64,000 nt of DNA from Scleroderma bovista (lineage: Eukaryota; Basidiomycota; Agaricomycetes; Boletales; Sclerodermataceae), in assembly GCA_037178675.1 (NCBI GenBank), contig JAYMGJ010000267.1:62001-126000 (forward strand). The letters run 5' to 3'. The translations under genes were made by a program, and so were the position numbers. This document shows positions 1 through 64,000 of the stretch, in pieces. The notes under the pieces are model-generated. The model ran no database searches. It was not told where the DNA came from and saw only the letters and a list, made by a program, of their open reading frames with translations. Each line of letters begins with the position of its first letter. The stretch's first letter is position 1.

Positions 1-1725
1 TGGGCCCTGTACTTAGCTCGAATCTTGCCCGCCATAACTTTGGTCTACTGAGACTTGCTGGTGCTGTACCCACCACCACCGGGAGCAGTAGAACCGGCAC
101 TGCACTCAGGCTCATGAGACCTTTTGCCGCATCATCACCACCACCTCGTTGTATCCGGGACGACCATACCCTTCGGCGCCAACTGGGAGCTTGTCCAGTG
201 GATAACGATGTCGAGAATCCGCCAGCAGGTGCGTGGGTTTCAGTGCCACGGTACCCATCCCCATATTCTGGTGTGCCAAAGGTCTGACCACCACCGCAGC
301 GGCCAGGAGAATGCGCAGACGAGGACCACCTGTCGAACCATGGGTTGTCACTCTCCTGTAGCTTTTCGTGGCCCATCCTTGGTTCGAATCACTCTCATTC
401 TCTCCACTACTGGCGAGAGACAACTGTAGTCAGGCAATCAATCCATTTCCCTGGAGATTATTCAATAGATCACTACTCACCATTTCTCTGAGATGCATCG
501 CGGTTAATCCTAGCTAAAGTGCAGTACCTGTACTGAAATCAAGCGGTTTGTGTTTCCCGAGTTGGAAAGTGGTTCGGGCTTTTGGCGACCCTCACCCGGG
601 CTGACGGGCCGCGACTATGATAGGAAATTCACTTCTGGTCTCCTTGAAAGGACCGGATCGCAGGCTATGCTTTGCGTTTAGTTTTCCAACATGCATAATT
701 GGGCCTAAGACAAGGTACCACGTACATAACTCTGAACTCAGGGCGGATCTGTGGATTACTTCGAACCACCTATGATGCGTCGACGACCCCAACTTATACT
801 CCTGGCTAATCTCGCCTCCTGAATCTCTTTTTTCTCCCAACCTCCCATCACTCCAGTTACTTAAATCGACACCTAACATGAAACTTGCTTCGCACCCTGA
901 AGGATTTTCAAGGACTCGCACGCCTGGCCAATGCAGATATCAGGAACAAAAAAAATACATCATGGGTGAGTCCCGTTTTGAAAAACGCATCAGAGACGAT
1001 AACAAACACTGACATATGCATATGTCCCTCGATTGAACATCTGACATCTGACAACTTTCCAAAGTGGTGTTCGTGCGCACCCAAGTTAGATTACCCATGT
1101 GCCCAATCTCAAGGCTGTCCTACTACTATACTGGTATGTCATTCCTACCATAGTCCATCGCCCTAACACGAGTTGCAATTGGGCTGGGTTCGTCAGTGTC
1201 ACAACATCGAGCGTTTGTCATGCTGCCATATCATTTTGATATTGGAAAGCTGGAGGCGATGCTCTTGGATACTAAGACGCTGTCATGGCAAGAACCTAGC
1301 ACACACTCCACTTCCACTTGTAGGAAGTCACGGTGTGCTTTTATCGCTGATATGAGTGACAGTCTATATCAGAGGATGCGGTGCTAAGGGTACTACTAGT
1401 TCAGGACTGGCTGAACGGTCACAACCTCTGGCGTCCACCTGAACTTGATGCACCCCACTAAGTGGCAATGCACTTCCCTCTTGCTCTCTGGCCTAATACT
1501 TTATCCATCATCATTCCTCAGCCAGACAGGTGTCCTGATGGTCGTGATTGCCGATATTCCCAGTACTGGCCAAGCCTACAAAGGCATCATTAAGGGGGCA
1601 GACAGTGTGCATTAAAGCAGTGAAGTCTTCATTGAGAGGACTATAAATCAACACATGATGCTCAATAGCTCTGTCGTCATTGGTCTGACCTGACTTCATC
1701 TCCCTTGATTTCGACCTCACTGGGT
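1..1725. other. No confident gene
   Basis: Only short overlapping open frames of up to about 109 codons occur on both strands, with no recognisable domain. A possible short first exon begins with an ATG at 878 and runs to a GT donor near 963, but no convincing continuation was found. The stretch may be intergenic or worn-out transposon sequence. Confidence 0.4.
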
Positions 1726-2583
1726 GCTTCTCAGCTGAACTGTATGCTGATATCTATGTCATGCGTCCACAATTGCAAGTATCCTTCGCGTCTTACATAT
1801 TATCGCTTCAGCAATCTCACTCTTACCAGAGATATTTCTAAATGTCTTAGTGTCGCAGGTTTCAGTAAGATTCCCTTTTTAAGATAGCATCCTCGTGTTT
1901 TAACCCTCAGGATTTCAATCATAGCAATCCTATATTACGACTATATGCTCACATTTGGAGGGGAAATCGAACGGTTCTGGAAATGGCCGCGACGATCTTG
2001 GCCCTTTGTGCTCTTCGTCGCTATTCGATATATCATGGTCTTAGGCTACATCCCAATGTTTTTATTTGCATATTGGAATTTGTCTCGCAAGGTATGTTGG
2101 GCATTCTACCTGCGCCTAATCTTCCTGCTGATATACAACTGTTAGTGGTAAGCCCCTTCACCACCCGTGGTATGCTATTCTATTTTATTAACACTGGCAG
2201 GTGCGACATCCTAACGATCTACTTTGAACTACTTATGCTTGTGTCCCAAATAATTATAGCAGGTGTGTACCGAACCCATTCCCCATACAACTAACAGCTG
2301 ATGACTGCTAAGTACTCATGATCATACGCATCTCTGCCCTTTATAACCAAAGTCGGCCCATTCTGATCTTGCTCGTAATTCTTTTGCTTGTCACGATCAT
2401 TGTTGCTTGTGTACGTGTGACTCACTCATGTCATTGCATATCACTGTGCTGATTGCAGTCTGATGGACAGTGGGGCGCAGTCTCTAGTAGAACATCGGTT
2501 AAAATACGAGTACCATCAATACCTTGGAGCCTGACTGGCGAGTCTAAGACCTGCGCCTCTGATGTACGCCCTACACCCAAACA
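1726..2583 (+). CDS. DUF6533-domain membrane protein, partial/uncertain model
   Basis: The segment 1911-2091 encodes a tyrosine/aspartate-led helix followed by YDYMLTFGGEIERFWKW and an aromatic membrane segment. This resembles the DUF6533 domain at the N terminus of many basidiomycete multi-span membrane proteins. It joins in frame to an upstream exon ending at 1858 across a 52-nt GT-AG intron (1859-1910). Downstream pieces (about 2201-2262 and 2310-2400) encode further hydrophobic stretches, including a RISALYNQSRPILILL-like segment typical of the later helices. The start codon, the other splice sites and the 3' end are not resolved. No function is known for the family. It may be a fragment, because no complete reading frame of the usual ~300 residues could be assembled. 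Confidence 0.45.
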
Positions 2584-4100
2584 GTAAGTCATCCTTTATC
2601 ATATCTATATTATTCACATTAAAGACTTCATTGAAAGGGTTCGAGGTATGTCATTTAAAAATGAGAATTCAATTTATCCATTGACAAATTGTATTGGAAT
2701 ATTATGGGTATCTATTTGCATCTTGAATTCTAAGATCTGGGAATAGCATGGGGGGCACAGCTAATGTTTGACATTGTTGTTTTCACTCTCACACTATGGA
2801 AATTTTGGTGTTCAAGAATATCAGGGAGAGGAAACCTGTTGGATGTGTTCATGAGGGATGGCAAGTATCTTCAACAGTGACAGCTTTCCGATTGTATGAC
2901 TGATAGATTTGTATGTATTTGGATGGTACCAGGTTGCATGTACTTTGCATAAGCACAAGAGTCTGTCCAAGCTTGTATAGATGTGATTACTAACAATGGT
3001 CCATTGTCACAGGGTATTGTCAGCAGCTAATATAGGGAGTATCATTGTGAATACAGTGAGTTTTACATGTTACTTCTTCTGCTTTATTCAACCTGACATG
3101 GGACCAGACAGTCAAAGTGAGCACTAGTAAAAGTATTCTATGGTCTTGAACATATTTCATCCTGCTTTCATTACTCCCACCACAGGATTCTCTGCATGGT
3201 CTTGTTTCGGCATTAACAAATGTGTAAGTGATGTTTGCATCAGTGCATTAGCATGGTGGGCTGATCTGTGTGGCCACATTCTACCTCCACTATTACTGAC
3301 TCATCCATGGCCCTCAGAAAACTTTGAGCCCATGTTAGGCTGTCAACAATTATGATTTGGAGACTTATACTCAATCTTAGGGACTACAGTTTATCAACAA
3401 CACCTGGAGTATCATCGTCTCAGTTACTGTCAGGTGGAGACCTGAGGGCTCTCATGTTTGCTCATGGATTTGGTCACCATGAAAGTGTTGGCCCAACAAT
3501 TCCAACAGGCACCATAGTTTGATTTGCAGAGATATTGGTGCAAGTATGGAAACTTATATAGAAAGGTGGTGGTCTGCACAGGGAAGGTCTAGCCTAAGGA
3601 AGGGAAAAGGAGGATACCTGTAGGGTAACCTCAGTATGCTGGCAAGCTACTGAGGGACTATGGTAATAGACTCTACTGTATGTGCATTTTATGCTTATGT
3701 AAGTAAGTAAACAAACCATAACAGTTCTGTTTATCTCCAACAACTTACAAACTAACCATTTAATTTTGTGAGTATACAGATGGTATTGCATGTCAGAAGT
3801 GTTTGCCCAATGACCTAGCGTTGTCATAATGGTGTGCTGTCAAGCCCAGACTCATCTGAGCAGTATCAGGTGTCATTAGTTTAAATTCTAATCTTTGTGC
3901 TTCAGTCTGAGACAAGATAAGAGAAGCAAAGGCAATAGCAATGAGCAGAGAGTGAGTGGGTGAAGGCGCGCAGTGCCTTACGGTCATGATCAAAACAAAC
4001 CTAAAGGAGACAAGCGTGAGCTGCGTTACCCAGAAAGGTAGGCCTGACACAACGAGGCCATGCTCAGATCCCTTAGGCTAGGAGGGGCGACTTTACTCAC
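2584..4100. other. No confident gene
   Basis: Short open frames only, none with recognisable content. A 49-bp segment at 3694-3742 is shared with 19342-19391 and is listed separately. The rest looks like unassigned AT-rich intergenic DNA. Confidence 0.4.
3694..3742 (-). repeat. Short dispersed repeat, LTR-end-like
   Basis: A segment with GTAAGTAAGTAAACAAAC and ACAGTTCTGTTTAT also occurs at 19342-19391. Read on the minus strand both copies begin TGTTGRAG, resembling the 5' end of the copia LTR at 24163. They may be remnants of a related LTR, but no matching second end or target duplication was found. Confidence 0.35.
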
Positions 4101-5690
4101 TCAACAATCTGGGGGCATAGCAATTCTCGTGAATTCTAGCGCCATTTTGGGCAGCATGGCTTGCATGTAAGGCGCTAGAATTTGGTTGTGTTTTCGTAGG
4201 TATAACCTGAAGGCATCACTGGCCCATCGGCCTTTGACTTTCATGACATTGAAGGGAATGCCTCTTAGTAGATACTCCAATGTAGCGCCTATCCTGATTC
4301 CGTGACCCTGTATGTCATCATAGCCTGCCATTTTTGTGGCCTTTTTTAGGTGCGAAATGAAAGTTTGTCAAGTTAAAGGACGGTAGGAGCTGTCTTTCTT
4401 GTATGCGAAGAGCAGGCCATTAATGGGGGGACTGTTGACTTCGAGATGGTTGTTAAAGGCGGTTAGTGGGTCAGTTGGGCCATTTTGTCGTGCCCAGTTG
4501 ACTTCCTCTCCATTCTGGCTGGATTTGGTCCACAGGAGCAAGAAGACTTTGGTGTGGAATCCATTTCTGTCAGTGTCGTCTCAAACTTGAGTGAGAGTGA
4601 TATGTTCTGCAGGATTGAAAGCATTTAGCTGCCTAAGTGTGAACTCGCCCACTCTCACAGCAGAATAAAAAATGGTGGTTAGACACGTGAAAAACACTGT
4701 GTCGAATGGTTCATTCAGCATGAGAGTCTTTCTGATGGCCACAATTATTTCTGCAGTGATGGGTTGTCACCGGTCTTGTTTCGTAGTGGGGGCTAGCTTT
4801 GCTGCACCTTTCAACATTGTTGAGATTTGATCTTCGTGTAATGCCCATGGTAAGCCATTCACTGTATGCCAGGCGGCTGTCTGTGGGGTTTCTTTTACTG
4901 GGTATATACTTTATGAAGACCCTATGGGGAGGGGACACCAGGATTGCATGGATCTGTCAGAAGGATCTGTTGGTGGGTTTGTTGTTGCTGCGTCCCTTCT
5001 GCCAGGCTTCGACGACTCCTTGATTATTGCCATAAACTGTGAGCAGTGTGCTGGAGGAGTCAATGGTTAACAGAATTCGGATTAGCATCTTGAAGGCGAT
5101 GCTCTCAGCCCACCCGATGTCTCGCTCGTCTCTTTTCCATTCTTTGTGAAGCCTCCATGCACACCATCTGTCCCTGATGGTGACTGCCAGTCCGAAACTG
5201 GAGCTGGCATCTGAGAAAGCATTGAGGTCGAGAGAATGAGTATGGTGGGGGATGGGAAGTGGGGGGCTGGAGATCAGTGTGTTGCACCACCACTGCAGGT
5301 CAGCTGTCAGGCCATGTGGGGGGGTGTGAGGCATGAATGGATTGCTGCCAAAGATGCCTAGCATGGCCTGTAGTGATGTTAGGTAAGCGCTACCTTCAGG
5401 GATGGTCAGGGATGCATGCGATAAGCGTCCATGTAGTTTTTGCACATCTTCCAATGTGTGTTTGGCTGATTTAAACCACTCCTTTATTGCCAATAGGTAC
5501 TTGTCGCACTTCCCATGTGTTAGCACAACAGTTTTATTTTCTAAATCCCATTTGAAACCCATGAAAATGGGCTTTGAGGAGAAAGGGGTATTTTTGGTGG
5601 GTTCCCACAGGATGCCAAGCTGGTCTGAAATGAAATTGACATGCTCCATGGCAAAGGTAAACCCTAAGGTGGGTGCCATGTCCTTTGTTC
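4101..5690 (-). pseudogene. DIRS-type retroelement: RT 3' part, RNase H and tyrosine recombinase
   Basis: Reading right to left, 5679-4957 encodes the region just after the RT catalytic loop (LGILWEPTK, then FMGFKWDLENKTVVL) and an RNase H domain (DASSSFGLAV, then WAESIAF, then YGNNQGVVEAW). The frame continues past a stop to FIKYIPSKRNPTDS, the usual end of DIRS RNase H. Further down, 4331-4101 encodes a tyrosine recombinase C terminus with HGIRIG, GRWASDAF and the final tyrosine context. RT plus tyrosine recombinase defines DIRS-like elements, which integrate by recombination and not with a DDE enzyme. The same frame is broken by TGA at 4957-4959, 4581-4583 and 4368-4370. A conserved Asp of RNase H (expected GDN) reads GNN. 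The upstream RT motifs and element ends were not found, so it is a dead, truncated copy. Confidence 0.8.
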
Positions 5691-6218
5691 CCGAGGCCCA
5701 ATGGGAAGAGTTTGAGGCATTTCATGACAAACTTGACCCTCCCTCCCCGGCATCCACTCACTCACAAAAAGTGTCTTGGCGACCATTGCACCCCACAACA
5801 GCACCTCTGTCCTGGGCACAAGCCTTTTCTCAGCCAGACACTGTTCCCATGGTCTTAATGCCCAGCATCATGTCGCAATCTACATCAAGTTCTGAGCCAC
5901 CTACTATGCCTCTTTTCCTTTCCAATGGATGGGCCACTTCCACAGTGTCAAGCAGTGTGTTTGAGAGACCCATCTCAGAGGATATCATGGGCAATAATGT
6001 AGTATATCTATATCATGACTCTGTTTCTCGTCGCTTACTAACATGAAGTTGACATAGGATACAACTAACACTATGGCTGTCAAGCGCCACCACTGCCATA
6101 CTAGTAGCAGTACATCGAGCAGATCAATCAGCTGTCCACCACAGAAGAAACACCTTGGGAACATATTTTCTTCCCCCAATCGTGATCAGCTCAAAGAAGT
6201 GTTACAGTCTGGAGGCGC
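5691..6218. other. No confident gene
   Basis: The 214-codon plus-strand frame at 5402-6046 lies antisense to the DIRS remnant and has no recognisable domain. The segment may be the 5' part of the DIRS element (gag or RT start), too decayed to recognise. Confidence 0.35.
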
Positions 6219-8547
6219 TGTGCGCCTAAGTGAGGGAAGAAGTCAGAACAACCAACAACCAACACCAAATGACAGCAAAATGCGAGTGGTGGTCTTCCTT
6301 TGTGGTTCTGGTATTTAATCTCCTCAGGGGGATGTGCTGCACGCCTTCAGGCAGGATGCAGGAGGGAAGGGAAGGGCTTCTGATGGGGATGGAATGTGAC
6401 TTGGGATGGTATTGACTCCTCTTCAGCCTACCACAGTGGTTAGGAAGAGTCCTGGGATAGAAGAGCGATGATAGATTGATGATAGGGGGGTAATAGCAGT
6501 GATGGAGCAACAGGGAAGCAAGGGGACAGTTCCTGCTTCAAGAATGCGATGGACAGTGATGGGATGGAGTGGACAGTGATGCTAGACTGAGCTTGAGCCT
6601 AGAGAAATGATCAGATACAAGATATATCTGATAAACAGCATTATAGGAGCTTTAGGCCAGCACTGAGTGACCTACAAGTCCAAAGACAGAGATAGAGCTT
6701 ATAGACAGTTAGGGAGAGTGAATGTGGTCGCTTTATTGAGGGGGAAGCAGACACTTCCTTGCAGCCTTTGGCTGCTGGTTTATATACAGGAGGGGCTGTG
6801 GCCCTGTAAGCACAAATGACTAAGTGCTTGGTAAGAGATTGGTAAGAGATTGATAAGCAGTGTAATCAGGCTGAGTCATCAATGGGGAGAGCCTGAACAA
6901 GCTGCTGAGTCAAGGGAAAGAGCAAAAACATAGGTAAAAAGGGGTGCATAATCAAGAATATGGAAAAATCATTGCATGGGGCCCAAAAGAGAGGGGGGGA
7001 AAGCATGGGATGAGTAGATCAAAGCTAAATGAGCATATGCGATGACATAATGCATATGAATCATAGGGGCATGAGTCATGAATTGATAAGCAGCATGATA
7101 AGCATGATTTGAAGGATGATTGGTAAGTGATTGGTAAGGGGAGTAATGGGGATTAGTAATGCCAAGAGGGGATGAATAATGCGCAGCAGAGTGAGTCAGA
7201 GTGAGCCAGAGTGACTCTGTGTTACTCAGACAGAAGGGAAGCACAACTTGTGATTGATTGAACTTTAGATCTGGAGATGAGCTTCTGAAGCAGTGCCACT
7301 GATGGGAGTGGCTGGGGGATAATAAAAGAATTGATCCGACCAGAAGAGCAGTGTCAGGGGGCCTGGAATGACAAGTAGAGTCACAGCTGGTCACAGAGTG
7401 TCACAAATCCCTTGGATTGAGCTTCTGTAGAGCAAAAATGCGAAATTTGGTGCTCCCGAAGTGCAGTCTTCCCTTGAGCAGTAAGGGGAAGGTTCTGTAC
7501 TCTATTAGGGCTACTAAGAAGGGTTCTAGAGCACTGTTTCATTTGTGTTTGTTGTGGGATAGCAGGGAAGTGAAACATGAATAGCGGATTCGACGTGTCC
7601 AGGGAAGTGAGATGAATGATAGAGGGAGATGGATGTGACAGGACTCTGGGATGAAATGACCATATGCAGAGGACTCAGGAGACACAGAGACAACCAGGTA
7701 TGAATTTTCAAGTCTAACAATAGACTTGAGACAACCAAAGTACGTGTGCGATGCAGGACTGATGAGGAGAACGCACTGACCAAGAACGAGAGGGACTGGG
7801 GGAGCAGGCTGGGAAGATATGTACCAGACAGTACACAGGAGCTCAGGGAGAGGCTGTCCCAAGAGCAGGACATAGTTGAGGTCTGCTGCAATAGCGGAGA
7901 AATGTTCCAGAGAAAATGTGGACTCCATAGTGAGTGATGAAGCAGGTGTCTGGATTGCAGGTGGAATATCTCCATGGGAAATAAATGGATTTACATCGGA
8001 ACTTGACAGGCAGATAGACCATGGTCTAGGCTCCATGATGGTATAGTCACATGATTGATAGCTTCAAAAACGGCGGAGCTATTCAAAATATCGGAATGCC
8101 GGCACTGGGCGCCTAAATGTGACATTTGGGCACTAAAATGATTCTTCCTTTTCTCCTTCATTTCTCTATTGTTTCTTGTGCTTCTTTGGTTGTTCTGGTA
8201 TGGGAGTTGGACTGCAGTAGGTTGCATCCCTCTCTCATACCAAAATGATCATCATTCCTTGGATTCTTCTGCTTCTTGGCAGTTCTCATGTGAGGGATGA
8301 CTGCTGGACGTCAGCAGTCATCTCTTGCTCCAGAATAGTCATTCTTGTGTGATAGATGGCTACAACAAGCTTGTATTCATTCCTCGCATAAGGATAGTCT
8401 TGACTTTGCATGATATGGATAGCGAGGGCTGTCTGTATCCCTCAAGTCGGGACAATCTTTCAACAGATCTTGGGTGCGTTCTTCGCATTAATTTCATCGG
8501 CTAACTTTCTCCATGTCCACAGTACCAAACACATTTGGTGCGTGACA
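6219..8547 (-). mobile_element. Solo 2.3-kb LTR of the gypsy-3 family
   Basis: A 2,329-bp unit begins TGTGCGCCTAAG and ends GCGTGACA. It matches 58176-60507 along its full length and 42548-44273 in part. At 58176 the same edge is followed by a primer-binding site and a gag gene, which identifies the unit as the LTR of the old Ty3/gypsy element (minus orientation, sense end TGTCA). No internal region adjoins this copy, so it is best read as a solo LTR. The 5-bp flanks (GGCGC left, GCACC right) do not match, so no target duplication is preserved. An open frame of up to 165 codons at 7539-8036 (minus) is an LTR-internal frame, not called as a gene. Confidence 0.75.
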
Positions 8548-8611
8548 GCACCTGTGAATTTGATGTAAGAAAAGGTGAGCCACATAAAGTCACAGCAGGC
8601 AATGTACTCAT

Positions 8612-9479
8612 ATGAGTGCAGTCTTTCAGCAGAATATCATGCAAGTAGACTTCTATCCCATCCCTGTATGCAATCTCAACAAACTCATTTGCACCAAGAT
8701 GGCATTCGATATCAAGACAGCAGAGCTGTTCTCCGGCAACATCAGGCTTGACCGCTCAACTGATGCCATTCTTGGAGTCAGCGCATTCAAGACAGCCCAA
8801 TCTGCACAACTGACGCTCTCACCTCTCACACGCTCTGGCATGGGTTCTAGCCCCAACTATGAAATCGTCCTAAAGCGACCTTATATCAATGACAATCCTG
8901 AAGAACCTGCTGGACCTCCATTCAGCCGGTTTGCCCTTAAAGACAAGTTGAACATACTCTACCGTGAAGCCAATGTTTTGTATTGGGCCAAAGCCCTACT
9001 GAAGATGACATATGAATTCATTGACCACGCTGTTGATTCTGCCATGGAACCACCTCCTTTTGACATCCCTCATCTGCATTTCGTGGATGCAGGTCTATTG
9101 TTGGCCTACTTGAATACACCAGCAACCACCAAGGATGGTGGTTTGCTGTTGGTAAAAACCAGTGCCATAGTCAGCATGATGTACCTTGGCAAGGAACTCA
9201 TCCCTATCTCTTCAGATGGCGAGGTCTTTGTGAAGTATATTCACAATGGTGATGCGGCACCTTGTGACCTTTTGGATCCAGACATGGAGAATATTGCGCA
9301 GTTCCTAGCATTCATACAGCACATACAGTATGTCAAGACTGGCGGGCAGGTGTATATATCCAACTATCAAGGTATTTTTGTACTGATATTGGAACCATTG
9401 TGCTAACTTTATGATTGTATGTCCATCTCCAGGAAATGGCACCCTACTGACAGATCTGCAAATTCTCACTCATCCATAA
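8612..9479 (+). CDS. Alpha-type protein kinase domain protein, C-terminally truncated
   Basis: Exon 1 (8612-9371) and exon 2 (9433-9479) join across a 61-nt GT-AG intron, giving about 268 residues. The middle (LYREANVLYWAKALL, then PHLHFVDAGLLLAY) and the end (EVFVKYIHNGD, then FLAFIQHIQYVKTGG, SNYQGNGTLLTDLQILTHP) follow the fungal alpha-kinase pattern, an atypical Ser/Thr kinase fold expanded in agaricomycetes. The family normally continues past the THP motif into a Gly-rich stretch and a zinc-binding H..C...C tail. Here a TAA stops the protein directly after THP, while the frame stays open for about 18 more codons. The ATG at 8612 is the first in frame. The gene starts 64 bp right of the 2.3-kb LTR, so upstream exons may have been displaced. 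Probably a truncated paralogue or pseudogene. Confidence 0.6.
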
Positions 9480-9560
9480 GTTTTTGCCAACTGTGATGCT
9501 CTGCTAGCTGATGCTTTGTTCATCTAGGAGTGTTGGTCAGGGTCAGAGACTATTTAGTGA

Positions 9561-9721
9561 CATCAGGAAAATGGGGAAGAAAAGATAATCCATTATAATC
9601 TCTGGTGGAAGTTTTTTGTAGGGTGATAATCAATTACCTGGGCATATCTGGGCATATCTAGCATTATCTATTGCATGCTACAGTTATAATGGATTATCTT
9701 TTCTTCTTCATTTTCCTGATG
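9561..9721. mobile_element. Fold-back / MITE-like element
   Basis: A 38-bp terminal inverted repeat (9561-9598 and 9684-9721) contains AGATAATCCATTATAA with two mismatches between arms. The arms enclose about 85 bp that include a short GGGCATATCT duplication. Total size is 161 bp. No target duplication is visible. It could be a non-autonomous DNA transposon or a hairpin-forming sequence just downstream of the alpha-kinase gene. Confidence 0.55.
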
Positions 9722-9849
9722 GATGGGAATGTGCAAAAGGGGGTGGAGCTTTTCAAGAAACAACATGTTTGCAACAAGTTTTGTGGATGGGCAGGCTTTA
9801 AATTGGGTCCCTTCAGGTAGTAGATTCTACTATACATTTGGTGTTTAGG

Positions 9850-9990
9850 CTCACACAACGCTATGATTTGCGCTTTTTATATTTTGACTTTGACATGTTG
9901 ACTTGCACTTTTGATAATTTGACTTCGATACTCTGACTTGTGCTTTTGATACTTTGACTTCAACATTTTTGACTTCCACATTTCAAGTTT
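9850..9990. repeat. Degenerate TTTGACTT tandem repeat
   Basis: Several copies of a TTTGACTT/TTTGACATGTTGACTTG-like unit about 24-30 bp long occur in tandem (for example near 9885, 9918 and 9952). The unit length varies. Non-coding. Confidence 0.45.
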
Positions 9991-10084
9991 TCACTTGGGA
10001 AAAAAGTAATATGCAATCTACACTTCAAATTCGGAAAAACCCAATTTGCAAAGGGACAAATGAAGAGCGACAAACGACAAACAA

Positions 10085-10113
10085 AAAATGAAAAATGAAA
10101 AATGAAAAATGAA
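10085..10113 (+). repeat. AAAAATG short tandem repeat
   Basis: About four perfect copies of a 7-bp AAAAATG unit. Simple sequence repeat. Confidence 0.7.
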
Positions 10114-10177
10114 GTTTGCAAAGGGACAAACGGTGTTTGAAGTCCCACTGAAGGCATTTGCCAAATGAAGAATGACC

Positions 10178-10410
10178 AGCTAGCGCTGGTGCCTGCCTTT
10201 GGCAGGCAGCGCCAGGCAATGCTTATCCTAGTTTGCTAAGCAATGCTTATCCTATCTTGCCAGGCATAAAACCACAATACCTTTCAGACATTCTTACTAA
10301 ACATTTTCAATACCAATCACAAAAAAAATCAATGAATCAAATCAAATTTCTAAGCACTTCATTAAATACAACATTTGTAGTTTTAGTATTATTCTGTTCA
10401 TATTGGTTGT
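10178..10410 (-). mobile_element. Helitron 3'-terminal fragment, copy A
   Basis: Matches 12028-12260. The minus-strand 3' end shows a GC-rich hairpin (CCTGCC...GGCAGG inside GCGCTG...CAGCGC) followed by CTAGCTGG and then T. This agrees with the Helitron rule of a 3' hairpin and CTRR end inserted before T. The flanks of the two copies diverge within a few bases of that point. The helicase coding sequence is reduced to a short remnant, and downstream sequence matches 13140-13195, so the copy may be an internally deleted, non-autonomous derivative. Confidence 0.55.
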
Positions 10411-11540
10411 ACTACTCAGCTTGATGGCCAGTGCTTTGTGCTTGTTGATGTGAAGTTGGAGGGTGATATAATTGAATGAGAGAAATATTTCCATGGGAGT
10501 AGGCAGAAGCTTAGCTAGGCTCAGATCAGACAGAAGTAGGTGCAAGCAGACTGTGTTCCTCAAGACTTTATTCAAGCTATATACTGTGTAGGATCTGGGA
10601 TGGGGATAAGGTAGTCATCATTAAAATTCTACCATATTCACATGACATGTCACAGTGTGACACTCTGTTGCCCAGCCTCTCAAAGGCAAGCAACCAATAT
10701 CCTCCCTTCTGACCATAGGTTATTTGATGTGAACATGAATTTAATTGGGTATAAATACTAAGCTAATGGGTCAGCAAGCGGGGCACAATACACAGGACAA
10801 CTCGCTTTATCATATGTGAGGTGTGATTGGGTGGTACTGGTACTCCCTTTCATGTGTCATCAGTGAGGTGTGTGTCATACCTTGCATCATATTATCTGGC
10901 AAGTGGCGGTCATCGTCTCCTTTCTGACCTGCTCCCTCCACATCGCCAGGTGAATTCTCTTCCATTGAGTATGTAGCTCCTTTCTGACCTGCTTTCGACA
11001 CATCGCCAGATTCTTTGCTTTTTTGGTCATCTTTCAAGCCTCACCACTTCGCTTCGCATTTTTTCACCTAAGTGTATTTGTATTTCCAGCAAGTCTCTTG
11101 CTCCCTGTCATTGTATTTGTAGTCTGTTTCTCACTCATAGTGCTGCCTTCTGACTTGTCCCTACACCTGCGGAGGACCCATGGGGCTGTACACGCTCAAT
11201 TCCTATGTGTCCTGTTTCCTTCCTCAAGTGCCTCAACCCATTAGTGCTAAATAGAAATGTAAATGAATGGAACTATTGGTTATGGCAGACAGACTCCATG
11301 TCATTTACTGGGTTCAGGAGGGACTGCCTAATTTGCTGTTATCCTGCTGTCTGAGGCATGGAAATTAGCATCTGCATGCTCACAAAATTAATAACTTTCA
11401 CAACTCCTTTATACTATTGCAATTTATTGCATCATAATGTACCTTGACATGCTCCCTACAAAAGAGCACAACAGATTTTTTCTTTATGAATTGTGTTCAT
11501 TTTTCAGTGCAAAGTCATCCCTTGTCACATGATTATGGTA
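10411..11540. other. No confident gene
   Basis: AT-rich with short open frames only. A 24-bp unit around TCCTTTCTGACCTGCT is duplicated at about 10918 and 10979, each time followed by an ACATCGCCAG-containing segment, so there is a local ~60-bp tandem duplication. No recognised gene. Confidence 0.4.
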
Positions 11541-11995
11541 GAATTGTAGGGGATGCCCTATTTACCCTCTCTCATTATTTTCACAAAATGTATGAGCAGC
11601 AAAGTTGTCACATACATTGGTAATCAGTAATGATTTTGATTTCTAGTAACCCTTTAAAATAGCATAAGTATCTTAATTTCCAACATATTTTGAATCAAAT
11701 ACAGGGCTGCAGGGGAAGGGTATCTAATCACTCAGTTGTGTTGACAGCCTGTACTGAAATTGTTTCGCCCACTTTTGATTTCCAAGTGCCCAGTAGGTAA
11801 AGTGCTATGTTTGCACACGTTTGCCGCAGCAAGTGTATTTTTATTTATTGCATTTTCTCATGTCCAACACCATTACAGCATGGCCATGTGGTCAACGCAT
11901 CCAAATGAGGAATCCCACATGGCTCAACCGCTCGAAGCGACGCAGGCGAACTACACGAACTACTCGAACTACTCGAAATTCGCGGCGGGTAAGCT
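11540..11995. repeat. Long direct repeat, left copy
   Basis: This block recurs at about 13195-13794 in the same orientation, with the right copy carrying an extra internal duplication. Shared parts include the GGGATGCCCTATTTACC start, CAGGGCTGCAGGGGAAGGG and the TACTCGAACTACTCGAA end. The two copies flank the Helitron fragment of 12028-13140. They may be LTRs of an unrecognised element or a segmental duplication caused by Helitron activity. Confidence 0.5.
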
Positions 11996-12206
11996 TCGTC
12001 ACTTTTTCCTCGGCCAGTTCTTCTTTGACCAGCTAGCGCTGGTGCCTGCCTTCGGCAGGCAGCGCCAGGCAATGCTTATCCTAGTTTTCTGGGCAATGCT
12101 TATCCTACCTATTTTTGCCAGGCATATTAGTAAGGATAAAACCACAATACCTTTCAGACATTCAAGCTTAAACATTTTCAATTTGAATCACAAAAAAAAC
12201 AATGAA

Positions 12207-12410
12207 TCAAATCAAATTTCTAAGCACTTCAGTAAATACGACATTTGTAGTCAAAGTACTATTCTGTCCTCGAGGAAAAATGGCCTTAACACGGTGAGGG
12301 TGGGTACACCTGGAAAGAGCCACATAAAGTTGACCATGTGAAAAAACAGGTGTATGTAAATCTAGTCCTACATATTTGACACTCTGGCCCTGAGATTTAT
12401 TGATGGTCAT
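12207..12410 (-). pseudogene. Helitron PIF1-like helicase, C-terminal fragment
   Basis: The frame encodes [18 protein letters not shown], then [16 protein letters not shown]. This is the last helicase motif block (motifs V/VI) of eukaryotic Helitron RepHel proteins: the TINKSQGQ motif and the final YVALSR arginine finger. Helitrons transpose by rolling-circle replication using a RepHel protein. About 67 residues remain of an expected protein well over 1,000 residues, so this is a relic. It lies next to the Helitron 3' hairpin, as expected for the end of the gene. Confidence 0.75.
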
Positions 12411-12425
12411 TGAAAAATGTTCTTG

Positions 12426-12896
12426 TCATTGATGTGCAGCTTCTGCCTCACGTTGACAATGAAGCATTTCTATAGCCTGGCGTTCTCTTTCCTGATCAGC
12501 CAGGACTTGAAGTTGCTCTTGATGAGCATATGATCGTTGGGCCAGTTCAAGTTGAACATTCAACATTTGCTGCTGTGCTACTTGCTGCTGGGCAAGCAAG
12601 TCATGTTGCAACTCTTCCCTTCGTGCCTGCTCTGCATATAATGCACCATTATTCTGCACTTCTGTTTCTGCTTCAAAGTTGATTATGTGCTGATGAAATT
12701 GTGCATTGAATTGCCCATGTTGAGCATCAGCAAAGACATTAGAATTTGCAGCTGGAGCAGGCACTGGAATCTCTGCTTGTGCATTACGCTGTTGCTGACC
12801 ATTAGCACAATTTCTTTGCTGCTCATTGTGAGCATGTTGAAATTGATGCATTAGCTTGGCATCAAAGTCCTGCCTTTGTCCAGGCTGAGCACCCAC
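12426..12896 (-). pseudogene. Gln-rich coiled-coil ORF, probable Helitron N-terminal remnant
   Basis: A 156-codon frame rich in Gln, Ala, His and Glu (for example HQFQHAHNEQQRN and a QVAQQQMLN run) predicts a coiled coil with no catalytic motif. It is on the same strand and directly upstream of the helicase relic, and related sequence continues to about 13140 in another frame. The likely reading is that an internal deletion joined the N-terminal low-complexity region of a Helitron protein to the C-terminal helicase fragment. An unrelated host fragment cannot be excluded. Confidence 0.35.
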
Positions 12897-13194
12897 AAAT
12901 GACTGAAAATGTGGTTGATGTGCTCGCCATGCCTGCTGAACCTCATGGTGTTCAATAACATTTCGGGGAAGACCTGGATATAGGCCAACTGGTACAGGAG
13001 CGTGGTTCTACATTGAATATTATCAGAATGTGAAAATGAAGATTTAAATTATCACACTTACCAATGATGTGGAAGGTGCATTGGGTGGTATAATGGGAGG
13101 ACGGGGCTGCCGGCGAGATGGTGGTGAGTCCATAACACATTGGTCACGCTCAGCTTGACAGCCAGCACTTTGTGCTCGTTGAGGTGAAGTTGGA

Positions 13195-13794
13195 GGGGAT
13201 GCCCTATTTACCATCTCTCATTAGTTTTGTGAAATGTATGAGCAGCATTGTCACATACATTGGTAATCAGTAATGATTTTGGTTTCAATGTGTTGCTGCA
13301 GTAGTACAGCCAAGGGTGAATCAACCCTTCAGAATAGCATAAGCATCTCAATTTCCGACATATAGTAGCTCCATTTACCACTTGAGTCAATAGTAATGAT
13401 CTGATTTTGATGTATTGCTGCAGTAGTTCAGCCAACTGGGTGAATTAACCCTTTAGAATAGCATAAGCATCTAAGTTCCAACATATAGTGGCTTCATTTA
13501 CCACTTGAGTCAAATTGAGTCAAATACAGGGCTGCAGGGGAAGGGTATCTATTCACTCAGTTGTGTTGACAGCCTGTACTACTGAAATTGTTTTGCCTGC
13601 TTTTGATTTCCGAGTGCCTAGGCTTTGTTTGCACACGTTTGCCGCGGCGAGTCTGCAATATTGTATTTTTATTACATTTTCTCATGTCCAACACCAATTA
13701 TAGCACGGCCATGTGGTTGAGGCATCCAAAAGAGGAATCCCACATGGCACAACCGCTCGATGCGACGCTGGCGAATTACTCGAACTACTCGAAC
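13195..13794. repeat. Long direct repeat, right copy
   Basis: Partner of 11540-11995. It contains an internal tandem duplication (about 13270-13370 versus 13395-13500, each with CAGTAATGAT/TTGCTGCAGTAGT). The block stops at CTCGAAC exactly at the left end of element 1 (13796), whereas the left copy continues differently, which marks the insertion point of element 1. Confidence 0.5.
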
Positions 13795-13797
13795 TTA

Positions 13798-13928
13798 TGA
13801 AGTTCGATTTGTACAAATATTATTTACCCTGAATACATATCTATTTACCCCGAAATGATTACAAATGATTTATGCCGAATACAATCTATTTACACCGAAT
13901 GCAAACTATTTACACCGAATGCAAACTA
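13798..13928 (+). repeat. Element 1 left terminal inverted repeat
   Basis: Starts TGAAGTTCGATTTG. The inner part is a string of short units of the type TATTTACMCCGAATRCA, which may be transposase binding repeats. It matches the reverse complement of 23215-23345 with only a few differences. Confidence 0.75.
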
Positions 13929-14249
13929 GTTTTTATGCTGCATACAAAGTTGAGTCTACTACTATTAACTTTCTAAGTCAGCGACCATATAAAGAATGCT
14001 AGTAGTATTCCCCTTGTGATCACACATGAGTTACAAGAAATAAATTTATTAAAGAAAGCTAGTAGTAACTGTGAGATAGGTTTTGTGCTATAAGTGGGTG
14101 GTCGTAAATATGGAAAACTAGAAAAAATTAATTATTATAAGAAATTGTATGGGTGTCACTGGAATAGTCAGGCAAGTGTGATAGGATGAAAGGAGTGACA
14201 GGATAAAAATAAGGTATATATGCAAACAAGGGAAAATGTCTATGTGCAA

Positions 14250-15981
14250 TTAAAAACGAAATTCACGATTCACCTTCCATGGATTAACCGACTCGTCCAT
14301 TTGGAATGAGCCCGAGGGAGGTGGATGAGCAGGGCTCGCAATAGGGGTGGGAGTGCGAACAGTAGTCTGAGGGAGGTCATTTACAGGAGTACTTGCTGAT
14401 GTGATGATGCCATCTGGTGTGTATGGTGGTGAAGGGGATGAAAAGGGGAGAAAAATATCAGACCCAATGTCGTCAGAGTCTTCACTAGTAGTCAGATTGA
14501 TGACATCCATAGTGACATCAATGGCAGCTGAGGTAGATGGCTTGGTAGCACAAGTGATACCTACAACCATTGAACGATAGTTAGATATTGGTCTGCCTCA
14601 ACCAGAGCACTTACCCTTTGTGCATAGGCGTTTTGAGCGACGAGGCATACTAGATGAGGACTGATCACCATCAACATCAGATAAATGCTCGCTAATGGTA
14701 CTGGCATCAAGCTCAGGATCTGACTCAGCTAGCCTCAAGTCAAAGTCAGGGGAGGCTGAAGCATGGTCAAATCCATCATCTGAGGCATGACCAAAATCAT
14801 CGTCTGAGACTATGGGAGATATATCGATGGCTTTTGCCTTTCCCTTGTTACTACTGGAGGCTATTTGAGCCCAGCTTGCAAGGGTGGACTTTGGGATAGC
14901 CTTTCGAGTTGCTAGTATAGCATACAATTAGCTAGTACCCTTGTATGAGGGAATGGACATCAACTTACCGAGAACTAGAACTCGTTCATCATGTGATTGA
15001 TGCTTACCACCTTTGATCGATGTGTAGATATCTTCACCTCCAAAGAAATCTTTTCCATTAACGAGAGAGAAATGCCTACGATCCTTCTCACACAGAACCA
15101 AAGGGGGCAGAAATTGCTGATCATTTCCATTGTCTGTCGCAATGTGGTTCCTATTCACGATCTAAATGGAGATTATTTTGTTAGTAACCAGCAATGAGAG
15201 TGCTGTCAGCATACCTTTGGAAGACTATCCAAGTAGATAAATAGATGTCTTGGAAGTACTTTGCGAAGCAGAGACTTTTCAAGTTGTGAGTATGACCAGT
15301 TACGATCAAAGGTATAGCGATGACGATAGTCAGAGCAGCCTAAGCCAAGGGTTTCTAGTCGGTTTAAATCTCCAGGGTTAACACGAGGGTGGTTTAAAGT
15401 GGGAAAAAGCTGCTGAAGACTGGTACTAGGATCAAAATCGTCTTCGTCTTCAACATCACTAGTAGGCTAGAATGCATGTACACTTGTGTCATGAAAATGT
15501 GGTAGTATGGTTAAAAGATGTACTCACTGCCTTGACCCCCCATGGGAGAATGATGATTCGTGACACCTCAAATTTCATATCCTTTGGTCGGCCTCGTTGA
15601 CTCTGGTGAAAATTTGAATAAGTAACCAGGAGAATGAGTTGTAAACCTCACAAGCTTTTGGCTACTACCCAGACTCATCACCCTCCCTTTTCCCTTCAGA
15701 CCTTTGTTTGTTTCCAACTTAGCTTGATTTAAGGCCTTGGAAAGCGAAGAGGATGTTTGGGAGCGAGCAGGATTGAGGCCAATACTATGGGATGAACTGG
15801 GCAGGGCACATTGAGAAGATGATGCTGAAGAACGATATGAGGAAGTCGAAGGAAGAGAGGAATTACTGAGCAGATTTTGCAGAACAGAGTCTACAACCGA
15901 GTTGGAAGAACGAGGGAGTTGTTTGAGAGAATGTCCATTTTCAGAGGATCCAAAAGCTATTTTTCTAGACCTTTTTACCAT
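14250..15981 (-). CDS. Element 1 Ser/Asp-rich protein, six-exon model
   Basis: The start at 15981 gives MVKRSRKIAFGSSENG followed by a Ser-rich low-complexity region ending in GLKGKGRV. Later exons encode RGRPKDMKFEVSRIIILPWG (about 15600-15540), a mixed helical domain (about 15470-15215), a segment near 15160-14975, an acidic Asp/Ser-rich region with SKRLCTKG (about 14915-14620) and a tail ending NPWKVNREFRF (stop at 14250). Each part has a counterpart in the same order in element 2 (31209-23690). No domain was recognised; the RGRPK and SKRL basic patches suggest nuclear localisation and perhaps DNA binding. Conservation of exon order across two diverged elements argues that it is a real gene with an element-linked role. 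Exact splice sites are approximate. Confidence 0.55.
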
Positions 15982-16139
15982 GAGGGCCAGCTATTAAAAA
16001 GTGAAAAGTGTGAAAAAGGAGTGTGCAGTATTGAAGAAGATGGAGAAAGTAGAAAATGCCGAGACGACAAAACAAAGTCCATTTTCTAAATTTCTCACAG
16101 TCTCTAACATGTTTGATATGATTGCTACTAGCCAACTTT

Positions 16140-18267
16140 CTACTCAGTGTCCATGATTATTTCCAATGTGCTATTCAGGACAGCAAGGGATTGACACCAC
16201 CTGATTGCTTGTGGCTGCCAGATGAAATGAGGCAATTCCACTATAAGCTCTTTTCTCCCCTGTCTTCTGCCATGGATGACCTCGGTTTCAGGATATCCAT
16301 CCTCACCCCATTCTTCCTCCAACATACCAAAGCCCGAAGGTATGTGTTCCATTTCATGTAGTCTTTCAAAGGCATCATGGAAAACCAGCTCAGCCTGGGG
16401 GGTAGGGAATGGATTGTCGTCATTTGGAACTTGAGCTCCTTCATGTAAAATCTGTGTTGCCTGTTCTTCAGCAACAAGTGTTGCAACAGTAGTAAGGTCA
16501 GTGCTATCAAGTGGGATGTCCTCCCATTCCTGAGCATCTGTATCCAAACTTGAGGACATTTGTGAATTGGACTGTCCAGCAAATCCAAGGTAGTGTTGAA
16601 TAACATCTGGGTGAATGGTCACCTCATTTGTCATATAAAGACCATGTTCCAGCTGTCCCATAAAGCGCATGTCCTATTTTGCTGTTAGTAATGCAACTGT
16701 ATACTAGTATACTTGACCACTCACATTGGGACTCTGATTATGCCCTTCTCCAGAGAGTGGGTGTGCATTCCATTCTGCACAAAAATAGGCACAATCGTCA
16801 TTGACCTCATGGAGGAATAGATGGTGGAGAAGCCATAGATGGTGAGGGTTATAGCGGTCAAGCTGATGGCAGCGTTCAAGTCGCAGAAAGAAGCCTCTCC
16901 ACTGATAGGCAAAGCGCTGCCCAACCTCCACCCACATCCGTTCAATACGGGTATTGTGGGTCGATCTAAATATTAGTAGTTGCTGGTCTATCAGCCTTTT
17001 ATATAGTATGTATTGGTGCATACTTACTTTCCCCACATAAAACTGCCACGGCTGTGACCACGAGCCATGATCATGAATACTGAGACATCTTTATTCTCCC
17101 CACCACGGTCGCCACGCACTCGAGATGGTAGGCCATATGTATCAACTGCATGGCAGAAGGTCCCAAGCACAGTGGATGCCCTATTGTTAGTGTGTGCCTC
17201 TAGTCCAACCACCTATTATAAAATAAAGGGTAGCTTGGGGACATAGTACTATGGACTTGACTTACAGTTCGGCAGTATCCATCAACAACACCATGTATCA
17301 CGATACCCCAATGAACGAGTTTGTGGTGACCATCCATATGCCAGACAGCATTTGGACGTGGAACATGATACTCCCGTCGGTGAATAGTGGTCTGTCGCCG
17401 AAGAACATGTCCCAAAGGGTCAACACGACGTAATGATGCAGATATCCGGTCACGTTGTATGCGTAGTCCATGCTGCCTTAGAGAACCTGTCAAATATCTA
17501 ATACCAGATCGAGGTTTGATGGACCGGAAATGATGAATTAACTGGTCAAGGGTTTCATCAGGGAGTGATGTATGGCGATGATCAATATGGTACTCCTTTA
17601 AATATGAGCGTAGAGTGTGCCGGTGAATTCCCAAAAGGCGAGCAAGCTTGCTAATGGAAATATGTCTTCCTGGTGCCATCGCAGCCTGCAAAACAGCAAT
17701 GTTTGGCCTCTTGCGTGGCCTTCCAGGACGATGGTTATGCTCAACCTCAATGGGTTGCACATAGCTAATGTGAGATGCCTCACTGCCAAAATACCACATG
17801 AATCACTGTATGCAGAAGAATTATAGTTGAGTTTGATTACTTACTGCCCAACAGCTATTTTGAGCATCGTCCAGCTGTTGTAAAAGAGTGCCAAAACATG
17901 CTGTGCAATCTATAATCCATGGGAGTAGTTGATCATCCCGAGAAGCTAAGGCCTCCAAGCCATGCAGAATGGGGACAGCATCCTTTGCTACTGCATTGGA
18001 GTGAAATTGAAGGCGAGAGACATCACCTTGAGTCTGTAAAGCTTGGCTCGCATGGGCAAAAATGTGGTCTAAATTTGATTTGGCTTGAAGGACCTGTGCT
18101 GAATGGGAGAGTGGGAAATTGGCTGGCAACTCAGGTAGGGCCATAAGAAATAGTAGGCAGCCAGTTGAAGCAGTGGTAGGGAATTGGTGTGTAAAATAAC
18201 TGGTGACACGATCACTGATTATGTAATGAGTAAGCAGTGGTCCTTCCTGAGTCACTGCAACTCCCAA
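16140..18267 (-). CDS. Element 1 DDE (rve-fold) integrase/transposase
   Basis: The multi-exon gene begins at 18267 with a ~140-residue N-terminal helical region. A helix-turn-helix follows (HISISKLARLLGIHRHTLR), then a region ending SLRRVDPLGH, and the catalytic core: first Asp in NAVWHMDGHHKL (near 17332), second Asp in LPSRVRGDRGGEN (near 17110), Glu in HNTRIERMWVEVG (near 16940). A C-terminal domain ends at 16140. The MDG / RGDRGGEN / HNxRIER set is that of a family of integrase-core proteins found in animals and fungi; I know of no named transposon superfamily for it. The reaction would be DDE strand transfer. The exon junction near 17840/17780 is unclear. Its start lies only 24 bp from the divergent BTB start. 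Homologue in element 2: 31390-33390. Confidence 0.7.
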
Positions 18268-18291
18268 TACTATTTACTACAGCCACCTCTG

Positions 18292-19285
18292 ATGGACTTG
18301 ATCAGACACCCTGATTTCTATATGGATGATGGAAATATTGTGTTCCAGGTATGGTGCCATTAGTTCATTGGAGCGATGGGTTTTCAACTTGGTGATTCCA
18401 ATTGTAGGTGGAGAAAACCCTCTTTCGTATACACAAAGGTTTCCTCATGCTCCACTCGGGGACCCTTCAAGGCATTCTACCACTACCAAGTGATTTTCAA
18501 GAGGATGCTAGTGATGCCCTTCCTATTCTGATCCCATCCAATGCATCAATTTCAGCCACCGAGTTCGCACAGTTCTGTGCTTGGATTTATCACATGTAAG
18601 TTGCACTCTACTGGTAATCCTGATGGCAAAAAGTAGTACTGAAACTATATACTACAGTGGATCACAGCCAAATGAGCTTGATGAGCAATCTCTCATTGCC
18701 ATCTTAAAGGTCTCAAAATACTGGCAGATAGAATCAAGCATTCACTGGGCAGTTGGCAGGCTTGAACAGCTTGGGCTTACTTCTACTCACAAGTTACTGC
18801 TGGCAAAGACATATGCCATTATCCACTGGGTTCCTCCTGCGATACATCACCTCATCAGTGCCCCACTGTCTGAGATTTCACAGAATGATGCTGCATCTCT
18901 GGACACCCGGACATATTCCATCATCGCCCAAGCTCGTGAGGCGATTGAGGTAGAGCGCAAGAAGATAGGGGCAGTAGCTCCTGGGCTATCTCTGGCACCA
19001 TCATTGGCTTGTACATATGCAAAACATGCCACCTGCAAGGATGTATGGGCACGATTCTGGTGGACAAAGGTAGCCTACCAGATTCTTCATCCTACTAATC
19101 CCCTCCAGCTCTCAGCAGTCTTTGACTATGTCACTGGACTTGCTACTCCCGAGGGTCTTAATCCACAGTGTAAGGAGGAATTTTTGGGACAGGTTGCAGA
19201 AACTGGAGCACTGGCTGTGGAAGAGGAGATCATTGGTGCTGCAATAGCAGCAATTCAGCAATACTTTAGTTCTACCTCTATGTAA
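18292..19285 (+). CDS. Element 1 BTB/POZ-domain protein
   Basis: Three exons (18292-18348, 18408-18595, 18658-19285) join in frame through GT-AG introns of 59 and 62 nt, giving about 290 residues. The N terminus (FYMDDGNIVFQVEKTLFRIH, then a GFLMLHSGTLQGI stretch) is a typical basidiomycete BTB domain: Asp-Gly-Asn-hydrophobic followed by V..TLFR.H. The C-terminal half is helical (SLIAILKVSKYWQIESSIHW and onward), as in the expanded fungal BTB family whose members may act as dimerising adaptors, for example for Cullin-3 ligases. Here the role is unknown. It is transcribed divergently from the integrase with almost no spacer, and a homologue in the same position in element 2 shares the same two intron positions. 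Confidence 0.8.
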
Positions 19286-20040
19286 TTCAGTTCCCTTAGC
19301 AGTGCTGCTGTAGTATGAAGTCTTCTGTAGTGCGCTTTTCACTTATGTAAGTAAGTAAACAAACATAAACAGTTCTGTTTATACTTCAACATGCCCCCCA
19401 TACACGGAGCGGGGTAATGGATAGTAAAAGTATCAAATAAATATACTTAGCTAAATCCAAATTATTGTGTTGCAAAAGAAATGGTGTGTCCGGTTCAAAA
19501 TGTACTTGAGCTATGTTGGTGCGAAGGTTTGTGGAATGCGAGACTGCCGCGTCATTGCCTGATTTAGTAAGTTGCATGATGCTCGTGTTGATAGCAACGA
19601 CCAACTGCCCACCCTCTGCCCGTTCGGTTCGTGGTGCCCAACACCTCAATTAGCGCATTCCACGGTACGTACATGTATCCGTCTCCAATGCTGACCGTTT
19701 CCACTGACTAGCGTGTTTGGGGGCTCGATTTCGTGCCTATTCGGTGAGTACTGCCTTGCCCATCCATTTTGACGCGTTCTGATGGGTTCCGTTCCATTTA
19801 CAGCCGTTTTTCCCCCCGCACGTCCGCCGTTTGCCTCCTCGGAGTGCTGCTTGGAGTCCATTTCGCAGCTTGACTAGGTGAGTCCGGTGGGTTTCCTCGC
19901 TTTCAGGGTATGCTGACAATACCCGGCGTGTTTTTAGCTTTTAACGCGTTCGTTTCAACGCTTGGGGCACCCGTGCACCCACTCAACGCGTCCGTCTGGC
20001 CCCCAAGGCCGTCCGTCTCGACTGTGCCAACACACGGCGC
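19286..20040. other. No confident gene
   Basis: Lies between the BTB and dioxygenase-like genes of element 1. It contains the short dispersed repeat 19342-19391 and minus-strand frames of 60-97 codons without recognisable content. GC rises sharply toward the right. The corresponding spacer in element 2 is under 100 bp, so this is probably inserted DNA. Confidence 0.4.
19342..19391 (-). repeat. Short dispersed repeat, LTR-end-like
   Basis: Second copy of the 3694-3742 segment (GTAAGTAAGTAAACAAAC). On the minus strand it begins TGTTGAAGTATAAACAG, similar to the copia LTR start. Confidence 0.35.
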
Positions 20041-20995
20041 ACGGCGGTGACAACACAACACGACGGCGCACAATGCACGACACGGCGACACGACACGACG
20101 GCGGCGTGACGCGGATGGCCAATGCCACGCCATCACGATGGCGACGACGGCGCGACTCCTCACGGCACGGCGACGACAGCAGTGGCTGGCGAGCACGACA
20201 GCGACGTCGACGGCGCGACGCAGGTGGCCAATGCCACGGCGTCACGGCGACGAGGACGGGGCGTGCGTGGCCAATGCCATGGCGTCACGACGACGTCGGC
20301 GACATGACGCGGATGGTCAATGCCACGGCATCACGACGACGCCGACGACGGCGCCAGGGCGTGCGTGGCCAATGCCATGGCGTCACGGCGACGAGGACAG
20401 GGCGTGCGTGGCCAATGCCATGGCGTCACGACGACGTCGGCGACGTGACGCGGATGGCCAATGCCACGGCATCACGGCGACGACGACGACACGCACGACT
20501 CGACACGGGCACGCACGACATGGCGACGACGACGGCCATGGCACACGACACGGCGGGAAAGCAAGTTGAAGGCGACTCACAGCACGACGGCGACAGCAGT
20601 GGCTGGCAAGCACGACAGCGACGTCAACGGCATGACGCAGGTGGCCAATGCCACGGCGTCACGGGGGCGGGGCGTGCGTGGCCAATGCCTTGGCGTCACG
20701 GCGACGACGGCGACGTGACGTGCGTGGCGCGGTGGCCACCACCTCACAGCGATGGCGACAGCGACAGCAGCGACGCTGCCACCACCACGCAGCGCCGGCG
20801 ACGTCGACGGCGTGGCTACCACCACTCAGCGATGCAGCGACGGCGGCGAGACGTGCATGGCCAGTGCCACGACGACACGGTGACGTCAACGGTGTGGCCA
20901 CCACCACACAGCAGCGACGGCGGGCGACGGCGACGACAGCGACGTGGCCACCACCATGCAGCAGCGGCAACGACAGCGACAGCGAGACGTATGTG
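20041..20995. repeat. GC-rich degenerate minisatellite
   Basis: Nearly 1 kb is built from variants of units such as GGCCAATGCCAYGGCGTCAC, GTGACGCGGATGG and CGACGACGGC. The longer block GGGCGTGCGTGGCCAATGCC recurs at about 20260, 20357, 20400 and 20672. Base composition is far more GC-rich than all neighbours. Open frames on both strands (up to 344 codons, Arg/His/Thr-rich) are a product of missing stop codons in this composition and are not called as genes. Confidence 0.75.
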
Positions 20996-21273
20996 ATACC
21001 CATAATTCGCTGTATATACTCTCCACGGTGGGCGTGGGTTCAGAAAGTGGCAGTGGCTGGAGTAGAACTCTGGGCTTTGCTATGGCATGGTCTGCACAGT
21101 CACGCAACAGGGTCCACAGCGTTACCACTAGGCTACAGTAGCATTGCTAGCATTACAGTCCTTTACTATAAAACCCCACCTTTGACTGGATACCCTTTTT
21201 GGGTAATCTATTTCCCACACATCAAAGCCCACCTTCTGCTTGCAACAATCACCCCTACACCCCACAATCACCC
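20996..21273. promoter_or_regulatory. Probable promoter region of the dioxygenase-like gene
   Basis: The 280 bp before the start at 21274 include an ACTATAAAACCCC TATA-like site near 21166, about 105 bp upstream of the ATG. No gene is seen. Confidence 0.35.
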
Positions 21274-23026
21274 ATGCCAAAGCAAACCACACAGCAAAAA
21301 AAGGCACTAATGGCCTGTAAGCCACCTAATCCACCTTTTTTTGGCCTTTTCTACTAAAAGTAGGCTGTAGTCTTTGATGGATTGGCAGCCGAAGCAGGCC
21401 TCATGTCTGCAATGGCCTCTGGGGTACTTGGTGTGCTGGAAATGCAGCAGATAAAGCTTGCAGGGGAGGCTGCACACTTAGACTGTATTCCCAAGGGTGT
21501 AAGTAGGCCATGTACCTTCTATATATTGGTCTAACTCTGACCAGGCTGAAAACTTCCTGCGCCTTGTCGCTCACCATTCTAAGCTGGTGCCAAACCCTCT
21601 TGCCACTGCAGTTGACCGCTACAAGTACCACCGCAAGTCTGACCAGAATCTCCACAGGGTTCAGAAGCGTGACCTGGTTAGTCTCAATGCTTACCTTTTG
21701 TTCCTGCCAGTTCCTTACTCTTGTGGTACTAGGCCACTGCACTTGGTCTTAAAAGTGAACTGCGTACCTGTGGTGAACTCCAGGCCACTGGTGTCAGGAT
21801 TGTGCACCGTAACCGGGCTGATGACACACAGTACAAGTGTGGCATGACTCTTGTTGATGCAGGCAATGAGTCTCTTGCCAGGGGTGCCACAAAGCCTGTG
21901 CTGGCTGTCCCTGCTGATCATACCTGGTATGTTGTACCTGCAGAAGAAAGTGTCATTATCCTTAATGACAAAGGTAATTTCATATGTACTAGCACCCATT
22001 TTGATGCTGACTGGATGTATTTTTAGGCCACATTGAGCTCACTGTTCTGCGTGGCTGCTGTGCTTCCCGACCAGATCTCATTGACTATGTCAATGCGATT
22101 ATTGCCCAGGCAGTTGGGGACCGCCGTAATTGCCGTGTAGGTAGTGGCTATATTTACATGTGTATATACTAAACCTTCTGCTGCTTTACATAGCCTAACC
22201 ATGCTGGAACTCTTGTGCAGTATGGTTGGAATGCAGGGCCCCGCCATGCACGTGTTTTTGGACTTGTTAGAAATATCAAGAAAACATTAACTGGTGAGGA
22301 CCGTGAAGAATGTGACAGGAAAATTTTAGGTGTCTTTGCTTTATCATGGAACCTTCTTACTGCTGCATTACCTAAAGAAGTCATCGAACCAACATATGCT
22401 GCCATTGCTGCAGCCAAACTGCCTGTGATGGCATCACAGGGGGATGTTAAAGGTCTGTACTACCTAGTATGGTATATCTCACTATCCCTACTGACCTTGG
22501 GAAGACACTGGATATCAACTGGACCTCCCTGGGGGTCCTTTGATGTTTGGTACTGCAGACCGTGCCCCTGCTGAGGGCTACATGTCCCAGAACTATGCAT
22601 CGTATGTATCCATATATTTTTCTACAATACTATATTGTTGATGATAATCAAGTACTATTCATACTGACAGACTTTATGCACCTTATGCTCTGAATTGGGT
22701 GACAATGCATGCAGTGGAGAGTACTACAGAGGTAAACCCCCAAATGACTGGGGGGAATTATGTGGATGTCTCCCTCCATGTTGTGGTAATGTGTGCTACT
22801 GACACTATTATGGTAAGTGTTATTGCATATAATCCTAGCCACAATTTCTCACATTTTATAATAGACTATGTGTCCTAAATTCAAGCATGGCACAACCTTG
22901 TCATGCCCTGGAGTTTGCCGTCAGGGGACTGCAATTAACTTTTCCACCCATATCAAGGATGCATATGAAAAGGCAGCTGCCAAAGGGGGGTTTGACTTGA
23001 AAATTTTTCAAGGCCCTGTCGCATAA
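21274..23026 (+). CDS. Element 1 double-stranded beta-helix dioxygenase-like protein, HxD lost
   Basis: A model of about nine exons from ATG 21274 to TAA 23026 joins in frame through introns with GT-AG ends. It gives FFDGLAAEAG, then ENFLRLVAHHSK, TGVRIVHRNRADD, GWNAGPRHARVFGLVRN, DTGYQLDLPGGP, LYAPYALNW and KFKHGTTLSCPGVCRQG, ending FQGPVA. The element 2 homologue has SHVDPAYCAW where this one has SLYAPYALNW. Both keep a later His (HGTT) with Arg eleven residues on. That HxD...H...R spacing is what 2-oxoglutarate/Fe(II) dioxygenases use for iron and co-substrate. If so, this copy lacks two of three iron ligands and may be an inactive paralogue. The family is not recognised with certainty; a distant link to the fungal TET/JBP expansions is speculation. 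Confidence 0.55.
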
Positions 23027-23214
23027 CTTATAAGTACCCCATGCTACTGTTACAACTTTTTTCCTTTTCCTTTACTGATTTTGGCCTGGTACCTCTGAGG
23101 CTACTACTAGTAGATAGCACATGTACTACTTTGCCATATGTATACAGTAGTATATACTACCTCAATGAGGATTTATAAAACTATAGTGAACTTTCTATTT
23201 GTATTCGGCATAAA

Positions 23215-23345
23215 TCATTTGCATTCGGCATAAATAGTTTGCATTCGGTGTAAATAGATTGTATTTGGCATAAATCATTTGTAATCATTTCGGGGTAAAT
23301 AGATATGTATTCAGGGTAAATAATATTTGTACAAATCGAACTTCA
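23215..23345 (-). repeat. Element 1 right terminal inverted repeat
   Basis: Reverse complement of 13798-13928, ending CGAACTTCA before TA. It contains the same ATTCGGCATAAAT/ATTCGGTGTAAAT units. Confidence 0.75.
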
Positions 23346-23347
23346 TA

Positions 23348-23569
23348 TTGACCACATAGTACATCCGATGTTGCTGTAGCCCTGTAGCAGTAAGATGGGG
23401 GGTAAAGTCTGGAGTCTTGATGAAATGTAGATTATGATGTAGCATTGGCATTATAGTATAGTGGATTCGCCACCCAGCTGTGAATTAACGCTGGCAGGCT
23501 TGCAGTCCCACCAAGCTGTAAGTTCAAATCCCCCTGTGAGCATAATTTAAAATTTGTAACTGCATTTTG
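23348..23569 (+). repeat. Element 2 left inverted repeat with tRNA-like Pol III boxes
   Basis: The repeat contains TAGTATAGTGG (23454-23464), a match to the Pol III A box, and GTTCAAATC (23522-23530), a match to the B box. They are 57 bp apart and in tRNA order. The flanking stems do not pair well, so it is more likely tRNA-derived (SINE-like) than a working tRNA gene. It matches 36693-36914 in inverted orientation with about four mismatches. Confidence 0.65.
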
Positions 23570-24162
23570 TGTAGTGTTAGTACTAGTAAAGTTTTGGTTC
23601 TTGCCACTATTCACACTGAGATACTTTGTTGCCCAGTCGCTCTTTACAGGAAATAATTTGTATTAGAAGGCTACTATATGCTGTGTGTTTTATAGTTTAA
23701 GTGACATGTAGTAAAGCGATAGCATGTACTCCAAAGAAAGGGTATCACTGAGGGGTATAGTATGTGTGGGCAAATCTACATCGTCATAGTAAGCTGACCA
23801 GCCAAAAGTAAAGGAAGACTGGAAATTAAAGGTGCGACCAGACTTCCATGGGTTAGAAAGAGACTCATCAATAGTAAAGGAGCCTGATACTAGTGGAAGG
23901 GGGATAGCCTGTGTATTAGGTGTCGTGGGAGTAGTCACCATATTTGGCTCAGGGGATGAAGCCATAAAAACATCGGCACCAGAAGAGGAATGATCTTCTG
24001 TAAGATCAATTGTTGCTGAGCCAGCTGGATCAGCAGTGATGGACACACTACTGGTTTCTGTAAGTATTTACATCAGAAAGGATATACTCATGAAAGGCCA
24101 GGTCACTTACTAGTGGCAGTACAAAGTCGCTTTGGATGACTCTCCGAAATAAAAGTCTGAAA

Positions 24163-24436
24163 TGTTGAAGCAATACCTATATACGTAGAGGAACTGCTAC
24201 TCCAACTCACCTGTTGGGTGGAGTGCACAACCTGAGATGGTAGCGGTAGCTGGTCAAGAGCTGTTATATTATAAGCGATGTCCGCTGTTTATATACAACA
24301 AATAGTGTGACGCGTGACTGTGACGCATGACATGTGACATGTAACATCTACTATTACTAAGTCTACACTAATATGGGTCGCAGTCTTGTGCGCACTTCGT
24401 CGACGGTTTATGCCGGGTGCACGTGCGACTTCAACA
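24163..24436 (-). repeat. copia 3' LTR
   Basis: 274 bp, TG...CA ends. It differs from the 5' LTR by five substitutions, all CpG transitions, and one 2-bp AT indel. Confidence 0.9.
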
Positions 24437-24482
24437 CTCCCCCTCGCTGTGCTGCAGGTAGAGCACTTCAGCGAATAAGGCG

Positions 24483-27400
24483 CTAGATGCTGCCAGAGGG
24501 AAATTGTAAGCCTAGTTGAGCTCTGAACTTCGCGAATTTCTCGCGGGGTAAGTTCTTGATGAGCAGATCGGCGGGATTCTCAGCACCATCAATGAAGAAT
24601 AGTTCCACGTTACCTTTCGCGACTGACTCGCGGATTCCGTGGTAGCGGATGTCGATGTGCTTGGAGCGAGGCTCCGTTACAGGGTTGGATGCCATGAATA
24701 TGGACCCCTGATTATCACCGCAAATTGGGATAGCTTTCAGCTTATAGCCGAGCTCACCGAGTAGACTCCGAATCCAGGTAACTTGGCGAGCGCAATCGCT
24801 CAAAGCCATGTATTCAGCCTCAGTGGACGAGTATGCAATAGTCTTCTGCGCACGAGAAGTCCAACTGATCAAGCCATCTGCAAGTTTCAGGTAGAAACCT
24901 GTCTGCGAGAGGCGAGAGGTAGGGTCTGATCCCCAATCTGAGTCTGTGCATGCAATCAGGCCAGCACTGGATCCACCATTGTACACTAGGGAATAATTAG
25001 GTGTACCAATCAAGTAGCGACAGATATAGAGTGCTTTGGAGAGGTGGTCCTGAGATGGGTTCGCGGCATGGCGTGAGAGATGGGTGACTGCAAAAGCAAT
25101 GTCGGGCCTAGTGCCTAACATAAGGTACAGAAGGGACCCAATAACCGTCTGGAAACGGGAGCGGAGTTCCGCATCAACAGGCTCTGTATTTTTGGCGGCA
25201 TAGTAGCCAGCCGGCAGTGGGGTGCTTGCGGACTTTGCATTGAGCATGCCACAGCGTTCGATGACCTTTTGGAGGTACGCGCATTGGTCCAAGTGGATAG
25301 CATGACCTTTGCGAGTGATTCGCATTCGGAGGAACTCCTTAGGTTCTCCAAGGTCTCTGCACTCCCATTTGCGCATGAACTGCGCTTGATAGCATCAACA
25401 ACAGCCTTGTTAGGGCCGCAGAATAAAGCGTCGTCAACGTAGATAATACCAATGACGATGTTGGTGCCTTTCTTCTTGTAGAAGAAAATGCCTGCTTCAG
25501 ACTTAAGGCGCTCAAACCCGAGCTCTTTGAGAGACTCATCGAGTGTGCGCCACCAAGCTAGGCCGGCCTGTTTGAGGCCATAGAGGGCACGCCAGAGGCG
25601 GAGCACTTTGTGCTCTTGCCCGGGAACTGCAAACCCTTCGGGTTGTTCCATGTAGATCTCTTCGTCGAGCTTGCCATACAAGTAGGCGCTCCGAACGTCG
25701 AGTCCAGTGATATACCAGTTTTCAAGTGCGGCAAGCGCAAGCATAAGGCACACTGTTTCAAAGCGCACGACTGGTGAGAAGACCTGGTCGAAATCTAATC
25801 CCTCGACCTGGGAGAAGCCTTTCGCTACTAAGCGGGCTTTCTTGCGGCCATCCGACTTTACATCAAAGACCCATCGGTTCTTAATGACCTTCCGGTCTCG
25901 GGGACGGTCAACTAGCTCAAAGACCTTGCGCTTTCACAGCATGTCGAGCTCTTCTTGGCAAGCAAGTCGCCAGAATTTCTGCTCAGCTTGGGGTAAGCGA
26001 GCGATGTCCTTATAGGACCAGTTGCGGACACTCTCATATTGAGGGTCGCGGGTTTCGAGGGCTTTGCCCATCAGATAACGGACTAGGTTTGCTCCCCCTT
26101 CCTCGCACATCTTTTGCACATCTTCCTCACTGGGTGTTGCAGAGGTGTCGGGGAAACCACCAGGAACATGGTCTGGTGTGTCCGGTTGTGGGGGTCTAGG
26201 GACCTCACCCACTGTTTCTCGCCATTGAGAGGCACTTTCGATATCCCGGAGTTGCTCGACGGGATGTCACCGCTCACCATACACGTTACCGGGGCGCAAT
26301 GGCGCTCTACGTTCACGTTGGGGGCGGGCAGGGATATTCACTGCAGGAGGTCGCGGCGCATTCTGGCGGCGTTCAGCTCGGCCAGGGCGCTGCGGTGCCG
26401 GAGGTGGCGGATTTCTCGCCGGTGAAGGTGTTCTCGGTGCCGGTGGAGGCACTGGAGATGGCGTATGGGGAGGATTTATTTGATTAGGCTCTTCCTCAGG
26501 AGCCTCAGGTTCCTCGCGCTTTGGATCGTCATCCTGCGCTTGGGGATGTGGGTAGCCATGGTCGTGTTCCACATCATCATCACTGTCGGTATCATCAGGG
26601 GGATTCCCTGGTCGATCAGTGGCTGGTTTCGGATTTGCCCTTCCGAAAGGGTTCTCGAGAGGTTCGCGCCTGTTTTTGGGGCAGCGAGGGAAATGACGCT
26701 CGTCAAAGACGGCGTGAGCAGCGGTGAACACTGCATTGGTGGAGCGCATAAACAAAAAATTGCGCTCATTGCCAGGGGCAACACCGACATAAGTCATAAG
26801 CTCTGACTTGGGAGCCATCTTATTTGCTCTAGCCGAGGCTGGGAGGTAGACAAAGGCTCCACAGCCAAATACACGGAGGTGATCGATGTTAGGCATCTCC
26901 CCCTTAAGCATTTCATGGGGGGTGCGCCATCGCAGGCGAGCTACCGGAGTACGGTTGTAAAGGTGAGTTGCATGAGCGAACGCAAATTCCCACCAGGAGT
27001 CAGGAATGCAGGCTTGATGCCGCATAGACTCAGCTTTGTCCATGAGAGTGCGCCCTAGACGCTCGGCGCAGCCATTCTGCATGGGAGTTCTTGGAGCACT
27101 TTGATATATTTTAATTCCTTTCTCAAGGAGTGCTCGATCAAATAGATCAGATTTATACTCTCCGCCGGCATCGGACATCCATCCAACGACGTGCGTATCA
27201 TGTTGGACGCGCACCATTTCGAGGAAATCTTTGGCAGCCGTAATCGCTGCAGCTTTGGAGCGAAGAGGCATAGTCCAGGCATGAGAAGTATAGTCGTCGT
27301 AAAAGGTGATAACATATTTAAATTTCCGGTATGACGTAACTGGGAAGGATTTCAGGTCAGAGTGCACCAGCTCGAAAGGCTTGGAAGCACGTCTTTCATT

Positions 27401-29407
27401 CTCTGGGAAAGCTCGATTGGGCATTTTGCCAAGAGCACATCCAGGGCAAACACAGTCCTCAGTAGGAAAGTGAATCTCTGGGAAGTGCTGCGTATGCTTT
27501 TGCGCGCGTCGGAGTACTTCCTTCGAGGGGTGCCTGAATCTCTGGTGCATAATGTTGTAATCGACTTTGCTCACGGAGGCGATGTAGTTAGATCTAATTA
27601 TTGGGATAGATCTAATCCCAAAAATGATGTTGCGATCGTCTTCTGGGTCTGGCCCAAACCATAGGCGTTCAGCTTTATGAATGAGGCTAATGCCTCGCTT
27701 ATCGCCAGTGACTTTGTAGTTACGCTGGAGCATTTCGCCCATAGAAATAAGGCGTGCAGTAGCACCTGGCATATGGAGCACTTGGGTGAGTGTGATAACT
27801 TTCTCATCCCCTGAGTTGTGGTCTAGGCACCGGAGTAATACCATGCCAATGCCAGCAATTAGTGCTACACCATTTGCGGTTTTGGCGTAGTGCGCTCGCT
27901 TTAGTGCGTTATAGGAGGCGAAATCGCCTATGTCACCAGTGAAGTGGCGTGATGCGCCAGAGTCTAGTAGCCAGAAGGCACCAGATAGTTCGCTATCGTC
28001 AACCATTTTTCCCTTACAGCCAGCACAGCGTGCATCATTCAGACACAAACAGATATATGCTTTACTCGAGATACAACATGTCATATTATAGTTACTACTC
28101 GCTATATACAGTGACGGCGTATAGCACACATGTAAAGGGAGCGTGTCAGTGTCGATCAGCACGCGTGCAGAAGGTACTTGCCTGAAGAGGCTGGCCTCCG
28201 CGCCCATTGCCATCGACGTCGCGTTGTAGCGGTCGAGGACCATTGCGTCGATTTCGTCGAACTCGTCGTCGGCAAAGGGCTCGTGAGCGAAGGGTTCATC
28301 ATCCCCAAGGGAGATGGCATCCTCCTCATACATCATGATGCGCTCCTCGAGACGAGGGCGCTTCAATGAGGAGGGACCGGCCTCGGGCTGGTCCAGGTTC
28401 GCACTTGCCATCGACCCAACTTGGTCGAGGGTGCGGATGGTCTGGCAGGAGGGTTCTACCCCCAAGCGGTGTGCCAAGTCAAAGGCCTTGATGGTATTTT
28501 CGAATGCGAGGGGGCCGTAGTGGGCAGCACCGGGAGTGTGGGCCAAGGCGCGAGGGTCAACGGTGGGCTCTGGTCCATCATAGTGGACGTATGTAGTGAA
28601 GGCGGCTTGTTGGGTGTTCTCGCGGCGAGCGCGAGCCTTCTTGCCGCCACGTCGGGTGCGGCCTCCCTGTCCTTGGGCAGGAGCGTTTCCGCTCGTACCG
28701 CCATTGGACCCGCCTTGCTGCTGCTGCTGCCTCTGGGGCTGCTGCTGCTGCTGGGCGAACTTAGGGTCGGCCGGCTTGCACTTCACAGCGCTAAGCTTGT
28801 TGGCCTGGGGGCCCTTACCACCGGCGCGCGAAGAGGCGCCTTTCTGCTCGAATGAGAGCGTGGCGGCCTTGACTATCCTGTCGGGCTTCAGATTTTTAAT
28901 CTCGTCCGGCGACGTCTGGCTGAGAATTTGAGCTACAACCTCCATAGTAGGAGGGAGCTTGCAGAGGATCATTGCCTGCACGGGGGCAGGAAACTCGAAG
29001 CCAGCATCTTTGAGGTACGCAAAGTGGCTAAGCACTTTGGTGATGGCAGGAGTGGGATGAGAGCCAGCAGGAATGGTAGTCGCCAGGAGCTTGCTAAGCT
29101 CGGCGTAGGCAGAGCTGATACTGGGGGCACCGAAGTTCTTCTTTAGGTGGTCCCAGACGTCCTTAACGTTGTCGAGATTCGAGACCACAACCTGGATCGA
29201 GGGGGCGAGGCGCAAGGTGATGTTACCAAGCGCTCTTTCAGTGTTGTCGTCCCACTCCTTTCAGTCATCATGACCGGCAACGGGTTGTGTCGTTGAGTAA
29301 ACGTACCATTGGCCTTGTGCCCGGAGGTAGGCCTGCATGGAGGTGTGCCACTGCTGCCAGTTGGAGCCAGTGAACACGGGAACCATCTTGTCGAGAGCGC
29401 TGGACAT
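24483..29407 (-). pseudogene. copia gag-pol (gag, protease, integrase, RT, RNase H)
   Basis: From ATG 29407: a gag domain (FTGSNWQQWHTSMQAYL), a retropepsin site (LLDSGASRHFTGD), the pre-integrase zinc region (HQRFRHPS...CVCPGCALGK) and an integrase core with Asp (VHSDLKSF), Asp (MSDAGGEY) and Glu (NGCAERLGRTL). Then comes RT with QPEGFAVPG, ALYGLKQAGLAW and the catalytic YVDD, and RNase H with an ADLLIKNLP-like end. This protease-integrase-RT order is diagnostic of Ty1/copia. Breaks: TGA at 29261-29263, 26267-26269 and 25934-25936, and a one-base loss near 25380 that shifts RT into the frame of 25376-24483. Otherwise the polyprotein is full length (~1,600 codons). A gag zinc knuckle was not seen. 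Confidence 0.9.
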
Positions 29408-29769
29408 GGTGATATTCTGTTGGGAGTCAACAGAGTCAGCAAGTGAATGCGACAATGGACAATCAAGAAAAGAAGAAACACCTGAGTGCTAGTGAAAGCA
29501 CTTCTGTCAACAGCTAGCTCATGACTAGGTCATGCCAGCGCAAGTCGTCGACGATGTTCGCCATGGTTGGCGCAAGTCATTGACGAACTTCGCCTGGGGC
29601 AATGCAGGTGCTCAACTAGGAGCTCACTGTCTGGCGCAAGTCGTCGACCAACTTCGCCTTGTGGCTGTGCAGGGGCTCAGCTAGGAGCTCACTGTGGTCC
29701 ACAGTGTCAAGCTAGTTAAAGCGACGCTCAGGGAGCTGGAGCGCTGCCTGGTGCATTGCTGCACACAGT

Positions 29770-29790
29770 GCGCTCACAGGGCTCATAACC
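29770..29790 (-). other. copia primer-binding site (half-tRNA type)
   Basis: On the plus strand this is CGCTCACAGGGCTCATAACC with one G before it, directly abutting the 5' LTR. GGGCTCATAACC matches the anticodon stem-loop of eukaryotic initiator tRNA-Met (CAU). The sense strand (GGTTATGAGCCC) would pair with an internal tRNA fragment, as known for Drosophila copia. Confidence 0.7.
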
Positions 29791-30066
29791 TGTTGAAGCA
29801 ATACCTATATACGTAGAGGAACTGCTACTCCAACTCACCTGTTGGGTGGAGTGCACAACCTGAGATGGTAGCGGTAGCTGGTCAAGAGCTGTTATATTAT
29901 ATAAGCAATGTCCGCTGTTTATATACAACAAATAGTGTGACATGTGACTGTGACGCGTGACATGTGACATGTAACATCTACTATTACTAAGTCTACACTA
30001 ATATGGGTTGCAGTCTTGTGCGCACTTCGTCGACGGTTTATGCCGGGTGCACGTGCGACTTCAACA
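29791..30066 (-). repeat. copia 5' LTR
   Basis: 276 bp, partner of 24163-24436. Its right end TTCAACA is followed by the TGAAA duplication at 30067-30071. Confidence 0.9.
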
Positions 30067-31389
30067 TGAAATTCTGTATCGCTGTCCGAGTCTGCCTTTC
30101 TGGACTTGAAGTCACCTATGTCAGAGTCAGGAGACAGCTCAACTCTCTTTCCTTTCCCTTTGCTAGCTGTACAAGTCCATTTCTCCATTACTTTGTGTGG
30201 TATTTTGTCTCGGGCCACTAGTATACACTCAAAACATCAACACAGGTACAGAACAGACTTAATGACATACCAAATATAAGTTCTGCTTCGTCTCTTTCCA
30301 GCCCTGACCTTCTCAACAACAATCTCCCCAGTCGGATAGTCAACTCCACTGACAACTGCAATCTCCTTCTGACTTCGGATGCAGAGGAGGTAGGGAGGGA
30401 AATACTGGTAGCAGGGATTCTGGGAGCTGTAATAGGCTGGGTTTATTATCTGTGAATAAGTAGGGTAGCAGCGATGAATAGCTCAAGTATAATATTAGCA
30501 TACCTTTGGACAATCATTGTCAAAGTAAGAAAATAATCCAGTGAATAGCGAGCGAAGCTTTGAATCCACTTTAGGAAAATCCCAGTCTCTGTCGAACTCA
30601 AAATAGTTGCGAAAATCTGAACAAGCCAGATTGATAGCCTCTAGCCTGCTGAGCTCAGCATTGGTGAGACTTTTGGAGCGGTGAAGGACAGGGAAGAGGT
30701 GCTCAAGACTGGGCTCATCAGTATCCATGTCACCAGGCTATAGTTATGTGGATTAGTGAAAGTAAAAATGACCACACTATGAAGCTCACCTCTTCAATCC
30801 CATCAGGAAGAAATATGATTCGTGAGATGAAAAAGGTCAAAGTCCTTGGTCGGCCATGTTTTCCCTGTCATGTAAAAATTAAAATGCTGTCTCATGTCTG
30901 GGCTTCATAGTCATCATTACTTACTGTTCGGCCACTGGTAGACCTTGTAGACCTTCCCTTTCCTTTGAGACCTTTATTTGCTTCACGACTAGCCTGTTTA
31001 TAGGAGGCAAACAAGGGGGCAGAGGAGGATTGAAATGAATGTGGGTTAATACTAGAGGAAGCGAGTGGTTTAGAAAGAACTTTTCCTAAAACTGAGTCAA
31101 CATAAAAAGATGATCCTAAGGGCTGAACTTGGGAGAGAGCTTGAGAAAAAGGAACATCCTCATCCTCTGAAGAAGAGAGAACACATTTTCTCTTCAGCTG
31201 TTTGCCCATGAAAGGAGTGGAGTGTGGAAGAAGATATTAAATTAAAGTGGAATGAAATGAAGGTGACGAAGAATGGCAATGAAAACACGACAGCACAGAG
31301 AACACAGCTCAAGATGATTATAAATGTTTTCACACACCAGCCTGATCTAATGGGTCATGTTTGGAAATAAACACTACTGGTAGTCTAGC

Positions 31390-33390
31390 CTAGTCAACTA
31401 AAGCTAGAGTGTGGCCAAGGACTTCAAGAGCTTGACACCAGTATACTGCCCGAGGATACCAGACAAAATGTGGAAGCTCAACCACAAGTTCCTTATTTCT
31501 TCGGCGACTGGAAGGAATGATTTCTATTTCAGGATAACCTTCATCGCCCCACTCTTCTTCTCTAACCCCTAGCTCAAAGGGCATGTGATTGAGCCTTTTG
31601 ACCTCATCAAGAGCTTGCTTGAAGACATTTTCTAGGTCTTCATGGTCAAAAGGATTGATGTGCTTTGGGACCTTTGCAGCCTTGTGCAAAAACTGTGAGG
31701 CTTGTTCTTCTGCAATCAGCGATGGAAGCTCAGTATAGGGAACAGAACCAGCTTCAATATCCTCCACATCCTCCCATTCCTCATCACTATTCTGCCCATT
31801 TGAGTTGATCTCAGTTTGAGACTGCTGTGACTGGCTAGTAGAGCCAGAGCCATAATAGTGTGCAAGCACATCAGGATGGAGAGTTAGCTCATTCTGGACA
31901 TAAAAACCATGTTTCAGGTGTCCAGTAAATCTCATGTCCTGTGGTGTATATTTGTCATAAACACATGATGGTTGAATAATAGTCACAGCACTTACATTAG
32001 GGCTCTGATTGTGCCCTTCTCCAGATATTGGATGGGCATTCCACTCTTCACAAAATTCAGCACAGCTAGCACTGATTTTAGTGAGGAAAAGATGGTGGAG
32101 AAGCCATAAATGATGAGGATTATGATGGTCAAGCAGGTGAATTCGCTCAAGGCGGTAGAAGAATGCACGCCATGGCCGTGCAAATCTTAACCCAACTTCC
32201 ACCCATAATCGTTCAATGCGGGTGTTGTGAGTGGATCTGAGATGTGTTACAGGCAAGTAGGTCATATAGAAAAAAAATACTTACGTTCCCCACATGAAGC
32301 TAGCTCTGTTAGGTCCTCAGGCCATAATCATCAAAACAGCAGTATCCTTATTCTCACCTCCTCTATCGCCACGCACACAGGATGGCAGCCCAAACTTTTC
32401 CACACCATGTAGAAATGTTTCCAGCACAGTAGAAGACTTGTTGGTATGGGCCTCCAATGCAATTGCCTAGTAATAAAGAGCATAAGATCAAAGAAAGTAT
32501 TGAAATGAGATTGCACATACAGTATGGCAGTATCCATCAACAATTCCATGAATGACAATGCCCCAGTGAATGAGTTTATGATGCCCATCCATGTGCCATA
32601 GAGCATTTGGACGGGATACCTGATATTGGCGCCGATGAACAGTAGTGCGGCGACAAAGCACTCTTCCCAGAGGGTCCACTCGGCACAGAGATTCAGTAAT
32701 ACGCTGCCTCTGAATACGCAATCCATGCCTTCTCAGTGACCCTGATAGATATCGCAAGCCTGTCTGTGGCTTGGTACTGCGAAAATGCTTTACCAGCAAA
32801 TCAAGGTCACCATCAGAGATAGGTGTATGCTGGTAGTCGATTTTATACTTCTTCAAGTAGAAGCGGAGGGTATTCCGATGAATGCCAATGATCCGAGCAA
32901 GTTTGGAGACTGAGATATGACATCCAGGAGCCATTGCTGCTTGTAGTAAAGTGAGTTTGGGTTTTTTGTGTGGTGGTCCACGGTGGCCTGTATGAACAAC
33001 CTCTACAGGCTTAACATGGCCAATAGCCAAAGTATCACTAGAACAAATGATATGATGATGAATAATAACCATGTTTTCATGTTTCACTCACTTTCCAACC
33101 GAGGTTTGTTGTGCATCATCAAGCTGCCGAAGCAGAATCCCAAAATGGGCAGTGCACTCAAGTACCCATTCTAAAGCAAATTCACCCTGCCTTGCCACAG
33201 TCTCTAAAGCATGTAATATTGGTATTACTTCACATTGGATGGTGCTTTGATGGTACTGGATGCGAGTAGGATCACTTCGTGTTTGTAGAGCTTGAGTGGC
33301 ACCATCGAAAATGCGAGCCAGGATGGCATAAGCCTGGGGTATTTGGGGTGACAATGGGTCTGAACATGGAGGCAAGTGAGGAAGTGGCAT
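31390..33390 (-). pseudogene. Element 2 DDE (rve-fold) integrase with one nonsense codon
   Basis: Homologue of 16140-18267. Exon 1 (33390 to about 33098) ends in a phase-2 intron. The next exon carries the helix-turn-helix (HISVSKLARIIGIHRNTLR) and first Asp (NALWHMDGHHKL). Another carries LPSCVRGDRGGEN with the second Asp, and 32265-31960 begins with HNTRIERLWVEVG carrying the Glu. The C-terminal part ends at 31390. All three catalytic residues are present. The only clear break is TGA at 32317-32319, where element 1 has an Arg codon (MARGHSR versus MA-stop-GPNR), so a single CGA-to-TGA change explains the loss. The N terminus is shorter than in element 1. Confidence 0.7.
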
Positions 33391-33569
33391 GTTGTACTAC
33401 TAGTTTAAGAGATGCAAGTGATGAGACAGTAGCCAAATGCTTTGCTATTGACAATTTGTTGTCGCTCCAATGTTGCTTAGGTAATACATCCCAGCTATCG
33501 CTTGGTGTGCTACATCATTCAAAGATTCGCCTCTTATTTCACAGAACTCATTTAATCATTCCTACCAGT

Positions 33570-34547
33570 CATGAATCGGCATTCTACCTTTTGGTTTGCA
33601 GATGGAAATATTATCTTTCAGGTGAGATCATGACCCAAATAATTAAATCAAGTCGCTGATTATGTCGCATCTACTTGATCATGAACATAGGCTGAACAGA
33701 CTTTATTTCGTCTTCATAAGGGTGTTTTACTGGTTCATTCTCCTGCATTGAATGATATTTTGACACTGCCATCTGGGGTTGAGCATGATGGGGCCGATGA
33801 AGATCATCCAATCCTGATTGAAGGGTTAGCTTGTGACGAATTCGAACACTTTGTGTCATGGGTCTATCATGTGTAAGTTTGCTTTTATTCTTAGATGTGT
33901 ACTAGCTGTTATATAAGATCTGCAGCAGTGCAGAGTCACAGCAACCAGGGGTATCCTCTCTGGTGGCAATTCTTAAGGTTTCGCGCCTCTGGATGATCGA
34001 GAACAGCATTAACTGGGCTATCAATCATCTGGAACAGCTTGGCCTCCCTCCTGCACACAAGCTTGAACTGGCACGCATGTACTCCATTCCCCAATGGATT
34101 GCACCTGCGATGCAATCCTTGATTCTCCTGCCTTTGTCACAGATATCAGATAGCGATATTCATCAACTTGGTCTTCGAGTATATGCAATTATTGCCAAAG
34201 CACGTGAAGTTATGGAACAGGAAAGAAGAACATTGGCAGCTGTACCCCCTGGTCTGTCTCTTCCTCCCTCCCCCAGCTGTACTGCTGCCCAGCATGTCCA
34301 GTGCAAGGATGCTTGGGCTAGGTTTTGGTGGCAAAAAGTTGCTTGCCAGCTGCTTCATCCTATCACTCCTCTCTCACTTTCTGCAGTGGTGGAGTATGTG
34401 GCCTCTCAGCCTCATACTGTGGGTTTGAATGAGCAATGTAAGGAGGAAATCATTGGACAGGTGGTGGAAAGTGGTGGATTAAATGTTGAGGAAGAAATTA
34501 TTGATGGTGCAGTGGGAGCTGTTCAGCAGTACTATAATACCCTGTAA
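33570..34547 (+). CDS. Element 2 BTB/POZ-domain protein
   Basis: Exons 33570-33620, 33691-33872 and 33926-34547 join in frame with the same intron positions as the element 1 gene, giving about 284 residues. The N terminus reads FWFADGNIIFQ, then AEQTLFRLHKGVLLVHSPAL, the start of a BTB fold. The C-terminal part (SLVAILKVSRLWMIENSINW, then KDAWARFWWQKVACQLLHP, then EEEIIDGAVGAVQQYYNTL) aligns along its length with element 1. The open frame despite strong divergence suggests selection for the protein. Role unknown; an adaptor or silencing-evasion role would be speculation. It is divergent from the integrase with a 179-bp spacer. Confidence 0.8.
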
Positions 34548-34615
34548 AAGCAAAGATGACAAACCGCAATGTAACTTGTATTCTGGCTTTCTATGATAAT
34601 TTTCAACTGTATACT

Positions 34616-36427
34616 TTACAGCTTTTGATTGTCAGGATTTCCCTCACCAGCTTCTTCACCAGCAAAAATAGAACCACCTTTTTCCATCATCTCTCTATAT
34701 CCATCTGCAACACGCTTAGAAAAGGTAATGGCCATGTTTCGATTTGTGGCTCCATAGGACAAGGTGGTTCCATGGAGTTTGTCAGGTTGAAAAACAAAAA
34801 GAGTACCCACTGCAGCTTTAACCACAACCTTCAAGGTGACATCGACAAAATTGCCACCACCACCCTCTACATATTTCTGGGCCCACTTCTTGCCTGCTGG
34901 CTGCAAAGTTTCCACCTCTCTGCCAACACACAGAGAAAATGCCCAAGCACAGTAGGCAGGATCTACATGTGACCAGCTGCAAATGATTAGCCCATCTAGG
35001 GAACAATCAATAGATTGATATACACACGCAACATAGCCACAAGCCAAATATGTCTCAGGTGGGGCACGTTTTGCAGTGTGAAAGGAGAAAGTCTGGCCAT
35101 CAAGTACAATCTGAAAACCATCACCTACAATGCACAGAGTAAATGAATGCTATCATAGAGGATTGTGGTACTTACCTTCTTGAACATTCCTTGTGGCAAG
35201 GTTTGGAAGCCCCTCATTTTCTAAACATTCCATGACATGCTGGGTAATCTCCTGTGGAACAGCTGACTGGACAAGACTCCACATTAAACTTGTAGCACCA
35301 ATGACCTCCTGATCCTGCATAACTTTCTCCACATAATCCAAGTTTTTAGTGAAGCTTTTGGCCCAGCCAAGAACACGAGCATGACGTGGACCCATGTTAA
35401 GACCAGTCTGAACCATCATACCTGGATGGTTAGGCTGAACAGAAAAGTGAGCATCTCACTCAGTAAAGATAGAGTGACATACGCGGACATCACGGCGGTT
35501 ATCACAGCCATTATTGACAACCTCCTGCAGCCATTCAAATAAAGAAGTACTAACAGCTGACTGCATTGCAACATTGCGGATGACAACAAGCTCAATGACT
35601 GGTTTACCTATCAAACCATATTAGATCTGTCAAAGTATGAATTAGTACTCACCATCATTTTCTGAAACAAAGATCACCGATTGATCTGGGGGAACCACAT
35701 AAAACCCAGTTGACTTGTCGACAAGAACATGACCACTCTTGACACTATCAGCCTGGACCTCAGTCATATACTGCCTTAAACCAAATGGCTGGGTGCCCCG
35801 CTCTCGGTAAATAATATGCACTGGTCCATGGGGTCGCTCAATAGTCATATTCTGGTCCCAAGTACCACCATAGTGGTCAGCCAGGCTAAAAGGCTCACTT
35901 GTCAGAGACAAGGAATGAACCTGGTATGCTCAAAGATACATAATGGGTGTGGGCAATGAACACACTCACCACAGTACATTTGGCCCAGTGAGAAGCAGTA
36001 GAGGCCAGTGCCAGCTTTGCCTCCTTGTGGAGTTTCGACAGCTGCTGAAAGACTCTATGAAGCTGCACATCCCTGCTAGCTACAGAATGTCCTAGACGAA
36101 TGAATTCATGTGCCTTCATGTTTATTTTGAATAGATGAAAACATGTATGGAAAATGGAAGCACTCACATCAAGGGGGTTATTAGGGGTAAAACTGCCAGC
36201 ACCATCAAGGATGACCTGGAACCAAAAGGATGGTCCACTAAGATCCTGGGACACAAGATCTTTGAATTCTCCTCTGAGAGTAAGGTCTTTCAGGTATCCA
36301 ATGACTTAAATGCAGCTAAGTATTGAGTGCCAGAGTTTATAACACTGCAGTGATAATAGTACTCACATGGCCCCCAGTTCCATTTTGCCTGCCTTCTCCT
36401 CTTAGATTGTAGGTGATTGGACTGCAT
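34616..36427 (-). CDS. Element 2 double-stranded beta-helix dioxygenase-like protein
   Basis: A multi-exon model starts at 36427 (MQSNHLQSKRRRQAKWNWGP) with a phase-1 intron in the same place as in element 1. It continues FIGYLKDLTLRGEF, AHEFIRLGHSVASRD, HIIYRERGTQPFGL, GLNMGPRHARVLGWAKSF, GQTFSFHTAKRAPPE, SHVDPAYCAWAF and DKLHGTTLSYGATNR, and stops at 34616. HVD, a second His 66 residues later and an Arg eleven residues after that fit the iron and 2-oxoglutarate site of DSBH dioxygenases, so this copy could be catalytically active. The substrate is unknown; DNA, RNA or protein are all possible. It is in opposite orientation to its homologue in element 1 relative to the BTB gene. Confidence 0.55.
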
Positions 36428-36692
36428 GATAAAAGGAATACTGGGTAAGAATGTGGCTGAAAGGGTAGAAAACCTTGGATGAAAAGGGCTGGTGCAAAGC
36501 AGCAAAAATTTCGCTTCTGCTTACATAAGCAGTACAAGCACACATAGAGTACTTGGAAAGACCAGTAACCCACTAGGAAATTGACTACTGAAGATCTATT
36601 GTAATCTAAAACACCACCAAGCATGCAGAGAAGTGAAAGAAACAGATGAGATATTGTTTCTGCAGCAAAAAAGTTAAAACTCTGCAAGCATG

Positions 36693-36914
36693 CAAAATGC
36701 AGTTACAAATTTTAAATTATGCTCACAGGGGGATTTGAACTTACATCTTGGTGGGACTGCAAGCCTGCCAGCGTTAATTCACAGCTGGGTGGCGAATCCA
36801 CTATACTATAATGCCAATGCTACATCATAATCTAGATTTCATCAAGACTCCAGACTTTACCCCCCATCTTACTGCTACAGGGCTACAGCAACATTGGATG
36901 TACTATGTGGTGAA
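36693..36914 (-). repeat. Element 2 right inverted repeat with tRNA-like boxes
   Basis: Inverted copy of 23348-23569. The B-box complement GATTTGAAC is at 36732-36740. About four mismatches in 222 bp, far fewer than between the genes of elements 1 and 2. Confidence 0.65.
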
Positions 36915-36927
36915 AACATAAGGTAAG

Positions 36928-37090
36928 TCTTGTTTGGGACACTGAGTTTTGTGTCCAGGTTAAATGCTGTTTGTTCGGACAAAGTGGGTTTTGTGTCCGG
37001 GTTAAATGCTGTTTGTTTGGGCAAAGTCACTGGTGTGTTCGGGGTAAATGCTGCTGCTCGGGCTAACTACATTTTTGGGATCAGTGTAAA
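36928..37090. repeat. Array of GGTTAAATGCTGTTTG-like units
   Basis: Three to four units of about 45 bp (TGTGTCCGGGTTAAATGCTG and variants near 36960, 37000, 37045). In reverse complement they contain ATTTAACCCGGACA/ATTTACCCCGAACA, the same style as the ATTTACCCCGAA units in the element 1 terminal repeats. They may be a decayed outer end of an element of this family. Confidence 0.4.
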
Positions 37091-37409
37091 TATACACAAA
37101 TACATGGCATAAATCATTATTGTGCAAAAAGTACTTCATAGCAGATGACCATATGTGATGTGTGTATCTTAACTCATCGAACATCTATTTATCGCTGAGG
37201 GAATTTATGGACGTAGGGCTTGCATTTTCAGAACTGTCCGACCAAATGGCAGTACACAGCATCAACCTCGGTGAACCGATTGATCGGGGTGAGAACTTCT
37301 CTCCTGTCAGTTATCTATCAGGGAACTTCACAACCAGATGGAGGCACCCTTGGCACCACTTTTTTGAGGTTCTCATGAGGCTGCTGAAAGATGGATATCC
37401 TGATTTACT

Positions 37410-37712
37410 ATGGGCCTATTGTTCTGATTGCCTGGTTGCCTGGTTGCCTGATTGTCTGATTTGTCCAATTTTCTAATTCTCCAGTTGTCTGGTTGTCTGG
37501 TTTTCTGATTGTCTGATTGTCTAGGTTTCTGATTCACCTGTTTTTTTGATTCTGCTGGTTGTCTGATTGTCTGATTTTCTGATTTGTCTGATTGTCTGAT
37601 TCTTCTGATTTGCTGATTTGTGGATTCTCTGATTTGTCTGATTGTCTGCTTCTTCTGATTGTCTGATTGCCTGATTGTCTGATTGTCTGATTCTTCTGAT
37701 TCTTCTGATGAC
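37410..37712. repeat. TCTGATTG/TCTGATTCT microsatellite-like array
   Basis: About 300 bp of TCTGATTGTCTGATT variants with TTCTGATT interruptions. Translated minus-strand frames (DNQTIRQSDNQ-like) are repeat artefacts. Beyond it, to about 38090, ATCAG-rich degenerate sequence continues. Confidence 0.75.
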
Positions 37713-39933
37713 AGCAAATCAGCAATCAGAAAAACAGCTCAGCTACTATTCTGGCAGTCTGCTACTCTGACCTTCAGACATTCAATACTTCATCCAACCA
37801 GCTATCCTATGTACAGCATATCAGCATTTATCAGATTTACAGAAAGTCAGGTATAGTGTCTGATCAGTTGTATCAGGTATTCAGTATCAAAATATCAGCT
37901 GTAACAGAAATGCAGCAAAGTAGTAGTACATGTTGTCAGACATTCAGATCAATCAGAGTAACTGATGTTCAAGCCTCTCAGCTGATACTGCAAATCAGTA
38001 ATATCAGATAAACAGCAACAGAATATCAAGCTGATCAGATCAAATCAGCAAAACAGTATCAGAACAACAGCTGTTTTCAGACATTCAGGAAAAGTGTGGG
38101 TTTCCTGATGTGGAGAATGTCAAGCACATCCACACACCTTTACCTGCTGGGTATCAACCATCTACAGCACCAAAGGATTGAGCCCATGCACCTACTTAGG
38201 CCGTCTTACACAGCCACCTGAGGGTGAAAATTGGCTGAGTATGACGGGCCAGTGGACAGAGGGCCCCAGATGAGTTGTTATCAGTTGGTAAGGGTTGGCT
38301 AGCTACTAGGATATTATTGCAATGTATGATGATGGGCTAGGGTATCAATTAAGGGAAGGGTAATTGGATTAAATTAAATATTGTCATGGAATCATACAAA
38401 CAAGCCCTCAAAAGATTGTGATGCATCTTAATGGGGGGTACATAATATGTGTTATCACAATATCAATGGGTTGGACCCAGACATGCCTATCATCTATGGT
38501 AATTGATGGGCCTATATTGCATTGTAATCAAGGCATATAGGGGTGGGCTATATAGAATCAGCACAAAACAGGGGATACCGCTGGGTATGCAGGACCACAG
38601 GCAATGGGACAGCCTGCGAGTTTGGTGTAGTACATTGATAGAGGGAATACTGAATGGGATGGAAACTGTTTTCGGCGATACTACAAAACCCCCTGGGAGT
38701 AATAAATAGAATGGGATCCGTGGATACTACATATCCGTGGTCACACATTAGATGTGCTAAATCAATACCAAGGGTAGCCAGTGGGAGAGAATATGTCATG
38801 TGTTTAGTAAAACACCACAGAGAGGAAACACAATGAAGTGGGATAATCACTACAGTAAGACCCGCGGTGGGTCGGTGACATACTGCGGCATACGATATAT
38901 TAGTATATTACCCGCAGGAACCAAATTACAGGCAGATATGGTTCCCAACAATGGTAGCACAGGGTGTGGGGTTGGGTGTGGCAACGTATACCAATCACCA
39001 CAGTGATTACCACTGATTGATATTGATTGGATTATGGTAAACTTGACAAATTGTAATGTAGATATTTCAGGTAATTACTCAGTGGCATGTTGCTGTACAC
39101 AGGAGCCACGGTATATGACTGAAACCATGGTCTATGACTGGAACCATGGTCACTTCCGTAGGGGCTACTAGAACACCCACACAGCAACATATTATGTTAT
39201 AAATAGCATAGTAAAAATTTGGAGAGAAACATACACATATAAATCAGGACACATTAGTGATACAATATACTCCATGTCCTAGGAGAACAGTACCAACCAA
39301 CAGAAAAAGGGATACAGCAAACAAATTGCTATGCTTCAAAATGATGGGATAGAAACCTATGCTAGATGAACACAACAGAAATATATACGCCAACTTAACA
39401 TTGGGTGGGAACTAATCATGGATTGGTCGGATTCGGTTGGGCATTGCAAGTGCCGTGGTCAGTTCCATTAAATATGACTACTGTGGTTCTTCTGGTAGAA
39501 TACTAGTTCAGGCACTACATAAATTTGACCATGGTGACATTGGGTAGATATGACCTTATCAGATGACCAGATAAGCATTTATCCAGATGATCGTAGTACC
39601 TGCAGCAAATGGGTTGTACATTGGTCTAATTAATATGGCAGAAACATGAAGACACTGTCTAAAACATATATAAATTATATTGAGAAGAACAGGGGTCCAC
39701 AAAGGGTTCATTTTTGAATTCCTGGGGTGCTGAACATGCAAAAGCCACAGTTAACGGGTGGATTCATATGTCACAGAAGTGGTTAAATTAGTCACACCAG
39801 GTACATTGCATTAGGAGTGAAACACACAAATTATATATGCCAATCACATTTTTGTACTAAAAGGACACAAGTAAATATAAGACATGCATAAAAGGGGAAA
39901 AGAAATTGGTTGGTCGTGCAAAGCAAAGGTCCA
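37713..39933. other. No gene seen
   Basis: AT-rich sequence without open frames above about 100 codons and without recognisable domains. The left part is ATCAG-rich; near 39120-39160 there are short GAACCATGGTC-like repeats. Probably decayed transposon or intergenic DNA. Confidence 0.4.
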
Positions 39934-40316
39934 TGAGACAACCCTAAGGGCAAAACCCAAAGAACTACCACAAAAGGACTCTGAGGAGGGAAAGGATGCA
40001 AGCATCTTAGAGCAAAGACCCAAAGAGAGCTCGAATGGAGAGCCTCTGGGTGCTGGATTGCAGTGGTATATATACTATACTACACGTGTCCTGTGCGAGG
40101 CTATCCATGAGGCTGTATGCTGTACGAGGCAGTGAACACAGCTGCCATCCTGTGGTAAGGCTATGCTAATGACATCAAGGGATACAGCATGTACAGCACG
40201 AGGCTGTAGTCTAGACAGACCTACAGATAAGATGCACTAGATAAGATACTACGGTACGATAAGATAAGATGTCATCTAATTGCAGATTAGATAAGATAAA
40301 AAGTTAGACCGTTACA
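39934..40316 (-). repeat. LTR of the truncated gypsy-1-family copy
   Basis: About 383 bp, TGAGACAACCC...CGTTACA. It is diverged from the gypsy-1 LTR but shares the TATA segment, the GAGCTCGAAT start-site motif (near 40030) and an expanded set of GATAAGATA motifs (40220-40300). Confidence 0.8.
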
Positions 40317-40327
40317 CTACTCCCCCC

Positions 40328-42541
40328 TTAGGTGCAGGATTCCAGACTGCAAAAGGTGGGTTCGCATACGGTAAGATTCTCGGGGATCCGAGTAAATAAC
40401 GAGTCAAAGTCCAATTGCACCATGCGAAGCTTTCGAGGGGCAGAAGGGTTTTCCCTATAAAAACGCTCGACTACCAGAGGAGAATTCTTCAGATTTGACG
40501 AGGGTTCCCATGTCCTCTCGTGTTCTTCATACCCTTTCCAGTGTACCAAGTATTGGAGCTGGTGTCTATAAATACGGGATGCTACAACATAGTCCACTTT
40601 GTACTCTTCATCACGTTCTTCAGAAACAAGTACTGGGCCAGGGCAGGAAACAGGTTGTCCAGGGAGTGGACCTAAATAAGGCTTGACTCGGGAAACATTC
40701 ACTACTGGGTGAATCTGAAGAGTTTTCGGGAGCTTAAGCTTGACCGCGTTCGGGGTTACTCGAGTGACCTCATAGGGGCCGATCCATTTTTCTGTAAGCT
40801 TCTTAGAAGCGCGATTTAACATACGAAGGTTGTCTGTTGAAAGCCAGACCTGCTGACCGACAGGATAATCCGGGGCGGGATTTCTATGCTTATCTGCCTG
40901 AAGCTTCATGTTGCATTTAGCCTTCTCAGAAGATTCAACGACTTTGTTAAATATGGCAGCAAAGTCTTTGGCCACTGGGGCTACTGTCTGTACTGGCTCT
41001 ACACCCATGCGTGGAGAATAACTCCAGGTAATTCCAAACGGGGAATTGGTAGTAACCTCCGAGACTGTGTTGTTCCAGACAAACTGGGCAATCTTGATCC
41101 ACTTAGCCCAATCGCTTTGATGATCGCTAACGTAGGTTCGAAGGTACTGATTGATTTCGCAGTTCAACTGCTCCATTTGTCCGTCAGTTTGCGGGTGAAA
41201 GGCAGTGGACATCTTGTGCTTTATGCCTAAAAGTCTGTACAACTCCCCCAGGAAGTTGCTCGCAAAGACCGATCCACGGTCGGATATCACAGTGCTAGGA
41301 AGTCCATGTTGGCACCAAACGTGATCTCTAAATAACTCAGCAGTTGAGAGTGCAGTTTCCTCCTTAGTGCATGGCACAAAGACCACTTCTTTGGAGAACC
41401 GATCGACGACCACTAATATATAGTTATAACCGAGGGATTCCGGCATCTCGGTAAAGTCCATTGTGATGTCAAGCCACGGTCCTTCTGGGACAGGGAGGGG
41501 AAGGAGGCTTCCGGGAGTCTTTTGATTCGAAACCTTTGATTGCTGACACTTTTGACAGTGTTTTACATAGGTTTGGATCTGCTCCTTCATCCCTTTCCAG
41601 GAATAGTGCTTCCTGAGCGCATTAAACGTAGCTTTGACACCCTTATGTCCGGCGACAGGTGTGTCATGAAAGTCCGTGATTAGCGACTGGCACTCTTCAT
41701 AAGTCTGATCTGTAACGTCGATCAACTTAATAGATACCGGATTTAACAAGGTTTGATCCTTGTTGTCTTCGGAACTAGATACGTAATAGTCCAATCGCCT
41801 ACTAAGCGGATCTGCAATGTGCATCTGGGTTCCTTTCTTATAAATTAACGAGTAGTTGAAGCATGTCATCCACATCTGCCAGCACGCTTGGCACTTAGAG
41901 AGATTCTGCGACTTCGTGAAGTACATTAAATTATGATGGTCCGTGTAAATCTCAAAGGCATAAGGAGTAGCCTCGAGATAATGGCGCCAGGCCTCTGTCG
42001 CTTTTATAATGGCCAGCATTTTTTTATCGTGAATAGGATAGTTGCACTCTGGCGGTGTCATAGAGTGCAACATGTACGCTACTGGTCTGAATTCACTGTC
42101 CTCGCACTTAATGGATATCACTCCCCCGACGGCAAACTCAGATGCATCAGTTTCGAGGCGGAATTCGCAGTCCTGGTTGGGGTACTGAAGTACCAGTGCA
42201 CAAGTAAATGCAGCCTTCAAGGCTTCAAATGCAGCGTGTTCCTTATCACCGAAATGGAACACAACATTTTTACACGTTAAGTTCATCAATGGCCTAGCCA
42301 TGATTGCATAATCCTTAATAAAGCGTCTATAGAAGTTGCCGAGGCATAAGAATGCTCGAACCTGTTTGACATTCGTTGGCTCAGGCCACTTCAAAATAGC
42401 ATTAACCTTTTCAGGGTCCATCTTTATACCGTCACATGAGACTATCATTCCAAGGAAGTCGACTTCGGTAATGCGGAAGCGACACTTCTCGGGTTTGACG
42501 AACAAGTCATTATCACGTAAACGTTTTAAGACTTCAAGCAC
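40328..42541 (-). pseudogene. Chromovirus pol, 5'-truncated (RT end, RNase H, integrase, chromodomain)
   Basis: 737 open codons align with the C-terminal part of gypsy-1 pol: RT thumb (KCRFRITEVDFLGMIV), RNase H (RLETDASEFAVGG), integrase zinc region (HKGVKATFNALRKHY...CQKCQQSK), integrase core (ITMDFTEMP, ISDRGSVFASNF, TDGQMEQLNCEI) and a C-terminal chromodomain (QLQYLVHWKGYEEHERTWEP). No stop interrupts it, but scattered changes relative to gypsy-1 (Arg to Cys/His/Gln, as in ERLNREI to EQLNCEI) are what CpG transitions at CGN codons would give. It lacks gag, protease and the YIDD motif, so it cannot act alone. Confidence 0.9.
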
Positions 42542-42547
42542 GATCCT

Positions 42548-44273
42548 GGGGATGGTATTGACTCCTCTTCAGCCTACCACAGTGGTTAGGAAGAGTCCTG
42601 GGATTGAAGAGCGATGATAGATTGATGATAGGGGTGTAATAGCAGTGATGGAGCAACAGGGAAGCAAGGGGACGGTTCCTGCTTCAAGAATGCGATGGAC
42701 AGTGATGGGATGGAGTGGACAGAGATGCTAGACTGCGCTTCAGCCTAGAGAAATGATCAGATACAAGATATATCTGATAAACAACAATATAGGAGCTTTA
42801 GGCCAGCACTGGGTGACCTACAAGTCCAAAGACAGAGATAGAGCTTATAGACAGTGAGGGAGAGTGAATGTGGTTGCTTTATTGAGGGGGGAGCAGACTG
42901 GGAAGATATGTACCAGACAGTACACAGGAGCTCAGGGAGAGGCTGTCCCAAGAGCAGGACATAGTTGAGGTCTGCTGCAATAGCGGAGAAACGTTCCAGA
43001 GAAAATGCGGACTCCATAGTGAGTGATAAAGTGGGTGTCTGGATTGCGGGTGGAATATCTCCGTGGGAAATAAATGGATTTACGTCGGAACTTGACAGGC
43101 AGATAGACCACGGTCTAGGCTCCATGATGGTATAGTCACATGATTGATAGCTTCAAAAATGGTGGAGCTATTCAAAATATCGGAATGCCGGCACTGGGCG
43201 CCTAAATTTGACATTTGGGCACTAAAATGATTCTTCCTTTTCTCCTTTGTTTCTCTATCGTTCCTTCTGCTTCTTTGGTTGTTGTTACGACCATGTCCAA
43301 CTCCGGATCCTATCTGGTTACTCCGGTCGCATTGCAGCCCCATAGCTCAACTCCGGTCGTTCTCAGTTACTCTGGTCACGGTCGCGCAGATAACCTTCCG
43401 CTAACTACGACCCTTGGTCTATACTCCATTCGCTCTTACTACACCTCGCCGTCTACCCTGCCTTGACGTGAGTTCTCCGTGAACTCGATATATCCTATAC
43501 CTTGTAGCTTTTTCACCGGACCTGATTTATTTTACCCGGTCCTGACTTTATTTTCACCAGACCTGACCTAGTCCTAACTCCGGTCGTCCCTTGTCCGCTA
43601 TTAGGTTGTTTACTTGTCACCGTATGTACTCAACCCTAGTTTCTACTTAGTATAAGTACCCTCTAGTTTACCTTGTATACCTCAGTCTGAAATCATCTAA
43701 GTTACTACTCCTGTCCCCTTGTCTGTCTCCGTCTCCATCTCCACCTGACCGGAACCTATGCAAGGGATCAATGCTCGTTGTCCTTGTCGTTGAATCCAAT
43801 CGGTCGCAACTCCGGCCCAGGCTAACCTCTGCCCAAACCTCTGACCTCTGCCCTCGTCTGTTTTCATCCGGACTTGACCGGACTTCCTACCGGAGTAGAC
43901 CCGGACTTGACAGTTGTTCTGGTATGGGAGTTGGACTGCAGTAGGTTGCATTCCTCTCTCATACTGAAATGATCATCAATCCTTGGATTCTTCTGCTTCT
44001 TGGCGGTTCTTGTGCGAGGGATGACTGCCAGATGATGGCATTCATCTCTTGCTCCAGGATAGTCATTCTTGTGCGATAGATGGCTACAACAAGCTTGTAT
44101 TCATTCTTCGCATAAGGATAGTCTTGACTTTGCGTGATATGGATAGTGAGGGCTGTCTGTATCCCTCAAGTCGGGACAATCTTTCAACAGATCTTGGGTG
44201 TGCGTTCTTCGCATTAGTTTCATCAGCTAACTTTCTCCATGTCCACAGTACCAAACACATTTGGTGTGTGACA
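42548..44273 (-). repeat. gypsy-3 3' LTR, rearranged
   Basis: Matches 58176-60507 but lacks about the first 180 bp on its outer side. It joins positions equivalent to 6745 and 7808 of the solo copy at a shared GGGGAGCAG (near 42895), and contains the solo LTR 43283-43912. Inner end GTGTGTGACA at 44273. Confidence 0.75.
43283..43912. mobile_element. 630-bp solo LTR with GTTGT target duplication
   Basis: The insertion is defined by comparison with the uninterrupted sequence at 8175-8200 and 60140-60165. It starts TGTTACGACC, ends GGACTTGACA, and GTTGT is present on both sides (43278-43282 and 43913-43917) but once in the empty sites. CCGG-rich like the LTRs at 61438 and 63733, with similar end sequences, so probably a related family. 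Confidence 0.85.
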
Positions 44274-44586
44274 TCCATGGGCAACATGAAATACAATCGT
44301 CCCTGATTGTGAACATAGGGGGGGGCATGAAAAAAAAGATGGAAGGCATAGATGGGGCAGGCATAGAAAAGGGGATGCATGGGGGGATGACCAGATGTGC
44401 ACGTCATTGTGAGTCATCTGAGTCATATTGGATTTCTTCATCGTCTGAACTTTCTTCATCAGAGTTATCCATAGTAGTAGTTGGAGATGATGGGAGATGG
44501 CAGGCATAGTATGGGATGAGTCGGAAAGCAGCCACACCTCGAGCTGAGATGGTGCCATCCATTTCCTTTAGAACATATGATCCTCC

Positions 44587-47500
44587 TTAGGTATGACGAA
44601 CAACTTCATAAGGACCAAGGTATTGAGGCTTGGATTTCTGATCCAGCTCTTTCTCAACCTGGCTGTTGCGTACAAGGACAAGGTCTCCAGGTTTATAGGA
44701 TGTCTTCATGAGTTGCCTAGTATACTTCTTTTCAAATTGTGCTTTGGAACATAGACGAGACTTGTACAATGTGTTGAATGCAGCATCAATGTCATTGGGT
44801 CTTTTCTCCAGTTGGCGAATGTGCAAAGCAAGGAGATGCTGGGAAGTCATTCCTGAGTAGAAACCTTCCACAAGGTGGGTGGCTTCAAACAGATCGAATG
44901 GGAGAATGGGATCGAGTCCATGAAGGAGATAGAATGGGCTAAACCCAGTAGAGCAATGGGTAATGACTTTGTCGGCAAAGAAGGCATGATGGACCTTGGT
45001 AGGCCAGAGGTTGATATCACCATCACAAGATTTGATGATGGCTTCATGAATGATGAAATGTCCCCGCTCTACAACTCCATTGGCTTTGGAATTATAGGGG
45101 GAAATGTGAATATGGGGGATGGAATAGCGTTGCATGAGTTTCTCAAATGCACCCTTGACTTCACTGCCATTGTCAGTGACAATCTGGGCGATGACTCCAT
45201 AGCAGCAAATGATTTCTTCCCAAAAGAATTTGGCAAGGCTCTCTGCATTGGCATGTCTGAGAGCATGACCTTCAGCAGCAAGCGAGAGATCATCTTGAGC
45301 TGCCACAAGATAGCGATATCCACGAGCCTTGGGCATGAGCATGACATCAACATAGATCTTCATGAAAAGATGTGGAGATGGGGAAACAGTGAGAGGGACT
45401 TCTGCCTTGCGAGTGCTATGAATCTGACACTCATGGCAAGAGCGAACGTGATGGGTGACATCTTGGTACATTTGTGGCCAATAGAACCGTTGTCAAATGG
45501 CCTGAAAAACTCCATATACTCCACGATGGCCAAGCTCCTCATGAGCTTGATTGAGGATCTGAGCATGTAAGTCTGGATCAAAGATGACTTTGACAGGAGG
45601 TCAGGGTCCATGATGTTTGAATAGTTGACCTGAATGAATGAAAAACTGGAGAGAATGCCTAACAAAGCATTTACGGGCAGTGTTGGAGGGGAATGCAGGG
45701 AGTTGAGCAGTTTCAAGGAAGTGGAGAATGCGGCGTAACGTGGTATCTTGAGAGGTATCATCGGAAGAGAATGATGGGAGCGTCATAGAGTCGTAAGGAA
45801 GGGGATGATCATGGGAAAAGAGCAGGATATCTTCAAGCCATTGATCTGCTTCATCGGCATCTCTTTCACCTTCTTCTATTTCTTCTTCAGTTGGTTGACG
45901 TCTTGAAAGTGCATCGGGTCCTTGGTGACGAGTGGCTGGAACATGAATAAGTTTGAAGTCAAATAAAAGTATACCTTCGATCCAGCAGTTGATGGTAGCA
46001 TTAGGTTGGAGATCTGGATCGTTAAGCATACCCTTAATGTACTTGGCATCGACTTCAACATGCAGGGTCTTGACTCCATAGAGAAAGAGACGGTAATGAC
46101 AAAGTGCGCGGAACAGACCATACAGCTCAAGTTTGGGCTGGCTGTAGCGAGATTCACGCTCGTTGATTGGGAGAGAGCTGTAACGAGCAGGATGTTTGCG
46201 ACCAGATTCATCATACTGAGACAGGATGAATCCAATAGCGATATAGCTAGTGTCGACTGAGAGAATGACTGGAAGATCTGACGAGTAGTCAATGGGATGA
46301 AGGGAGGGAGCGGAAGTGATAGCAGTCTTCAAGGCATTGAAAGCGTCTTGCTGGGGGGTGTCCCAGATGAAAGGAGTGTCTTTGCAATAGAGGTCGACGA
46401 GAGGATGAGCGAGAAGAGAGTAGTTTGCAATCCAGATGTGGACAGTACTGCAGAGACCTAGAAAAGAACGTACATCCTTTGGCGTTGCAAGGGGAGGCCA
46501 ATCTAAGATCTTCTGGACCTTGCTATGGTCGGGAGAGCGACCATCAGGATGGCATTCTTGGCCAAGAATCAAAACACGAGGTTGGCAGACCTGCGTCTTT
46601 GGACCAGAGAACGTTCCGCCTGCATGCGCAAAGCGATGCATAATCCAGTGCACATCTACAGCATGTTCCCAAATGAAGTGACGAATCCCTGGGTTGGCTG
46701 GCAGGGTTTCGGCATTGCCATTGACATCGTCATAGCGTGTTGCAGGGCCTTTGATGGGAAGATCATTGATGAATACATTGGCAATATGGGGGATCTCATC
46801 TTGTAAGATGAAACTAGTACAGTTTTGGAATTTGGAAGGTGAATTGGTGTAGCCTTGTGGCATGGCAGTATGCCATAAGAGACCGAGGGGAGTCATGAAT
46901 GAGGTGAGATCTCAGCTATCTGGATGTAGTTGGCGGGCATCAAATCCAGAAAAGAGATCAAAGACGGTGTAACATTGCTGACCAGCGAATGGTTCGACAA
47001 AGTCATCCAAAATTGGCGGAACTCCGGCATCTCTGATTGTGACCTTATTGAGAGGCTGCAGATCATGGACGGTCCGGATCTTTCCATTCTTCTTCATAAC
47101 ACAGAACCACTTGGAGCATGATGATTGCGCAGGTTCATAGAGTCCGGCTGCGATCTTGTCTCTGAGCAGCTGGATAACACGTTCACGAATGCCGGGAGGG
47201 ATGGGTATGTTGCAGTACTCCCATGGTTCATGGGGCAGGACCGGGATGATGTAAGGGGAGAAGTAGTCTGAGCGAAAATTGCCACGTTCTGATTCGTCGA
47301 ATGCTAGCGCTGCTTCATTAAGCTTCATGACATGCACAAAAAGTTTTTCTTCTTCTGGCCAGAGGAAACCATCAGGGTTTAGTTTCATTAAAGCCAGGCA
47401 CTCCTTGGTAAGCTTCTTCATGGGAATGAAGTCAGGTGGCAGGGTAGTGAGTGGTGTGAGTGAGTCGAGGGGATTTTCGGGGAATTGACGATGAACACAG

Positions 47501-47929
47501 GCATCTTCTGGATAGCGACCGGGAACCGGTTTGACTTTCCGATCCACATGTTTGTAAGCGCCAAGGCACCATTGGCCTAGTTCATCATCGAAGTCCTCGG
47601 AGTTTACATAGAATACATGTTTAAAGTGTAACATGTAACAAAAATCTTCAAGAGAGTAAAAGAGCTGGGGTATATTTGAGTCATCTTGGACTGGAATGGG
47701 ATAGGGCGAGGTTGGGAGATTCAATGGAGAGGAAAGGGGCAAATTCTGTACATAGAGGGCATCAGTAGACAAAAGTGGAGAAGTAGCAGTCAGCATAGAT
47801 GGTAGTACAGGCATTGTACTAGTAGACAAAATCTGGGGAGATAGGAGTTTTACGACTTCTCGGTCCAAGTGAGTAAACAATACAGCAATAGAAGTACAGG
47901 AATAGCCAAGAAGGCTGGGCATAGTCAAA
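44587..47929 (-). pseudogene. gypsy-3 pol (RT, RNase H, integrase), decayed
   Basis: The frame entering at 47929 carries a pre-RT region and RT start (KKNGKIRTVHDLQPLNKVTI, then YTVFDLFSGFD). After TGA at 46912-46914, RT continues (TPLGLLWHTAMPQGYTNSP) with the catalytic loop reading FINDLPIKG where FIDD is expected. RNase H follows (SVDTSYIAIGFILSQ, ending HQGPDALSRR). Stops at 45601-45603 and 45493-45495 precede the integrase (zinc region CHECQIHSTRK; core IYVDVMLMPKARG, IVTDNGSEVKG, NSKANGVVERGH). The protein ends GPYEVVRHT at 44587 with no chromodomain. All three stops are TGA in contexts where Arg is expected. Two independent losses, nonsense and catalytic Asp to Asn, make it inactive. 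Confidence 0.85.
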
Positions 47930-48299
47930 TGAGATGACCCTAGGCAGAACACCAAGGACCCAACCACACGCTAAGGCTCTGAGAGGATAGGACGCGAGTA
48001 TCTAGAGCAAAGACCCAAGATGAGCTCGAATGGGGAGCCTCTGGGTGCTGGATTGCACGGTATATATACTACTATACACGAGGGCTACGCGAGGCTATCC
48101 ATGAGGCTACGTGCAGGTGGAAGGCTATGTAATGACATCACTGTGGAGCTAAAGCTATGCATAATGATGTCATGGGTGGCAGCGTGTACAGCACGAGGTA
48201 CAGGTCTAGACTAGTTAGACAAGATAGAGGCTGTGCACTAAGATAAGATAAACGCTATCTAACCGTAGATTAGATAAGATAAAAAGTTGGATCGTAACA
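47930..48299 (-). repeat. gypsy-1 3' LTR
   Basis: 370 bp, identical to 53899-54268. Next to it at 48301-48314 lies the polypurine tract (sense CTGAGGGGGGAGTAG), which primes plus-strand synthesis. Confidence 0.95.
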
Positions 48300-48310
48300 C
48301 TACTCCCCCC

Positions 48311-51300
48311 TCAGGTGCAGGATTCCAGACTGCAGAACTGAGCGTCGCAAACCGTGAGGTTTTCGGGGATACGACTAAATAACGAGTCAAAGTCCGTTCG
48401 GGTCATACGAAGCTTCCGAGGAGCAGAGGGGTTTTCTCGGTAAAAGCGCTCGACTACCAGAGGAGAATTCTTCAAATTCGATGAGGGCTCCCATGTCCTC
48501 TCATGTTCTTCGTACCCTTTCCAGTGTACCAAATACTGGAGTTGTCTTTTATAAATACGAGAGGCTACTATATAGTCCACCTCATATTCCTCATCGCGTT
48601 CTTCAGAGACACGTACCGGGCCGGGCCGAGACACGGGCTGTCCGGGAAGAGGACCTAAATAAGGTTTAACTCGAGAAACATTCACAACCGGGTGAATCCG
48701 AAGAGTTTTCGGGAGCTTAAGCTCGACCGCATTCGGGGTTACACGAGTGACCTCATAGGGGCCAATCCACTTCTCCGTAAGCTTCTTAGAAGCACGATTT
48801 AGCATACGAAGGTTGTCCATAGAAAGCCAAACTTGTTGGCCTACAACATAGTTCGGGGCGGGATTTCTATGCTTATCCGCCTGAAGCTTCATATTTCGCT
48901 TTGCCTTCTCAGAAGACTCAACAACTTTATTAAATACGGCGGCAAAGTCCTTAGCCGCTGGGGCTACTGTGTCGACCGGCTCAACACCCATACGAGGGGA
49001 ATAACTCCGGGTGATTCCAAACGGTGAATCAGTGGTTACCTCCGAAACTGTGTTGTTCCAAACGAACTGGGCAATTTTGATCCATTTGGCCCATTCGCTT
49101 TGACGATCATTAACGTAAGTTCGGAGATACTGATTAATTTCGCGGTTCAACCGCTCCGTTTGACCATCAGTTTGAGGGTGAAACGCCGTAGACATTTTCC
49201 TTTTAATGCCTAAGAGTCTATACAACTCCCCCAGGAAGTTGCTTGCAAAGACCGATCCGCGGTCTGACACGACGGAAGACGGGAGTCCATGCTGACACCA
49301 GACATGATCTCTAAATAACTCAGCGGTTGACAAGGCGGTTTCCTCTTTAGTGCAAGGCACAAACACGACCTCCTTGGAGAACCGATCGACCACGACTAAT
49401 ATATAATTGTAACCGAGGGATTCCGGCATCTCGGTAAAGTCCATAGTGACGTCAAGCCACGGGCCGCTAGGGGTAGGGAGAGGGATAAGGCTTCCAGAAG
49501 TCTTTTGATTCGACACCTTGGACTGTTGGCACTTTTGACAGTGCTTTACGTAGGTTTGAATCTGTTCTTTCATCCCTTTCCAAGAATAATGCTTCCTGAG
49601 CGCGTTATACGTAGCTTTTACTCCTTTATGACCAGCAACAGGAGTATCGTGAAAGTTCGTAATGAGCGATTGTCGCTCTTCGTAAGACTGATCAGTGACG
49701 TCGATCAGTTTAACAGATACCGGGTTTAACAGGACCTGGTCCTTGTTATCGTCGGAACTAGATACGTAATGGTCCGATCGCCTGCTAAGCGGATCTGCAA
49801 CGTGCATCTGGGTTCCCTTTTTATAGATTAGTGAATAGTTAAACCGCGTCATCCACACTTGCCAGCGCGCTTGGCGCTTAGACAAGTTTTGCGACTTGGT
49901 AAAGTATGTTAAATTATGGTGGTCCGTGTAGATCTCAAAGGCATAAGGAGTGGCCTCGAGATAATGGCGCCAGGCCTCAGTTGCTTTTATGATGGCCAGC
50001 ATTTCTTTATCGTGAATAGGATAATTTCGTTCTGGAGGTGTCATGGAATGTGACATGTACGCGACGGGTCTGAATTCGCCGTCTTCGCACTTTACGGATA
50101 TCACTCCCCCGACGGCGAACTCAGACGCATCGGTTTCGAGGCGGAATTCGCGGTCCTGGTCAGGGTACTGAAGTACCGGAGCACGAGTAAAGGCGGCTTT
50201 CAAAGCCTCAAACGCAGCGCGTTCCTTTTCTCCAAAGTTAAATACTGTGTCTTTACACGTAAGGTTCGTCATGGGTCTAGCCATGATCGCATAATCTTTA
50301 ATGAAACGTCTATAGAAATTACCGAGACCTAAGAACGCGCGAACCTGCTTTACGTTCGTTGGCTCAGGCCATTTCAAAACAGCATTAACTTTTTCAGGGT
50401 CCATTTTGATACCATCCCGTGACACGATCATACCGAGGAAGTCGACTTCGGTGACTCTGAAGCGACACTTCTCGGGTTTGACAAACAAGTCGTTATCACG
50501 TAAACGTTTCAAAACTTCCAGCACGATTCTGTCATGCTTTTCCTGATCGTCCGTATCCGTAAATATCATAAGGTCGTCGATATACACCACGCAGACATCC
50601 GACATATCATGGAAGATTTCGTTCATCATCTTCTGGAATGTTGCAGGTGAATTACAGAGACCGAAATACATAACTAATGGCTCAAAAGCCCCTTTGTGCG
50701 TTACAAACGCAGCTTTCCACTCATCGCCTTCGCGAATCCTCACATTGTTGTAACCCCACCGAAGGTCCATTTTCGTGAAGAGTTTACAACCTTTAAGCTT
50801 GTCAACAAGCTGAGAGATAAGCGGCAACGGATAGTTATTTTTAATTGTCCAGTCGTTTACGTAACGGTAATCCTGTACCATGCGCTTCTTGCCGTCCTTC
50901 TTCGGGATAAAGAAGACTGGTGACGTCTGCTGACTAATAGAAGGCCGAATGTATCCTTTAGCGAGTTGATCATCAAGGAACGATTCGACTTCTTTTTGCT
51001 CATCAACAGAGAGCGGAATAAGTCTTCCCTTTTTGGGCGGGAAGTCTTCTTTCAGATCAATTCCATGATCCCAAGGCTTCCTTAGCGGCATGCGCTCTGA
51101 CGACTTTTTACTAAACACATCTAAGAACTCCCAGTACTCTTTAGGGACCTGCTTCTGAGCCTCCTCTAGGGTCGACTCATCGATAGTGACCTTTGATTCA
51201 TGAGCTTTCAAAGCTTGTACCCAAGTTTCCTGAGACTCATTTTCTCGTAATAACTTAGCAAAGCGTGTCTCCAAAAGTGACTTGCACTCTGGAGGACACC

Positions 51301-52096
51301 TAGTTAAATTAACTTTGCCTGTTACCCAATTTATATCGGGGTTGTGCTTTTGAAGCCAGGTGTGGCCAAGGATAAGCGGCACTTTTCCAAGGCACGTGAC
51401 GGCACACCACAGCTTTTCAGCATGTTTCCCAATACCGACTGTTAACAATACATAATGCGTGATGTCACCCTCCTGATTCCTAGTGCCATCTACGTTAAGC
51501 ACAGGGACGGGTTTCACCAGCTTAGATAACTGAAGCCGTCGATCAAGAGCCCAGCTCTTGTCAACAAAACAACCAGTAGCGCCACTGTCTAGCAGAGCGT
51601 CTATTTTAATAGTGTTAAGCGGTCCGCGGATGCAGACCGGTACCGTCACTTCACGTTCCATTGTGAAGGACCTTCGTAAGTCCATGAGAATTTCCAAGTT
51701 GCCGGCGGGACTTTCCGGTTCCTTAGATGCCAAAGAAGGAGAAGAAATATTTTTATTTGACCGGGAATTAAGCACGCTCGATTTTACTTCCGGCGCCGAG
51801 CCCTTTGTAGGGACCCCCTTAGAAGGTACAGTACAGTCCGAGTCACAGTCCATAGTATCAACAGACAACACAGAGTAGCGAGAAGGAGAAACAGAAACAG
51901 GAGGAACTACCGAAGACACTTTTTTGTGGGTTTTCGCTATTTTTGTACGTAACAAAGCAATGCGGTATTTAAATATTTCCTGCACTGCAGGAGTAGTAGC
52001 GCAAGAAAGTCTATAGTCCAGAATTCGTACAGCTAAGTCCGATGAAGACTCGAGAGCGAGGATGCCCGTTTTATCCTCACTCTTTAGTCTTTTAAA
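48311..52096 (-). CDS. gypsy-1 Pol with protease, RT, RNase H, integrase and chromodomain
   Basis: The frame is open from the frameshift site at 52096 to the stop at 48311, about 1,260 codons; the region after GTG 51985 is 1,224 codons. Order: retropepsin (DALLDSGATGCFVDKSW, near residue 130 from 51985), RT (FFIPKKDGKKRMVQDYRYVN, then the catalytic VVYIDDLMIF), RNase H (RLETDASEFAVGG), integrase zinc region (AGHKGVKATYNALRKHY, then CQKCQQSK), integrase core Asp-Asp-Glu (VTMDFTEMP, VSDRGSVFASNF, QTDGQTERLNREI) and a C-terminal chromodomain (VDYIVASRIYKRQLQYLVHW, then KGYEEHERTWEP). The chromodomain defines chromoviruses and is known to direct integration to particular chromatin in relatives. 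All catalytic residues are present. It is translated by -1 frameshifting from gag, since no good ATG opens the frame. Confidence 0.95.
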   Translation of the reverse strand, partial: FKRLKSEDKTGILALESSSDLAVRILDYRLSCATTPAVQEIFKYRIALLRTKIAKTHKKVSSVVPPVSVSPSRYSVLSVDTMDCDSDCTVPSKGVPTKGSAPEVKSSVLNSRSNKNISSPSLASKEPESPAGNLEILMDLRRSFTMEREVTVPVCIRGPLNTIKIDALLDSGATGCFVDKSWALDRRLQLSKLVKPVPVLNVDGTRNQEGDITHYVLLTVGIGKHAEKLWCAVTCLGKVPLILGHTWLQKHNPDINWVTGKVNLTRCPPECKSLLETRFAKLLRENESQETWVQALKAHESKVTIDESTLEEAQKQVPKEYWEFLDVFSKKSSERMPLRKPWDHGIDLKEDFPPKKGRLIPLSVDEQKEVESFLDDQLAKGYIRPSISQQTSPVFFIPKKDGKKRMVQDYRYVNDWTIKNNYPLPLISQLVDKLKGCKLFTKMDLRWGYNNVRIREGDEWKAAFVTHKGAFEPLVMYFGLCNSPATFQKMMNEIFHDMSDVCVVYIDDLMIFTDTDDQEKHDRIVLEVLKRLRDNDLFVKPEKCRFRVTEVDFLGMIVSRDGIKMDPEKVNAVLKWPEPTNVKQVRAFLGLGNFYRRFIKDYAIMARPMTNLTCKDTVFNFGEKERAAFEALKAAFTRAPVLQYPDQDREFRLETDASEFAVGGVISVKCEDGEFRPVAYMSHSMTPPERNYPIHDKEMLAIIKATEAWRHYLEATPYAFEIYTDHHNLTYFTKSQNLSKRQARWQVWMTRFNYSLIYKKGTQMHVADPLSRRSDHYVSSSDDNKDQVLLNPVSVKLIDVTDQSYEERQSLITNFHDTPVAGHKGVKATYNALRKHYSWKGMKEQIQTYVKHCQKCQQSKVSNQKTSGSLIPLPTPSGPWLDVTMDFTEMPESLGYNYILVVVDRFSKEVVFVPCTKEETALSTAELFRDHVWCQHGLPSSVVSDRGSVFASNFLGELYRLLGIKRKMSTAFHPQTDGQTERLNREINQYLRTYVNDRQSEWAKWIKIAQFVWNNTVSEVTTDSPFGITRSYSPRMGVEPVDTVAPAAKDFAAVFNKVVESSEKAKRNMKLQADKHRNPAPNYVVGQQVWLSMDNLRMLNRASKKLTEKWIGPYEVTRVTPNAVELKLPKTLRIHPVVNVSRVKPYLGPLPGQPVSRPGPVRVSEERDEEYEVDYIVASRIYKRQLQYLVHWKGYEEHERTWEPSSNLKNSPLVVERFYRENPSAPRKLRMTRTDFDSLFSRIPENLTVCDAQFCSLESCT

Positions 52097-53082
52097 TCCC
52101 TGAAGAACGCCTGCATTTCTGCAAACGTCATTCCTCTTACCGCATTTAGCCGGTCATCCTCCGGCTGGGCTTGCGTTGCCCGTGCTTGTGGTTGCCCACG
52201 ACGAGGGCGACGCGGCTTTGTGCACTCACGTGCAATGTGGCCAAACAATTGGCAATTGTAGCATTGGGGCCCTTTACCCCTTTGCTGGTTCACCTCAACG
52301 GCACCTATGTCCATCGGGACACCACTCCCCGATGCGGTTGAAGACGAATATGACTGGCCCTGGTAATACCGGGCAGAGCCTTGCCCTTGGAGGTTGATGA
52401 GGAAGAGTTCCTGGGCTCTTCCCATCGCACGAGCAGAGTTTGCGAGTCGCTCGTAGGTGTCTCGACGCATTCCCTGTATGTAAATTTGCTCCAGGAGCTT
52501 TCTCTGGAGCGCACGTTCGAGCAAGTCGCGGGCGTACTCATTCCCACAGTCTCCCTGGTTCTTGAGCGCCTCGAACTGCGCTAAGAAGTCATCAATTCTT
52601 TGCCTCGGGCCCTGCCTAAGGCGGAGTAGTTGGGCACGTGCCCACTCAGCATTGTTTCCGGGGAGAAAGAACCTCTCTATCTCCTCCGCGAAGTCATTCC
52701 AAGCAGGCCAGGCCGGAGGGGGCGGGAGCTGTCCGGCTGGGACGGGCGGGGCGTTGGCGAGAGCCTGGGCTGCTGCCATGCAGCCATCCAGACGGACTTG
52801 AGCCCACCGACCAGCTTTCGGGCCAGTGAGCCGGGAGAGAACTGCTGCGGTGACCTGGGCATCGTTTGCCCCCTCCATCGAGATCTGTAACCAAACCTTG
52901 ATCTTGGACCACCACTCGTGGAACTTCTGAGGGGAGCCATCGTAACTCCCGGGATCCGCGACCACCTTCTTGCGCGGCGGCGGTGGAGGGTGAGGCTGTG
53001 CAGCCGCAAGGGCTGCGATATGCGCCTGGAGGTCAATTTGCCCCTGGATAAGCTGTCCGAGGAGTTGGTTAAGGTCTGCCAT
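52084..53082 (-). CDS. gypsy-1 Gag
   Basis: 332 residues from the ATG at 53082. It starts MADLNQLLGQLIQGQIDLQ, has a Pro-rich stretch, then a capsid-type retrotransposon gag domain (SYDGSPQKFHEWWSKIKVWL, then WNDFAEEIERFF, then RQRIDDFLAQFEALKNQ). A CCHC zinc knuckle (CYNCQLFGHIARECTKPRR) and a basic tail follow. Gag forms the particle and packages RNA. The stop TAA at 52084-52086 follows a slippery heptamer at 52090-52096 by two codons. Length and order are normal for fungal chromoviruses. Leader sequence of about 800 bp separates it from the 5' LTR. Confidence 0.95.
   Translation of the reverse strand: MADLNQLLGQLIQGQIDLQAHIAALAAAQPHPPPPPRKKVVADPGSYDGSPQKFHEWWSKIKVWLQISMEGANDAQVTAAVLSRLTGPKAGRWAQVRLDGCMAAAQALANAPPVPAGQLPPPPAWPAWNDFAEEIERFFLPGNNAEWARAQLLRLRQGPRQRIDDFLAQFEALKNQGDCGNEYARDLLERALQRKLLEQIYIQGMRRDTYERLANSARAMGRAQELFLINLQGQGSARYYQGQSYSSSTASGSGVPMDIGAVEVNQQRGKGPQCYNCQLFGHIARECTKPRRPRRGQPQARATQAQPEDDRLNAVRGMTFAEMQAFFRDLKD
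52090..52096 (-). promoter_or_regulatory. Probable -1 frameshift site, TTTAAAA
   Basis: On the minus strand gag reads GA-T-TTA-AAA-GAC-TAA, so T TTA AAA fits the X XXY YYZ slippery pattern. The -1 frame (TTT AAA AGA CTA) stays open into pol. A stimulatory downstream structure was not assessed. Confidence 0.7.
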
Positions 53083-53898
53083 GAGGACCTAGTAGGGGTG
53101 GAGGCGGGAATAGGGGGTAGGTCTTTGTTTAACCGGTCGAAGACGGGAGGACCGGAACGTGCGGCGGCGAGCGAGCGGGAGGTCTGGCAGGGGCGGAACA
53201 GGAAGGGAACGGTGGAAGCCGAGGAGGACTTGGATTTCGAAGTCGCTGACAAGGCGACTGTAGGCGGCAACGGCGTTGGTGAACTGGAACTCCTCTTCGA
53301 TTGCTGACTCCCTTTCTTGTATTTTAACAAGGGTGTCAGGGTGGGGACCGTAAATGATCGCCAAGCGCTCCTGTTGCGCTTCGACGAGGTGGCGAGGAAA
53401 CTGATAAGGTATGGTGGTTATCGTGAGGGGTGACGTAGGAGTAAGTTTACTTTGGGACTAGATCCCCACAGTTGTTCCACTAAACTAAGCGTAAGACTTT
53501 GTTCGCCTGTCGCGCTCGCCGGGTCAGGGCAGTGGCACAGCTATGCAAAGAACAAACGGCTAGTGGCTGCAGATCACAAGGTCTACCTCTGCACGGACGC
53601 AGGAACTACGGAGTATGTATGTCTCAATCGCCTCGAGGCTGCGAACCTCTCTTGAACGGGCGCCGACCTTCAGACACCAGGCACGACCCTGGGCTGGTGT
53701 ACAGTACGTAAAGGTAATGGTGCTAGAAACTCCCAATGCCGAAGCACTACGGGAACGGCACTAAAGGCTGGCCGTGAACGAAACGGAAGGTGTGAAGATG
53801 AAGCTCCTTAACCCTGGAGTCCGGGTATAGTTTCCCTTTACTAGGCTGGGGAACAGCGCGTGGAAGAACAAGTAGATGTTTTTAGATTCGAGCTCAGG
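53083..53898 (-). other. gypsy-1 5' leader and primer-binding site
   Basis: A non-coding leader between the 5' LTR and gag. At 53886-53896, two bases inside the LTR edge, the plus strand reads ATTCGAGCTCA (sense TGAGCTCGAAT). The same 11-mer ATTCGAGCTCA is in the sense strand of the LTR at 54000-53990, just where transcription should start. The RNA 5' end could thus pair with this site (self-priming) in place of a tRNA. Confidence 0.65.
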
Positions 53899-54268
53899 TG
53901 AGATGACCCTAGGCAGAACACCAAGGACCCAACCACACGCTAAGGCTCTGAGAGGATAGGACGCGAGTATCTAGAGCAAAGACCCAAGATGAGCTCGAAT
54001 GGGGAGCCTCTGGGTGCTGGATTGCACGGTATATATACTACTATACACGAGGGCTACGCGAGGCTATCCATGAGGCTACGTGCAGGTGGAAGGCTATGTA
54101 ATGACATCACTGTGGAGCTAAAGCTATGCATAATGATGTCATGGGTGGCAGCGTGTACAGCACGAGGTACAGGTCTAGACTAGTTAGACAAGATAGAGGC
54201 TGTGCACTAAGATAAGATAAACGCTATCTAACCGTAGATTAGATAAGATAAAAAGTTGGATCGTAACA
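53899..54268 (-). repeat. gypsy-1 5' LTR with promoter signals
   Basis: Sense-strand TATATATA lies at 54037-54030 and the inferred transcript start is near 54000. U3 carries repeated AGATAAGATA (GATA-factor-like) motifs at about 54209-54250 and two TGACATCA/TGATGTCA (CRE/ATF-like) sites at 54102-54109 and 54134-54141. Confidence 0.9.
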
Positions 54269-54273
54269 TCAAA

Positions 54274-57200
54274 GGAAACATTTGTGGAACTGAATGCAGA
54301 TCTTCTTGATCAAAGAAACAAATCTTCAAGAAAGGATAGGTCCCGCTCTGGATCAATACCAGAAGGGAGTGTCTGAAAGGATGTAGCTTCAGAGGACAAG
54401 GGTTCACCACTGATATAGGTGATAGTCGCGAATGGGGCAGGATAAGGATCTTGAGTAGCATGGGTAACAGCTGATGCAAGTAGCTGAAGACCAGAGACAG
54501 GGGGATCGGGAGATTCTAAGGATGGAGGGAGTGATGAAGGAGTAGTCTGTTCTTCATCGTCCACAGAGGACATGGGAGTAGGAGGAGGAGCGGGAATAGC
54601 AGAGTCAGAAGCGAATGAGCAGTTGACATTTGCATTTGACTTCCAGAATGGAATGGGTGTGAAGGACAACAGAGGAGAATCAGGATCATCACTGATCTCA
54701 TCAGCTGGATCAGGAGTCATAGCAGCGGGAGTTGAGAGGGGATAAAATCAGGTAAAGGCAGTTCCAATCTGAGTGACACAACCAGAGTGGGTGTCTGTAG
54801 TTTCATCTTTGGAGACAGCCAAGGAAGTATGCAGAATGAGATAGTCCTGATAACAATTTCCCAATGTATCAACACCATCTTGAGAAGGAAGAGCATAGCA
54901 GGTCTCAAGACAAGGGCCTGAAAGATCCACAATTTGACAAACAGATAACATTGATCGATCATCAATGGGGAGATGTTCTTGCTCATGGATTCTGGCACAA
55001 ATGTGGGCAATGACAGGGTGCTCTTCAACAGCTGCAGAAGTACCACCAGAAAATTCAATCTCTTCAATAATGCTTTGAAGGACTTCATCTGGGGTGGGAC
55101 TAGGATTGGGGGAAGTGATAGCAGCTTTAGAAGGAATAGGTGGTGGTGATGGTGGATTGGGGATGAATGGGGAAGATTCAGCATTGTGAGCCAGCAATTG
55201 AGGAGGTGACAGAAGAGTAGGACTTGGAGGAGAGACTTGGAGATTGGGAATCATAGGCACCATAGATGCAAAATTCACAGATGAAGAGGGGTTGGGATAA
55301 GGAGGGGGTTCTTCATTGCTGGCTGGAATAGAGGAGTCTTGTGCTTGATTGGCAGGATCTTCAGTGTCAGAGTTGTCAAATTGTGCATTCAGAAGGATCA
55401 GAAGGCTAAGCATAGAGCGTTGCTCTTCTTCACGAATCTGAGCACAGAGAAAAGCAATAGCAGGGTGAAGTGGTTCCATGACACTATCTCCAACAGCATG
55501 AATATGCTCAGCAACAACCTGAAGAGCTTCATCTAGAGTGGGTCGTGGATTGTTGGAAGAAGTGCTGGCAGGAATAGGCGGAGAATTGATTGAAGATGCA
55601 ATAGGATGTGATGACAGTGGGCCAAGAACTGATGAGGGAGGTGAAGCATTGCAAGCTGGCAAACCAGGAGGTGATGAATGAGGTGAGACAGAGGATGCCT
55701 TTTCTTCTTCAGCCTTTCCATCTGGCTCATGAATAGCCAATAGTCCAGTTCCAGAATGATTGGCAGAGTGTGCATCCATTGCACACATCTCCAAGGGATG
55801 ATCAGTGTTGGCTCCAAAGACAATATATGTACCAGAGTCTTTCTCAACAATGCTGACAGCATTTCCATGGGCCCAGGGACAACCAAGTAGAAGATCAAAT
55901 CCAGAGTCATTGTTAGGAGAGACATAGAGATTGGTCCAGGTCTGGGCAGCACCACAGAATAAAGGAACATTCTCGATAAGACCAGTGAGCTGAGAGAGAC
56001 CACCATTAGCATCTCTCATGCGCAAAGTCTGGGAGGTATCGATGGGCATCTTGATGACAGATTTAGCAATGCTGGCCTTGACAACATTAAGAGTAGATCC
56101 TGAGTCAATGACTGCCTTGACTGGAATCTTATTGCAGAGAAGATTGATGGTGATGAGAGGACTGGTAGTGAGACAAATGTAGGAAGCAGCAGGGGGGATT
56201 CCTTCAACTGTCCTGACATAGGGAATGGCTTGTCTCTTAGTCTTGATAATGTCCTGGAAGTATTGGGAGATTTCCTTTGATGATCCAATAGCTTCTCCAA
56301 CAGACATGGTGAGAGGAGTAGCCAAGATGCGATCCACAAGACCCTTAATGCTGGTGTTCTGAGAGAGGGAGGAGGACATGGCAGCAGGAGGCCTAGTCTT
56401 CTTCTTCTCAGTAGACTCAACAACAGGGGTTGAAGATTTGATAGGAAGAGTATCATCTTGCATGATAGCATCATCATTTGCACCATCAAAGACATAGGGA
56501 TGAACCTCGATGGGCACTGGCACAGGAATAGATGTAGGGATTGGCTTTGGCAGGGGTACAGGAGTGGCAGCAGGGGCTTTATTCTCCTTTCCCTTGCCTT
56601 TTCCATAAGGAGGGATCATGACACCTTCAAATGCAGCTTTCCTTTTCTCCTTGGTAACTTTAGGAACACGATCAACAGTGGCAATGAGAGGTTCTTCTTC
56701 TTCAAGCTCATAGATTCTGGCTTGAAGGTCTTCTTCGTCATGGGTAATAAAGTGCACATTGTTAGCAGCTCTAGCAGCAGCAGCAGCATGACGCTCATAT
56801 GCTTGCAGCATAGTCTCTTCTCCATTCCTAAGAAGTCTTTGACCATTTGGGAGAGTAATTCTGCGTGTTTCATTTCTGGCAAGTGATCCTTTTGATACAA
56901 GATCATTGATGACTTCACATCTGTTGAGACCATGTCCCTCCACACCACATCCATAGCAGGTGATGGGAGGATGGACAGGAGGACGAGTGGGATGAGTAGG
57001 AGTGGTCACAGTAGTTGGTGCGGGAGTAGGGGCTTGGGTAGGAATGACAGGACGAGGGAAGACTTTGCTGATATCAGGGTCAAGCTTTATGGCACGGAAG
57101 TAGTAGATGGCATAGTTTGGATCAGAGAGGGTCATGCGGGACAGCTTGTGAACAAGTGTCTCAACATCATCTTTCTCCTTTGCAATCACTCTCTCCTGAT

Positions 57201-57942
57201 CCAAAGCTCTGAGATTGGCCCTGGCATCTGGAGAAGAGAGTAGTGGATGAATGGGATCATCTCTGGGGTCACGGTGATCAGAGATAGATGCATTTTTCCA
57301 AGGTTCCAAGGGTGACTTCATTCCAAGAAACTCCTTTTCTTCCAGGTCAAACCTGTCACAGCGGAGGAGTTCTTCTACTACCTTGCAGACATCTGCATAG
57401 GGATAGGGTACAGAAACATCCAGCTTGGGATCCTTGAGAAGAAGATGAGCATCCACATCAGATCGGAATGAGCGGGGTAGTCCAATCCAGAAATAGCGAT
57501 TATAGTCTCCTTCTGATATCTTTCCTTTATTCATCAGCCATCCTCCAATGCGAATGAAGTCTCTGTTGTATGCTCTGAAGTCATGAAGGGAGTTGATTGG
57601 AGTGTCCAAGGATTCAAGGACAAATCGCTTGAGATCTGTCTCTTGGAAGCGCTGATTGGAGAAATCAGCATCAAAGTGCTTCAAGAGATCCTTCTTGAAG
57701 GCATCCCAGTTGGGAGTATGGTAGTGTGGCATGCCTTGGATGATCTCTTGTACATGGATGGAACAGTATTGAAGGATAGATTGCACCTTCTCAGTGTCAG
57801 TGGTGACATGATGAAGAGCGCAAAGGCGTTCATAGTGGGTAATGAAGGGCTTGACATAAGAGTGCTCTCCAGTGAACTTCTCTGGGGCTGACTTAGTCCC
57901 AATGATTGGTAGAGTAAGCACAGAGGGTGTGACAGTAGCCAT
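54274..57942 (-). pseudogene. gypsy-3 gag-protease, interrupted
   Basis: From ATG 57942 (MATVTPSVLTLPIIG) the frame runs about 1,060 codons to TGA 54748-54750, then the same frame continues to another TGA at 54310-54312, just before the gypsy-1 insertion. Features: a gag-like helical domain, a CCHC zinc knuckle (CYGCGVEGHGLNRC, near 56950), long Ser/Pro-rich linkers, and a retropepsin-like site (VKAVIDSGSTLNVVKASIAK, near 56090) with a later LLLGCPWAHGNAVSIV segment. The product is unusually long for a gag because of two diverged Pro/Ser-rich repeats with LDEALQVVAEHIHAVGDSV and PDEVLQSIIEEIEFSGGTS cores. The frame also opens upstream to 58155 without an ATG. The 54748 stop fits Arg CGA to TGA; the 54310 stop could be natural. 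Confidence 0.85.
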
Positions 57943-58156
57943 AGGTGATGATATGTTGATAGCGATAGGGGTAGGGGTAGAAAGTGTTGTCGATGTATGA
58001 GATAGAGCAAGTTGAGAAGTGTTATGAGGCGATGTAGGAGTCCAATAGGACAGTGTAGATGGGGTAGATAGAGTTGTGGGAGATGGAGAGGTCAACGGAG
58101 ATGAGGATGTTGACAGAATTGACGAAAGCGGGATATCAAATCCAGAAACTACCACC

Positions 58157-58173
58157 CCTCGCGGTGGGCTCCA
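58157..58173 (-). other. gypsy-3 primer-binding site
   Basis: The plus strand reads CCTCGCGGTGGGCTCCA, two bases from the 5' LTR edge. The sense strand therefore starts TGGAGCCCACC, complementary to a tRNA 3' end finishing in CCA. The tRNA identity was not determined. Confidence 0.65.
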
Positions 58174-58175
58174 GA

Positions 58176-60507
58176 TGTGCGCCTAAGTGAGGGAAGAGGT
58201 CAGAACAACCAACAACCAACACCAAATGACAGCAATATGCGAGTGGTGGTCTTCCTTTGCATTACTGGTATTTAATCTCCTCAGGGGAATGTGCTGCACG
58301 CCTTCAGGCAGGATGCAGGAGGGAAGGGAAGGGCTTCTGATGGGGATGGAATGCGACTTGGGATGGTATTGACTCCTCTTCAGCCTACCACAGTGGTTAG
58401 GAAGAGTCCTGGGATTGAAGAGCGATGATAGATTGGTGATGGGGGGGTAATAGCAGTGATGGAGCAACAGAGAAGCAAGGGGACAGTTCCTGCTTCAAGA
58501 ATGCGATGGACAGTGATGGGATGGAGTGGACAGAGATGCTAGACTGCGCTTCAGCCTAGAGAAATGATCAGATACAAGATATATCTGATAAACAACAATA
58601 TAGGAGCTTTAGGCCAGCACTGGGTGACCTACAAGTCCAAAGACAGAGATAGAGCTTATAGACAGTGAGGGAGAGTGAATGTGGTTGCTTTATTGAGGGG
58701 GAAGCAGACACTTCCTTGCAGCCTTTGGCTGCTGGTTTATATACAGGAGGGGCTGTGGCCCTGTAAGCACAAATGACTAAGTGCTTGGTAAGAAATTGGT
58801 AAGCGATTGATAAGCAGTGTAATCAGGCTGAGTCATCGATGGGGAGAGCCTGAACAAGCTGCTGAGCCAAGGGAAAGAGCAAAAACATAGGTAAAAAGGG
58901 GAGCATAACCAAGAATATGGAAAAATCATTGCATGGGGCCCAAAAGAGAGGGGGGGAAAGCATGGGATGAGTAGATCGAAGCTAAATGAGCATATGTGAT
59001 GACATAATGCATATGAATCATAGGGGCATGAGTCATGAATTGATAAGCAGCATGATAAGCATGATTTGAAGGATGATTGGTAAGTGATTGGTAAGGGGAG
59101 TAATGGGGATTAGTAATGCCAAGAGGGGATGAATAATGCGCAGCAGAGTGAGTCAGAGTGAGCCAGAGTGACTCTGTGTGACTCAGACAGAATGGAAGCA
59201 CAACCTGTGATTGATTGAACTTTAGATCTGGAGATGAGCTTCTGAAGCAGTGCCACTGATGGGAGTGGCTGGGGGATAATAAAAGAATTGATCCGACCAG
59301 AAGAGCAGTGTCAGGGGGCCTGGAATGACAAGTACAGTCACAGCTGGTCACAGAGTGTCACAAATCCCTTGGATTGAGCTTCTGTAGAGCAAAAATGCGA
59401 AATTTGGTGCTCCCGAAGTGCAGTCTTCCCTTGAGCAGTAAGGGGAAGGTTCTGTACTCTATTAGGGCTCCTAAGAAGGGTTCTAGAGCACTGTTTCATT
59501 CGTGTTTGTTGCAGGATAGCAGGGAAGTGAAATGTGAATAGCAGATTCAATGTGTCCAGGGAAGCGAGATGAATGATAGAGGGAGATGGATGTGACAGGA
59601 CTCTGGGATGAAAGGACCATATGCAGAGGACTCAGGAGACACAGAGACAACCAGGTATGAGTTTTCAAGTCTAACAATAGACTTGAGACGACCAAAGTAC
59701 ATGCGCGACACAGGACTGACGAGGAGAACGTGCTGACCGAGAACGAGAGGTACTGGGGGAGCAGGCTGGGAAGATATGTACCAGACAGTACACAGGAGCT
59801 CATGGAGAGGCTGTCCCAAGAGCAGGACATAGTTGAGGTCTGCTGCAATAGCGGAGAAACGTTCCAGAGAAAATGCGGACTCCATAGTGAGTGATGAAGT
59901 GGGTGTCTGGATTGCGGGTGGAATATCTCCGTGGGAAATAAATGGATTTACGTCGGAACTTGACAGGCAGATAGACCACGGTCTAGGCTCCATGATGGTA
60001 TAGTCACATGATTGATAGCTTCAAAAATGGTGGAGCTATTCAAAATATCGGAATGCCGGCACTGGGCGCCTAAATTTGACATTTGGGCGCTAAAAATGAT
60101 TCTTCCTTTTCTCCTTCGTTTCTCTATCGTTTCTTCTGCTTCTTTGGTTGTTCTGGTATGGGAGTTGGACTGCAGTAGGTTGCATTCCTCTCTCATACTG
60201 AAATGATCATCAATCCTTGGATTCTTCTGCTTCTTGGCGGTTCTTGTGCGAGGGATGACTGCCAGACGATGGCATTCATCTCTCGCATCAGGATAGTCAT
60301 TCTTGTGCGATAGATGGCTACAACGAGCTTGTATTCATTCTTTGCATAAGGATAGTCTTGACTTTGCGTGATATGGATAGCGAGGGCTGTCTGTATCCCT
60401 CAAGTCGGGACAATCTTTCAACAGATCTTGGGTGTGCGTTCTTCGCATTAGTTTCATCGGCTAACTTTCTCCATGTCCACAGTACCAAACACATTTGGTG
60501 CATGACA
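58176..60507 (-). repeat. gypsy-3 5' LTR, 2.33 kb
   Basis: TGTGCGCCTAAG...GCATGACA on the plus strand, matching the solo copy 6219-8547 end to end. Unusually long for fungal Ty3/gypsy. A 148-codon frame at 59547-59993 (minus) is shared with the other copies, but no domain was recognised. Confidence 0.8.
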
Positions 60508-60924
60508 CCATGGTGGGACCACGGATGGTCAGCGACCTTCTCCAGAGGGCACTGTAAAAGTTCCGGCCACTTTGGCCACTCAGTAATTCCCTCATTTGGA
60601 TCCTTGAGGTACCGGTCGAGGGCCATGAGCATAGTCGGAATGCTCAAACCGCGGGGTACGTCTCCCACTACTGCTCTAATGCGGTTCTGGCAGGCATCAG
60701 CTAAGGTAGACTGGTATAAAATGACAACTTACCAACTGATTCCATACATCCCACTGCACCTGCATCCACAAGGCCATATCTTTTGTTTTCTTAATTGTTG
60801 CGACCGTGGTGATAATGATGGATGTGGCATCCGCAATGATTTCGGCTGGCGTCATAGGAGTATCAAATAAACCAGAAAGGTCAGATGTGGAGGCTACTTG
60901 GGTAGTTAAAGTCTGAGGAGACAT
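60508..60924 (-). pseudogene. Host gene fragment cut by gypsy-3
   Basis: The ATG at 60924 begins MSPQTLTTQVASTSDLSGLF, then DTPMTPAEIIADATSIIITT and MALWMQVQWDVWNQ. After a short, poorly defined gap the frame resumes CQNRIRAVVGDVPRGLSIPT, then LDRYLKDPNEGITEWPKWPE, and ends exactly at the 5' LTR edge (60507). The protein family was not recognised. The remainder would be expected beyond the other LTR of gypsy-3, but that flank has been lost. Could be a gag-like remnant of another element. Confidence 0.4.
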
Positions 60925-61432
60925 GGCAGAATGAAACAGAGGGTGATTGGAGGTGGCAAGCAAGGATGCGGTGTGGAATCCTCCCAGTGATGGTGAATAT
61001 TTATTATGGTTACGTCATCAAGGGTCTAGTATGGCCACGGTGTCAAACTGGACAGCGGTACGTCACACCGCATGGTAACGACGGCCATGTCAGCATTGTT
61101 AGCCTAGAATGTACCAGAAGCCTGTCACATGTCTGGAAATCAATATGTCCAATGATTGTACATTATTCCTCCGCAGTATTGTACTGAATAAACCTGATAG
61201 AAAAGAGTGAGGCTCATGAATATATAAATTTGATTAAAACACTTGTGCTTCCATTTACTGTGGGTAAATGACATATACTTAAGACTATTGAAATTACAAT
61301 GACAAATTGTGGAACTCCACCAAGAGTGAATGCCCAAATCCCATCAAAAATGTGAAGTTAAACATGTCCAACCTGAGTCCACTGTGCTGGTCACACCCAC
61401 GGCTCATGTGGTAAATAGTAGAATTTGACTGC
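60925..61432. other. No gene seen
   Basis: AT-rich single-copy-looking sequence between the gene fragment and the solo LTR. No open frame above about 75 codons. Confidence 0.4.
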
Positions 61433-61437
61433 CAGGG

Positions 61438-62680
61438 TGTCAAGACCGGTTCTCCTCAACGATCTTACTAGGAGGTCCAGAGGTGCAGGGAACTAATGAG
61501 GAGGTAAGTCCAGACACTAGTAGGTGCTAGTTAGTGTGGAGAGTCAAGTCCGGGTCAAACGAACGAAGTCCAGGCACTAGAGAAGCACAGGGAGTAAGTC
61601 CGGGTTTTTGTGGAGTAAGTCCGGACCGCGGGAAAGTGGTCCGGAGTTGAGCGCAGCTTGTCCAGAGCGAAGGACATCCCAGAGGTGGGATAAGTCCTGA
61701 GAGGTCTAGCATCGAGTCTGGGACAGAGGTGGCTTTTGCCCTCGTGCAAGTAGGAGACTTGCTAGGATCGGACATAGGACCAAGGGGACGAGATAGGATG
61801 GAGGCCGGAGTTGGCCGGAGTTCAGGAGTTCAGATGAACAGATGGATTAGGAGAGCATAATGGGTAGTACAGAGTGGGGAGTATCTTAGTCGAGATTTGA
61901 TCTAAGGACTACTAGGCCGGAGTACGGTAGTTTATATAGTAATGAAACTAAGGTGAGTATATACGGTGACAAGTAAACACCTTAATGTCGAGACAAGGGA
62001 TGGAGCAGAAGCAGACAGGAAAATAAACCAGGTACAAGAAAATAAAGCAGGGACAGGAAAATAAACCGGAGCGGAAGCAGACACGGGGAACTAGAGTTAC
62101 AGGGACAACGGAGGAAAAGCAGGGACAAGGGAACTAGGTTGGAAGAGGACAGGTAAGGGTCAGAGATGTTAAGTCCGGAGCGATGTCCAGGACTGGAGGA
62201 AGTGGGACCAGAGGAAGTGGGACCAGAGGAAGTGCACGACCGGAGGGAGTGCACAGGTGGAGGAAGGGCGGAGTAGCCGGAGGAAGGTCTGGAGTTGGAC
62301 ATGGAAATGTCCTAAGCCTTTGGTGGACCTGACAGAGGAAGTGGAGCAGGAGCAGGAGCAGAACTGAGCCGGAGTTGGATGTACCAGCCGGAGTTGGGCT
62401 ACGTCGCAGACAAGGCTAAGGGAGTGGCCGGACTGAAACCGGAGTAGCGACTAGTGGTAGGTACAGGTCCGACACAGAGGAGTTAGACCGTGGATCTGTC
62501 TGTAGGAAGACAGGGGTTAGTCCTGAGGCGGAGATGGACGTAGTGACCGGAGTTGAGCTGGAGTGCAGCTATAGGGCTGGAGATGGCCGGACTAGATCCG
62601 GAGTTGCATCTATGCCTAAGGAGAGGTCAGGCGGGCCATGGTTAGACCGGAGTTGCGACTGGAAAAGTATGGATATGACA
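61438..62680 (-). mobile_element. 1,243-bp solo LTR with CAGGG target duplication
   Basis: Starts TGTCAAGACCGG and ends GGATATGACA. CAGGG is present at 61433-61437 and 62681-62685. It is rich in CCGGAGTTG-like repeats. The right 268 bp match 63733-64000 in inverted orientation with one difference. No internal coding region is attached, so it arose by LTR-LTR recombination. Confidence 0.9.
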
Positions 62681-62920
62681 CAGGGCCACCAAATTATGAA
62701 TAAGTAAAATCCTCAAATACGTACAATTATACATATAATACACCCAGCTATCTGCCTGGACGATAACATTTTGGGATATTGCCCTTGATATTATACACAA
62801 TTACCGCGGATGATGCCCTGTTACACCCTAAATATGGGATAGTGGATGCATTGTAAATACATTCCAGGCTAGATTCCACCGATGACATCACACAGCTCAT
62901 TGTGCCTGCAGGAAATGTCT

Positions 62921-62927
62921 TATATAA
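62921..62927 (+). promoter_or_regulatory. TATA box of the small four-exon gene
   Basis: TATATAA lies 87 bp before the ATG at 63014. A CRE-like TGACATCA is at 62883-62890. Confidence 0.4.
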
Positions 62928-63013
62928 GCCAGTCTATTCAATATATATTTAATCCGGACCTGTCCATCCCAGCCATTGCAATACCTCTTCCCTTGTTCCA
63001 TCTATAATAAACC

Positions 63014-63637
63014 ATGAGCAGGCAAAGGAATGTGAGATTCATAGATGATGGTGCAGCACACTTGGGTAAGTCTGTAGTCTGCTCAAACTGACTGGCAAAA
63101 ATATTTCCATCAGCTTTATTCGGTAGCCCAGGATGGATACCACCAAACAGAAATGTTCCACGAAGTTGGTATCTCTCTGTTGATGTTTGGCACTGCTAAT
63201 CTGAGTGTGGCAGCAAGTAATAATAGCACTGAAGGGTCTCCACTGCGGGTTCAAGCAACCACGGCTGCCACGATGGTAGTGGACACACAAATTTCCACTA
63301 GTCCTTCTCCAAGGTCTCAGAGGCATTCAGGTACGTATTTATTCTTTTGTCTTTTCCATAATGCATGTCATGTTTGCAGGTAGTGATATTAGCACAAGCT
63401 GGTCTCCGACACATCCCCGCCATTCCATAACCGCGGCTGCGACCGAGTCTCCGGGTATGTATTCCGTTTATTGGCTTTATCACACCTCATAATATCTTTT
63501 CAGCTAGTACGAGTAGCACAGGTTGGTCTCCACCACAACTCCGGCCGTGTATGATCCAGGGTGCCTCGAAGTTGGTGCACAGCACCAGTCCAACCAGACA
63601 TATCGACACCTCCATTGGTACCCAAAAGTCCCTCTGA
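63014..63637 (+). CDS. Small hypothetical protein with duplicated exons
   Basis: Exons 63014-63065, 63151-63330, 63380-63454 and 63504-63637 join in frame with GT-AG introns (85, 49 and 49 nt), all in phase 1, giving 146 residues that end at TGA 63635-63637. The product starts MSRQRNVRFIDDGAAHL and is Ser/Thr/Pro-rich. Exons 2-4 contain related units: ISTSPSPRSQRHSG, DISTSWSPTHPRHS and TSSTGWSPPQLRP, so exon 3 or 4 probably arose by duplication. No domain is known. The model relies on choosing the third available acceptor before exon 2, because earlier ones lead to a stop. The gene is sandwiched between inverted LTRs of one family. Confidence 0.45.
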
Positions 63638-63732
63638 ATGCTCCATTGATACCAACATGTCCAACGACAGTGGTAGATGGAGTCCACCTCCACAAAAACC
63701 CCGAGAAATATTCCGCCCCATATCAACACCCC

Positions 63733-64000
63733 TGTCATATCCATACTTTTCCAGTCGCAACTCCGGTCTAACCATGGCCCGCCTGACCTCTCCTTAGGCA
63801 TAGATGCAACTCCGGATCTAGTCCGGCCATCTCCAGCCCTATAGCTGCACTCCAGCTCAACTCCGGTCACTACGTCCATCTCCGCCTCAGGACTAACCCC
63901 TGTCTTCCTACAGACAGATCCACGGTCTAACTCCTCTGTGTCGGACCTGTACCTACCACTAGTCGCTACTCCAGTTTCAGTCCGGCCACTCCCTTAGCCT
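63733..64000 (+). mobile_element. LTR of the 61438 family, inverted, cut by the window edge
   Basis: Starts TGTCATATCC and matches the reverse complement of 62680-62413 with one difference (CCGG versus CCAG near 63975). Whether it is a solo LTR or the 5' end of a full element lies outside the window. Confidence 0.85.

Follow-up and report, generated by a model that had tools for sequence, protein, structure and literature searches.

Two elements in a 64,000-nucleotide stretch of the Scleroderma bovista genome (contig JAYMGJ010000267.1, positions 62,001 to 126,000; hereafter the window) each encode, next to a DDE transposase, a BTB protein, a dioxygenase-like protein and a Ser/Asp-rich protein, and thus raise the question of what kind of transposon carries such a gene set and what the additional genes might contribute to it. 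The reading put forward here, to which we assign a probability of about 0.7, is that the two elements, E1 and E2, represent two old subfamilies of one lineage of the IS3EU superfamily, their cargo having the roles proposed below.

Superfamily placement and probable mobility

The accessible text of PMC10045372 characterises IS3EU/GingerRoot elements by ends of the form TA..TA, by target duplications of 6 bp and by an integrase-like transposase that has no HHCC finger. Termini of the TA..TA type are found in E1, E2 and a further copy on contig C539: E1 and its relatives end in TATGAAG..CTTCATA, E2 in TATGAAGTAC..GTACTTCATA and the C539 copy in TATGACATT..AACGTCATA, the family copies with both ends seen having TATGA..TCATA in common. 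Target duplications of 6 bp flank all six family copies for which both ends were seen, five of them perfect (GGGGCG at C166, TGAAGG at C165, AATATG at C182, TTGACC at E1 and GCAGAT at E2) and one matching at five of six positions (GTTCGG/GTTCAG at C539); two of these six copies, C166 and C165, are deletion derivatives. In addition, a look-up within this genome found one empty-site paralogue of the E2 insertion, on contig C730, which together with the duplications bears out the original prediction that E1 and E2 are gene-carrying DNA transposons.

The E1 transposase (590 aa; 16140..18144, minus strand; translation and start checked) comprises an HTH and, according to Pfam, an rva_4 integrase core (PF24764, 2.8e-62) with the catalytic positions D249, D306 and E341 present, and a regular-expression search found no HHCC motif in it. 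Its counterpart in E2 (31390..33390, minus strand) has the rva_4 core in two exons, and inspection of the gene models places the introns of both at matching positions, in agreement with the homologous exon structures that had been postulated. Since the termini and 6-bp duplications match the published traits of IS3EU elements, and the DDE core without an HHCC finger is likewise shared with them, the superfamily is not new but already named, and the earlier statement that no named superfamily is known with such a set is not supported (PMC10045372, accessible text); what the placement draws on is the ends of the elements, the duplications and the Pfam match of the core, as opposed to a tree with known IS3EU members. 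The DDE residues, the termini, the long inverted repeats and the 6-bp duplications would fit cut-and-paste movement by the DDE transposase.

Nested arrangement of the two elements

E1 and E2 had been described as adjacent and as both bounded by inverted repeats. E1 (9552 bp) does extend from 13796 to 23347, as delimited by its terminal inverted repeats (13796..13925, plus strand, and 23218..23347, minus strand), the family termini and contig C130, whereas the right terminus of E2 lies at 37140 and not at 36914, and is followed by the target duplication GCAGAT (37141-37146). Moreover, the elements are nested rather than adjacent: contig C130 carries the missing left end of E2 (226 bp plus flank, outside the window), and E1 has inserted into the left copy of the 448-bp inverted repeat of E2 with duplication of TTGACC, one copy of which lies at the right side of E1 (23348-23353) and the other on C130. 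The portion of E2 within the window comprises 23348..37140, with the inner part of the left inverted repeat at 23348..23569 (plus strand) and the right one at 36693..37140 (minus strand). The right and left repeats, the latter pieced together from C130 and the window, are 98.4% identical, and the 222-bp arms seen earlier correspond to their inner half.

The window junction at 13795/13796 disagrees with the left flank that C130 gives for the same E1 copy, and as assembled the E1 of the window lacks a matching target duplication; the junction is chimeric, via either misassembly or recombination. A real recombination between E1 copies, as opposed to an assembly error at the 9.5-kb repeat, would be easy to envisage, since E1 is 99.6% identical to the copy on C799 over 7.4 kb and ectopic recombination would thereby be facilitated; the sequence flanking 13796 on its left side is repetitive too, and its paralogues on C539, C645 and C279 match only up to 13795. 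However, each of the contigs C14, C799, C338 and C130 ends within a copy of E1, as expected of assembler failure at this repeat, and recombination is considered not very likely as the source of the arrangement in the window.

E2 is damaged: a Copia LTR retrotransposon (24163..30066, minus strand; duplication TGAAA; LTRs at 24163-24436 and 29791-30066, 97.5% identical) splits its Ser/Asp-rich gene, and its transposase has an in-frame stop (32317-32319). In E1, a stretch containing a GC-rich minisatellite (19268..21042; G + C content of 0.69 at 20001-21000) adjoins the turned dioxygenase-like gene and is missing in the C182 copy, forming a gap in the alignment of the two.

The BTB gene beside the transposase

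Head-to-head with the transposase gene, E1 encodes a BTB protein of 290 aa in three exons (18292..19285, plus strand), the two starts being 147 bp apart, and E2 encodes one of 284 aa in the same arrangement (33571..34547, plus strand; exons checked by translation). The Pfam BTB match of the E2 protein (1.1e-4, 22.8 bits) is above the cut-off of 20.5 bits, and that of the E1 protein (0.0061, 17.2 bits) is below it. A head-to-head BTB relative was found at eight of the 11 distant IS3EU-like loci examined in this genome, and none within 1.5 kb at the other three (C26, C309 and C202b); 45.5 kb of control sequence gave no hit better than E 2.2, and Pfam recognised no BTB in the single BTB ORFs of the eight loci. 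Because of this head-to-head occurrence at distant loci, the transposase-BTB pair appears to predate the rest of the cargo.

The dioxygenase-like and Ser/Asp-rich proteins

The dioxygenase-like protein of E1 (modelled with 443 aa and nine exons; 21274..23026, plus strand) contains H340-T-D342 and H398-G-T-T, and that of E2 (34616..36427, minus strand) HVD and HGTT. The HxD motif reads HTD in E1 and C182, HVD in E2, HID in C539 and C748, and HQD in C516, the distal HGT is present in five sequences (E1, C182, E2, C539 and C748), and on motif alone an HxD...H iron-binding triad is present. The protein is probably an Fe(II)-dioxygenase, judging from these motifs and one weak Pfam match, that of the C182 protein to the Tet-like 2OG oxygenase family PF20515 (E 0.17, 12.3 bits at a cut-off of 27), the alignment spanning model positions 30-209 of 211; the E1 and E2 proteins gave no PF20515 match. 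The 2OG-binding arginine varies among the sequences, the fold model, with a pLDDT of 31, is too poor to bear on the predicted double-stranded beta-helix, and no similarity emerged when profiles were compared with those TET proteins that the genome encodes. Scans of the E1, E2 and C182 proteins gave no match to Tet_JBP (PF12851); the genome has at least 150 Tet_JBP matches, and among the 150 listed all but one exceed the Pfam cut-off and none lies on an E1/E2-type element. In PE-type TET proteins HxE replaces HxD (PMC12730594, accessible text), whereas all six sequences seen here have HxD.

The Ser/Asp-rich protein of E1 is modelled with 485 aa and six exons (14250..15981, minus strand) and has a homologue in C182, and the Copia-split gene of E2 (23690..31209, minus strand) consists of a modelled 5' part and a 3' ORF at 23690-24067, with homology to C539 and C75. 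A G-R-P core, which we take to resemble an AT-hook, is kept in all three copies compared.

Linkage, divergence and selection

Within this genome, the four genes are found together at E1, E2, C182 and C539, the latter two being one diverged copy per subfamily. With respect to the predicted four-gene set, E1 and E2 have homologous proteins in equal map order, but the dioxygenase-like gene is oriented oppositely in the two (plus in E1, minus in E2). The proteins are strongly diverged, as had been stated, with E1/E2 identities of 59% for the transposase, 53% for BTB (pairwise protein comparison), 35% for the dioxygenase-like and 39% for the Ser/Asp-rich protein.

The nearest-relative pattern is identical across all four genes, as would be expected if they had been together before the subfamilies split. 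The margin of this grouping is small for BTB (E1 to C182 58%, to E2 56%), and synonymous divergence between E1 and C182 ranges unevenly from 0.78 for the dioxygenase-like gene to 1.89 for the transposase gene; this inequality makes strict co-inheritance without exchange doubtful. Judged from the comparison of the E1 and C182 sequences, the four genes are under purifying selection (dN/dS 0.10 for transposase, 0.30 for BTB, 0.28 for dioxygenase-like and 0.24 for Ser/Asp-rich).

Comparison with published elements

For IS3EU/GingerRoot elements, the accessible text of PMC10045372 mentions neither BTB nor dioxygenase nor Ser/Asp-rich cargo. The set of genes carried by E1 and E2, which places a BTB gene next to that for the transposase, looks like an undescribed variant. 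TET/JBP-bearing IS3EU elements have been published from rust fungi and from Tuber indicum, a truffle, and share with E1 and E2 the presence of an IS3EU transposase and a dioxygenase gene within one element, the rust families also sharing 6-bp duplications and terminal inverted repeats. In contrast, their TET/JBP gene has the transposase gene on one side and a divergent alpha-kinase gene on the other, while E1 and E2 have the head-to-head BTB gene; the rust termini are TAYGG..CCRTA, against TATGA..TCATA here; and the dioxygenase-like proteins of E1 and E2 are without the Tet_JBP match (PMC12730594, accessible text). A Pfam scan found no kinase match among the E1 and E2 proteins scanned, the gene divergent from the transposase being that for BTB. 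As far as the text of PMC12730594 is accessible, IS3EU is not among the five TET-bearing Agaricomycotina lineages named, and the word BTB is absent from the main text. Kyakuja/Zisupton (KDZ) and Plavaka are likewise fungal transposons with a dioxygenase (TET/JBP) gene; by their description in the same source they are set apart from E1 and E2 by other transposases and other duplication lengths.

Possible roles of the accompanying genes

The BTB protein might work with the transposase, as adaptor or regulator, both being expressed from a common short intergenic promoter. The dioxygenase-like protein could be distantly related to the TET/JBP enzymes, and its substrate at the element could be either a modified base or a chromatin protein; oxidation of this substrate would ease silencing of the element, with the Ser/Asp-rich protein as a disordered and possibly DNA-binding accessory. 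On this view, the cargo would have an anti-silencing role. A wider scenario, which we consider unlikely, is that mushroom-type fungi have an ancient IS3EU transposase-BTB core with one head-to-head promoter, and that a single lineage joined to this core a Ser/Asp-rich protein and dioxygenases of a new, highly diverged Tet-like branch, yielding a self-targeting anti-silencing kit.

That the cargo represents host genes caught by chance between transposon ends, or a host cluster beside transposons, might be suspected from the numerous BTB genes of mushroom genomes and from diverged relatives of the dioxygenase-like gene without a detected transposase (C516, C259, C639 and C472) or with BTB only (C631). 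However, the block lies between matching termini with duplications at the separate sites C182, C539, E1 and E2, all four genes group alike, and the target duplications together with the empty-site paralogue further disfavour such an origin, which is highly improbable. A possible if tentative alternative is that the cargo proteins are ordinary accessories of transposition and no anti-silencing factors: BTB and Ser/Asp-rich proteins would help to build the transpososome or to control it, whereas the modification carried out by the dioxygenase-like protein would concern the transposase or its partners. In line with this, BTB is the most widely shared partner at the distant loci, no dioxygenase-like match lies on the distant-locus contigs among the matches listed, and the G-R-P core is kept. 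Against it stands the repeated recruitment of dioxygenases in other fungal transposon superfamilies, which the author of PMC12730594 links to methylation in the accessible text.

If E1 and E2 are indeed IS3EU elements with a BTB adaptor of their own and a hitherto unrecognised branch of dioxygenases under selection, they would be a case in which action of mobile DNA against host chromatin can be tested, and the published repertoire of TET enzymes borne by transposons would grow. The transposase-BTB pair would then serve as a marker for those IS3EU elements whose genes may be annotated as if unrelated. The nested E1/E2 case suggests that assemblies may break at elements of this kind.

Superfamily and gene content of the two elements

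The superfamily to which E1 and E2, the two DNA transposons of the window, probably belong is a known one, IS3EU, contrary to the original impression that no named superfamily has this gene set. Splice-aware models assign four genes to each element, namely Ser/Asp-rich and transposase genes on the (-) strand and a BTB gene on the (+) strand in both (its E1 exons were worked out separately), and a dioxygenase-like gene whose strand differs, (+) in E1 but (-) in E2. Together with protein identities between E1 and E2 of 59% (transposase), 53% (BTB), 39% (Ser/Asp-rich) and 35% (dioxygenase-like), these models bear out the original observation that both elements carry the same four genes in the same order; the strands agree for the first three genes but not for the dioxygenase-like gene. 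Since the copy on C182 (C plus number denotes other contigs of the same genome) carries this gene in the E2 orientation, that of E1 looks like a turned copy.

In Pfam scans the core of the E1 transposase matched rva_4 (2.8e-62), the BTB protein of E2 scored over and that of E1 under the cut-off of the BTB model, and the dioxygenase-like and Ser/Asp-rich proteins of both elements gave no significant match. The Ser/Asp-rich proteins (14250-15981; 30892-31236) keep in 3/3 copies compared a G-R-P core, which we take to be reminiscent of an AT-hook. A GC-rich minisatellite stretch of E1-type copies (19268-21042; GC 0.69 at 20001-21000) adjoins the apparently turned dioxygenase-like gene. A young Copia element (24163-30066; LTRs 97.5% identical, duplication TGAAA) resides inside the E2 Ser/Asp-rich gene, and a related Copia, as judged by eye, adjoins the element remnant on C75.

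Element ends and nesting

According to the part of PMC10045372 consulted, IS3EU elements have TA..TA termini and usually 6-bp duplications, and their transposases lack HHCC. Relatives of E1 elsewhere in the genome start with TATGAAG and finish with CTTCATA, and perfect 6-bp duplications are found at the copies on C166 (GGGGCG; without most of the transposase and without the BTB gene), C165 (TGAAGG; a 4.1-kb derivative) and C182 (AATATG). The element on C539 has the ends TATGACATT..AACGTCATA and the duplication pair GTTCGG/GTTCAG.

E1 extends over 13796-23347 with inverted repeats of about 130 bp, and a second pair of arms, 222 nt each, spans 23348-36914. Both elements are thus bounded by inverted repeats as originally observed, but they are nested rather than adjacent. 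As assembled in the window, E1 has no duplication (flanks CGAACT vs TTGACC). In a search with 36915-37400, the match on C130 begins at 36915 and ends exactly at 37140, where that on C730 starts. C130 reads from the flank GCAGAT into the E2 terminus, TTGACC and the first 14 bases of E1 before the contig ends; therefore, GCAGAT is the duplication of E2, TTGACC that of E1, and E1 is nested in the left inverted repeat of E2, which at full length measures 448 bp (98.4% identical). C730 provides an empty-site paralogue, in which both E2 flanks are joined with a single GCAGAT. The nesting and the duplication TTGACC seen on C130 suggest that the junction 13795/13796 stems from a different copy of E1, via assembly error or recombination. 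The sequence on its left is repetitive, with paralogues on C539, C645 and C279 that match up to 13795 and no further.

Positions 91-191 of the E2 inverted repeat (about 100 bp) occur at 83% identity on C167:47460-47559, outside any element examined, and recur at C539:45458-45556, within the C539 element near its end. The window further contains long repeat segments in 2-3 copies (6200-8550, 42546-44276, 58176-60510; ~90-98% identical) near what by eye is Gypsy-like coding sequence, a degenerate array of 8-9-nt units like CTGATTGT (37415-37709) whose other strand is open as a Gln/Asn/Ser-rich frame, and a perfect 268-nt inverted repeat with arms 1052 nt apart (62413-64000) running to the window end.

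Other copies and divergence of the four genes

The genome, of which the window occupies part of contig C267, comprises 51.8 Mb in 850 contigs, and its gene content suggests a mushroom-type fungus as the host. It was searched with each E1 protein and the E2 dioxygenase-like protein; the copy listings are lower bounds. All four genes occur together in at least four loci (E1, E2, C182, C539); no intact gene model was obtained for the C539 transposase. C799 and C748 carry 3/4 genes each, truncated by the contig end, and C673 three genes with the transposase as a short piece. C447 has transposase, Ser/Asp-rich gene and a BTB piece, with dioxygenase-like pieces ~7 kb off; C166 has the Ser/Asp-rich and dioxygenase-like genes with a transposase fragment, C75 pieces of transposase and Ser/Asp-rich gene, and C14 and C338 the dioxygenase-like gene alone ahead of the contig end. 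Among the matches listed, dioxygenase-like relatives are without detected transposase on C516, C259, C639 and C472, one on C631 has BTB as its sole companion, and C684 has a BTB relative by itself.

By pairwise identities, as opposed to gene trees, the nearest relative of E1 is C182 and that of E2 is C539, C748 or C75 for all four genes, the margin being small for BTB (E1 to C182 58%, E1 to E2 56%). Between E1 and C182, dN/dS (Nei-Gojobori; codons compared out of E1 length) is 0.10 for the transposase (584/590), 0.24 for the Ser/Asp-rich gene (462/485), 0.28 for the dioxygenase-like gene (424/443) and 0.30 for BTB (279/290), in alignments that cross three stops for the dioxygenase-like gene and one for each of the others, which may belong to intron tails or to the genes proper. 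Synonymous divergence is unequal (dioxygenase-like 0.78 vs BTB 1.02, Ser/Asp-rich 1.62 and transposase 1.89), which may reflect a later exchange of the dioxygenase-like gene between the subfamilies.

Association of the BTB gene with the transposase

Searches with the E1 transposase revealed diverged transposases at at least 19 further places, 11 of which were checked for BTB neighbours with a profile built from four element BTB proteins. At 8/11 loci (C219, C202a, C206, C573, C517, C546, C676, C151) a BTB relative lies upstream on the opposite strand (E 9e-13 to 1e-4), four of these (C206, C546, C573, C517) being close copies from one subfamily of the transposase tree; at C26, C309 and C202b the profile found none within 1.5 kb. 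The best match in 45.5 kb of other sequence from this genome had E 2.2, and by Pfam alone the BTB-relative ORFs of the eight loci go unrecognised. Weak BTB C-terminal relatives were seen 2.6-3.5 kb downstream of distant transposases (C676:9553-10137, C237:95598-96182). In the transposase tree (17/19 rows retained), E1, C799, C182, C447, E2 and C539 form one clade (support 1.000). Since 8/11 distant loci have a BTB relative, and no dioxygenase-like match was among those listed for their contigs (very diverged forms would escape such searches), BTB appears to have joined the transposase earlier than the dioxygenase-like gene did.

The dioxygenase-like protein

The putative iron-site motifs are conserved, HxD in 6/6 sequences (HTD, HTD, HVD, HID, HID, HQD) and HGT in 5/5 whose distal part was seen. 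PF20515, a Tet-like 2OG oxygenase family, covers the C182 protein with nearly its whole model, albeit weakly (E 0.17); E1- and E2-type proteins gave no match to Tet_JBP (PF12851), a comparison of profiles against three TET loci from the same genome brought no match, and fold prediction yielded no usable model. Judged by its motifs, the protein is probably, but no more than probably, a dioxygenase. Elsewhere in the genome Tet_JBP has at least 150 matches, all but one of those listed over the cut-off.

Relation to known cargo-bearing elements

In the portion of PMC12730594 consulted, TET-bearing IS3EU are reported from rusts and Tuber indicum, an alpha-kinase gene is present in all TET-bearing IS3EU families, IS3EU is not among the TET-bearing lineages named for Agaricomycotina, and BTB is not mentioned. 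Among the papers listed from the open-licence PMC literature, none combines IS3EU and BTB; an earlier Repbase deposition is possible. To our knowledge, the cargo set with its head-to-head BTB gene is a new variant of IS3EU, for which a function of the cargo against silencing, as originally proposed, would by analogy be plausible.
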